Positions 1 through 64,000 of a stretch of DNA of 64,000 nucleotides are shown here, in pieces. The DNA comes from Aptenodytes patagonicus (Eukaryota > Chordata > Aves > Sphenisciformes > Spheniscidae). The stretch's first letter is position 1. Each line of letters starts with the position of its first letter. Location: contig NW_027472020.1 in assembly GCF_965638725.1 (NCBI RefSeq), positions 62,001 through 126,000 of the forward strand, in the 5' to 3' direction. The translations under genes and the position numbers were made by a program. The notes under the pieces were generated by a model. It was not told the origin of the DNA. It was given only the letters and a program-made list of their open reading frames with translations, and did no database searches.

Positions 1-5
1 TTTCC

Positions 6-87
6 TACTATGGAAATGATCAGGAAAATTTCCATAGTATCCACCGTCACAGGTGTACGGCGTGCTGGGGTGGAGTGTGACTCCACC
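6..87. repeat. Two adjacent perfect inverted repeats in GH31 intron 4 (copy A)
   Basis: TACTATGGAAAT (6-17) pairs perfectly with 28-39 across a 10-base loop. GGTGGAGT (69-76) pairs with ACTCCACC (80-87) across GTG. Both recur in copies B, C and D just downstream of exon E4. They could be intronic hairpins or a remnant of a small foldback element. Confidence 0.6.
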
Positions 88-577
88 GCCTCTGTTTTAC
101 CAACACGTGTCCAGTAGGAGTTTTTAGCGATGTAAAAAATTACATCTTGGCTAATTTGTTTGCTAATCACTTTGTGGTAATGTAATCCTGTTCAACATGA
201 CCAGTAAAAAGGTGGAATAACAGCTGTAACTGAAGCGCTTCCATGTTTGCTTTTTTTGAACCCCTTCAAGGATGCATAGAACTTCTTTTCTAGGAATGAT
301 GGTGTGGAGGAAGACAAAAGTTTTAAACAATTTTTACGGCCTCAGGCTTTAAAAGTCACTCCGTTTATCAAGTGTTGTGTAATGGGTTTATATATGCAGA
401 ATTTCAGATTGTAATCTTGAAAACACGTAGTTCTGCATTAAAGAAGGATTGGCACTGACAACTTTCTTAGTATTTATGTATTCATAAACTTTCATTCTAA
501 AAAAAAGCTTAAAATGGAAAATTCAACAAAGAGACCAAGTTTTATTTGGTGGTGTTTTTTTTTTTAATCATGAATAG

Positions 578-3500
578 GGTGAGTACCTTGGCTTTAGGGG
601 ACAATTCAGAAATTTACCATCTCCTTTGGAACATATCAACCTCCATATCCGAGGCGGCTACATCCTCCCTCAGCAAAGCCCTGCTAATACTACATTTTAC
701 AGGTATGACTACAATTTAATGTAACATTTTTTTGCTTTTTAGGGGCGATATTTAATTAGTGGCCTGGCAAATAAATCGCGTATTAGTGACACGGCGCCTG
801 CATTTGCCTGGACTCCTTATTTTCAACCTGGGAAAAGCCCAATTTTCTGGTTTAATGTACACTGTGCTCGGAAGCATTTCCCATTTGGTATAAACATGAG
901 CAGTCCTGAGAGAATCAGGAAGTATGGCAGCACGTCAACTTCATGGCAGGTTTTTCTCCTTTTTTGGTTTCCTCCTTTAACGGTAACGCTATGGATCGGG
1001 GAAGGCTGGTAACAGAGCTCAGTTAAGTTGTGTACAATGTCCGTAATAGAAGTGATATTGTATTACCTATGTTGAGAAAGATAAAATGCAATTAGCCCAG
1101 ACAAATATTCTTTTCTTCCATAGCCGAAGAAACCCGTTGGCGCTCACCGTTGCTTTGAATGACAGTCAGCTTGCAGCAGGTCAGCTTTACTGGGATGACG
1201 GGGTGCGCATTGGTAAGTACAAAGTTTCTTGTTTCCACGCTAAATTAACTAATTCAGAGTCTACAATGCATAAACGTCGCCTCTCTCTAGCTCAGCGCAT
1301 CGCTGACACGAACAGTTAATGTTGTATTTCAGGATTAGTCCGTAGTTGTGCAACACGGCGTAGGAAGCAGGAGCACAAACCAGAGAGAAAAAAAATTACA
1401 GTAAACCGGTTACACTTAAGTAATTAAACTAAAATTACAGTAAAATGTAAAACAGTAACACCGCTAAAATGTAGAATGCTGGCACAGTAGTAACCTAATG
1501 TTGTTATTTAGAGAATATATATTTTGCATGAATTCAGCTGTGCCCTGGGCCTAGGACAAGGTATAGAATAAGGATTTGTTCTCAAACCTGTGGGGAACCT
1601 AACCACAGGTGAAGTGGGAAGCTTTAACTAATTTCCTCGATATTAATAAATTCAAATGGTCTTCAGATAAGACGTATCTAGCAGTCTCTTATCCTTTACG
1701 CCTGCAGTGTATTATCCTTGTAATAACGCTAAGCTGTCCCCTGAGATCATCGCAAGGAATGCACAAAATTGTGATTTATCTTTTTTTTAACATACCAACA
1801 CATTGCAGGAAGTCCGCACGAGCTATACTACACGCAGCACAATTCTTCTATTTAACTTAAAAAAAGAAAAGGTGACCAGCAAATACATTTTACTTCATTC
1901 TTTCTTTTTAACAGATGCGTATGAAGAGCGTGTATATCTGCTGACCTCATTTACTGCTAATCGGGTATGTCACGGTACCTCGCTGGTTTTGAGTACCCGG
2001 GGTGATTATTGTTGTATGTTAACTAAGGTATTTTAATTTGGCATTTTTTTTAATGTTTCGATATCCCCACATGCTACTAACCCTTTGTGATGGACCAGCT
2101 CTTAGCCAGCGTTGTGAAAACCGTTGCAGGTCTCTCCCTGTTAATTTAAAAAAAAAAAAAGTAATACAGGCAACATCACACCCCAGATGGAAAAACGAAT
2201 TTTGGAATAAATGGGGGCAAGTAAATATATATATGAAGGAATTTAGGAGTGTTTTGTGTCCGGGCTGCGCTATAATGCCGTGAATATAGTTAAGTTGTAT
2301 TGAGAACGAATTTAAGCTGGCTTCAGAGGGTATCTAGTTTAGCTTATCGCTGCGTTTCTTGTATATTCCTGCCGTTATAATTTCTCGTCGTTCTGAAAAA
2401 CGCCAGTTTTTTTCAAAAAGGATTTGTAGAAAACGAAAGCGCGTATCAACGCAGAAAGGCAATAAGGCCAATATTTTGCCAGCGGTGTGTTCCGCATCAT
2501 TTTTGCTCATCGTTCCCATGTAAATGAATACATTTCAGCCAAGCAGCCCGTGCGTATTTTACAGCCTTGCAGTTAAGCGTAGATATCCACGTAGGACACG
2601 AATGTACTTGGACAGACTAGAAAGAAGTGACTGTACACAAAATCTACCCCATCTGGAATACAGTCACAGTTAGAGCCAGGAAAGTGCTTTCAAATGGTTT
2701 AGAAAGGTAGGGGCAGCGATCGCCAAAGATTTTGACTACGCATCCCCAGCAGTAAGAGTTTTTGAGCGCCTCCCCCCAACATACGCATCTTTATTTATAA
2801 ATTATATACATATCTAGGTATAGAAAACAATTGTGCTACCTACTGTTATGTGCATCACAAAGCATACACAGAGACAGAAATTTAAAAAGGTGGGTAAAGG
2901 TGAAATAGATGCTACGATAAAAATATTTTAACTTTTATTTATTAATAGTACAAAACCATTTTCTTCCCACACCCCAGTGGATTTGTTTTGCGCTCCACTG
3001 CACTAGAGGATGGTATTTTCCGCTGCCATTATCAAATCTCCACGTTAGGAGCCCGAGGGAAAAGCAGAGAAAATCTAGTTGGGCAAAAATGGTTTAGTTT
3101 TCGTTAAGAGCTGTTAATTGTTTAAAGGTTGCAGCAGAACCTTTGAACAGAGGCTGGTGTGGAGTTATTGACTCCGTTTGTGACTCTTTTTTATCGTTGT
3201 TCTTAATTTTTATCATTATTCTTCAACACAGAAGCTCGACCGTGGAGCAGTTGCTGTGTAAGAAAGTCAGCGATTAGTGGTGCTTGTTATAATGATTGGC
3301 ATTTCCAGCGTGTCAGCTTTAAATTTTTTGTTTTAAGCCGTTGAATAGCTGGAATTAAATTAGACGGTGATTATACGGACTATGGGTTTAAAAGAAATGC
3401 TTTTTATATGGCAATAAAAAAAAAAAGGTGTGTTGTTTCATTAGTTTTCCAGGTGGCCAAAATGTTGTTGTTTTATCCTCAGTGCTCCGATTTCTCATTT

Positions 3501-4677
3501 CTTTTGACTTTCTCAAGGAATTGGATGTAAACTGCTAAGGGAGAAAAGGGTTTTTCTGCTATTTGCAGTTGTAAGATTACATAGTAATCGCCCATTGTCC
3601 TGCTCTTACAGAAAGCTGGTAAGGAAAAGCGTAATTAAAGCGGTTATTTCTGTTTTTTTTTTTTTTAAATTGAAGAAGAGTGGAAAATTGTAAGCCTCAG
3701 GTGGGCTGATAAAAGCATATCCTGAAAAGTAACTGCCCAAGGATAAATCACTAACTTGCTTTTTCCTCTTCCTTCAGAATATTTTAGAGATAAAGGTTTT
3801 GCACCGTGGTTATGCCGATCCGAATAATTTGAAGTTTACTCGAATTAAAATTTTGGGGGTGACCTCAACCGTCCAGGAGGTGACGGTATCGCAGAACGGT
3901 GAAGCGATCCAATCTCCTCATGTTGCATCTTACAACAGCCAAAACCAGGTAAGTCGATGGTTTACAGGCAAATCCTGTCGTTGCTATTAGTTATGTGATC
4001 TTAAATGCTTGGAGGTTCACCTCTTGGCTGTAATATAACTTCTAAAATATACTACTTTATTGCAGTAAAAACACTGACATCTAAAAAGTAAGAACTCAGG
4101 GTACTTTTGCAACATTTTTTTTTTTTCCTACAGAATTAATGAAGTCTCGTCACAAGTCATGGTTGCACTTGTTCAGTGACATCCCCCCAAGCTAAAAATC
4201 AGTCGATGTTTAATTTAATTTACCACCCTTTCTACAGAACTCAGTGTTCTGTTGAGTCTCATTTATTTCTGCTTTTCAGTGGGAAGGCAAAAGATAATGT
4301 ATTAATATATTAAAATTTATAATTATTATATGACAGGAATATATAATATAGAAAAATATTATGTAAAATCTATAGTAACAGCATAGCAGAATATAATGTA
4401 ATACAATGTAATTTAATACAATATAATTACTGTAAAATAAAATAAAATAAATATAATAATATTATCATATAATAGATATAGCCAAAAAGATGAATTAAGA
4501 TAGTGAAGAGAAGTAATCTGAAATAAGAACCAGCCATCTTCTATGAGCTGCAGAAAACCAAGACATCTTCAGAGCAGAGTTACTCATTGCTGGGTTTTTG
4601 TTTGTTTTTCAAAGGTCCTGGAAATCACCCGGCTTGAACTTGAATTAGGCAAAGACTACACATTGAAATGGAGCTAA
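578..4677 (+). CDS. MGAM: GH31 alpha-glucosidase (maltase-glucoamylase type), 3' exons, copy A
   Basis: This is the C-terminal part of a family 31 intestinal-type alpha-glucosidase, which releases glucose from starch oligosaccharides. The gene enters from the left of the window. Exons by splice site and phase: E5 578-702, E6 1124-1212, E7 1915-1964, E8 3778-3948, E9 4615-4677 (TAA). All phases match. E5 carries the LPSPLEHINLHIRGGYILP block typical of MGAM/SI just after the catalytic barrel. E6 has ALNDSQLAAGQLYWDDG. E8 and E9 form the distal beta domain (KILGVTSTVQEVTV, then VLEITRLELELGKDYTLKWS and stop). Only this copy keeps an intact E8 and an E9. Whether its upstream catalytic exons exist cannot be seen. 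It could belong to MGAM or a close SI-like paralog. The family call is firm; the exact symbol is less so. Confidence 0.82.
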
Positions 4678-4911
4678 AATGCCTGCAAAGAACACTGGCC
4701 GTAGAGTTGAACTTTCTCATCTTCGCAAGTTGTTTTTCCCTCTGCTTCTGCCTCTTTGACTTCCTAAAATACTTTGCACTATAAACATGTACAGTCAGTT
4801 TGTATTAAGTTATTATGTGCAGAAAGGAGTCGTGGTTTGGTGTTGACCCTGGCTAACTACACGCTGTCCTCATAAAACGGAATTTGGTTTTGGGCACAAG
4901 TATAAACTGGG
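4678..4911. other. 3' flank of GH31 copy A
   Basis: This stretch follows the GH31 stop codon and probably holds its 3' UTR. I see no canonical AATAAA in it. No other gene is recognised. Confidence 0.4.
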
Positions 4912-5505
4912 AGAGGAGTGGCGGGAGAGCAGACCTGCAGAAAGGGATCTGGGGGTCCTGCTCAACGGGAGGCAGCAGTGTGCCCAGGCAGCCAAGAAAA
5001 TTGTGTGCAGTTCTGGGTCCCACCATTTAAGAAGGATGTGAAGGTCCTCGAATGTGTCCAGAGGAGGGCAACAAAGGTGGAAGGCATGTCCTCTGAGGAG
5101 CAGCGGAGGACTCTGGGTTTGTCTTGTTTGGGGAGGAGGCTGAGGGCAACCGCATTGCGCTCTACAGCTTCCTGAGGAGGGACATGGAGAGGGAGGTGCC
5201 CCTGGGATCCAGGGGCAGGACACCTGGGAATGGGTCAAAGCTGCGCCAGGGGAGGTTCAGACTTGACATGAGGAATCATTTCTTTACCGAGAGGGTGTTC
5301 AAACCCTGGAACAGGCTTCCTGGAGAGGTGGTCGATGCCCCAAGCCTGTCAGTGTTTAAGAGGCATTTGGACAACACCCTTATTAACATGCTTTAACTTT
5401 TGGTCAGCCCTGGAGTGGTCAAGCAGTTGGTCTAGAGGATTGTTGTAGCTCAATTCCAACTGAAAAATATTCCGTTCCGTTCCATTCCATTCCATTCCGT
5501 TCCCC
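4912..5505 (+). mobile_element. CR1 LINE fragment with TTCCA-type tail
   Basis: A 5'-truncated CR1 in plus orientation. Its degraded translation shows the usual CR1 C-terminal signatures: a VQFW-like block, VQRRATK, then [39 protein letters not shown] and WNRLPGEVVDAPSLSVFKRH. The region between the opening 'aaagggatctgggggtcctg' and the VQFW block is shortened, so there is an internal deletion. It ends in about 40 bases of TTCCA/TTCCG pentamers. It occurs once, in the spacer between GH31 copy A and CCDC81-like copy 1, and is not in the other units. Confidence 0.85.
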
Positions 5506-5538
5506 TGCCTTGTGCATGTGCTTCTGATCTTGCATGTG

Positions 5539-5700
5539 GCTGATAGGGCAGGATCAGGCCCCTGGCTTGTGCACATGGTTGTGGTGTCACGTTTTTCTGT
5601 TTAGCTGATTGGTCAAGATCAGGCCCTTTGCTTTTGCAGCTGCTTGTGATGTTACAGGTGGTTGAGTAGCTGATAGGGCAGGAGCGGGTACCTGCAATGG
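5539..5700. repeat. 65-bp degenerate tandem repeat, about 2.5 units
   Basis: The motif GCTGATWGGKCARGA begins at 5539, 5604 and 5669, an exact 65-base spacing. Each is followed by related sequence (TCAGGCCC...TTGTGATGTTAC-like). It lies in the single-copy spacer only. Confidence 0.7.
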
Positions 5701-5707
5701 TTTGGCG

Positions 5708-5752
5708 AATGGATGGATGGATGGACGGATGTTTTGATGGATGGACGGATGA
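5708..5752. repeat. (GGAT)n microsatellite
   Basis: Imperfect GGAT/GGAC tetranucleotide run interrupted by GTTTTGAT. Confidence 0.85.
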
Positions 5753-5759
5753 ATTGGAA

Positions 5760-7131
5760 GGTTGGAGTGATTGAGCAAAACTTGCAGCTCTTGTCACTCC
5801 AGGTCCAGCCTGCTCCTGAATTTCAAACCCTGGGAAAATGCTAAAGAGAGTGCCTTATGCCTCTTTGTCTCCTGGGCGCACCAGGAGTGCCCTGTTGGGT
5901 CCCTCCATGGCAAATGGTGACAGAGAGGCGATAAGAAAAATATTCCTGCGCCCTGAACATCTTCATCATAAAAGCAGAAGTGTCTTTTCAAGCAAGGCTT
6001 TTCTGCCACAACTTGGTATTTTATGAAAATAGCAAACGGGGACGGTGCTGGAAAAGGCAGAGGCTGAAGGTTTTAGCCATCGTTGGCGCTCCTCTGTAGA
6101 GCTCATTGGGAAAACACAGAGTTTGATCTCTATTTGCCCCATGCCCCAGCTTCTAACCGTAGAAATACACCATGTTCCCACACACAGTGGGTTGTGTCTC
6201 CTTGTACAAAGGGGAATTCAGCCCCATTGAGCATGCCTGATTTACGCCACGTGCATCCGGGAAGGAGGTGATGTGTGCTTGAGGCTTCCTGCGATGCCCG
6301 GCATTTGGGCTGATGCCCACCGCGTGGTGTAAGCCAGCACTGAGAGAGGAAGTCAGATTGGATCTTCCTTGTGCGGGCAGTGGGCAGGCTCCAGAGTCTT
6401 GGAAATCACCCACTTCCCAGGGCTGATTTGCACCCTCTGGCCCAAGGGTGTGGTGGTAAGCTTCTGCAATGCTCCTGTGCTGGGGTGGGCTGTCTACTCT
6501 TCTTTGGAAGCAGATGCCCGACGAAGGGGGTCTGATCCCCAGGGTGGTTTGCCGTGTAAACGTGACCCCCTCATCACACCCCTCCTGCCCATGTTTCTCT
6601 CCCCAAGACATCAGCCCTCTACAGATGCAAGCCAGAAGGTAGAAGGTATCAACCGTACAGACACTAGATGTATTTATTGGACCTGGACAGCCAACACAAG
6701 GCAAGCCAGAGGGGCAAGGAATGGATCTGGGCATGTGTCCTCCTCCCCGACCCTTTCTCCTTCAGTTGGACCACACAGCCCAGAGATTAAAGCCCAAGAT
6801 GCAGGGGTCCCCCAAAGGAGGCTGAATTTCAGCTGCAAATAAGAACCAGGTATAACGGGAACATTATGGGATTATCGGTGAGATAGAGCAGAGGCGCACA
6901 CACAAAAACACAAGCACACGCTTTGGGAAGGAGCATGGAGCCCGGCTCCGAAAATGAAAACCCACAGTGACTGCTCCCACACGAAAGGTGCCAGGACTGC
7001 AAGCTGTTGCTGGCCCTCACCTTCCCTTGGCAGCTCTTCCACTGCCCCACAAACACTGGGGCTCTGAGCTTGCCTAGATACCTCACTGTGATGACGTTCT
7101 CTCTGAGCTTCGCCAGAATCCAGCTTTCCAG
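5760..7131. other. Single-copy spacer, no gene recognised
   Basis: This sequence separates GH31 copy A from CCDC81-like copy 1 and has no counterpart in the later units, where GH31 intron 8 joins directly to a CCDC81-like promoter. Several open frames exist, but none shows a recognisable domain or consistent splice sites. If copy 1 has a first exon it should lie here, but I could not identify one. Confidence 0.5.
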
Positions 7132-10100
7132 AGTGAACAGCCGTCTGGGCTGCGGTGGCCAGCTACGTCCAACAACAGTTCCTGCTGTGCCAGGTGGGGC
7201 AGCACCCACATCCTCCTTGTCCCCCCCAGAGAAGTGGGCAGTCCCCATGGCCCTGGGGCATGGCCTGCAGTTACACTTCCCCTCCTCAGAAAGCCCACCC
7301 CATAAGTCCCCGCTGGGGGACAAGCAGGGCTCGTGCAAGGGTGGTATCACCTCCGGCAGGTGGTATTGTACCGCAGGGCTGATCCCGGTTGCTGGAGACC
7401 CCTGGATGCCCTCGGGCTGCTTCTGCCCTGACTCCAGCACTGCTTTTTCGGGGCAGGGGAAAAGGAAGGAGAGGGCTCGGCAGCTCCTCCTTAAAGCTCT
7501 CCCCACTGCCCTGGCTCGTGTCTCTGAACAGCAGGAGCGGGCAGGGTCTGGTCCAAAGCACCGTCCCTGGACAGGGCCGCTCCCAGCTCTTCCCTCCAGC
7601 CAGTCCTCACTCTGCAGCCCTTGCCTTCTCTCCTGCTCCAGGGAGTCCGAATTCCAACCCTCGGCTCCTTCGACGCTGTCCCCCAGTGGATCCAGGCTGG
7701 GAACGAGGCCGTGATTACCCAGAGGCCCGTCTTTCGCCTGGCCAGGAATCTGGTGGTTGTCCACAACCTGATGGACGACAAGGACTACCTGCCCGGTAAG
7801 ACGTCGGATTAAACCCTGGCTGGCTGCAGGGTCGTTTCATCCCTGCCCTGGGTCTGAGATGCTCCGCTAAAGCAACTCCCTCTCTGCAGAGCAGGCCCAA
7901 AAATGTTTTTTTTTTTTCCTGGGGGGGGCGATGCGATGACTGCAGTAAGCAGCCCTTGGGAAATGCCTGCGGAAGGGCCAGTGGGCGAGCGCCTCCATCC
8001 CCTTCCTGTGCTTTTCCAGGCAATAAGGAGCTGGAGCCTCTGAAATACGCCAAGGTGGCCACGGACGCCTCTGTGTCCCGGCGAAAAGTGGAGGGCTGCA
8101 TCCTAGGCGTCACGTCCCTCCTCTCTCACTGCCTGGGGAAGGGGGCGAACGTCGCCCTCGTCCTGAGGAACGTTGGGGTGCTCCTCATCGAAGGCAGGAG
8201 AGTGGAAATGAAATTCTACTATGACTTCCTGGAGACCTTGTCCGGGAAGGAGAACCTGGCAAAAGCTGTTTTCAAGGTGAGCGTTTCGGTTTCGCTGTGG
8301 CGCGGGCACTCCCGCGGCAGTGTTGTGGCGATGCTCACGCGTGGCCCGGCCGGGATGCGGTCATCCCACTTGAGTGAGGCGAGAGCTACGGTCCTAACAA
8401 CTCCCCCTGCCTCAGGCTCCTCCGATTCGGAGCGCCTCGGCCGTGCGGAGGGCATCCTGCCATCTTTGCGGTCCTCCCTTGCAGGTCCCCTGGCTGCTGG
8501 ACATGCTGGTGTCCCGGGTGGCACCCGTGGCCTCGCTGAGTGTTTCCGGCCGCGTCATCCTCTTTCCCGAGTGAGTACGTTGGCGGCCGCAGCCGCTGGT
8601 TGGTGCAGACGCTCAAGGTAGCATTTGCTCCTTGTGACCACGGATGTCCTCCCATGGGGACAACCAGGCAGCGGCTCTTGTTGGCATCCCCAGGTTGTAG
8701 TCGGTCCCACGAGGCAGATCTGATGGGAAAGACAGAGGAATTTAGGCAACATTTTCTTCCCGTGGCGGCCAGGGCTTCTTTGCCAGGGGACTCCATTTCC
8801 CAGGGCTGTCCTTGGGGATGGGGCACAGCAGACATTGGAAAAACACGGTAGACTTGGGGAAAAGAACGGCCTTTATGGCCCTTCCAAAGTCTGCCCGTCA
8901 GCAGGTGATTGCGGCGAGCGAGTGCTGGTGGTGCTCTGGGTCACGTCGGCGTCTTCTCCTTGTTGCCAGGTTTGAAACGGAGCTTGTGGCCGAGCCGCTG
9001 CCCAGGCCTCTTCTCAAGACCTCGAGGCAAGTCCCCGGCGGGGACAAGCAGATGAGAAGGGAGGGTTTGCCACATCTCGGGCAAGGCACGAAAGGTAAAG
9101 CAGCTCCCGGCTCCTTTCCACGGCACGGGCAACCAAGTTCTGTCATCGGGTGGGGAAAAGCACCGGCGTTGCGGGTCAAAAGGCTCCGACTTAGGCCAAA
9201 GCTTCATGCCAGCTCGGCCCAGCCTTTTCTCCCGACGACTCGTCGGCTTCACCGAAACGGAGCCCTGGGGTGGGACGTGCCCAAGGGTACGGTGGGAGGA
9301 TGGTGATCCAAGGCCCTCTCCTCCCCCCTCAGAAGTGACCCCACCAAAAGTGTCCCTGTCACCTCCCCGGCATCACCCAGCCCCCTCAGTCCCAACCCGG
9401 GCGCTGATGAGGCGATTGCAAAAGCACGTTGGAAGTGGGGAACCGGGGCAAGCGCCGGTGCTGGGGAGGGTGCCGGGCCTCTGGAGACAGCGGATGGGAG
9501 GGGGAGCAGAACGGCCCTCTCGGATGCTTTGGAAAGAGGCCTGAGCAGCGCTGCCTGTCACCGGGGCCGGCAGCGTCCCGGCGACGCTCTTCTGACGAGG
9601 TCTCTCCTTCCTGTTTCCAGTGGGATTCCCTGGTTTTCCCTTTCCAGCTAGTCCAAGCTCGACAAATGATGAGATACCACCGTTCTGGGAAATCAGGGGG
9701 AAGAGGAGGAGGAGGAGAAGCTCTCGGGTCAGGTGAGGCTCAGGGCTGGCGTCTGCACGGGCTCCTTTTGCCCAGAGAGGCGGTCACTGCCCCATCCCGG
9801 GAAATGTTCAAGGTCAGGTTGGAGGGGGGCTCTGAGCGACCTGATCTAGTCGAAGACGGCCCTGCTCCTCACAGGGAGGCTTGGACTAGATGACCTTCAG
9901 AAGCCCCTTCCAACCCAAAGCCTTCTGTGATTCTGTGATTTCCTGACCCGGCAAGAGCCCATTGCCCAGCCCCAAACACTCGCTGCCCATCGCCGCTCAA
10001 CAGTGGTGACGGCAGCGCCCGGAGGGGCGGGATGGGGCTGCCGGGAGCCCCCTGTTTCACAGGGCTGCTTCCTCTCGGGCCCTTCAGGAGAGCCCCAGCG

Positions 10101-10633
10101 TGGCCTCCTGAGCTGTGCACGGGGACAGCCGAGTGGCAGCCGAGGGTCCTGGCTCAGGGGGTTTCCTCAGCCGAGCCGCCGGCGGCTGCACAAAGAGGCG
10201 CGTGGCTCGCGAGGGCGGGATGTGGCGACAAACCCATCGACCTCCTCAGGTTAGACCTCTCCCATTGTGTCCTTCCAGGCAGCGGCGGGTCATCCTATGT
10301 GGTTCCCCTGGAAAAAAGCAGCCTGCGACCGGCCAACCCAAGGGCAAACCCGCGCCCACCGCCCGAGCACCAAGGCAGAGCCGAGCGCAGGCAGCAGAAC
10401 TTCAGAGCTACGGAGGAGGAGGAGGAGGAGGACTAGTGGAGAAAATCCTCGCTGAAATCGCCACGACGCAGACGGCGAAAGCCAAGCCCTCCCACGCTCG
10501 GGAAGCGGCGACCTTCGTAACACCCGTAATCGCCGTCTTATCGGTAACAAGCTCTGAGGCCAGCCTGCGCGAGGAGCCCGCCTACGAGGTTCTCGGGCAG
10601 CCGCTGCCGAGACCAAGATGGAGAAAACTGTGA
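7132..10633 (+). pseudogene. CCDC81: CCDC81-like HU-domain gene, copy 1 (divergent, disrupted 5' end)
   Basis: First copy of the CCDC81-related gene. Exons: b 7132-7193, c 7642-7795, d 8020-8276, e 8485-8570, f 8970-9094, h 9621-9732, i 10279-10633, with an alternative terminal exon g 9333-9544. From exon c on it nearly matches copies 2-4 and stays open: GVRIPTLGSF, then KVEGCILGVTSLLSHCLGKG, then MKFYYDFLETLSGK. Exon b is much more diverged, and its first full codon, CGA in the other copies, is TGA here in the frame leading into exon c. The promoter and first coding exon seen in copies 2-4 are absent upstream. So it is either a 5'-broken pseudogene or uses an unrecognised upstream exon. The split between a divergent 5' end and a near-identical rest puts a recombination junction near 7.28 kb. 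Confidence 0.7.
9771..9941 (+). mobile_element. CR1 3' tail inside the CCDC81-like gene (copy 1)
   Basis: About 170 bases of CR1 3' end in the intron between exons h and i: CCCAGAGAGG, then TTCAAGGTCAGGTTGG, CTGATCTAGTCGAAG and the ending TTCTGTGATTCTGTGATTT octamer repeats. It sits at the same place in every copy, so it predates the amplification. Confidence 0.88.
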
Positions 10634-10847
10634 ACTTCAGTCCTGAGAGATTCTGGCCAGTGCCGGAATAACCTCAGAAGTCTGTATTCTGGACGCGGAG
10701 CGCTGAGGCCCGCGCGCTCGAGGCACCCCTCGACGAACACCTCTGTTTTGGTGCAAGTGGCTCGAGGCGATGCCTTGCGCTGAAGACGAGCTCAGCGCTC
10801 CCTCGGCTGGAGAGGCCCCACCTGGAGGGATCGGGGAAAAAGAGATG

Positions 10848-10853
10848 AATAAA
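10848..10853 (+). terminator. AATAAA polyadenylation signal (CCDC81-like copy 1)
   Basis: AATAAA lies 215 bases past the TGA ending at 10633. The same hexamer is conserved in units 2 and 3 at nearly the same distance, which supports the exon i stop as the gene's end. Confidence 0.6.
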
Positions 10854-10859
10854 AACACA

Positions 10860-11828
10860 GAGAAGTTGCAAAAGGGCGTTGACTTTTTTTGAATTGTTTG
10901 CAACCGGAACGGGGGAGAAGGGGTTTTTACGGTTGGCTCTGAGATCAGCCGAGCACGGCCCTGGAAGCGGGGCCATCTGAGGGACCTTCCCTCGTGACCT
11001 CTTCCATCCAAAGGACCTTTTCCATGGCCGCTATGGAAAGGAAGGTGGTTTTGGGGGCAAGAGAGGGCAACCAGGCACTTGGAGCAATGTTGTGAAGAAC
11101 TGAAGATCCCTGGAGGGGAAGGGAGAGAATGCAAGTGCAGCTGGGGAGGCATGGAGGGCACGTACGTGCAGGGGCAGCGGAGGCCACCTAAGCTTACGCC
11201 CAGGGCCATAAGGGACCGGGGAAGGAAAGAGAGCAAGGCTGAGCCCAGCTCCGCTGGCCTGGACTTTCTATTTCCACCTGGGGTAGAGCCAGGGCTCTCT
11301 ACTATCCTATTTATCTCCCAGATGACCCAATTTATATCCACTTTCTACCTCTACTTATGAAATCCTCCAGGTAGGTGCCCTGTTTGGCCATCCCGTGGGC
11401 CACCCACGCTGACAGAAGGTCCACCTCCAGTCCCAGCACGGTGGCACTCGCGTCCCCTGCTGTTTCCTGGCATTTTCCTCCTTGCCCAAATCCATCCTAT
11501 GCAACCCAGGAACCAAACCGTCCTTACGGGAAGCTTCTGCTTAGGACCCCCTCCAGCATCGGGGGGGAAGGGGCCACCCTGATGCCGCCCTAAAGATGCA
11601 GTCCCTGACCTTGAGCAAAGGTTGTTCCTGAGGACACTGGCGCGAGCGAGTGATGAGGGTCTGCAAAGCTGAATTTCACTTTGCAGGGGCAGATCTTTCT
11701 GCACCGGTTTGCAAGCGATCCGAGGGTGCCGGGCTGGGAATTGGAAGACCTTGTTGAAGGGCCAAAATGGAGAGACCTACCCAGAACCAGGAGCTCAGTG
11801 TGGGGGTGAGATGTGTCTCTAGGGTGTG
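10860..11828. other. Intergenic, no gene recognised (unit 1)
   Basis: Repeated almost unchanged at about 29.15-30.11 kb and 47.59-48.55 kb. It holds open frames on both strands but no recognisable domain. It leads into the (TA)n tract and the 21-bp minisatellite. Confidence 0.5.
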
Positions 11829-11830
11829 TG

Positions 11831-11846
11831 TATATATATATATATA
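11831..11846. repeat. (TA)n microsatellite, short allele
   Basis: About 16 bases of TA flanked by GTGTGTG and CACACACA. The equivalent tract is 56 bases in unit 2 and 32 in unit 3. Confidence 0.9.
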
Positions 11847-11862
11847 CACACACCCTACATGT

Positions 11863-12461
11863 AGGGTTCAAATCCTTACTACAGGACACAAAACCTAATT
11901 TCCCGGTCCAAAGCCTCATTTTTAGGCTACAAAGCCACAACTGGCTGTGCAAAGCCTCATTTATACAATCCCAACTCTTATTTTCAAAGTCCAAGTCCTC
12001 GGTTTTAGATCCAGACTCTCATATTAAGTTACCAAAGTCTCATTTATGTGGTCCAAAGCCCCATCTTGAAGGCCCAAACCCTCATTTTGAGGGGCCAAAT
12101 ACTGATTTGTAGGGTCTAAACCCTCTTTCTGGGGAACAAAGGCTCGGGTTTAGGGACCAAAGCTTTAGTTGGAGGCTCCAACGCCTCATTTGTAAGACCC
12201 AGGTCTTTGTTTTTAGAGTCCAAAATCTCATTTGATTGTCCAAATCCTTGTTTTTTGTTTCTGACGCCAAATTCTGAGGGTCCAAAGTCTCATTTTTAGG
12301 GCCCAAGGCCTCCTTTTTAGGGTTCTGCGCCTCTTTTCTTTTAGAGTCCAATTCTCAATTTTTAGGGCCCAAAGCCTCATATTTCATTTGAAGCCACAAT
12401 TTTCACTTTTAGCGCCCAAAGCCTCATTTTCAGGATCCCTCCCCTCATTTTCAGGGTCTCA
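11863..12461. repeat. 21-bp minisatellite (unit 1)
   Basis: About 28 degenerate copies of a 21-base unit close to CCAAAGCCTCATTTTTAGG plus two bases. Consecutive exact 21-base steps are clear at about 12070-12240. A few units are longer or merged. Because 21 is a multiple of three, long open frames appear on both strands. I read these as a by-product, not a gene. Confidence 0.88.
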
Positions 12462-12767
12462 GTGTCACTGGTGGCATCATCCAGGGCTGCCCTTTATCCT
12501 TCTCGGACAGCTCTAAGCTTCCACAAAGCACAGCCCTTCTTTCCAGGGCCGGGCTGTCCTTTCGTTCGTTTTACTTCAGCACAAACACTACCAGAGCCTG
12601 CGGCCACGCTCCAGTACCTCATCGCACCTCAGCCCCTGCTGTGAACTAACATGGACAGTCACACCGTTGACGCGCTCTCCTGCCGTAAAGACCGGCTGAT
12701 AGGATAGTTTGGGAAGGGAATTTCCCTCACGCTTCCTGGAGCAAACTCGCAGTGCTGTGCGTGAGAA

Positions 12768-13265
12768 TCATAGAATCATTAAGGTTGGAAAAGACCTCTA
12801 AGATCATCGAGTCGAACCGTCAACCCACCACCACCGTGCCCGCTAAACCATGTCCCTCAGCGCCGCATCTACACGTCTTTTAAATACCTCCAGGGATGGG
12901 GACTCGACCACTTCCCTGGGCAGCCTGTTCTAGTGCTTGACAACGCTTTCAGTGAAGGAATTTTTCCCCATGTCCAATCTAAACCTCCCCTGGCGCAGCT
13001 CGAGGCCGTTTCCTCTCATCCTGTCGCTTGTTACCTGGGAGAAGAGACCGACCCCCCCCTCGCTACAACCTCCTTGCAGGTGGTTGTAGAGAGCGACGAG
13101 GTCTCCCCTCAGCCTCCTTCTCTCCAGGCTAAAGAAGCCCAGTTCCCTCAGCCGCTCCTCAGCAGGCTTGTTCCCCAGACCCTTCCCCAGCTCCGTTGCC
13201 CTTCTCTGGACACGCTCCAGCACCTCGACGTCCTTCTTGTAGCGAGGGGCCCAAAACTGAAGACA
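12768..13265 (-). mobile_element. CR1 LINE 3' fragment, antisense (unit 1 only)
   Basis: Minus-strand CR1 whose 3' end (complement of AGAATCATAGAATCATTAAG) is at 12768. The translation has [34 protein letters not shown] and [19 protein letters not shown], the CR1 ORF2 C-terminus. Units 2 and 3 keep only about 75 bases of its 5' side because a 516-base deletion removed the rest. Confidence 0.9.
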
Positions 13266-13269
13266 GCCT

Positions 13270-13870
13270 CGGAGGGCGGGCCCTCAGCGCCTGACAGCGC
13301 AGGCTGCGGCAGGGGCTGGGCCGGGCCGCCGCCATGACAACCGCCCCCTCCCCCTGGAACGCTCCCCCACTTCAGCCCAGAGCCTTCCCCGGCCGGCACG
13401 GCGACAGCCAATCGGCTGCCGCCGCGGGAAGCGCCGCCAATCGGAGCCGGGCGTGCCCTGCCCAATCCCAGCGCCGCTCTCGGGAGGCCGGCAGAGAGGC
13501 GGGAAAGCCCTGAGGGGAGGGACCCGCCCCCGGCTGCGGCCCGTCCGGCCCGGGCCCGCCCGGCCCCCGCGGCTTCTGCCGGGCCCCTCCGCGTCCCCGG
13601 GGCAGCCGGGGGGAGGAAGGCCCTGGCGCTTCCCGGCCGGTGTCACCCCAAGGAGCGCGGGACCTCCCGCCACGCGGAGCAGCGAGGGAGGCGCCCGGTG
13701 CCCTCACGATGTCTGCGGCGGGGGGAGGTGAGGAAGCAAAGCGCGTCCGGGCTCGGCGCCCTCGGCTCAGCCTCAGGCCGCGACGGGAGCCGAGGGGCTC
13801 TTCCGCTGCTGGGAGCCGCCCGAGGCAGCTGCCAGGTACCTGCCTGAGCTAGTTCGCCCGTTTGGGGCGG
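13270..13870 (+). promoter_or_regulatory. CpG-island-like promoter with three CCAAT boxes and an ATG/donor exon (unit 1)
   Basis: Very GC- and CpG-rich. CCAAT boxes lie at 13408-13412, 13437-13441 and 13462-13466, a spacing of 29 and 25 bases typical of NF-Y promoters, with GC boxes (CCCGCCCCC, GGGGCGGG) nearby. An ATG at 13709 in good context (A at -3) opens MSAAGG and meets a donor-like G|GTGAGG at 13727/13728. Reading on instead reaches a second donor-like CCAG|GTACCT near 13834. It resembles the 5' end of a housekeeping-type gene, but I recognise no gene belonging to it. It lies between the CCDC81-like gene and the next GH31 fragment. Confidence 0.6.
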
Positions 13871-14845
13871 GAGGTGTCTGCTCTGGGACCCGCCTGGGAC
13901 TCCCCCCAGGTACGGGGCGGCTTTGGCGGCCCTCATCTGAAAGGCGCACGTGTCCGGGGTGGCAGCCCGGGAGCCCTGCCCTGTCGAGACCCCAGGTAGC
14001 GTGCCTCCTCCAGGAGGAAGCTCCAACTGCATGCAGCCACCTGGGACTCCGGCTGGGCGGAAAGCGAAGGTGGTTTGCATCTGGTGGAAGGACCCCCCCA
14101 GGCCAGGCGGCTGTCTGGGACCGCTGCGAGGTAGCAGCAGCGCAGGTCGGTTTGCCTCATCCGGGAAGGAGCTGACCTCCCGCCTGTGCACCGGGAGGGA
14201 GCTCGTCCGTGGTGGTTCCTCCGGTGGTTTTGTGTCCTCGTGGGCGAAGCGCTCAGCCTCCGCGGCCGCAAAGTATTTCTAGTGGTGCCCGGCCTGGTTT
14301 CTCTGCGCAGAGACCTACCCCCGGTGCAGAGTCGCTGCCCAGTTGTCGTTGCCTCCACTGGCAGGCTGTGATTGTGGGAGCTCTGATGGCAGGTCGCTGA
14401 CTGGGGGGCTGCAGGGCCCGCTGCCCAAGTTGGTTTTCGGTGGCGTATAGTTAGCTCCGTTTCAGAGGGACTCTGCGCAAAGGGGGACCCAAGTAGATTT
14501 GCGTCTGCGTGCGAGTCGCCTCGCTCCTGGGAAGCAGCTGAGGATTTCTCCCTGGTAGATCCCCGGTGCGGCTGTCCCCCCGGAGTGAAAATCTCATCCC
14601 AGGTGACAGCCCACTTGACTTGCCAGGCAGTTGCTGGAGCTATTTTAAAATTTACACAGAAACTGCGTTCCCAGGTAGCAGCCTGGGACTCCTAGAAGGT
14701 ACCTACCTGAAAAGTTTCTCTCCTGTTGCAAGAAGGACCATGGTTAGTAGTGGCTCAGGCTTCCTGCCAGGCTTCCTGGCCTGTCTTTTTGGCCACCTCA
14801 GGAGGGAGTAGAACTCTTGGGTTCTAGATTCCTCCAAGGTAGCTA
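13833..14845 (+). repeat. Degenerate CAGGTA-motif tract (unit 1)
   Basis: About ten CAGGTA-like motifs in 1 kb, at 13833, 13907, 13993, 14128, 14490, 14552, 14600, 14672, 14696 and 14836. Several are followed by GC or CC, and three lie near a shared CCTGGGACTCC (about 13893, 14049, 14683). Spacing is irregular, so this is an old decayed repeat or a donor-like motif cluster rather than a clean satellite. Confidence 0.5.
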
Positions 14846-14879
14846 CCGGTGGAGTTTTGTGTATGCTGCAGTCAGGCCC

Positions 14880-17433
<2,554 letters not shown>

Positions 17434-18126
17434 TAAACATACCAACTCTACAAGACTAAAATAGTTATTTTTTTACACGCAGGCCATTTTCATTTAAACA
17501 TACCACACCTTGGAGACGACCATAATTACTTTTATGGCTAAGCCCATTTAAAGGGGCAAAACGGACCTTGCCGGTGTCATCCCTAATTATTCTTCATTTC
17601 CCAGCAAATCGGAAAAGGGACCAGTGGAATGAGATTCCCGAGTGTCTGAAATTCCTGTACTTTGCCCGCTTCCATAGAATACTGTCTTTCTTTTCAGAAT
17701 AAATGAAAAGAACTGTCTAAATGCAGGAGACTGTACTATAGGGAGCTGTAAAACGAGAGAACTGGAAAAATGGCAATAAGGGAAACAGCATGTTTCTCCT
17801 CGTGAGAGCTTTAGGTCGAGCGGAGCAGAGCTACTTGTCCTCCCTTAAAGAACAGAGAACTAAATAAAGGTACTCTAAATTAGAGGAGAGCAAGGAACTT
17901 GCAAGGCTCCACCCAGATCTCCTCAGCTATGCTTCGCTATGTCGATTTTGAGGCATGTTTGACAGTTACTGCCACTACATTACACGGTCTTAGGGGCAAT
18001 AAGATGAAAGAAAAGATGCTGAAGGTGAGGTCCGTTGTAAATATGAGCAGATTCTGTTTTATTCCCCGTCTCTTCCAAACAAAACAATCCCATCTGAATA
18101 ACAAAAGACTCTTCTCTCTTGTTTAG

Positions 18127-18276
<150 letters not shown>

Positions 18277-18726
18277 TAAGTGGGGTCCTTCCTTCCCCGT
18301 TCATAATGAATTCCTACTGAAGTCCCTGGGGTTTCCGTCGGCCTCCTAGAAAGGTTTTTCCCTGTTACAGCAATTTTTCTCTTAAAACCGGCGAGGGATG
18401 GAGAATACGCACACTGAGCATCGGCTCGCTGTGACGCCTCAAGGGCTCCGTTCCCCACGGTGCCGACTTTTTTGTCTTATCTAGAAACATAATTCATATA
18501 TCGATTTTGAAGCTCATTCTCATCATCCCTAGTGGTATTCAGCAAATACCTTCTGCCTGGTGCTGGATATACGCAGAATCAGAGAGCACGTGCCGCAGAA
18601 ACAGCTGGGCAAAACCTTTAAGCAGAGAAACAGAAAAGGGGGGAGAAAATAGGGGGTTTGACGCCCGTTTTGAGACGTTTGCAGGACACGGTGACTTATT
18701 TTGGCCAAACAGATATGGCAGTTTTT

Positions 18727-18757
18727 AAAAAAAAAAAAAAAAAAGGGGGGGGGGGGG
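18727..18757. repeat. Poly(A)-poly(G) tract (copy B)
   Basis: An A run followed directly by a run of about 13 G, then a T run. In copies C and D the A run is longer and the G run shorter. Confidence 0.85.
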
Positions 18758-19778
18758 TTATAGCAGGTTGGTTTTTTTTTAAAAAAAAGACATGTTTTTA
18801 GAGACGTGAGCCTTCATTGGTACGTGGTCAGAAGGGGCGATACGTGCCAAAGGCTGATCAATGCCTTAATGTTAAAGGTGAAGCCTAATATCTAAAAATG
18901 CTTGTCTTCCACTAAACCCCACTGACTTGTCAGCGTGTCATCCTGGCCTCTTTTTGAGTAATCTGAGACTTGATCCTGACAAAGCGCCTGTCAAAAAATA
19001 AGCAGCGCAAATCAGAAAGTAATTGGGCCACTACTTAATTTTGCTGTTGCTGATAGCAAGCAAAAGTGTGTGGTTTTTTTTTTTTTTTTTAAGTTTTGTG
19101 ATCTAAATAGCCTAAATAAAAATTCTAGTGCGTGCGTAGGTATAGGCCAGCAAACGTGAAGCAACAGCAGACGTGAAAATTAAGTAATAGGTGGCATTGC
19201 CCTGAAGATTTTCACTTTAGGATCTTAATACACTCTTGACAAGGACTAAGTGATACATTTGTAAAAAAAAGGGATTAATTTTTGACCCTTATTATCTATT
19301 ATGAATAGATAGGTAATAATGTTGCCTGTTACTAGTGGTAGCATGCTCGCGGCTGAGGAAATGGTAGTTTTACTGAGAAAAAAAGGCTTCAACAAGGAAA
19401 CACTTTGGGAAAGGTTGACCCCGAGGGCTCGGCCGCTCTTTTGTTACTTTGCAGGTTTGTGAGAGACAAAACGACATGGGAAATACACAGGCAATTTCTG
19501 TGGGGACCGGCACTGCTCGTCAGCCCCGCGCTGGACCAGGTGAAATAGCAGGAATAGAAGTATCAGAAAAGTTGGGGGAAGAAATGAGAAAATACTAGAA
19601 ACGGATGAAAATATTGGAAGAGATTTGAACTAAACTGTACTTTCTGGCTTTAATAGACCTAAACCAAAAGTGTGTCGTTCCAGGGTGCTGTAGCGGTGAA
19701 GGCTTACCTGCCGAATGCCCGCTGGTATGATTACCACACAGTGAGTAATTTTAAAAACTCTAGTATATTTATTTTTCC

Positions 19779-19860
19779 TACTATGGAAATGATTAGGAAA
19801 ATTTCCATAGTATCCACCGTCACAGGTGTACGGCGTGCTGGGGTGGAGTGTGACTCCACC
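19779..19860. repeat. Paired inverted repeats in GH31 intron 4 (copy B)
   Basis: Stem arms 19779-19790 and 19801-19812 (12 bp perfect), and 19842-19849 with 19853-19860 (8 bp perfect), as in copy A. The only change is in the first loop. Confidence 0.6.
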
Positions 19861-22800
19861 ACCTCTGTTTTACCAACACGTGTCCAGTAGGAGTTTTTAG
19901 CGATGTAAAAAATTACATCTTGGCTAATTTGTTTGCTAATCACTTTGTGGTAATGTAATCCTGTTCAACATGACCAGTAAAAAGGTGGAATAACAGCTGT
20001 AACTGAAGCGCTTCCATGTTTGCTTTTTTTGAACCCCTTCAAGGATGCATAGAACTTCTTTTCTAGGAATGATGGTGTGGAGGAAGACAAAAGTTTTAAA
20101 CAATTCTTACGGCCTCAGGCTTTAAAAGTCACTCCGTTTATCAAGTGTTGTGTAATGGGTTTATATATGCAGAATTTCAGATTGTAATCTTGAAAACACA
20201 TAGTTCTGCATTAAAGAAGGATTGGCACTGACAACTTTCTTAGTATTTATGTATTCATAAACTTTCATTCTAAAAAAAAGCTTAAAATGGAAAATTCAAC
20301 AAAGAGACCAAGTTTTATTTGGGTTTGGTTTGTTTTTTTTTTAATCATGAATAGGGTGAGTACCTTGGCTTTAGGGGACAATTCAGAAATTTACCATCTC
20401 CTTTGGAACATATCAACCTCCATATCCGAGGCGGCTACATCCTCCCTCAGCAAAGCCCTGCTAATACTACATTTTACAGGTATGACTACAATTTAATGTA
20501 ACATTTTTTTGCTTTTTGGGGGCGATATTTAATTAGTGGCCTGGCAAATAAATCGCCTATTAGTGACACGGCGCCTGCATTTGCCTGGACTCCTTATTTT
20601 CAACCTGGGAAAAGCCCAGTTTTCTGGTTTAATGTACACTGTGCTCGGAAGCATTTCCCATTTGGTATAAACATGAGCAGTCCTGAGAGAATCAGGAAGT
20701 ATGGCAGCACGTCAACTTCATGGCAGGTTTTTCTCCTTTTTTGGTTTCCTCCTTTAACGGTAACGCTATGGATCGGGGAAGGCTGGTAACAGAGCTCAGT
20801 TAAGTTGTGTACAATGTCCGTAATAGAAGTGATATTGTATTACCTATGTTGAGAAAGATAAAATGCAATTACCCCAGACAAATATTCTTTTCTTCCATAG
20901 CCGAAGAAACCCGTTGGCGCTCACCGTTGCTTTGAATGACAGTCAGCTTGCAGCAGGTCAGCTTTACTGGGATGACGGGGTGCGCATTGGTAAGTACAAA
21001 GTTTCTTGTTTCCACGCTAAATTAACTAATTCAGAGTCTACAATGCATAAACGTCGCCTCTCTCTAGCTCAGCGCATCGCTGACACGAACAGTTAATGTT
21101 GTATTTCAGGATTAGTCCGTAGTTGTGCAACACGGCGTAGGAAGCAGGAGCACAAACCAGAGAGAAAAAAAATTACAGTAAACCGGTTACACTTAAGTAA
21201 TTAAACTAAAATTACAGTAAAATGTAAAACAGTAACACCGCTAAAATGTAGAATGCTGGCACAGTAGTAACCTAATGTTGTTATTTAGAGAATATATATT
21301 TTGCATGAATTCAGCTGTGCCCTGGGCCTAGGACAAGGTATAGAATAAGGATTTGTTCTCAAACCTGTGGGGAACCTAACCACAGGTGAAGTGGGAAGCT
21401 TTAACTAATTTCCTCGATATTAATAAATTCAAATGGTCTTCAGATAAGACGTATCTAGCAGTCTCTTATCCTTTACGCCTGCAGTGTATTATCCTTGTAA
21501 TAACGCTAAGCTGTCCCCTGAGATCATCGCAAGGAATGCACAAAATTGTGATTTATCTTTTTTTAACATACCAACACATTGCAGGAAGTCCGCACGAGCT
21601 ATACTACACGCAGCACAATTCTTCTATTTAACTTAAAAAAAGAAAAGGTGACCAGCAAATACATTTTACTTCATTCTTTCTTTTTAACAGATGCGTATGA
21701 AGAGCGTGTATATCTGCTGACCTCATTTACTGCTAATCGGGTATGTCACGGTACCTCGCTGGTTTTGAGTACCCGGGGTGATTATTGTTGTATGTTAACT
21801 AAGGTATTTTAATTTGGCTTTTTTTTTTTTAATGTTTCGATATCCCCACACGCTACTAACCCTTTGTGATGGACCAGCTCTTAGCCAGCGTTGTGAAAAC
21901 CGTTGCAGGTCTCTCCGTGTTACTTTTTTTTTTTTTTTTTTTTTAATTAATACAGGCAACATCACACCCCAGATGGATAAACGAATTTTGCAATAAATGG
22001 GGGCAAGTAAATTTACTTCAGCAGGGCACCTCCCCGCACGTGTATTTATATTCAGTGGCTGGCCCAGCCTGAGACCTTCAAGACAGGCGTTGGTTCAGAT
22101 TTGGTCCCTGCACGTCGGTTTTCAGTAAGTGAGGAGGAGGTTTTAACATTAACTTCAAAAATTAACGTTAAGCAAAAAATCCCAGACATACCCGTTCACA
22201 ACTTCTCCTTCTATATATGAAGGAATTTAGGAGTGTTTTGTGTCCGGGCTGCGCTATAATGCCGTGAATATAGTTAAGTTGTATTGAGAACGAATTTAAG
22301 CTGGCTTCAGAGGGTATCTAGTTTAGCTTATCGCTGCGTTTCTTGTATATTCCTGCCGTTATAATTTCTCGTCATTCTGAAAAACGCCAGTTTTTTTCAA
22401 AAAGGATTTGTAGAAAACGAAAGCGCGTATCAACGCAGAAAGGCAATAAGGCCAATATTTTGCCAGCGGTGTGTTCCGCATCATTTTTGCTCATCGTTCC
22501 CATGTAAATGAATACATTTCAGGCAAGCAGCCCGTGCGTATTTTACAGCCTTGCAGTTAAGCGTAGATATCCACGTAGGACACAAATGTACTTGGACAGA
22601 CTAGAAAGAAGTGACTGTACACAAAATCTACCCCATCTGGAATACAGTCACAGTTAGAGCCAGGAAAGTGCTTTCAAATGGTTTAGAAAGGTAGGGGCAG
22701 CGATCGCCAAAGATTTTGACTACGCATCCCCAGCAGTAAGAGTTTTTGAGCGCCTCCCCCCAACATACGCATCTTTATTTATAAATTATATACATATCTA

Positions 22801-23630
22801 GGTATAGAAAACAATTGTGCTACCTACTGTTATGTGCATCACAAAGCATACACAGAGACAGAAATTTAAAAAGGTGGGTAAAGGTGAAATAGATGCTACG
22901 ATAAAAATATTTTAACTTTTATTTATTAATAGTACAAAACCATTTTCTTCCCACACCCCAGTGGATTTGTTTTGCGCTCCACTGCACTAGAGGATGGTAT
23001 TTTCCGCTGCCATTATCAAATCTCCACGTTAGGAGCCCGAGGGAAAAGCAGAGAAAATCTAGTTGGGCAAAAATGGTTTAGTTTTCGTTAAGAGCTGTTA
23101 ATTGTTTAAAGGTTGCAGCAGAACCTTTGAACAGAGGCTGGTGTGGAGTTATTGACTCCGTTTGTGACTCTTTTTTATCGTTGTTCTTAATTTTTATCAT
23201 TATTCTTCAACACAGAAGCTCGACCGTGGAGCAGTTGCTGTGTAAGAAAGTCAGCGATTAGTGGTGCTTGTTATAATGATTGGCATTGCCAGCGTGTCAG
23301 CTTTAAACTTTTTGTTTTAAGCCGTTGAATAGCTGGAATTAAATTAGACGGTGATTATACGGACTATGGGTTTAAAAGAAATGCTTTTTATATGGCAATA
23401 AAAAAAAAAAAAGGTGTGTTGTTTCATTAGTTTTCCAGGTGGCCAAAATGTTGTTGTTTTATCCTCAGTGCTCCGATTTCTCATTTCTTTTGACTTTCTC
23501 AAGGAATTGGACGTAAACTGCTAAGGGAGAAAAGGGTTTTTCTGCTATTTGCAGTTGTAAGATTACATAGTAATCGCCCATTGTCCTGCTCTTACAGAAA
23601 GCTGGTAAGGAAAAGCGTAATTAGAGCGGT

Positions 23631-24283
23631 CTTAAATCGACCGATAATGAAGAACGCAATAAAATAACTGTATAATTACATTATATCTGTATAATTCTAT
23701 CACAGCGGAGCTGCGTGGGAGCGGCGCTGGGATCTGACCCAGCAAGTGCCATCTCTGGGCAACTTAAAGGATATTCTCTGCCCGGAGACCTGGTGGAATT
23801 GGGCACAACCTAAAGAAATTGTGAATCCGCTATCTGCCTAAACTCAAGTCAGCTGGTCCAAGAAATGCGCCCCGATTCACACTCCTATTTTGCTAGGTCT
23901 GGAACGACGAGTTTCGCAATCCATCGGAAGCATTTTTGCCGCTGTAAAAGGCGATTTAAAAAAGAAAAAAAAGGAGCAAAAGGAGCAAAACGCCTGCAGG
24001 ACCGGAGCGATAACCAGGGGACGCACAGAGATCTTGCCACTGAATTCAGTAGTTTGGGAAACTTCAGGGGATTACAGGAAAACGAGGGAAAAAAGGTCTG
24101 AATTATGAAAACCATTGTTTTAATCCTTTCTTATGCTGCAGAATTCACATCAGGACAAATTTCTTTAATGTTCAGCACCTCATTGGTAGCGGAGGAGTCT
24201 GCAAGAGATCTGCGAAGGCGGAGGAACGAGGAAGATCAAAGCCTCCAACGTTTGGAAAATGAAGAACGATAGAGAGATTCGTT
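23631..24283. other. 650-base segment upstream of broken exon 8 (copy B)
   Basis: Present in copies B-D and absent from copy A, where flanking sequence joins directly near 3640. No coding domain or known repeat recognised. It marks the switch from near-identity with copy A (left) to about 16 percent divergence (right). Confidence 0.6.
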
Positions 24284-24670
24284 TATTTATTTTTAAATTG
24301 AAGAGGAGGGAAAAATGGTAAGCCTCAAGTGGGCTGAAAAAAGCGTATTCGGACAAGAAACCGCCCAAGGATAAATCGCTAACTTTCTTTTTCCTCTTCC
24401 TTCAGAATATTTGAGAGAGAAAGGTTTTGCGCCGTGGTTAGGCTGAGCCGAATAACGTGAAGTTTACCTGAATTAAAATTTTGGGGGTGACCTCAACCGT
24501 CCGGGCGGTGCCAGTATCGCAGAATGGTGAAGCGATCCGATCCCCTCGCGCTGCGTCCCACGAGGGCCAAAACCGGGTAAGTCGACGGTTTACGGGCAAA
24601 TCCTGTCGTTGCCGTTAGTTCCGTGCTCTTAACCGCTTGGGGGTTCACCTCTTGGCTGTAATATAACTTG

Positions 24671-24909
24671 TATCTACGATTCTTTGGTTCTGTGAAGGGT
24701 CTGTTTGTGGCAGCTGGGGTAAAATAAGGATTTTTGCCCAACATGGGACGGCCGAGCGTATCCCGCCGGAGCTGATCAACAAGAGCACGCAGTTTCCATC
24801 TGCGCTCTCTGCCGGTTCGAGGAGAATGCGCAGGATTACGGGGCTGGGCCAGCGCGGCCGTACGTCGGCTGGACGGTGTGCACGGAGGAAGGAGCCGGCG
24901 GCAGCCCTG
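24671..24909. other. Junction of GH31 intron 8 with CCDC81-like 5' flank (unit 2)
   Basis: Sequence shared with GH31 copy A intron 8 runs to TGTAATATAACTT (about 4040 in A) and stops at about 24671. From there on it is unrelated to copy A and leads into the CCDC81-like promoter. The same junction is at about 43108 and 60223. Confidence 0.7.
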
Positions 24910-25024
24910 GTCACGGCGAGCGGCAGGTCACCGGCGTGTCACAGTGGGCGGCAGAGCCAGCGGCGGCCACGTCACCGTGGTGTCACACTGGTTCTGTGAC
25001 ACGGCCGTGCAGGGCTACAAAAGG
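24910..25024 (+). promoter_or_regulatory. TATA promoter with GTCAC cluster, CCDC81-like copy 2
   Basis: A TATA-like TACAAAAGG at 25016-25024 lies 59 bases before the ATG. Upstream are six GTCAC/GTGAC pentamers at 24910, 24927, 24938, 24971, 24982 and 24996, including a 9-base inverted pair GTGTCACAG (24936-24944) and CTGTGACAC (24994-25002). All are kept in copies 3 and 4. Confidence 0.6.
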
Positions 25025-25082
25025 GGCCGCCGGGACGGTGGGTCCTGCACCCTGGAGGAGCGTCCGTAGGACGAAGGCAGGG

Positions 25083-28000
25083 ATGAGCTCCCACATGGCT
25101 GTCGCTGCTGAGGAGCAACCCTTGAGCGTGAGGCGGATCAAGATGGACTTCTGGGACGGGATGGAGCACGCCTTCATGATGCCCAGCATCACCGCCAAAG
25201 GTACAGGCATCCACAGCCACCGCGGGAGTGCTTACAGGACCAACGGTTGTAGCGCTGTGTGGGTGAGACTCGGCAGTGCAGCCATCGCAGGGGTGTTTCC
25301 ATCTGGGGCCGGGGACATCAATGTCACTTTACATCTGGCAATGTGCCACAGCTCAGGGGGTGTTGGAGGGTTGAGAGCTGGCAGACGCAGAGCGCAACCT
25401 GGTTTTCCTTTGCCTTCCAGAGCGAACCGCCGTCTGGGACGCAGTGGCTGGCTACGTTCAAGAACAGCTCCTGCTGCACAAGGTGGGGCGACACCCGCAT
25501 CCTCTTAGTCCACCCAGGGGAGTGGGGAGTCCCCACGGGCCTGGGGCATGGCCTGCAGTTACTTTTCCCTCCTCAGAAAGCAGGAAACTCACCCCAAAAG
25601 TCCCCGCTGGGGGACAAGCAGGGCTCGTGCAAGGGTGGTATCACCTCCGGCAGGTGGTATTGTACCGCAGGGCTGATCCCGGTCGCTGGAGACCCCTGGA
25701 TGCCCTCGGGCTGCTTCTGCCCTGACTCCAGCACTGCTTTTTCGGGGCAGGGGAAAGGGAAGGAGAGGGCTCGGCAGCTCCTCCTTAAAGCTCTCCCCAC
25801 TGCCCTGGCTCGCGTCTCTGAACAGCAGGAGCGGGCAGGGTCTGGTCCAAAGCACCGTCCCTGGACAGGGCCACTCCCAGCTCTTCCCTCCAGCCAGTCC
25901 TCACCCTGCAGCCCTTGCCTTCTCTCCTGCTCCAGGGAGTCCGAATTCCAACCCTCGGCTCCTTCGACGCTGTCCCCCAGTGGATCCAGGCTGGGAATGA
26001 GATTGTAATTATCCAGAGGCCCGTCTTTCGCCTGGCCAGGAATCTGGCGGTTGTCCACAACCTGATGGATGACAAGGACTACCTGCCCGGTAAGACGTTG
26101 GATTAAACCCTGGCTGGCTGCAGGGTCGTTTCATCCCTGCCCTGGGTCTGAGATGCTCTGCTAAAGCAACTCTTTCTCTGCAGAGCAGGCCCAAAAATGT
26201 TTTTTTTTTTTCCTGGGGGGGGCGATGCGATGACTGCAGTAAGCAGCCCTTGGGAAACGCCTGCGGAAAGGCCAGTGGGCGAGCGCCTCCATCCCCTTCC
26301 TGTGCTTTTCCAGGCAATAAGGAGCTGGAGCCTCTGAAATACGCCAAGGTGGCCACGGACGCCTCTGTGTCCCGGCGAAAAGTGGAGGGCTGCATCCTAG
26401 GCATCACGTCCCTCCTCTCTCACTGCCTGGGGAAGGGGGCGAACGTTGCCCTCATCCTGAGGAACGTTGGGGTGCTCCTCATCGAAGGCAGGAGAGTGGA
26501 AATGAAATTCTACTATGACTTCCTGGAGACCTTGTCCGGGAAGAAGAATCTGGCAAAAGCTGTTTTCAAGGTGAGCGTTTTGGTTTCGCTGTGGCGTGGG
26601 CACTCCCACGGTGGTGTCGTGGCGTTGCCCACGCGTGGCCCGGCCGGGATGCGGTCATCCCACTTGAGCGAGGCGAGACCTACGGTCCTAACAACTCCCC
26701 CTGCCTCGGGCTCCTCCGATTCGGAGCGCCTCGGCCGTGCGGAGGGCATCCTGCCATCTTTGTGGTCCTCCCTTGCAGGTCCCCTGGCTGCTGGACATGC
26801 TGGTGTCCCGGGTGGCACCCGTGGCCTCGCTGAGTGTTTCCGGCCGCGTCATCCTCTTTCCCGAGTGAGTACGTTGGCGGCCGCAGCCGCTGGTTGGTGC
26901 AGACGCTCAAGGTAGCATTTGCTCCTTGTGACCACGGATGTCCTCCCATGGGGACAACCAGGCAGCGGCTCTTGTTGGCGTCCCCAGGTCGTAGTCGGTC
27001 CCACGAGGCAGATCTGATGGGAAAGACAGAGGAATTTAGGCAACATTTTCTTCCCGTGGCGGCCAGGGCTTCTTTGCCAGGGGACTCCATTTCCCAGGGC
27101 TGTCCTTGCGGGTGGGGCACAGCAGACACTGGAAAAACACGGTAGACTTGGGGAAAAGAACGGCCTTTACGGCCCTTCCAAAGTCTGCCCGTCAGCAGGT
27201 GATTGCGGCGAGCGAGTGCTGGTGGTGCTCTGGGTCACGTCGGCGTCTTCTCCTTGTTGCCAGGTTTGAAACGGAGCTTGTGGCCGAGCCGCTGCCCAGG
27301 CCTCTTCTCAAGACCTCGAGGCGAGTCCCCGGCGGGGACAAGCAGATGAGAAGGGAGGGTTTGCCACATCTCGGGCAAGGCACGAAAGGTAAAGCAGCTC
27401 CCGGCTCCTTTCCACGGCACGGGCAACCAAGTTCTGTCGTCGGGTGGGGAAAAGCACCGGCGTTGCGGGTCAAAAGGCTCCGACTTGGGCCAAAGCTTCA
27501 TGCCAGCTCGGCCCAGCCTTTTCTCCCGATGACTCGTCGGCTTCACCGAAACGGAGCCCTGGGGTGGGACGTGCCCAAGGGTACGGTGGGAGGATGGTGA
27601 TCCAAGGCCCTCTCCTCCCCCCTCAGAAGTGACCCCACCAAAAGTGTCCCTGTCACCTCCCCGGCATCACCCAGCCCCCTCAGTCCCAACCCGGGCGCTG
27701 ATGAGGCGATTGCAAAAGCACGTTGGAAGTGGGGAACCGGGGCAAGCGCCGGTGCTGGGGAGGGTGCCGGGCCTCTGGAGACAGCGGATGGGAGGGGGAG
27801 CAGAACGGCCCTCTCGGATGCTTTGGAAAGAGGCCTGAGCAGCGCTGCCTGTCACCGGGGCCGGCAGCGTCCCGGCGACGCTCTTCTGACGAGGTCTCTC
27901 CTTCCTGTTTCCAGTGGGATTCCCTGGTTTTCCCTTTCCAGCTAGTCCAAGCTCGAGAAATGATGAGATACCACCGTTCTGGGAAATCAGGGGGAAGAGG

Positions 28001-28921
28001 AGGAGGAGAAGCTCTCGGGTCAGGTGAGGCTCAGGGCTGGCGTCTGCACGGGCTCCTTTTGCCCAGAGAGGCGGTCACTGCCCCATCCCGGGAAACGTTC
28101 AAGGTCAGGTTGGAGGGGGCCTCTGAGCGACCTGATCTAGTCGAAGACGGCCCTGCTCCTCGCAGGGAGGCTTGGACTAGACGACCTTCAGAAGCCCCTT
28201 CCAACCCAAAGCCTTCTGTGATTCTGTGATTTCCTGACCCGGCAAGAGCCCGTTGCCCAGCCCCAAACACTCGCTGCCCGTTGCCGCCCAACAGTGGTGA
28301 CGGCAGCGCCCGGAGGGGCGGGATGGGGCTGCCGGGAGCCCCCCGTTTCACAGGGCTGCTTCCTCTCGGGCCCTTCAGGAGAGCCCCAGCGTGGCCTCCT
28401 GAGCTGTGCACGGGGACAGCCGTGCGGCAGCCGAGGGTCCTGGCTCAGGGGGTTTCCTCAGCCGAGCCGCCGGCGGCTGCACAAAGAGGCGCGTGGCTCG
28501 CGAGGGCAGGATGTGGCGACAAACCCATCGACCTCCTCAGGTTATACCTCTCCCATTGTGTCCTTCCAGGCAGCGGCGGGTCATCCCAGGCGGTTCCTCT
28601 GGAAAAAAGCAGCCTGCGACCGGCCAACCCAAGGGCAAACCCGCGCCCACCGGCCAAGCACCAAGGCAGAGCCGAGCGCAGGCAGCAGAACTTCAGAGCT
28701 ACGGAGGAGGAGGAGGAGGACTAGTGGAGAAAATCCTCGCTGAAATCGCCACGACGCAGACGGCGAAAGCCAAGCCCTCCCACGCTCGGGAAGCGGCGAC
28801 CTTCGTAACACCCGTAATCGCCGTCTTATCGGTAACGAGCTCTGAGGCCAGCCTGCGCGAGGAGCCTGCCTACGAGGTTCTCGGGCAGCCGCTGCTGAGA
28901 CCAAGATGGAGAAAACTGTGA
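25083..28921 (+). CDS. CCDC81: CCDC81-like protein with two HU-type domains, copy 2
   Basis: Exons: a 25083-25200, b 25421-25482, c 25936-26089, d 26314-26570, e 26779-26864, f 27264-27388, h 27915-28023, i 28570-28921 (TGA). Every junction has GT/AG ends and matching phase, giving 420 aa. Residues about 40-111 form the first HU-like domain: VWDAVAGYVQEQLLLHK, GVRIPTLGSF (the HU beta-arm G-V-I-x-GxF pattern), VIIQRPVFRLARNL. Residues about 113-197 form the second: VEGCILGITSLLSHCLGKG, NVGVLLIEGRRVEMKFYYDF. These match the tandem HU fold at the N-terminus of vertebrate CCDC81, a centrosome-linked protein. The CCDC81 coiled coil is replaced by a basic, low-complexity tail. An alternative terminal exon g (27627-27838) would give 337 aa. 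The AATAAA at 29136 favours the longer form. Family call strong, function unknown. Confidence 0.8.
28062..28232 (+). mobile_element. CR1 3' tail inside the CCDC81-like gene (copy 2)
   Basis: Same intronic CR1 3' fragment as at 9771-9941, ending in TTCTGTGATTCTGTGATTT. Confidence 0.88.
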
Positions 28922-29135
28922 ACTTCAGTCCTGAGAGCTTCTGGCCGGTGCTGGAATAACCTCAGAAGTCTGCATTCTGGACGCGGAGCGCTGAGGCCCG
29001 CGCGCTCGAGGCACCCCTCGACGAACACCTCTGTTTTGGTGCAAGCGGCTCGAGGCGATGCCTTGCGCTGAAGACGAGCTCAGCGCTCCCTCGGCTGGAG
29101 AGGCCCCACCTGGAGGGATCGGGGAAAAAGAGATG

Positions 29136-29141
29136 AATAAA
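29136..29141 (+). terminator. AATAAA polyadenylation signal (CCDC81-like copy 2)
   Basis: 215 bases beyond the TGA ending at 28921. Confidence 0.6.
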
Positions 29142-29146
29142 AACAC

Positions 29147-30109
29147 AGAGAAGTTGCAAAAGGGCCTTGACTTTTTTTGAATTGTTTGCAACCGGAACGG
29201 GGGAGAAGGGTTTTTTACGGTTGGCTCTGAGATCAGCCAAGCATGGTCCTGGAAGCGGGGCCATCTGAGGGACCTTCCCTCGGGACCTCTTCCATCCAAA
29301 GGACCTTCTCCATGGCCGCTATGGAAAGGAACGTGGTTTTGGAGGCAAGAGAGGGCAGCCAGGCACTTGGAGCAATGTTGTGAAGAACTGAAGATCCCTG
29401 GAGGGGAAAGGAGAGGATGCAAGTGCAGCTGGGGAGGCATGGAGGGCACGTACGTGCAGGGGCAGCGGAGGCCACCTAAGCTTACGCCCAGGGCCATAAG
29501 GGACCGGGGAAGGAAAGAGAGCAAGGCTGAGCCCAGCTCCGCTGGCCTGGACTTTCTATTTCCACCTGGGGTAGAGCCAGGGCTCTCTACTATCCTATTT
29601 ATCTCCCAGATGACCCAATTTATATCCACTTTCTACCTCTACTTATGAAATCCTCCAGGTAGGTGCCCTGTTTGGCCATCCCGTGGGCCACCCACGCTGA
29701 CAGAAGGTCCACCTCCAGTCCCAGCACGGTGGCACTCGCGTCCCCTGCTGTTTCCTGGCATTTTCCTCCTTGCCCAAATCCATCCTATGCAACCCAGGAA
29801 CCAAACCGTCCTTACGGGAAGCTTCTGCTTAGGACCCCCTCCAGCATCGGGGGGGAAGGGGCCACCCTGATGCCGCCCTAAAGATGCAGTCCCTGACCTT
29901 GAGCAAAGGTTGTTCCTGAGGACACTGGCGCGAGCGAGTGATGAGGGTCTGCAAAGCTGAATTTCACTTTGCAGGGGCAGATCTTTCTGCACCGGTTTGC
30001 AAGAGGGTGCCGGGCTGGGAATTGGAAGACCTTGTTGAAGGGCCAAAATGGAGAGACCTACCCAGAACCAGGAGCTCAGTGTGGGGGTGAGATGTGTCTC
30101 TAGGATGTG

Positions 30110-30112
<3 letters not shown>
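29147..30112. other. Intergenic, no gene recognised (unit 2)
   Basis: Counterpart of 10860-11828, with small indels (for example 'gcgatccga' near 11716 of unit 1 is lost near 30003). Confidence 0.5.

Positions 30113-30113
<1 letters not shown>

Positions 30114-30169
<56 letters not shown>
30114..30169. repeat. (TA)28 microsatellite, long allele
   Basis: 56 uninterrupted TA bases, the longest of the three paralogous alleles. Confidence 0.93.
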
Positions 30170-30172
<3 letters not shown>

Positions 30173-30182
30173 CCTACATGTA

Positions 30183-30778
30183 GGGTTCAAATCCTTACTA
30201 CAGGACACAAAACCTAACTTCCCGGTCCAAAGCCTCATTTTTAGGCTACAAAGCCACAACTGGCTGTGCAAAGCCTCATTTATACAATCCCAACTCTTAT
30301 TTTCAAAGTCCAAGTCCTCGGTTTTAGATCTAGACTCTCATATTAAGTTACCAAAGTCTGATTTATGTGGTCCAAAGCCCCATCTTGAAGGCCCAAACCC
30401 TCATTTTGAGGGGCCAAATACTGATTTGTAGGGTCTAAACCTTCTTTCTGGGGAACAAAGGCTCGGGTTTAGGGTCCAAAGCTTTAGTTGGAGGCTCCAA
30501 CGCCTCATTTGTAAGACCCAGGTCTTTGTTTTTAGAGTCCAAAATCTCATTTGATTGTCCAAATCCTTGTTTTTTGTTTCTGACGCCAAATTCTGAGGGT
30601 CCAAAGTCTCATTTTTAGGGCCCAAGGCCTCCTTTTTAGGGTTCTGCGCCTCTTTTCTTTTAGAGTCCAATTCTCAATTTTTAGGGCCCAAAGCCTCATA
30701 TTTCATTTGAAGCCACAATTTTCACTTTTAGCGCCCAAAGCCTCATTTTCAGGATCCCTCCCCTCATTTTAAGGGTCT
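30183..30778. repeat. 21-bp minisatellite (unit 2)
   Basis: Same unit and register as 11863-12461, differing by a few substitutions. Confidence 0.88.
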
Positions 30779-30999
30779 CAGTGTCACTGGTGGCATCATC
30801 CAGGGCTGCCCTTTATCCTTCTCGGACAGCTCTAAGCTTCCACAAAGCACAGCCCTTCTTTCCAGGGCCGGGCTGCCCTTTCGTTCGTTTTACTTCAGCA
30901 CAAACACTACCAGAGCCTGCGGCCACGCTCCAGTACCTCATCGCACCTCAGCCCCTGCTGTGAACTAACATGGACAGTCACACCGTTGACGCGCTCTCC

Positions 31000-31072
31000 T
31001 GCCCTTCTCTGGACGCGCTCCAGCACCTCGACGTCCTTCTTGTAGCGAGGGGCCCAAAACTGAAGACAGCCT
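31000..31072 (-). mobile_element. CR1 remnant beside a deletion (unit 2)
   Basis: Only the 5' side of the CR1 of 12768-13265 remains (TGCCCTTCTCTGGACGCG onward). The left edge is a deletion junction at a TGCC microhomology. Confidence 0.8.
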
Positions 31073-31673
31073 CGGAGGGCGGGCCCTCAGCGCCTGACAG
31101 CGCAGGCTGCGGCAGGGGCTGGGCCGGGCCGCCGCCATGACAACCGCCCCCTCCCCCTGGAACGCTCCCCCACTTCAGCCCAGAGCCTTCCCCGGCCGGC
31201 ACGGCGACAGCCAATCGGCTGCCGCCGCGGGAAGCGCCGCCAATCGGAGCCGGGCGTGCCCTGCCCAATCCCAGCGCCGCTCTCGGGAGGCCGGCAGAGA
31301 GGCGGGAAAGCCCTGAGGGGAGGGACCCGCCCCCGGCTGCGGCCCGTCCGGCCCGGGCCCGTGCGGCCCCCGCGGCTTCTGCCGGGCCCCTCCGCGTCCC
31401 CGGGGCAGCCGGGGGGAGGAAGGCCCTGGCGCTTCCCGGCCGGTGTCACCCCAAGGAGCGCGGGACCTCCCGCCACGCGGAGCAGCGAGGGAGGCGCCCG
31501 GTGCCCTCACGATGTCTGCGGCGGGGGGAGGTGAGGAAGCAAAGCGCGTCCGGGCTCGGCGCCCTCGGCTCAGCCTCAGGCCGCGACGGGAGCCGAGGGG
31601 CTCTTCCGCTGCTGGGAGCCGCCCGAGGCAGCTGCCAGGTACCTGCCTGAGCTAGTTCGCCCGTTTGGGGCGG
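31073..31673 (+). promoter_or_regulatory. CpG-island-like promoter with three CCAAT boxes (unit 2)
   Basis: CCAAT at 31211, 31240 and 31265; ATG at 31512 followed by the donor-like G|GTGAGG. Almost identical to unit 1. Confidence 0.6.
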
Positions 31674-32650
31674 GAGGTGTCTGCTCTGGGACCCGCCTGG
31701 GACTCCCCCCAGGTACGGGGCGGCTTTGGCGGCCCTCATCTGAAAGGCGCACGTGTCCGGGGTGGCAGCCCGGGAGCCCTGCCCTGTCGAGACCCCAGGT
31801 AGCGTGCCTCCTCCAGGAGGAAGCTCCAACTGCATGCAGCCACCTGGGACTCCGGCTGGGCGGAAAGCGAAGGTGGTTTGCATCTGGTGGAAGGACCCCC
31901 CCAGGCCAGGCGGCTGTCTGGGACCGCTGCGAGGTAGCAGCAGCGCAGGTCGGTTTGCCTCATCCGGGAAGGAGCTGACATCCCGCCTGTGCACCGGGAG
32001 GGAGCTCGTCCGTGGTGGTTCCTCCGGTGGTTTTGTGTCCTCGTGGGCGAAGCGCTCAGCCTCCGCGGCCGCAAAGTATTTCTAGTGGTGCCCGGCCTGG
32101 TTTCTCTGCGCAGAGACCTACCCCCGGTGCAGAGTCGCTGCCCAGTTGTCGTTGCCTCCACTGGCAGGCTGTGATTGTGGGAGCTCTGATGGCAGGTCGC
32201 TGACTGGGGGGCTGCAGGGCCCGCTGCCCAAGTTGGTTTTCGGTGGCGTATAGTTAGCTCCGTTTCAGAGGGACTCTGCGCAAAGGGGGACCCAAGTAGA
32301 TTTGCGTCTGCGTGCGAGTCGCCTCGCTCCTGGGAAGCAGCTGAGGATTTCTCCCTGGTAGATCCCCGGTGCGGCTGTCCCCCCGGAGTGAAAATCTCAT
32401 CCCAGGTGACAGCCCACTTGACTTGCCAGGCAGTTGCTGGAGCTATTTTAAAATTTACACAGAAACTGCGTTCCCAGGTAGCAGCCTGGGACTCCTAGAA
32501 GGTACCTACCTGAAAAGTTTCTCTCCTGTTGCAAGAAGGACCATGGTTAGTAGTGGCTCAGGCTTCCTGCCAGGCTTCCTGGCCTGTCTTTTTGGCCACC
32601 TCAGGAGGGAGTAGAACTCTTGGGTTCTAGATTCCTCCAAGGTAGCTACC
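31636..32650 (+). repeat. Degenerate CAGGTA-motif tract (unit 2)
   Basis: Same arrangement of CAGGTA-like motifs as at 13833-14845. Confidence 0.5.
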
Positions 32651-32681
32651 GGTGGAGTTTTGTGTATGCTGCAGTCAGGCC

Positions 32682-35510
32682 CATAGAATCACCGAATGGT
32701 TTGGGTTGGAAGGGACCTCTAAAGGTCGTCTAGTCCAACCCCCCTGCCGCGGGCAGGGACATCTTCAACTAGATCAGGTCGCTCAGAGCCCCGCCCAACC
32801 TGACCTGGAATGTTTCCAGGGATGGGGCATCCACCCCCTCTCTGGGCAACCTGTGCCGGTGTTTCACCACCCTCAGCGTAAAAAATGTCTTCCTTCTATC
32901 TAGTCTGTATCTTTACAGACTAGTTTCAAGCCGTTCCCCCTTGTCCTGTCGCAACAGGCCCTGCTGAAAAGTTTGCCGCCATCTTTTTTATAAGCCCCCT
33001 TGAAGTACTGACAGGCTGCAATAAGGTTTCCCCGAAGCCTTCTCTTCTCTAGGCTGAACAATGCTGGCTGTCTCGAATCACCTCCCTGCCCTCCATGTGC
33101 CTTAGCATAGCTTCCAGGAGGATCTGTTCCATGATCTTCCCAGGCACAGAGGTGAGGCTGACTGGCCTGTAGTTCCCCGGGCCTTCCTTTTTCCCCTTTT
33201 TAAAAATGGGGGTGATGTTTCCCGTTATCCAGTCAGCGGGAACTTCCCCGGACTGCCCCGGCTTCTCAAATACGATGGATAGTGGCTTAGCAACTTCATC
33301 CGCCAGTTCCTTCAGGACCCGCAGATGGATCTCATCGGGTCCCATGGACTTGTGCACCTTCAGGTCCTTAGATGGTCTCGAACCTGATGTTCTCCCACAG
33401 TGGGCAGCTCTTCATTCTCCCAGTCCCTGCCTTTGCCTTCTGTGGCTTGGGCGGTGAGGCTCGAGCACTTGCTGGTGGAGACCGAGGCAAAAAAGTCATT
33501 GAGTACCTCCGCCTTCTCCGTATCCTGGGTAACCAGGTCTCCCGTTTCCTTCCGGAGAGGGCCCACATTTTCCCTCGTCTTCCTTCTGTCCCTGACATAT
33601 CTATAGAACCTTTTCTTGTTGCCCTTGCCGTCCCTGGCCAGATTTAATTCTCTCAGGGCTTTAGCTTTCCTAACCTGGTCCCTGGCTGCTCGGACAATTT
33701 CTCTCTATTCCTCCCAGGCTCCCTGTCCTTGCTTCCACCCTCTGCAGGCTTCCTTCTTGTGTTTGAGTTTGTCCAGGAGCTCCTTGTTCATCCACGCAGG
33801 CCTCCTGGCGTTATTGCCTGGCTTCCTCTTTGCTGGGATGCATCGCTCCTGAGCTTGAAGGAGGCGATCCTTGAATATCGCCCAGCTTTCTTGGGCCCCT
33901 CTTCCCTCCAGGGCTTTGTCCCATGGCACTCTACCAAGCAGATCCCTGAAGAGGCCAAAGTCTGCTCTGCTGAAGTCCCGGGTAGTGAGCTTGCTGTGTG
34001 CCCTCTTCGGTGCCCTGAGGCTCTTGAACTCCACCATTTCATAGAATCATAGAATCATTGAGGTTGGAAAAGACCTCTAAGATCATCGAGTCCAACCGTC
34101 AACCCAACACCACCATGCCCACTAAACCATGTCCCTAAGCGCCTCATCTACACGTCTTTTAAATACCTCCAGGGATGGGGACTCCACCACTTCCCTGGGC
34201 AGCCTGTTCCAATGTTTCGCCACTCTTTCAGTAAAGAAATTTTTCCTTACATCCAATCTAAACCTCCCCTGGCGCAACTTGAGGCCATTTCCTCTCGTCC
34301 TATCACTTGTTACTTCGGAGAAAAGACCAACACCCACCTCGCTACAACCTCCTTTCAGGTAGTTGTAGAGAGCGATGAGGTCTCCCCTCAGCCTCCTTTT
34401 TTCCAGGCTGAACAACCCCAGTTCCCTCAGCCGCTCCTCATAAGACTTGTTCTCCAGACCCCTCACCAGCCTCGTTGCCCTTCTCTGGACACGCTCCAGC
34501 ACCTCAACGTCCTTCTTGTAGTGAGGGGCCCAAAACTGAACACAGTAGTCGAGGTGCGGCCTCACCAGTGCCGAGTACAGGGGCACGATCACTTCCCTAC
34601 TCCTACTGGCCACACTATTTCTGATACAGGCCAGGATGCCATTGGCCTTCTTGGCCGCCTGGGCACACTGCCGGCTCATTTCATGGTCACTGCAGCCCAG
34701 GCTGCCCTTGAGCTTCACGTTCCCCACCAGCCCCTCCTTGTTGGTGAGAACAAGGTCCAGCAGAGCACCTCTCCTCCTTGGCTCCTCTACCACTTGGAGA
34801 AGGAAGTTGTCATGGACGCACTCCAGGAACTCCCGGATTGCTTATGCCCTGCCGTGTTGTCCCTGCAACAGATGTCGGGGTGGTTGAAGTCCCGCACGAG
34901 GACCAGGGCTTGTGAGCGTAAGGCAGCTCCTATCTGTCTGTAGAGGGCCTCATCCACTCGGTCTTCCTGGTCGGGTGGCCTGTAGCAGACCCCCACCGTA
35001 ATGTCACCTGTCCCTGCCTTCCCTTTAATTCTGACCCACGAGCTCTCGGTCGGCTCCTCATCCATCCCCAGGCAGAGCTCCATGCACTCCAGCTGGTCAT
35101 TGACATAGAGGGCGACACCCCCTCCTCATCTCCCCTGCCTGTCCTTCCTAAAGAGCCTGTATCCCTCCATGCCAACACTCCAGGCACAGGATCCATCCCA
35201 GCACGTCTCCGTGATGCCAGCAAGGTCGTAGCCCTGCCGGCGTGCACACGTCTCTAACTGCCCTTGTTTATTCCCCGTGCTACGTTTGCACAGAGGCATT
35301 GAAGCCGGGCCCCTGATGACGCTGTCTCACTGGCTGCAGTTCCTTTGTGCTGCTCTTCAGGCGCTCCCCTGCTGAGCTGTGTCCCTTCTCCAGGCCCTGG
35401 GCGTCCCTTGCTGGCCCTGGCATCCAACTGGTAGGAGTGGGATGGATTGAGGTTCCCCTCCCCTGGCACCTCTAGTTTAAAGCCCTCTTCTGTCTGCTCC
35501 CGACTTATCG
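32682..35510 (-). mobile_element. CR1 LINE, antisense, with a nested CR1 (unit 2)
   Basis: Same internally deleted CR1 as at 14880-17067, interrupted by a second CR1 at 34042-34676. A small replacement near 32912 (CTTTACAGACTAG in place of a C-rich run) is private to this unit. Confidence 0.93.
34042..34676 (-). mobile_element. Nested 5'-truncated CR1 with 7-bp target duplication
   Basis: A 635-base minus-strand CR1 inserted in the older CR1 in unit 2 only. It starts (3' end) with the complement of CR1 tail octamers and carries the well-preserved ORF2 C-terminus: [59 protein letters not shown]. It is flanked by CATTTCA at 34035-34041 and 34677-34683. Units 1 and 3 have the uninterrupted target with a single CATTTCA. 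Its frame is open into the host CR1 frame (GCSDHEM then [10 protein letters not shown]). Confidence 0.95.
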
Positions 35511-35536
35511 CCATCTATTTCAATTATCTTTATTAA

Positions 35537-35821
<285 letters not shown>

Positions 35822-36572
35822 TAAACGCACCACATCTGCAAGAAGAAAATCATTATTTTTCATGTGGTCCAATTCTACTTAAACATACCAACTCTACAAG
35901 ACTAAAATAGTTATTTTTTTACACGCAGGCCATTTTCATTTAAACATACCACACTTTGGAGACGACCATAATTACTTTTATGGCTAAGCCCATTTAAAGG
36001 GGCAAAACGGACCTTGCCGGTGTCATCCCTAATTATTCTTCATTTCCCAGCAAATCAGAAAAGGGACCAGGGGAATGAGATTCCCGAGTGCCTGAAATTC
36101 CTGTACTTTGCCCGCTTCCATAGAATACTGTCTTTCTTTTCAGAATAAATGAAAAGAACTGTCTAAATGCAGGAGACTGTACTATAGGGAGCTGTAAAAC
36201 GAGAGAACTGGAAAAATGGCAATAAGGGAAACAGCATGTTTCTCCTCGTGAGAGCTTTAGGTCGAGCGGAGCAGAGCTATTTGTCCTCCCTTAAAGAACA
36301 GAGAACTAAATAAAGGTACTCTAATTTAGAGGAGAGCAAGGAACTTGCAAGGCTCCACCCAGATCTCCTCAGCTATGCTTCGCTATGTCGATTTTGAGGC
36401 ATGTTTGACAGTTACTGCCACTACATTACACGGTCTTAGGGGCAATAAGATGAAAGAAAAGATGCTGAAGGTGAGGTCCGTTGTAAATATGAGCAAATTC
36501 TGTTTTATTCCCCGTCTCTTCCAAACAAAACAATCCCATCTGAATAACAAAAGACTCTTCTCTCTTGTTTAG

Positions 36573-36722
<150 letters not shown>

Positions 36723-37170
36723 TAAGTGGGGTCCTTCCTTCCCCGTTCATAATGAATTCCTACTGAAGTCCCTGGGGTTTCCGTCGGCCTCCTAGAAAGG
36801 TTTTTCCCTGTTACAGCAATTTTTCTCTTAAAACCGGCGAGGGATGGAGAATACGCACACTGAGCATCGGCTCGCTGTGACGCCTCAAGGGCTCCGTTCC
36901 CCACGGTGCCGACTTTTTTGTCTTATCTAGAAACATAATTCATATATCGATTTTGAAGCTCATTCTCATCATCCCTAGTGGTATTCAGCAAATACCTTCT
37001 GCCTGGTGCTGGATATACGCAGAATCAGAGAGCACGTGCCGCAGAAACAGCTGGGCAAAACCTTTAAGCAGAGAAACAGAAAAGGGGGGAGAAAATAGGG
37101 GGTTTGACGCCCGTTTTGAGACATTTGCAGGGCACGGTGACTTATTTTGGCCAAACAGATATGGCAGTTT

Positions 37171-37172
37171 TT

Positions 37173-37202
<30 letters not shown>
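37171..37202. repeat. Poly(A)-poly(G) tract (copy C)
   Basis: Longer A run and a run of about eight G compared with copy B. Confidence 0.85.
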
Positions 37203-37206
<4 letters not shown>

Positions 37207-38218
37207 GCAGGTTCTTTTTTTTTTTTAAAAAAAGACATGTTTTTAGAGACGTGAGCCTTCATTGGTACCTGGTCAGAAGGGGCGATACGTGCCAAAGGCT
37301 GATCAATGCCTTAATGTTAAAGGTGAAGCCTAATATCTAAAAATGCTTGTCTTCCACTAAACCCCACTGACTTGTCAGCGTGTCATCCCGGCCTCATTTT
37401 GAGTAATCTGAGACTTGATCCTGACAAAGCGCCTGTCAAAAAATAAGCAGCGCAAATCAGAAAGTAATTGGGCCACTACTTAATTTTGCTGTTGCTGATA
37501 GCAAGCAAAAGTGGTTTGTTTTTTTTTTTTAAGTTTTGTGATCTAAATAGCCTAAATAAAAATTCTAGTGCGTGCGTAGGTATAGGCCAGCAAACGTGAA
37601 GCAACAGCAGACGTGAAAATTAAGTAATAGGTGGCATTGCCCTGAAGATTTTCACTTTAGGATCTTAATACACTCTTGACAAGGACTAAGTGATACATTT
37701 GTAAAAAAAAGGGATTAATTTTTGACCCTTATTATCTATTATGAATAGATAGGTAATAATGTTGCCTGTTACTAGTGGTAGCATGCTCGCGGCTGAGGAA
37801 ATGGTAGTTTTACTGAGAAAAAAAGGCTTCAACAAGGAAACACTTTGGGAAAGGTTGACCCCGAGGGCTCGGCCGCTCTTTTGTTACTTTGCAGGTTTGT
37901 GAGAGACAAAACGACATGGGAAATACACAGGCAATTTCTGTGGGGACCGGCACTGCTCGTCAGCCCCGCGCTGGACCAGGTGAAATAGCAGGAATAGAAG
38001 TATCAGAAAAGTTGGGGGAAGAAATGAGAAAATACTAGAAACGGATGAAAACATTGGAAGAGATTTGAACTAAACTGTACTTTCTGGCTTTAACAGACCT
38101 AAACCAAAAGTGTGTCGTTCCAGGGTGCTGTAGCGGTGAAGGCTTACCTGCCGAATGCCCGCTGGTATGATTACCACACAGTGAGTAATTTTAAAAACTC
38201 TAGTATATTTATTTTTCC

Positions 38219-38300
38219 TACTATGGAAATGATCAGGAAAATTTCCATAGTATCCACCGTAACAGGTGTACGGCGTGCTGGGGTGGAGTGTGACTCCACC
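38219..38300. repeat. Paired inverted repeats in GH31 intron 4 (copy C)
   Basis: Arms 38219-38230 with 38241-38252 and 38282-38289 with 38293-38300, both still perfect. Confidence 0.6.
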
Positions 38301-41300
38301 ACCTCTGTTTTACCAACACGTGTCCAGTAGGCGTTTTTAGCGATGTAAAAAATTACATCTTGGCTAATTTGTTTGCTAATCACTTTGTGGTAATGTAATC
38401 CTGTTCAACATGACCAGTAAAAAGGTGGAATAACAGCTGTAACTGAAGCGCTTCCATGTTTGCTTTTTTTGAACCCCTTCAAGGATGCATAGAACTTCTT
38501 TTCTAGGAATGATGGTGTGGAGGAAGACAAAAGTTTTAAACAATTTTTACGGCCTCAGGCTTTAAAAGTCACTCCGTTTATCAAGTGTTGTGTAATGGGT
38601 TTATATATGCAGAATTTCAGATTGTAATCTTGAAAACACATAGTTCTGCACTAAAGAAGGATTGGCACTGACAACTTTCTTAGTATTTATGTATTCATAA
38701 ACTTTCATTCTAAAAAAAAGCTTAAAATGGAAAATTCAACAAAGAGACCAAGTTTTATTTGGGTGTTTTTTTTTTTTTTTTTAATCATGAATAGGGTGAG
38801 TACCTTGGCTTTAGGGGACAATTCAGAAATTTACCATCTCCTTTGGAACATATCAACCTCCATATCCGAGGCGGCTACATCCTCCCTCAGCAAAGCCCTG
38901 CTAATACTACATTTTACAGGTATGACTACAATTTAATGGAACATTTTTTTGCTTTTTGGGGGCGATATTTAATTAGTGGCCTGGCAAATAAATCGCGTAT
39001 TAGTGACACGGCGCCTGCATTTGCCTGGACTCCTTATTTTCAACCTGGGAAAAGCCCAATTTTCTGGTTTAATGTACACTGTGCTCGGAAGCATTTCCCA
39101 TTTGGTATAAACATGAGCAGTCCTGAGAGAATCAGGAAGTATGGCAGCACGTCAACTTCATGGCAGGTTTTTCTCCTTTTTTGGTTTCCTCCTTTAACGG
39201 TAACGCTATGGATCGGGGAAGGCTGGTAACAGAGCTCAGTTAAGTTGTGTACAATGTCCGTAATGGAAGTGATATTGTATTACCTATGTTGAGAAAGATA
39301 AAATGCAATTACCCCAGACAAATATTCTTTTCTTCCATAGCCGAAGAAACCCGTTGGCGCTCACCGTTGCTTTGAATGACAGTCAGCTTGCAGCAGGTCA
39401 GCTTTACTGGGATGACGGGGTGCGCATTGGTAAGTACAAAGTTTCTTGTTTCCACGCTAAATTAACTAATTCAGAGTCTACAATGCATAAACGTCGCCTC
39501 TCTCTAGCTCAGCGCATCGCTGACACGAACAGTTAATGTTGTATTTCAGGATTAGTCCGTAATTGTGCAACACGGCGTAGGAAGCAGGAGCACAAACCAG
39601 AGAGAAAAAAAATTACAGTAAACCGGTTACACTTAAGTAATTAAACTAAAATTACAGTAAAATGTAAAACAGTAACACCGCTAAAATGTAGAATGCTGGC
39701 ACAGTAGTAACCTAATGTTGTTATTTAGAGAATATATATTTTGCATGAATTCAGCTGTGCCCTGGGCCTAGGACAAGGTATAGAATAAGGATTTGTTCTC
39801 AAACCTGTGGGGAACCTAACCACAGGTGAAGTGGGAAGCTTTAACTAATTTCCTCGATATTAATAAATTCAAATGGTCTTCAGATAAGACGTATCTAGCA
39901 GTCTCTTATCCTTTACGCCTGCAGTGTATTATCCTTGTAATAACGCTAAGCTGTCCCCTGAGATCATCGCAAGGAATGCACAAAATTGTGATTTATCTTT
40001 TTTTAACATACCAACACATTGCAGGAAGTCCGCACGAGCTATACTACACGCAGCACAATTCTTCTATTTAACTTAAAAAAAGAAAAGGTGACCAGCAAAT
40101 ACATTTTACTTCATTCTTTCTTTTTAACAGATGCGTATGAAGAGCGTGTATATCTGCTGACCTCATTTACTGCTAATCGGGTACGTCACGGTACCTCGCT
40201 GGTTTTGAGTACCCGGGGTGATTATTGTTGTATGTTAACTAAGGTATTTTAATTTGGCATTTTTTTTTTAATGTTTCGATATCCCCACACGCTACTAACC
40301 CTTTGTGATGGACCAGCTCTTAGCCAGCGTTGTGAAAACCGTTGCAGGTCTCTCCGTGTTACTTTTTTTTTTTTTTTTTTTTTAATTAATACAGGCAACA
40401 TCACACCCCAGATGGATAAACGAATTTTGCAATAAATGGGGGCAAGTAAATTTACTTCAGCAGGGCACCTCCCCGCACGTGTATTTATATTCAGTGGCTG
40501 GCGCAGCCTGAGACCTTCAAGACAGGCGTTGGTTCAGATTTGGTCCCTGCACGTCGGTTTTCAGTAAGTGAGGAGGAGGTTTTAACATTAACTTCAAAAA
40601 TTAACGTTAAGCAAAAAATCCCAGACATACCCGTTCACAACTTCTCCTTCTATATATGAAGGAATTTAGGAGTGTTTTGTGTCCGGGCTGCGCTATAATG
40701 CCGTGAATATAGTTAAGTTGTATTGAGAACGAATTTAAGCTGGCTTCAGAGGGTATCTAGTTTAGCTTATCGCTGCGTTTCTTGTATATTCCTGCCGTTA
40801 TAATTTCTCGTCGTTCTGAAAAACGCCAGTTTTTTTCAAAAAGGATTTGTAGAAAACGAAAGCGCGTATCAACGCAGAAAGGCAATAAGGCCAATATTTT
40901 GCCAGCGGTGTGTTCCGCATCATTTTTGCTCATCGTTCCCATGTAAATGAATACATTTCAGGCAAGCAGCCCGTGCGTATTTTACAGCCTTGCAGTTAAG
41001 CGTAGATATCCACGTAGGACACAAATGTACTTGGACAGACTAGAAAGAAGTGACTGTACACAAAATCTACCCCATCTGGAATACAGTCACAGTTAGAGCC
41101 AGGAAAGTGCTTTCAAATGGTTTAGAAAGGTAGGGGCAGCGATCGCCAAAGATTTTGACTACGCATCCCCAGCAGTAAGAGTTTTTGAGCGCCTCCCCCC
41201 AACATACGCATCTTTATTTATAAATTATATACATATCTAGGTATAGAAAACAATTGTGCTACCTACTGTTATGTGCATCACAAAGCATACACAGAGACAG

Positions 41301-42066
41301 AAATTTAAAAAGGTGGGTAAAGGTGAAATAGATGCTACGATAAAAATATTTTAACTTTTATTTATTAATAGTACAAAACCATTTTCTTCCCACACCCCAG
41401 TGGATTTGTTTTGCGCTCCACTGCACTAGAGGATGGTATTTTCCGCTGCCATTATCAAATCTCCACGTTAGGAGCCCGAGGGAAAAGCAGAGAAAATCTA
41501 GTTGGGCAAAAATGGTTTAGTTTTCGTTAAGAGCTGTTAATTGTTTAAAGGTTGCAGCAGAACCTTTGAACAGAGGCTGGTGTGGAGTTACTGACTCCGT
41601 TTGTGACTCTTTTTTATCGTTGTTCTTAATTTTTATCATTATTCTTCAACACAGAAGCTCGACCGTGGAGCAGTTGCTGTGTAAGAAAGTCAGCGATTAG
41701 TGGTGCTTGTTATAATGATTGGCATTTCCAGCGTGTCAGCTTTAAACTTTTTGTTTTAAGCCGTTGAATAGCTGGAATTAAATTAGACGGTGATTATACG
41801 GACTATGGGTTTAAAAGAAATGCTTTTTATATGGTAATAAAAAAAAAAAGGTGTGTTGTTTCATTAGTTTTCCAGGTGGCCAAAATGTTGTTGTTTTATC
41901 CTCAGTGCTCCGATTTCTCATTTCTTTTGACTTTCTCAAGGAATTGGACGTAAACTGCTAAGGGAGAAAAGGGTTTTTCTGCTATTTGCAGTTGTAAGAT
42001 TACATAGTAATCGCCCATTGTCCTGCTCTTACAGAAAGCTGGTAAGGAAAAGCGTAATTAGAGCGG

Positions 42067-42718
42067 TCTTAAATCGACCGATAATGAAGAACGCAATAAA
42101 ATAACTGTATAATTACATTATATCTGTATAATTCTATCACAGCGGAGCTGCGTGGGAGCGGCGCTGGGATCTGACCCAGCAAGTGCCATCTCTGGGCAAC
42201 TTAAAGGATATTCTCTGCCCGGAGACCTGGTGGAATTGGGCACAACCTAAAGAAATTGTGAATCCGCTATCTGCCTAAACTCAAGTCAGCTGGTCCAAGA
42301 AATGCGCCCCGATTCACACTCCTATTTTGCTAGGTCTGGAACGACGAGTTTCGCAATCCATCGGAAGCATTTTTGCCGCTGTAAAAGGCGATTTAAAAAA
42401 GAAAAAAAAGGAGCAAAAGGAGCAAAACGCCTGCAGGACCGGAGCGATAACCAGGGGACGCACAGAGATCTTGCCACTGAATTCAGTAGTTTGGGAAACT
42501 TCAGGGGATTACAGGAAAACGAGGGAAAAAAGGTCTGAATTATGAAAACCATTGTTTTAATCCTTTCTTATGCTGCAGAATTCACATCAGGACAAATTTC
42601 TTTAATATTCAGCACCTCATTGGTAGCGGAGGAGTCTGCAAGAGATCTGCGAAGGCGGAGGAACGAGGAAGATCAAAGCCTCCAACGTTTGGAAAATGAA
42701 GAACGATAGAGAGATTCG
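42067..42718. other. 650-base segment upstream of broken exon 8 (copy C)
   Basis: Counterpart of 23631-24283, nearly identical to it. Confidence 0.6.
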
Positions 42719-43346
42719 TTTATTTATTTTTAAATTGAAGAGGAGGGAAAAATGGTAAGCCTCAAGTGGGCTGAAAAAAGCGTATTCGGACAAGAAACCG
42801 CCCAAGGATAAATCGCTAACTTTCTTTTTCCTCTTCCTTCAGAATATTTGAGAGAGAAAGGTTTTGCGCCGTGGTTAGGCTGAGCCGAATAACGTGAAGT
42901 TTACCTGAATTAAAATTTTGGGGGTGACCTCAACCGTCCGGGCGGTGTCAGTATCGCAGAATGGTGAAGCGATCCGATCCCCTCGCGCTGCGTCCCACGA
43001 GGGCCAAAACCGGGTAAGTCGACGGTTTACGGGCAAATCCTGTCGTTGCCGTTAGTTCCGTGCTCTTAACCGCTTGGGGGTTCACCTCTTGGCTGTAATA
43101 TAACTTGTATCTACGATTCTTTGGTTCTGTGAAGGGTCTGTTTGTGGCAGCTGGGGTAAAATAAGGATTTTTGCCCAACATGGGACGGCCGAGCGTATCC
43201 CGCCGGGGCTGATCGACAAGAGCACGCAGTTTCCATCTGCGCTCTCTGCCGGTTCGAGGAGAATGCGCAGGATTACGGGGCTGGGCCAGCGCGGCCGTAC
43301 GTCGGCTGGACGGTGTGCACGGAGGAAGGAGCTGGCGGCAGCCCTG

Positions 43347-43461
43347 GTCACGGCGAGCGGCAGGTCACTGGCGTGTCACAGTGGGCGGCAGAGCCAGCGG
43401 CGGCCACGTCACCGTGGTGTCACACTGGTTCTGTGACACGGCCGCGCAGGGCTACAAAAGG
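43347..43461 (+). promoter_or_regulatory. TATA promoter with GTCAC cluster, CCDC81-like copy 3
   Basis: TACAAAAGG at 43453-43461. The six GTCAC/GTGAC elements and the inverted GTGTCACAG/CTGTGACAC pair are all kept. Confidence 0.6.
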
Positions 43462-43519
43462 GGCCGCCGGGACGGTGGGTCCTGCACCCTGGAGGAGCGT
43501 CCATAGGACGAAGGCAGGG

Positions 43520-46500
43520 ATGAGCTCCCACAGGGCTGTCGCTGCTGAGGAGCAACCCTTGAGCGTGAGGCGGATCAAGATGGACTTCTGGGACGGGATG
43601 GAGCACGCCTTCATGATGCCCAGCATCACCACCAAAGGTACAGGCATCCACAGCCACCGCGGGAGTGCTTACAGGACCAACGGTTGTAGCGCTGTGTGGG
43701 TGAGACTCGGCACTGCAGCCATCTCAGGGGTGTTTCCATCTGGGGCCGGGGACATCAATGTCACTTTACATCTGGCAATGTGCCAGAGCTCAGGGGGTGT
43801 TGGAGGGTTGAGAGCTGGCAGACGCAGAGCGCAACCTGGTTTTCCTTTGCCTTCTAGAGCGAACCGCCGTCTGGGACGCAGTGGCTGGCTACGTTCAAGA
43901 ACAGCTCCTGCTGCACAAGGTGGGGCGACACCCGCATCCTCTTAGTCCACCCAGGGGAGTGGGGAGTCCCCACGGGCCTGGGGCATGGCCTGCAGTTACT
44001 TTTCCCTCCTCAGAAAGCAGGAAACTCACCCCAAAAGTCCCCGCTGGGGGACAAGCAGGGCTCGTGCAAGGGTGGTATCACCTCCGGCAGGTGGTATTGT
44101 ACCGCGGGGCTGATCCCGGTCGCTGGAGACCCCTGGATGCCCTCGGGCTGCTTCTGCCCTGACTCCAGCACTGCTTTTTCGGGGCAGGGGAAAGGGAAGG
44201 AGAGGGCTCGGCAGCTCCTCCTTAAAGCTCTCCCCACTGCCCTGGCTCGCGTCTCTGAACAGCAGGAGCGGGCAGGGTCTGGTCCAAAGCACCGTCCCTG
44301 GACAGGGCCACTCCCAGCTCTTCCCTCCAGCCAGTCCCTCACTCTGCAGCCCTTGCCTTCTCTCCTGCTCCAGGGAGTCCGAATTCCAACCCTCGGCTCC
44401 TTCGACGCCGTCCCCCAGTGGATCCAGGCTGGGAACGAGGCGGTGATTATCCAGAGGCCCGTCTTTCGCCTGGCCAGGAACCTGGCGGTTGTCCACAACC
44501 TGATGGATGACAAGGACTACCTGCCCGGTAAGACGTCGGATTAAACCCTGGCTGGCTGCAGGGTCGTTTCATCCCTGCCCTGGGTCTGAGATGCTCTGAA
44601 AAAGCAACTCTCTCTCTGCAGAGCAGGCCCAAAAATGTTTTTTTTTTTTCCTGGGGGGGGCGATGCGATGACTGCAGTAAGCAGCCCTTGGGAAACGCCT
44701 GTGGAAAGGCCAGTGGGCGAGCGCCTCCATCCCCTTCCTGTGCCTTTCCAGGCGATAAGGAGCTGGAGCCTCTGAAATACGCCAAGGTGGCCACGGACGC
44801 CTCTGTGTCCCGGCGAAAAGTGGAGGGCTGCATCCTAGGCGTCACGTCCCTCCTCTCTCACTGCCTGGGGAAGGGGGCGAACGTTGCCCTCGTCCTGAGG
44901 AACGTTGGGGTGCTCCTCATCGAAGGCAGGAGAGTGGAAATGAAATTCTACTACGACTTCCTGGAGACCTTGTCCGGGAAGAAGAACCTGGCAAAAGCTG
45001 TTTTCAAGGTGAGCGTTTCAGTTTTGCTGTGGCGCGGGCACTCCCACGGCGGTGTCGTGGCGCTGCCCACGCGTGGCCCGGCTGGGATGCGGTCATCCCA
45101 CTTGAGCGAGGCGAGACCTACGGTCCTAACAACTCCCCCTGCCTCGGGCTCCTCCGATTCGGAGCGCCTCGGCCGTGCGGAGGGCATCCTGCCATCTTTG
45201 TGGTCCTCCCTTGCAGGTCCCCTGGCTGCTGGACATGCTGGTGTCCCGGGTGGCACCCGTGGCCTCGCTGAGTGTTTCCGGCCGCGTCATCCTCTTTCCC
45301 GAGTGAGTACGTTGGCGGCTGCAGCCGCTGGTTGGTGCAGACGCTCAAGGTAGCATTTGCTCCTTGTGACCACGGATGTCCTCCCATGGGGACAACCAGG
45401 CAGTGGCTCTTGTTGGCGTCCCCAGGCTGTAGTCGGTCCCACGAGGCAGATCTGATGGGAAAGACAGAGGAATTTAGGCAACATTTTCTTCCCGTGGCGG
45501 CCAGGGCTTCTTTGCCAGGGGACTCCATTTCCCAGGGCTGTCCTTGCGGGTGGGGCACGGTAGACGTTGGAAAAACACGGTAGACTTGGGGAAAAGAACG
45601 GCCTTTACGGCCCTTCCAAAGTCTGCCCGTCAGGAGGTGATTGCGGCGAGCGAGTGCTGGTGGTGCTCTGGGTCACGTCGGCGTCTTCTCCTTGTTGCCA
45701 GGTTTGAAACGGAGCTTGTGGCCGAGCCGCTGCCCAGGCCTCTTCTCAAGACCTCGAGGCGAGTCCCCGGCGGGGACAAGCAGATGAGAAGGGAGGGTTT
45801 GCCACATCTCGGGCAAGGCACGAAAGGTAAAGCAGCTCCCGGCTCCTTTCCACGGCACGGGCAACCAAGTTCTGTCGTCGGGTGGGGAAAAGCACCGGCG
45901 TTGCGGGTCAAAAGGCTCCGACTTGGGCCAAAGCTTCATGCCAGCTCAGCCCAGCCTTTTCTCCCGACGACTCGTCGGCTTCACCGAAACGGAGCCCTGG
46001 GGTGGGACGTGCCCAAGGGTACGGTGGGAGGATGGTGATCCAAGGCCCTCTCCTCCCCCCTCAGAAGTGACCCCACCAAAAGTGTCCCTGTCACCTCCCC
46101 GGCATCACCCAGCCCCCTCAGTCCCAACCCGGGCGCTGATGAGGCGATTGCAAAAGCACGTTGGAAGTGGGGAACCGGGGCAAGCGCCGGTGCTGGGGAG
46201 GGTGCCGGGCCTCTGGAGACAGCGGATGGGAGGGGGAGCAGAACGGCCCTCTCGGATGCTTTGGAAAGAGGCCTGAGCAGCGCTGCCTGTCACCGGGGCC
46301 GGCAGCGTCCCGGCGACGCTCTTCTGACGAGGTCTCTCCTTCCTGTTTCCAGTGGGATTCCCTGGTTTTCCCTTTCCAGCTAGTCCAAGCTCGAGAAATG
46401 ATGAGATACCACCGTTCTGGGAAATCAGGGGGAAGAGGAGGAGGAGAAGCTCTCGGGTCAGGTGAGGCTCAGGGCTGGCGTCTGCACGGGCTCCTTTTGC

Positions 46501-47359
46501 CCAGAGAGGCGGTCACTGCCCCATCCCGGGAAACGTTCAAGGTCAGGTTGGAGGGGGCCTCTGAGCGACCTGATCTAGTCGAAGACGGCCCTGCTCCTCG
46601 CAGGGAGGCTTGGACTAGACGACCTTCAGAAGCCCCTTCCAACCCAAAGCCTTCTGTGATTCTGTGATTTCCTGACCCGGCAAGAGCCCGTTGCCCAGCC
46701 CCAAACACTCGCCGCCCATCGCTGCCCAACAGTGGTGACGGCAGCGCCCGGAGGGGCGGGATGGTGCTGCCGGGAGCCCCCCGTTTCACAGGGCTGCTTC
46801 CTCTCGGGCCCTTCAGGAGAGCCCCAGCATGGCCTCCTGAGCTGTGCACGGGGACAGCCGTGCGACAGCCGAGGGTCCTGGCTCAGGGGGTTTCCTCAGC
46901 CGAGCCGCCGGCGGCTGCACAAAGAGGCGCGTGGCTCGCGAGGGCGGGATATGGCGACAAACCCATCGACCTCCTCAGGTTAGACCTCTCCCATTGTGTC
47001 CTTCCAGGCAGCGGCGGGTCATCCCAGGCGGTTCCCCTGGAAAAAAGCAGCCTGCGACCAGCCAACCCAAGGGCAAACCCGCGCCCACCGGCCAAGCACC
47101 AAGGCAGAGCCGAGCGCAGGCAGCAGAACTTCAGAGCTACGGAGGAGGAGGAGGAGGACTAGTGGAGAAAATCCTCGCTGAAATCGCCACGACGCAGACG
47201 GCGAAAGCCAAGCCCTCCCACGCTCGGGAAGCGGCGACCTTCGTAACACCCGTAATCGCCGTCTTATCGGTAACGAGCTCTGAGGCCAGCCTGCGCGAGG
47301 AGCCCGCCTACGAGGTTCTCAGGCAGCCGCTGCCGAGACCAAGATGGAGAAAACTGTGA
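43520..47359 (+). CDS. CCDC81: CCDC81-like protein with two HU-type domains, copy 3
   Basis: Exons: a 43520-43637, b 43858-43919, c 44374-44527, d 44752-45008, e 45217-45302, f 45702-45826, h 46353-46461, i 47008-47359 (TGA), with alternative terminal exon g 46065-46276. All junctions keep GT/AG and phase, predicting 420 aa. Differences from copy 2 are few and do not break the frame: SSHRAV for SSHMAV, SITTK for SITAK, GDKELEP for GNKELEP, and a TCTAG rather than TCCAG acceptor before exon b. HU-like domains are as in copy 2. Its own promoter and AATAAA are present, so it could be expressed independently. Confidence 0.8.
46500..46670 (+). mobile_element. CR1 3' tail inside the CCDC81-like gene (copy 3)
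   Basis: Same intronic CR1 3' fragment as in copies 1 and 2. Confidence 0.88.
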
Positions 47360-47573
47360 ACTTCAGTCCTGAGAGCTTCTGGCCGGTGCTGGAATAATCT
47401 CAGAAGTCTGCATTCTGGACGCGGAGTGCTGAGGCCCGCGCGCTCGAGGCACCCCTCGACGAACACCTCTGTTTTGGTGCAAGCGGCTCGAGGCGATGCC
47501 TTGTGCTGAAGACGAGCTCAGCGCTCCCTCGGCTGGAGAGGCCCCACCTGGAGGGATCGGGGAAAAAGAGATG

Positions 47574-47579
47574 AATAAA
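47574..47579 (+). terminator. AATAAA polyadenylation signal (CCDC81-like copy 3)
   Basis: 215 bases beyond the TGA ending at 47359. Confidence 0.6.
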
Positions 47580-47584
47580 AACAC

Positions 47585-48554
47585 AGAGAAGTTGCAAAAG
47601 GGCCTTGACTTTTTTTGAATTGTTTGCAACCGGAACGGGGGAGAAGGGTTTTTTACGGTTGGCTCTGAGATCAGCCGAGCACGGCCCTGGAAGCGGGGCC
47701 ATCTGAGGGACCTTCCCTCGTGACCTCTTCCATCCAAAGGACCTTCTCCATGGCCGCTATGGAAAGGAAGGTGGTTTTGGGGGCAAGAGAGGGCAACCAG
47801 GCACTTGGAGCAATGTTGTGAAGAACTGAAGATCCCTGGAGGGGAAAGGAGAGAATGCAAGTGCAGCTGGGGAGGCATGGAGGGCACGTACGTGCAGGGG
47901 CAGCGGAGGCCACCTAAGCTTACGCCCAGGGCCATAAGGGACCGGGGAAGGAAAGAGAGCAAGGCTGAGCCCAGCTCCGCTGGCCTGGACTTTCTATTTC
48001 CACCTGGGGTAGAGCCAGGGCTCTCTACTATCCTATTTATCTCCCAGATGACCCAATTTATATCCACTTTCTACCTCTACTTATGAAATCCTCCAGGTAG
48101 GTGCCCTGTTTGGCCATCCCGTGGGCCACCCACGCTGACAGAAGGTCCACCTCCAGTCCCAGCACGGTGGCACTCGCGTCCCCTGCTGTTTCCTGGCATT
48201 TTCCTCCTTGCCCAAATCCATCCTATGCAACCCAGGAACCAAACCGTCCTTACGGGAAGCTTCTGCTTAGGACCCCCTCCAGCATCGGGGGGGAAGGGGC
48301 CACCCTGATGCCGCCCTAAAGATGCAGTCCCTGACCTTGAGCAAAGGTTGTTCCTGAGGACACTGGCGCGAGCGAGTGATGAGGGTCTGCAAAGCTGAAT
48401 TTCACTTTGCAGGGGCAGATCTTTCTGCACCGGTTTGCAAGCGATCCGAGGGTGCCGGGCTGGGAATTGGAAGACCTTCCTGAAGGGCCAAAATGGAGAG
48501 ACCTACCCAGAACCAGGAGCTCAGTGTGGGGGTGAGATGTGTCTCTAGGATGTG

Positions 48555-48557
<3 letters not shown>
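47585..48557. other. Intergenic, no gene recognised (unit 3)
   Basis: Counterpart of 10860-11828 and 29147-30112. Confidence 0.5.

Positions 48558-48558
<1 letters not shown>

Positions 48559-48590
<32 letters not shown>
48559..48590. repeat. (TA)16 microsatellite
   Basis: 32 bases of TA, intermediate between units 1 and 2. Confidence 0.93.
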
Positions 48591-48593
<3 letters not shown>

Positions 48594-48602
48594 CCTACAT
48601 GT

Positions 48603-49199
48603 AGGGTTCAAATCCTTACTACAGGACACAAAACCTAACTTCCCGGTCCAAAGCCTCATTTTTAGGCTACAAAGCCACAACTGGCTGTGCAAAGCCTCAT
48701 TTATACAATCCCAACTCTTATTTTCAAAGTCCAAGTCCTCGGTTTTAGATCCAGACTCTCATATTAAGTTACCAAAGTCTCATTTATGTGGTCCAAAGCC
48801 CCATCTTGAAGGCCCAAACCCTCATTTTGAGGGGCCAAATACTGATTTGTAGGGTCTAAACCCTCTTTCTGGGGAACAAAGGCTCGGGTTTAGGGACCAA
48901 AGCTTTAGTTGGAGGCTCCAACGCCTCATTTGTAAGACCCAGGTCTTTGTTTTTAGAGTCCAAAATCTCATTTGATTGTCCAAATCCTTGTTTTTTGTTT
49001 CTGACGCCAAATTCTGAGGGTCCAAAGTCTCATTTTTAGGGCCCAAGGCCTCCTTTTTAGGGTTCTGCGCCTCTTTTCTTTTAGAGTCCAATTCTCAATT
49101 TTTAGGGCCCAAAGCCTCATATTTCATTTGAAGCCACAATTTTCACTTTTAGCGCCCAAAGCCTCATTTTCAGGATCCCTCCCCTCATTTTAAGGGTCT
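48603..49199. repeat. 21-bp minisatellite (unit 3)
   Basis: Same unit and register as in units 1 and 2. Confidence 0.88.
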
Positions 49200-49420
49200 C
49201 AGTGTCACTGGTGGCATCATCCAGGGCTGCCCTTTATCCTTCTCGGACAGCTCTAAGCTTCCACAAAGCACAGCCCTTCTTTCCAGGGCCGGGCTGCCCT
49301 TTCGTTCGTTTTACTTCAGCACAAACACTACCAGAGCCTGCGGCCACGCTCCAGTACCTCATCGCACCTCAGCCCCTGCTGTGAACTAACATGGACAGTC
49401 ACACCGTTAACGCGCTCTCC

Positions 49421-49494
49421 TGCCCTTCTCTGGACACGCTCCAGCACCTCGACGTCCTTCTTGTAGCGAGGGGCCCAAAACTGAAGACAGCCTC
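49421..49494 (-). mobile_element. CR1 remnant beside a deletion (unit 3)
   Basis: Same deletion-bounded CR1 remnant as in unit 2, so the deletion was inherited by both. Confidence 0.8.
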
Positions 49495-50095
49495 GGAGGG
49501 CGGGCCCTCAGCGCCTGACAGCGCAGGCTGCGGCAGGGGCTGGGCCGGGCCGCCGCCATGACAACCGCCCCCTCCCCCTGGAACGCTCCCCCACTTCAGC
49601 CCAGAGCCTTCCCCGGCCGGCACGGCGACAGCCAATCGGCTGCCGCCGCGGGAAGCGCCGCCAATCGGAGCCGGGCGTGCCCTGCCCAATCCCAGCGCCG
49701 CTCTCGGGAGGCCGGCAGAGAGGCGGGAAAGCCCTGAGGGGAGGGACCCGCCCCCGGCTGCGGCCCGTCCGGCCCGGGCCCGTGCGGCCCCCGCGGCTTC
49801 TGCCGGGCCCCTCCGCGTCCCCGGGGCAGCCGGGGGGAGGAAGGCCCTGGCGCTTCCCGGCCGGTGTCACCCCAAGGAGCGCGGGACCTCCCGCCACGCG
49901 GAGCAGCGAGGGAGGCGCCCGGTGCCCTCACGATGTCTGCGGCGGGGGGAGGTGAGGAAGCAAAGCGCGTCCGGGCTCGGCGCCCTCGGCTCAGCCTCAG
50001 GCCGCGACGGGAGCCGAGGGGCTCTTCCGCTGCTGGGAGCCGCCCGAGGCAGCTGCCAGGTACCTGCCTGAGCTAGTTCGCCCGTTTGGGGCGGG
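49495..50095 (+). promoter_or_regulatory. CpG-island-like promoter with three CCAAT boxes (unit 3)
   Basis: CCAAT at 49632, 49661 and 49686; ATG at 49933 followed by the donor-like G|GTGAGG. Confidence 0.6.
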
Positions 50096-51071
50096 AGGTG
50101 TCTGCTCTGGGACCCGCCTGGGACTCCCCCCAGGTACGGGGCGGCTTTGGCGGCCCTCATCTGAAAGGCGCACGTGTCCGGGGTGGCAGCCCGGGAGCCC
50201 TGCCCTGTCGAGACCCCAGGTAGCGTGCCTCCTCCAGGAGGAAGCTCCAACTGCATGCAGCCACCTGGGACTCCGGCTGGGCGGAAAGCGAAGGTGGTTT
50301 GCATCTGGTGGAAGGACCCCCCCAGGCCAGGCGGCTGTCTGGGACCGCTGCGAGGTAGCAGCAGCGCAGGTCGGTTTGCCTCATCCGGGAAGGAGCTGAC
50401 ATCCCGCCTGTGCACCGGGAGGGAGCTCGTCCGTGGTGGTTCCTCCGGTGGTTTTGTGTCCTCGTGGGCGAAGCGCTCAGCCTCCGCGGCCGCAAAGTAT
50501 TTCTAGTGGTGCCCGGCCTGGTTTCTCTGCGCAGAGACCTACCCCCGGTGCAGAGTCGCTGCCCAGTTGTCGTTGCCTCCACTGGCAGGCTGTGATTGTG
50601 GGAGCTCTGATGGCAGGTCGCTGACTGGGGGGCTGCAGGGCCCGCTGCCCAAGTTGGTTTTCGGTGGCGTATAGTTAGCTCCGTTTCAGAGGGACTCTGC
50701 GCAAAGGGGGACCCAAGTAGATTTGCGTCTGCGTGCGAGTCGCCTCGCTCCTGGGAAGCAGCTGAGGATTTCTCCCTGGTAGATCCCCGGTGCGGCTGTC
50801 CCCCCGGAGTGAAAATCTCATCCCAGGTGACAGCCCACTTGACTTGCCAGGCAGTTGCTGGAGCTATTTTAAAATTTACACAGAAACTGCGTTCCCAGGT
50901 AGCAGCCTGGGACTCCTAGAAGGTACCTACCTGAAAAGTTTCTCTCCTGTTGCAAGAAGGACCATGGTTAGTAGTGGCTCAGGCTTCCTGCCAGGCTTCC
51001 TGGCCTGTCTTTTTGGCCACCTCAGGAGGGAGTAGAACTCTTGGGTTCTAGATTCCTCCAAGGTAGCTACC
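50057..51071 (+). repeat. Degenerate CAGGTA-motif tract (unit 3)
   Basis: Same arrangement as in units 1 and 2. Confidence 0.5.
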
Positions 51072-51102
51072 GGTGGAGTTTTGTGTATGCTGCAGTCAGG
51101 CC

Positions 51103-53599
<2,497 letters not shown>

Positions 53600-54350
53600 T
53601 AAACGCACCACATCTGCAAGAAGAAAATCATTATTTTTCATGTGGTCCAATTCTACTTAAACATACCAACTCTACAAGACTAAAATAGTTATTTTTTTAC
53701 ACGCAGGCCATTTTCATTTAAACATACCACACTTTGGAGACGACCATAATTACTTTTATGGCTAAGCCCATTTAAAGGGGCAAAACGGACCTTGCCGGTG
53801 TCATCCCTAATTATTCTTCATTTCCCAGCAAATCAGAAAAGGGACCAGGGGAATGAGATTCCCGAGTGTCTGAAATTCCTGTACTTTGCCCGCTTCCATA
53901 GAATACTGTCTTTCTCTTCAGAAGAAATGAAAAGAACTGTCTAAATGCAGGAGACTGTACTATAGGGAGCTGTAAAACGAGAGAACTGGAAAAATGGCAA
54001 TAAGGGAAACAGCATGTTTCTCCTCGTGAGAGCTTTAGGTCGAGCGGAGCAGAGCTATTTGTCCTCCCTTAAAGAACAGAGAACTAAATAAAGGTACTCT
54101 AAATTAGAGGAGAGCAAGGAACTTGCAAGGCTCCACCCAGATCTCCTCAGCTCTGCTTCGCTATGTCGATTTTGAGGCATGTTTGACAGTTACTGCCGCT
54201 AAATTACACGGTCTTACGGGCAATAAGATGAGAGAAAAGATGCTGAAGGTGAGGTCCGTTGTAAATATGAGCAAATTCTGTTTTATTCCCCGTCTCTTCC
54301 AAACAAAACAATCCCATCTGAATAACAAAAGACTCTTCTCTCTTGTTTAG

Positions 54351-54500
<150 letters not shown>

Positions 54501-54947
54501 TAAGTGGGGTCCTTCCTTCCCCGTTCATAATGAATTCCTACTGAAGTCCCTGGGGTTTCCGTCGGCCTCCTAGAAAGGTTTTTCCCTGTTACAGCAATTT
54601 TTCTCTTAAAACCGGCGAGGGATTGGGAATACGCACACTGAGCATCGGCTCGCTGTGACGCCTCAAGGGCTCCGTTCCCCACGGTGCCGACTTTTTTGTC
54701 TTATCTAGAAACATAATTCATATATCGATTTTGAAGCTCATTCTCATCATCCCTAGTGGTATTCAGCAAATACCTTCTGCCTGGTGCTGGATATACGCAG
54801 AATCAGAGAGCACGTGCCGCAGAAACAGCTGGGCAAAACCTTTAAGCAGAGAAACAGAAAAGGGGGGAGAAAATAGGGGGTTTGACGCCCGTTTTGAGAC
54901 GTTTGTAGGGCACGGTGACTTATTTTGGCCAAACAGATATGGCAGTT

Positions 54948-54983
54948 TTAAAAAAAAAAAAAAAAAAAAAAAAGAGGGGGGGT
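54948..54983. repeat. Poly(A)-poly(G) tract (copy D)
   Basis: A run, one G-A interruption, then seven G and three T. Confidence 0.85.
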
Positions 54984-56007
54984 TTATAGCAGGTTGGTTT
55001 TTTTTTTTTTTAAAAAAAGACATGTTTTTAGAGACGTGAGCCTTCATTGGTACCTGGTCAGAAGGGGCGATACGTGCCAAAGGCTGATCAATGCCTTAAT
55101 GTTAAAGGTGAAGCCTGATATCTAAAAATGCTTGTCTTCCACTAAACCCCACTGACTTGTCAGCGTGTCATCCCGGCGTCTTTTTGAGTAATCTGAGACT
55201 TGATCCTGACAAAGCGCCTGTCAAAAAATAAGCAGCGCAAATCAGAAAGTAATTGGGCCACTACTTAATTTTGCTGTTGCTGATAGCAAGCAAAAGTGTG
55301 TGGGTTTTTTTTTTTTTTTTAAGTTTTGTGATCTAAATATCCTAAATAAAAATTCTAGTGCGTGCGTAGGTATAGGCCAGCAAACGTGAAGCAACAGCAG
55401 ACGTGAAAATTAAGTAATAGGTGGCATTGCCCTGAAGATTTTCACTTTAGGATCTTAATACACTCTTGACAAGGACTAAGTGATACATTTGTAAAAAAAA
55501 GGGATTAATTTTTGACCCTTATTATCTATTATGAATAGATAGGTAATAATGTTGCCTGTTACTAGTGGTAGCATGCTCGCGGCTGAGGAAATGGTAGTTT
55601 TACTGAGAAAAAAAGGCTTCAACAAGGAAACACTTTGGGAAAGGTTGACCCCGAGGGTTCGGCCGCTCTTTTGTTACTTTGCAGGTTTGTGAGAGACAAA
55701 ACGACATGGGAAATACACAGGCAATTTCTGTGGGGACCGGCACTGCTCGTCAGCCCCGCGCTGGACCAGGTGAAATAGCAGGAATAGAAGTATCAGAAAA
55801 GTTGGGGAAGAAATGAGAAAATACTAGAAACGGATGAAAACATTGGAAGAGATTTGAACTAAACTGTACTTTCTGGCTTTAATAGACCTAAACCAAAAGT
55901 GTGTCGTTCCAGGGTGCTGTAGCGGTGAAGGCTTACCTGCCGAATGCCCGCTGGTATGATTACCACACAGTGAGTAATTTTAAAAACTCTAGTATATTTA
56001 TTTTTCC

Positions 56008-56089
56008 TACTATGGAAATGATCAGGAAAATTTCCATAGTATCCACCGTCACAGGTGTACGGCGTGCTGGGGTGGAGTGTGACTCCACC
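56008..56089. repeat. Paired inverted repeats in GH31 intron 4 (copy D)
   Basis: Arms 56008-56019 with 56030-56041 and 56071-56078 with 56082-56089, perfect. Confidence 0.6.
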
Positions 56090-59000
56090 GCCTCTGTTTT
56101 ACCAACACGTGTCCAGTAGGAGTTTTTAGCGATGTAAAAAATTACATCTTGGCTAATTTGTTTGCTAATCACTTTGTGGTAATGTAATCCTGTTCAACAT
56201 GACCAGTAAAAAGGTGGAATAACAGCTGTAACTGAAGCGCTTCCATGTTTGCTTTTTTTGAACCCCTTCAAGGATGCATAGAACTTCTTTTCTAGGAATG
56301 ATGGTGTGGAGGAAGACAAAAGTTTTAAACAATTTTTACGGCCTCAGGCTTTAAAAGTCACTCTGTTTATCAAGTGTTGTGTAATGGGTTTATATATGCA
56401 GAATTTCAGATTGTAATCTTGAAAACACATAGTTCTGCACTAAAGAAGGATTGGCACTGACAACTTTCTTAGTATTTATGTATTCATAAACTTTCATTCT
56501 AAAAAAAAGCTTAAAATGGAAAATTCAACAAAGAGACCAAGTTTTATTTGGGTTTGGTTTGTTTTTTTTTTTAATCATGAATAGGGTGAGTACCTTGGCT
56601 TTAGGGGACAATTCAGAAATTTACCATCTCCTTTGGAACATATCAACCTCCATATCCGAGGCGGCTACATCCTCCCTCAGCAAAGCCCTGCTAATACTAC
56701 ATTTTACAGGTATGACTACAATTTAATGTAACATTTTTTTGCTTTTTGGGGGCGATATTTAATTAGTGGCCTGGCAAATAAATCGCCTATTAGTGACACG
56801 GCGCCTGCATTTGCCTGGACTCCTTATTTTCAACCTGGGAAAAGCCCAATTTTCTGGTTTAATGTACACTGTGCTCGGAAGCATTTCCCATTTGGTATAA
56901 ACATGAGCAGTCCTGAGAGAATCAGGAAGTATGGCAGCACGTCAACTTCATGGCAGGTTTTTCTCCTTTTTTGGTTTCCTCCTTTAACGGTAACGCTATG
57001 GATCGGGGAAGGCTGGTAACAGAGCTCAGTTAAGTTGTGTACAATGTCCGTAATAGAAGTGATATTGTATTACCTATGTTGAGAAAGATAAAATGCAATT
57101 ACCCCAGACAAATATTCTTTTCTTCCATAGCCGAAGAAACCCGTTGGCGCTCACCGTTGCTTTGAATGACAGTCAGCTTGCAGCAGGTCAGCTTTACTGG
57201 GATGACGGGGTGCGCATTGGTAAGTACAAAGTTTCTTGTTTCCACGCTAAATTAACTAATTCAGAGTCTACAATGCATAAACGTCGCCTCTCTCTAGCTC
57301 AGCGCATCGCTGACACGAACAGTTAATGTTGTATTTCAGGATTAGTCCGTAGTTGTGCAACACGGCGTAGGAAGCAGGAGCACAAACCAGAGAGAAAAAA
57401 AATTACAGTAAACCGGTTACACTTAAGTAATTAAACTAAAATTACAGTAAAATGTAAAACAGTAACACCGCTAAAATGTAGAATGCTGGCACAGTAGTAA
57501 CCTAATGTTGTTATTTAGAGAATATATATTTTGCATGAATTCAGCTGTGCCCTGGGCCTAGGACAAGGTATAGAATAAGGATTTGTTCTCAAACCTGTGG
57601 GGAACCTAACCACAGGTGAAGTGGGAAGCTTTAACTAATTTCCTCGATATTAATAAATTCAAATGGTCTTCAGATAAGACGTATCTAGCAGTCTCTTATC
57701 CTTTACGCCTGCAGTGTATTATCCTTGTAATAACGCTAAGCTGTCCCCTGAGATCATCGCAAGGAATGCACAAAATTGTGATTTATCTTTTTTTTTAACA
57801 TACCAACACATTGCAGGAAGTCCGCACGAGCTATACTACACGCAGCACAATTCTTCTATTTAACTTAAAAAAAGAAAAGGTGACCAGCAAATACATTTTA
57901 CTTCATTCTTTCTTCTTAACAGATGCGTATGAAGAGCGTGTATATCTGCTGACCTCATTTACTGCTAATCGGGTATGTCACGGTACCTCGCTGGTTTTGA
58001 GTACCCGGGGTGATTATTGTTGTATGTTAACTAAGGTATTTTAATTTGGCATTTTTTTTTTAATGTTTCGATATCCCCACACGCTACTAACCCTTTGTGA
58101 TGGACCAGCTCTTAGCCAGCGTTGTGAAAACCGTTGCAGGTCTCTCCCTGTTAATTTAAAAAAAAAAAAAGTAATACAGGCAACATCACACCCCAGATGG
58201 ATAAACGAATTTTGCAATAAATGGGGGCAAGTAAATATATATATGAAGGAATTTAGGAGTGTTTTGTGTCCGGGCTGCGCTATAATGCCATTAATATAGT
58301 TAAGCTGTATTAAGAACGAATTTAAGCTGGCTTCAGAGGGTATCTTAAGTTTAGCTTATCGCTGCGTTTCTTGTATATTCCTGCCGTTATAATTTCTCGT
58401 CATTCTGAAAAACGCCAGTTTTTTTCAAAAAGGATTTGTAGAAAACGAAAGCGCGTATCAACGCAGAAAGGCAATAAGGCCAATATTTTGCCAGCGGTGT
58501 GTTCCGCATCACTTTTGCTCATCGTTCCCATGTAAATGAATACATTTCAGGCAAGCAGCCCGTGCGTATTTTACAGCCTTGCAGTTAAGCGTAGATATCC
58601 ACGTAGGACACAAATGTACTTGGACAGACTAGAAAGAAGTGACTGTACACAAAATCTACCCCATCTGGAATACAGTCACAGTTAGAGCCAGGAAAGTGCT
58701 TTCAAATGGTTTAGAAAGGTAGGGGCAGCGATCGCCAAAGATTTTGACTACGCATCCCCAGCAGTAAGAGTTTTTGAGCGCCTCCCCCCAACATACGCAT
58801 CTTTATTTATAAATTATATACATATCTAGGTATAGAAAACAATTGTGCTACCTACTGTTATGTGCATCACAAAGCATACACAGAGACAGAAATTTAAAAA
58901 GGTGGGTAAAGGTGAAATAGATGCTACGATAAAAATATTTTAACTTTTATTTATTAATAGTACAAAACCATTTTCTTCCCACACCCCAGTGGATTTGTTT

Positions 59001-59181
59001 TGCGCTCCACTGCACTAGAGGATGGTATTTTCCGCTGCCATTATCAAATCTCCACGTTAGGAGCCCGAGGGAAAAGCAGAGAAAATCTAGTTGGGCAAAA
59101 ATGGTTTAGTTTTCGTTAAGAGCTGTTAATTGTTTAAAGGTTGCAGCAGAAAGCTGGTAAGGAAAAGCGTAATTAGAGCGG

Positions 59182-59833
59182 TCTTAAATCGACCGATAAT
59201 GAAGAACGCAATAAAATAACTGTATAATTACATTATATCTGTATAATTCTATCACAGCGGAGCTGCGTGGGAGCGGCGCTGGGATCTGACCCAGCAAGTG
59301 CCATCTCTGGGCAACTTAAAGGATATTCTCTGCCCGGAGACCTGGTGGAATTGGGCACAACCTAAAGAAATTGTGAATCCGCTATCTGCCTAAACTCAAG
59401 TCAGCTGGTCCAAGAAATGCGCCCCGATTCACACTCCTATTTTGCTAGGTCTGGAACGACGAGTTTCGCAATCCATCGGAAGCATTTTTGCCGCTGTAAA
59501 AGGCGATTTAAAAAAGAAAAAAAAGGAGCAAAAGGAGCAAAACGCCTGCAGGACCGGAGCGATAACCAGGGGACGCACAGAGATCTTGCCACTGAATTCA
59601 GTAGTTTGGGAAACTTCAGGGGATTACAGGAAAACGAGGGAAAAAAGGTCTGAATTATGAAAACCATTGTTTTAATCCTTTCTTATGCTGCAGAATTCAC
59701 ATCAGGACAAATTTCTTTAATGTTCAGCACCTCATTGGTAGCGGAGGAGTCTGCAAGAGATCTGCGAAGGCGGAGGAACGAGGAAGATCAAAGCCTCCAA
59801 CGTTTGGAAAATGAAGAACGATAGAGAGATTCG
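59182..59833. other. 650-base segment upstream of broken exon 8 (copy D)
   Basis: Counterpart of 23631-24283 and 42067-42718, nearly identical. Confidence 0.6.
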
Positions 59834-60461
59834 TTTATTTATTTTTAAATTGAAGAGGAGGGAAAAATGGTAAGCCTCAAGTGGGCTGAAAAAAGCGTAT
59901 TCGGACAAGAAACCGCCCAAGGATAAATCGCTAATTTATTTTTTCCTCTTCCTTCAGAATATTTGAGAGAGAAAGGTTTTGCGCCGTGGTTAGGCTGAGC
60001 CGAATAACGTGAAGTTTACCTGAATTAAAATTTTGGGGGTGACCTCAACCGTCCGGGCGGTGTCAGTATCGCAGAATGGTGAAGCGATCCGATCCCCTCG
60101 CGCTGCATCCCACGAGGGCCAAAACCGGGTAAGTCGACGGTTTACGGGCAAATCCTGTCGTTGCCGTTAGTTCCGTGCTCTTAACCGCTTGGGGGTTCAC
60201 CTCTTGGCTGTAATATAACTTGTATCTACGATTCTTTGGTTCTGTGAAGGGTCTGTTTGTGGCAGCTGGGGTAAAATAAGGATTTTTGCCCAACATGGGA
60301 CGGCCGAGCGTATCCCGCCGGGGCTGATCGACAAGAGCACGCAGTTTCCATCTGCGCTCTCTGCCGGTTCGAGGAGAATGCGCAGGATTACGGGGCTGGG
60401 CCAGCGCGGCCGTACGTCGGCTGGACGGTGTGCACGGAGGAAGGAGCTGGCGGCAGCCCTG

Positions 60462-60576
60462 GTCACGGCGAGCGGCAGGTCACTGGCGTGTCACAGTGGG
60501 CGGCAGAGCCAGCGGCGGCCACGTCACCGTGGTGTCACACTGGTTCTGTGACACGGCCGCGCAGGGCTACAAAAGG
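60462..60576 (+). promoter_or_regulatory. TATA promoter with GTCAC cluster, CCDC81-like copy 4
   Basis: TACAAAAGG at 60568-60576, with the same six upstream GTCAC/GTGAC elements as copies 2 and 3. Confidence 0.6.
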
Positions 60577-60634
60577 GGCCGCCGGGACGGTGGGTCCTGC
60601 ACCCTGGAGGAGCGTCCATAGGACGAAGGCAGGG

Positions 60635-63600
60635 ATGAGCTCCCACAGGGCTGTCGCTGCTGAGGAGCAACCCTTGAGCGTGAGGCGGATCAAGATGGAC
60701 TTCTGGGACGGGATGGAGCACGCCTTCATGATGCCCAGCATCACCGCCAAAGGTACAGGCATCCACAGCCACCGCGGGAGTGCTTACAGGACCAACGGTT
60801 GTAGCGCTGTGTGGGTGAGACTCGGCACTGCAGCCATCTCAGGGGTGTTTCCATCTGGGGCCGGGGACATCAATGTCACTTTACATCTGGCAATGTGCCA
60901 GAGCTCAGGGGGTGTTGGAGGGTTGAGAGCTGGCAGACGCAGAGCGCAACCTGGTTTTCCTTTGCCTTCTAGAGCGAACCGCCGTCTGGGACGCAGTGGC
61001 TGGCTACGTTCAAGAACAGCTCCTGCTGCACAAGGTGGGGCGACACCCGCATCCTCTTAGTCCACCCAGGGGAGTGGGGAGTCCCCACGGGCCTGGGGCA
61101 TGGCCTGCAGTTACTTTTCCCTCCTCAGAAAGCAGGAAACTCACCCCAAAAGTCCCCGCTGGGGGACAAGCAGGGCTCGTGCAAGGGTGGTATCACCTCC
61201 GGCAGGTGGTATTGTACCGCGGGGCTGATCCCGTTCGCTGGAGACCCCTGGATGCCCTCGGGCTGCTTCTGCCCTGACTCCAGCACTGCTTTTTCGGGGC
61301 AGGGGAAAGGGAAGGAGAGGGCTCGGCAGCTCCTCCTTAAAGCTCTCCCCACTGCCCTGGCTCGCGTCTCTGAACAGCAGGAGCGGGCAGGGTCTGGTCC
61401 AAAGCACCGTCCCTGGACAGGGCCACTCCCAGCTCTTCCCTCCAGCCAGTCCCTCACTCTGCAGCCCTTGCCTTCTCTCCTGCTCCAGGGAGTCCGAATT
61501 CCAACCCTCGGCTCCTTCGACGCCGTCCCCCAGTGGATCCAGGCTGGGAACGAGGCGGTGATTATCCAGAGGCCCGTCTTTCGCCTGGCCAGGAACCTGG
61601 CGGTTGTCCACAACCTGATGGATGACAAGGACTACCTGCCCGGTAAGACGTCGGATTAAACCCTGGCTGGCTGCAGGGTCGTTTCATCCCTGCCCTGGGT
61701 CTGAGATGCTCTGAAAAAGCAACTCTCTCTCTGCAGAGCAGGCCCAAAAATGTTTTTTTTTTTTCCTGGGGGGGGCGATGCGATGACTGCAGTAAGCAGC
61801 CCTTGGGAAACGCCTGTGGAAAGGCCAGTGGGCGAGCGCCTCCATCCCCTTCCTGTGCCTTTCCAGGTGATAAGGAGCTGGAGCCTCTGAAATACGCCAA
61901 GGTGGCCACGGACGCCTCTGTGTCCCGGCGAAAAGTGGAGGGCTGCATCCTAGGTGTCACGTCCCTCCTCTCTCACTGCCTGGGGAAGGGGGCGAACGTT
62001 GCCCTCGTCCTGAGGAACGTTGGGGTGCTCCTCATCGAAGGCAGGAGAGTGGAAATGAAATTCTACTACGACTTCCTGGAGACCTTGTCCGGGAAGAAGA
62101 ACCTGGCAAAAGCTGTTTTCAAGGTGAGCGTTTCAGTTTTGCTGTGGCGCGGGCACTCCCACGGCGGTGTCGTGGCGCTGCCCACGCGTGGCCCGGCTGG
62201 GATGCGGTCATCCCACTTGAGCGAGGCGAGACCTACGGTCCTAACAACTCCCCCTGCCTCGGGCTCCTCCGATTCGGAGCGCCTCGGCCGTGCGGAGGGC
62301 ATCCTGCCATCTTTGTGGTCCTCCCTTGCAGGTCCCCTGGCTGCTGGACATGCTGGTGTCCCGGGTGGCACCCGTGGCCTCGCTGAGTGTTTCCGGCCGC
62401 GTCATCCTCTTTCCCGAGTGAGTATGTTGGCGGCTGCAGCCGCTGGTTGGTGCAGACGCTCAAGGTAGCATTTGCTCCTTGTGACCACGGATGTCCTCCC
62501 ATGGGGACAACCAGGCAGCGGCTCTTGTTGGCGTCCCCAGGCTGTAGTCGGTCCCACGAGGCAGATCTGATGGGAAAGACAGAGGAATTTAGGCAACATT
62601 TTCTTCCCGTGGCGGCCAGGGCTTCTTTGCCAGGGGACTCCATTTCCCAGGGCTGTCCTTGCGGGTGGGGCACGGTAGACGTTGGAAAAACACGGTAGAC
62701 TTGGGGAAAAGAACGGCCTTTACGGCCCTTCCAAAGTCTGCCCGTCAGCAGGTGATTGCGGCGAGCGAGTGCTGGTGGTGCTCTGGGTCACGTCGGCGTC
62801 TTCTCCTTGTTGCCAGGTTTGAAACGGAGCTTGTGGCCGAGCCGCTGCCCAGGCCTCTTCTCAAGACCTCGAGGCGAGTCCCCGGCGGGGACAAGCAGAT
62901 GAGAAGGGAGGGTTTGCCACATCTCGGGCAAGGCACGAAAGGTAAAGCAGCTCCCGGCTCCTTTCCACGGCACGGGCAACCAAGTTCTGTCGTCGGGTGG
63001 GGAAAAGCACCGGCGTTGCGGGTCAAAAGGCTCCGACTTGGGCCAAAGCTTCATGCCAGCTCAGCCCAGCCTTTTCTCCCGACGACTCGTCGGCTTCACC
63101 GAAACGGAGCCCTGGGGTGGGACGTGCCCAAGGGTACGGTGGGAGGATGGTGATCCAAGGCCCTCTCCTCCCCCCTCAGAAGTGACCCCACCAAAAGTGT
63201 CCCTGTCACCTCCCCGGCATCACCCAGCCCCCTCAGTCCCAACCCGGGCGCTGATGAGGCGATTGCAAAAGCACGTTGGAAGTGGGGAACCGGGGCAAGC
63301 GCCGGTGCTGGGGAGGGTGCCGGGCCTCTGGAGACAGCGGATGGGAGGGGGAGCAGAACGGCCCTCTCGGATGCTTTGGAAAGAGGCCTGAGCAGCGCTG
63401 CCTGTCACCGGGGCCGGCAGCGTCCCGGCGACGCTCTTCTGACGAGGTCTCTCCTTCCTGTTTCCAGTGGGATTCCCTGGTTTTCCCTTTCCAGCTAGTC
63501 CAAGCTCGAGAAATGATGAGATACCACCGTTCTGGGAAATCAGGGGGAAGAGGAGGAGGAGAAGCTCTCGGGTCAGGTGAGGCTCAGGGCTGGCGTCTGC

Positions 63601-64000
63601 ACGGGCTCCTTTTGCCCAGAGAGGCGGTCACTGCCCCATCCCGGGAAACGTTCAAGGTCAGGTTGGAGGGGGCCTCTGAGCGACCTGATCTAGTCGAAGA
63701 CGGCCCTGCTCCTCGCAGGGAGGCTTGGACTAGACGACCTTCAGAAGCCCCTTCCAACCCAAAGCCTTCTGTGATTCTGTGATTTCCTGACCCGGCAAGA
63801 GCCCGTTGCCCAGCCCCAAACACTCGCCGCCCGTTGCCGCCCAACAGTGGTGACGGCAGCGCCCGGAGGGGCGGGATGGGGCTGCCGGGAGCCCCCCGTT
63901 TCACAGGGCTGTTTCCTCTCGGGCCCTTCAGGAGAGCCCCAGCGTGGCCTCCTGAGCTGTGCACGGGGACAGCCGTGCGGCAGCCGAGGGTCCTGGCTCA
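60635..64000 (+). CDS. CCDC81: CCDC81-like protein with two HU-type domains, copy 4 (3' end off window)
   Basis: Exons: a 60635-60752, b 60973-61034, c 61489-61642, d 61867-62123, e 62332-62417, f 62817-62941, h 63478-63586, with alternative terminal exon g 63180-63391. Exon i should start near 64133 by comparison with copy 3 and lies outside the window. From about 60063 to 63391 it aligns to copy 3 at a constant offset of 17115 with no visible indel and only scattered substitutions, making it the closest pair of copies in the array. Exon a reads SSHRAV and SITAK. All visible junctions keep phase. Confidence 0.78.
63615..63785 (+). mobile_element. CR1 3' tail inside the CCDC81-like gene (copy 4)
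   Basis: Same intronic CR1 3' fragment as in copies 1-3. Confidence 0.88.

What the first reader, a model, noticed from the sequence alone, without database searches (positions are those of the whole stretch)
7280..64000. Head-to-tail array of about 18-kb units co-amplifying a CCDC81-like HU gene with GH31 exons
Matching landmarks recur at steady offsets: CCDC81-like exon g ends at 9544, 27838, 46276 and 63391; GH31 E1 starts at 17161, 35606 and 53384. All copies are on one strand and near-identical apart from a few discrete indels. Both window edges cut through units, so the array continues. Pairing a digestive-enzyme fragment with a duplicated HU-domain gene is an unusual amplicon, and the intact member is the HU gene.
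Basis: seen in the sequence. Interest (0 to 1): 0.75.

Follow-up and report, generated by a model that had tools for sequence, protein, structure and literature searches.

The report
Penguin tandem array, CCDC81-like plus glucosidase fragment
A stretch of penguin DNA about 18,000 letters long has been copied head to tail several times, each copy carrying a bird-type CCDC81-like gene and a broken piece of an intestinal sugar-digesting enzyme gene; this looks like ordinary recent gene duplication with the enzyme piece as a passenger.

Summary
The array is in the sequence. The window holds parts of five head-to-tail units (U0 tail, U1, U2, U3, U4 start), 17.1-18.4 kb apart, one strand, with 0.9-1.5% substitutions between whole units. 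Copy-specific indels, including a direct-repeat-flanked CR1-type insertion only in U2, argue against an assembly loop; no reads were available. The HU gene is an 8-exon, 420-residue bird CCDC81-like gene, intact in U2 and U3; U4 is cut by the window end; U1 lacks exon 1 and has a stop in exon 2. The GH31 part is E1-E7 of a MGAM/SI-type gene without the exons for either catalytic aspartate; its E8 is decayed in U1-U3, while U0 keeps an intact 3' end. Within the array exons diverge like introns, so selection is not shown. Best explanation: recent unequal crossing-over amplified a CCDC81-like gene, with a dead enzyme fragment as passenger. New member of a known kind.

The parts
578..1964 (+). U0: MGAM/SI-like exons E5-E7 (578-702, 1124-1212, 1915-1964); earlier exons would lie left of the window
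   Evidence: exon mapping, AG/GT borders
3778..4677 (+). U0: intact MGAM/SI-like E8 (3778-3948) and terminal E9 (4615-4677, ends TAA)
   Evidence: translation equals the last 77 residues of king penguin P0129;
7132..10633 (+). U1: CCDC81-like pseudogene, exons 2-8, no exon 1 found, TGA in exon 2
17161..21740 (+). U1: MGAM/SI-like fragment E1-E7, 224 codons open
24406..24579 (+). U1: decayed MGAM/SI-like E8 with three in-frame stops; no E9 found at E up to 1
   Evidence: 86% identical to U0 over 391 bases
25083..28921 (+). U2: intact CCDC81-like gene, 8 exons, 420 aa (25083-25200, 25421-25482, 25936-26089, 26314-26570, 26779-26864, 27264-27388, 27915-28023, 28570-28921)
   Evidence: homologs
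34043..34676 (-). CR1-type insertion present in U2 and absent from U1 and U3, flanked by the direct repeat CATTTCAT (approximate borders)
   Evidence: naming as CR1 is recalled
35606..40180 (+). U2: MGAM/SI-like fragment E1-E7
42843..43016 (+). U2: decayed MGAM/SI-like E8
43520..47359 (+). U3: intact CCDC81-like gene, 8 exons, 420 aa
53384..57972 (+). U3: MGAM/SI-like fragment E1-E7
59958..60131 (+). U3: decayed MGAM/SI-like E8
60635..63576 (+). U4: CCDC81-like gene, exons 1-7, 303 codons open; exon 8 would lie beyond the window

Best explanation
This is a recent, still homogenising tandem segmental duplication in a penguin genome, most likely king penguin. Shown: the repeated unit holds an 8-exon bird CCDC81-like gene (two HU-CCDC81 domains plus a basic, glycine-rich tail) followed on the same strand by exons E1-E7 of a MGAM/SI-type GH31 gene. 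Shown: in U1-U3 the GH31 fragment lacks the exons for both catalytic aspartates and has a decayed E8, so it should not make an alpha-glucosidase. Inferred: an older CCDC81-like / MGAM-SI-like neighbourhood was duplicated once (its trace is the 14% diverged, decayed E8). Inferred: unequal crossing-over or replication-based duplication with one end inside the MGAM/SI-like gene then produced the 18-kb amplicon, which multiplied by unequal exchange, with gene conversion giving the mosaic similarity. Inferred: the CCDC81-like gene is the cargo that could matter (more copies and variants of a bird HU protein); the enzyme piece is a passenger. What the protein does is unknown; CCDC81 proteins are found at ciliary microtubules (CCDC81b in Tetrahymena, passages of PMC11961760), but this bird-type protein lacks the part of CCDC81 after the HU pair.
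For: Array geometry and divergence. Intact 420-aa models in U2 and U3 with AG/GT at each internal exon edge. Pfam HU-CCDC81_euk_1 and _2 above cutoff on spliced U1 exons 2-4 and on king penguin P0242. GH31 second-domain match covers only profile positions 259-328 of 328, plus the third domain; best solved relative is MGAM 9kz6, residues 1488-1709; no match with E below 0.5 for the exons before E1. E8 has three stops in U1-U3 but is intact in U0. Mosaic signs: U0 and U3 share a 198-base absence that U1 and U2 do not, U2 and U3 share a 516-base absence that U1 does not; informative sites in U0-U3 are split 6/3/2 over the three groupings. King penguin proteins P0129, P0242, P0261 and P0300 share the contig length 602,863, with P0242 standing for 13 sequences and P0129 for 8.
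Against: No reads or depth seen; the genome search gave no answer in 7 of 7 tries. Within the array, CCDC81-like exons differ as much as introns (U2-U3: 17/1083 vs 34/1903) and changes are 12 nonsynonymous to 7 synonymous, so selection to keep the extra copies is not shown. E3-E7 of the GH31 fragment have no difference in 406 sites against 20/1879 in introns (P 0.036, subset chosen after the fact), a weak hint that this piece may not be pure passenger. The breakpoints of the first duplication were not found. Cluster sizes may include isoforms or other species and are not copy numbers.
Confidence: 0.8

Rival explanations
1. Assembly artefact: one or two real units repeated by a graph loop or by unmerged haplotypes.
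For: U3-U4 are 99.6% identical over the overlap, a level that two alleles could show.
Against: Four head-to-tail CCDC81-like copies lie in one sequence; U1 has 73 private differences in the U1-U4 overlap, U2 has 16. U2 has a direct-repeat-flanked insertion that U1 and U3 lack, and U1 keeps a 516-base segment that U2 and U3 lack. King penguin is the named source of clusters of 13 CCDC81-like and 8 SI-like proteins, and Humboldt penguin of two CCDC81-like clusters (2 and 8 sequences) with one contig length, 325,156.
Confidence: 0.07
2. The MGAM/SI-like fragment is itself a working gene (a short GH31-derived protein or a fused transcript running into the CCDC81-like gene), so the unit is a two-gene cassette.
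For: E1-E7 are open in U1-U3, with AG/GT borders; E3-E7 are identical in U1-U3; a 249-aa SI-like protein of king penguin is listed under NCBI; both genes lie on the same strand.
Against: Catalytic-residue exons absent, no start exon found, E8 decayed in U1-U3. U1-U2 differ by 7 nonsynonymous and 0 synonymous changes, and over E1-E7 exon and intron divergence are alike (9/672 vs 63/3898, P 0.74). At about 1% divergence an open frame is expected by chance (my estimate, not computed in a call).
Confidence: 0.1
3. The array is a sex-chromosome or germline-restricted ampliconic family kept by copy-number conflict.
For: Ampliconic and recently homogenised; a CCDC81 protein sits in ciliary microtubules (passages of PMC11961760), so a sperm role is conceivable.
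Against: Nothing in the window places it on a chromosome; CCDC81-like proteins are listed for many birds, several per species.
Confidence: 0.05

Closest known systems
Avian CCDC81-like (HU-CCDC81) multigene expansion (recalled: Burroughs, Kaur, Zhang and Aravind 2017, Cell Cycle; the DOI I tried is not held)
   Same: Both HU-CCDC81 domains, bird-type protein, several copies. Best clusters of Humboldt penguin, storks, condor, eagles and cranes are 68-91% identical over 75-84% of the query (that query still held 'exon g').
   Different: Here the copies lie in an 18-kb unit with a truncated MGAM/SI-like gene; linkage in other birds was not testable.
[quoted passage not shown]
   Same: Residues 21-206 of king penguin P0242 match chain residues 25-210, E 2.1e-25.
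   Different: No match to the remaining 486 residues of the 696-residue chain; instead a basic, glycine-rich tail.
Maltase-glucoamylase / sucrase-isomaltase (GH31)
   Same: E1-E7 align with the C-terminal domain of MGAM (9kz6 1488-1709) and with a chicken protein named SI at 75%.
   Different: Only the end of the TIM barrel and the third domain; exons with both catalytic aspartates missing.
Tandem segmental duplications of vertebrates (PMC13431229, passages seen)
   Same: Large tandem copies of low divergence; the passages say that tandem duplications are favoured across vertebrates and that bird genomes have the smallest duplication content.
   Different: Its main text holds neither 'penguin' nor 'CCDC81' (0 occurrences each).

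Membership tests
HU-CCDC81 (CCDC81-like) | Both HU-CCDC81 domains (PF14908, PF18289) above the curated cutoff | tested here: met
   Spliced U1 exons 2-4: 33.1 and 81.6 bits, cutoffs 26.1; king penguin P0242: 41.7 and 79.4 bits. The intact U2 and U3 models were not scanned themselves.
HU-CCDC81 (CCDC81-like) | HU fold in three dimensions | tested here: inconclusive
   AlphaFold2 model of P0242 has mean pLDDT 36.6; not used for a fold search
Canonical CCDC81 | Long region with coiled coils after the HU domains (coiled-coil content recalled from the name) | tested here: not met
   Match of P0242 to CCDC81 of 8snb ends at residue 210 of 696
GH31 MGAM/SI alpha-glucosidase | GH31 sequence similarity | tested here: met
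   PF01055 (2.8e-27) and PF21365 (1.6e-26); 9kz6 E 3.9e-175
GH31 MGAM/SI alpha-glucosidase | Catalytic nucleophile (WIDMNEP motif) and acid/base (LGDN motif) aspartates | tested here: not met
   PF01055 match starts at profile position 259. tblastn of bird relatives P0130 and P0137, which hold both motifs, and P0127 and P0121, which hold LGDN, finds nothing for those exons with E below 0.5; only chance-level hits (20-28% identity, E 0.56-7.6). Which residues are catalytic is recalled.
Tandem segmental duplication | Direct repeats over 1 kb and 90% identity, head to tail (definition recalled) | tested here: met
Tandem segmental duplication | Present in the genome rather than the assembly (reads, depth) | not testable with these tools
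   No reads held; whole-genome search not answered

The most novel reading that the evidence does not exclude
In penguins a MGAM/SI-type intestinal glucosidase locus has been broken up and turned into an ampliconic CCDC81-like array. If penguins have no working copy left elsewhere, the array records the loss of a starch/sugar-digesting enzyme in a fish-eating lineage together with selection for many variants of a bird HU protein, perhaps one that recognises foreign molecules as proposed for the bird expansion (recalled).
Probability: 0.1. Interest if true: 0.6.

Novelty: new member of a known kind. Interest (0 to 1): 0.3.

Why it matters
It gives a clear case of a bird CCDC81-like array being made and homogenised, with indels and a retroelement-type insertion that mark single copies. 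It also flags that 'sucrase-isomaltase-like' proteins listed for king penguin include at least one 249-residue product without the catalytic part, which matters for counts of digestive genes in penguins.

Tried and rejected
My own first 337-aa model, used as the query, contained it; homologs showed that it is skipped and the model was replaced by the 420-aa one. Rejected: purifying selection inside the array as support. Rejected: fold search, since the model was too poor. No Rfam match at gathering thresholds in the window. Pfam gave 0 families for minus-strand ORFs 15579-16397, 15250-15609 and 12933-13283 and for 14969-15397, and Exo_endo_phos_2 at E 0.2, below cutoff, for 16346-16681, so CR1 naming rests on recall.

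Protein searches list only the best 120 of 156, 220 and 132 hits; counts 'of 352' refer to the distinct proteins so listed. Candidates are length-limited, so full-length bird MGAM or SI could not appear.

Literature: 'CCDC81' with 'penguin' 0 papers; HU superfamily / lineage-specific expansion / birds / CCDC81, at least 3 of 4 terms, 0 papers; 'CCDC81' 56 papers, 40 listed, none about bird gene families by title; [quoted passage not shown] Nothing on this array was seen in the listings (3 papers; 20 of 4,176; 20 of 15,215; 20 of 255). Passages only were seen of PMC6487185, PMC13431229, PMC11961760 and PMC10863267.

Full report
The observation. Self-comparison of the window shows, among matches of 500 bases or more, only direct repeats at unit offsets of 17.1-18.4 kb and their multiples. 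I call the units U0 (1-7122, tail only), U1 (7123-25411), U2 (25412-43848), U3 (43849-60963) and U4 (60964-64000, start only). A MAFFT alignment gives 1.39% (U1-U2), 1.46% (U1-U3) and 0.93% (U2-U3) substitutions over 17.1-17.7 kb and 16-20 indel events per pair.

Whose DNA. The CCDC81-like piece matches a Humboldt penguin protein at 95% over 56% of the query and a rockhopper penguin protein at 93% over 69%. A second search returned a king penguin 'sucrase-isomaltase, intestinal-like' protein, P0129, at 99% over 62% of the query, cluster of 8 sequences, longest contig 602,863 bases. P0242 is 94.8% identical to the U3 model over 405 aligned columns, 17 of them gaps; its annotated start and glycine run differ. 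P0300 matches U3 exon 1 (34 residues) and exon 8 (117 residues) at 100%, differs in one residue over exons 1-3, and its record skips exons 4 and 5. The last 77 residues of P0129 equal the translation of U0 E8-E9, and its start reads through the intron before E3. King penguin or a close relative is therefore most likely; the exact record was not identified. Cluster sizes may include isoforms or other species and do not equal copy number.

The HU gene. Splice borders and homologs give eight exons. U2: 25083-25200, 25421-25482, 25936-26089, 26314-26570, 26779-26864, 27264-27388, 27915-28023, 28570-28921, 420 residues. U3 is likewise complete (43520-47359). U4 has exons 1-7 open and is then cut. 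U1 has no exon 1 that tblastn could find, its flank left of 7123 is not alignable to the other units there, and its exon 2 carries TGA. P0242 matches solved CCDC81 (8snb) only over residues 25-210 of 696, so the bird protein keeps the HU pair and lacks the rest.

The GH31 part. E1-E7 of U1 (17161-17277, 18127-18275, 19455-19539, 19684-19740, 20355-20479, 20901-20989, 21691-21740) give 224 open codons, best matched by the C-terminal domain of MGAM among solved structures and, by score, by a chicken protein named SI at 75% among listed proteins. MGAM versus SI was not resolved. The exons before E1 carry the WIDMNEP and LGDN motifs of the catalytic aspartates (recalled as catalytic); tblastn with four bird relatives finds nothing for them with E below 0.5. 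Weak hits of 20-28% identity fall repeatedly near 16356-16532 and its copies, E 0.56-7.5, which I take as chance. In U1-U3, E8 carries three stops and no E9 was found; U0 has intact E8 (3778-3948) and E9 (4615-4677, TAA). The decayed E8 block is 86% identical to U0 over 391 bases, far older than the roughly 1% divergence of the rest, so each unit joins a young and an old segment near 23630.

History. U0 and U3 share a 198-base absence; U2 and U3 share a 516-base absence with TGCC at the join; U2 has about 640 extra bases flanked by CATTTCAT with a CR1-like 3' motif (recalled) that U1 and U3 lack. Informative sites in the U0-U3 overlap fall 6/3/2 on the three possible groupings, while U1-U4 give 20/2/0 with U3 and U4 together. 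This mosaic is what unequal crossing-over and gene conversion produce. Similarity varies along the unit: 13578-14577 has 0 or 1 difference per 500 bases among U1-U3, while 7616-8615 has 11-16.

Selection. In CCDC81-like exons 3-8, U1-U3 have 30/1083 segregating exon sites against 61/1903 in introns (P 0.58); U2-U3 have 17/1083 against 34/1903 (P 0.77). U2-U3 coding changes over the full gene are 7 synonymous and 12 nonsynonymous. For GH31 E1-E7 the figures are 9/672 against 63/3898 (P 0.74); E3-E7 alone are 0/406 against 20/1879 (P 0.036, chosen after looking); E5-E7 with U0 are 0/264 against 21/1699 (P 0.10). The array is too young for this test to show constraint. The case for a working CCDC81-like protein rests on conservation of its exons across birds. 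A chicken CCDC81-like gene, LOC107049387, is reported among the top up-regulated genes in broilers in a study of embryonic tissues (PMC10863267, passage and abstract start seen).

Context in other birds. Several distinct CCDC81-like clusters share one contig length in single species, for instance six listed Anser cygnoides clusters at 3,694,930, and some clusters are large (Gallus gallus 52, Falco naumanni 33, Anas acuta 19 sequences). Whether a MGAM/SI-like piece lies beside them could not be seen, because the collections that I could search for DNA do not hold birds and the genome search gave no answer.

Verdict. A recent tandem array with a member of a bird-wide multigene family as cargo and a dead enzyme fragment as passenger. 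Which chromosome, how many copies, whether U0 is the parental enzyme gene, and whether the pairing is special to penguins remain open.

Noticed in passing
window 13123-14622 (and U2, U3 counterparts): GC-rich block (GC 0.63-0.74, CpG o/e about 0.7) between the CCDC81-like 3' end and GH31 E1, nearly identical in U1-U3 (0 or 1 difference per 500 bases over 13578-14577); could be a CpG island or a recent conversion tract.
   Followed up: partly
window 11863-12463 (and U2, U3 counterparts): Degenerate tandem repeat with a period near 21 bases (one consensus AGGGCCCAAAGCCTCATTTTT), preceded by a TA run that is 56 bases long in U2 and 32 in U3.
   Followed up: no
window 34043-34676: CR1-type insertion in U2, absent from U1 and U3, with direct repeat CATTTCAT, suggesting retrotransposition after the units were duplicated.
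   Followed up: partly
window 3645-7122: U0-U1 spacer of about 3.5 kb, alignable with the other junctions only over 3654-4044; holds a stretch (5002-5395) of 66-67% similarity to pieces at 12877-13265 and 34123-34544 on the opposite strand.
   Followed up: partly
window 14919-16809, minus strand: Open stretches resembling CR1 endonuclease/reverse transcriptase by eye; Pfam support weak or absent.
   Followed up: partly
window 22013-22211 and 40452-40650: About 198 bases present in U1 and U2, absent in U0 and U3; which state is older is unknown.
   Followed up: partly
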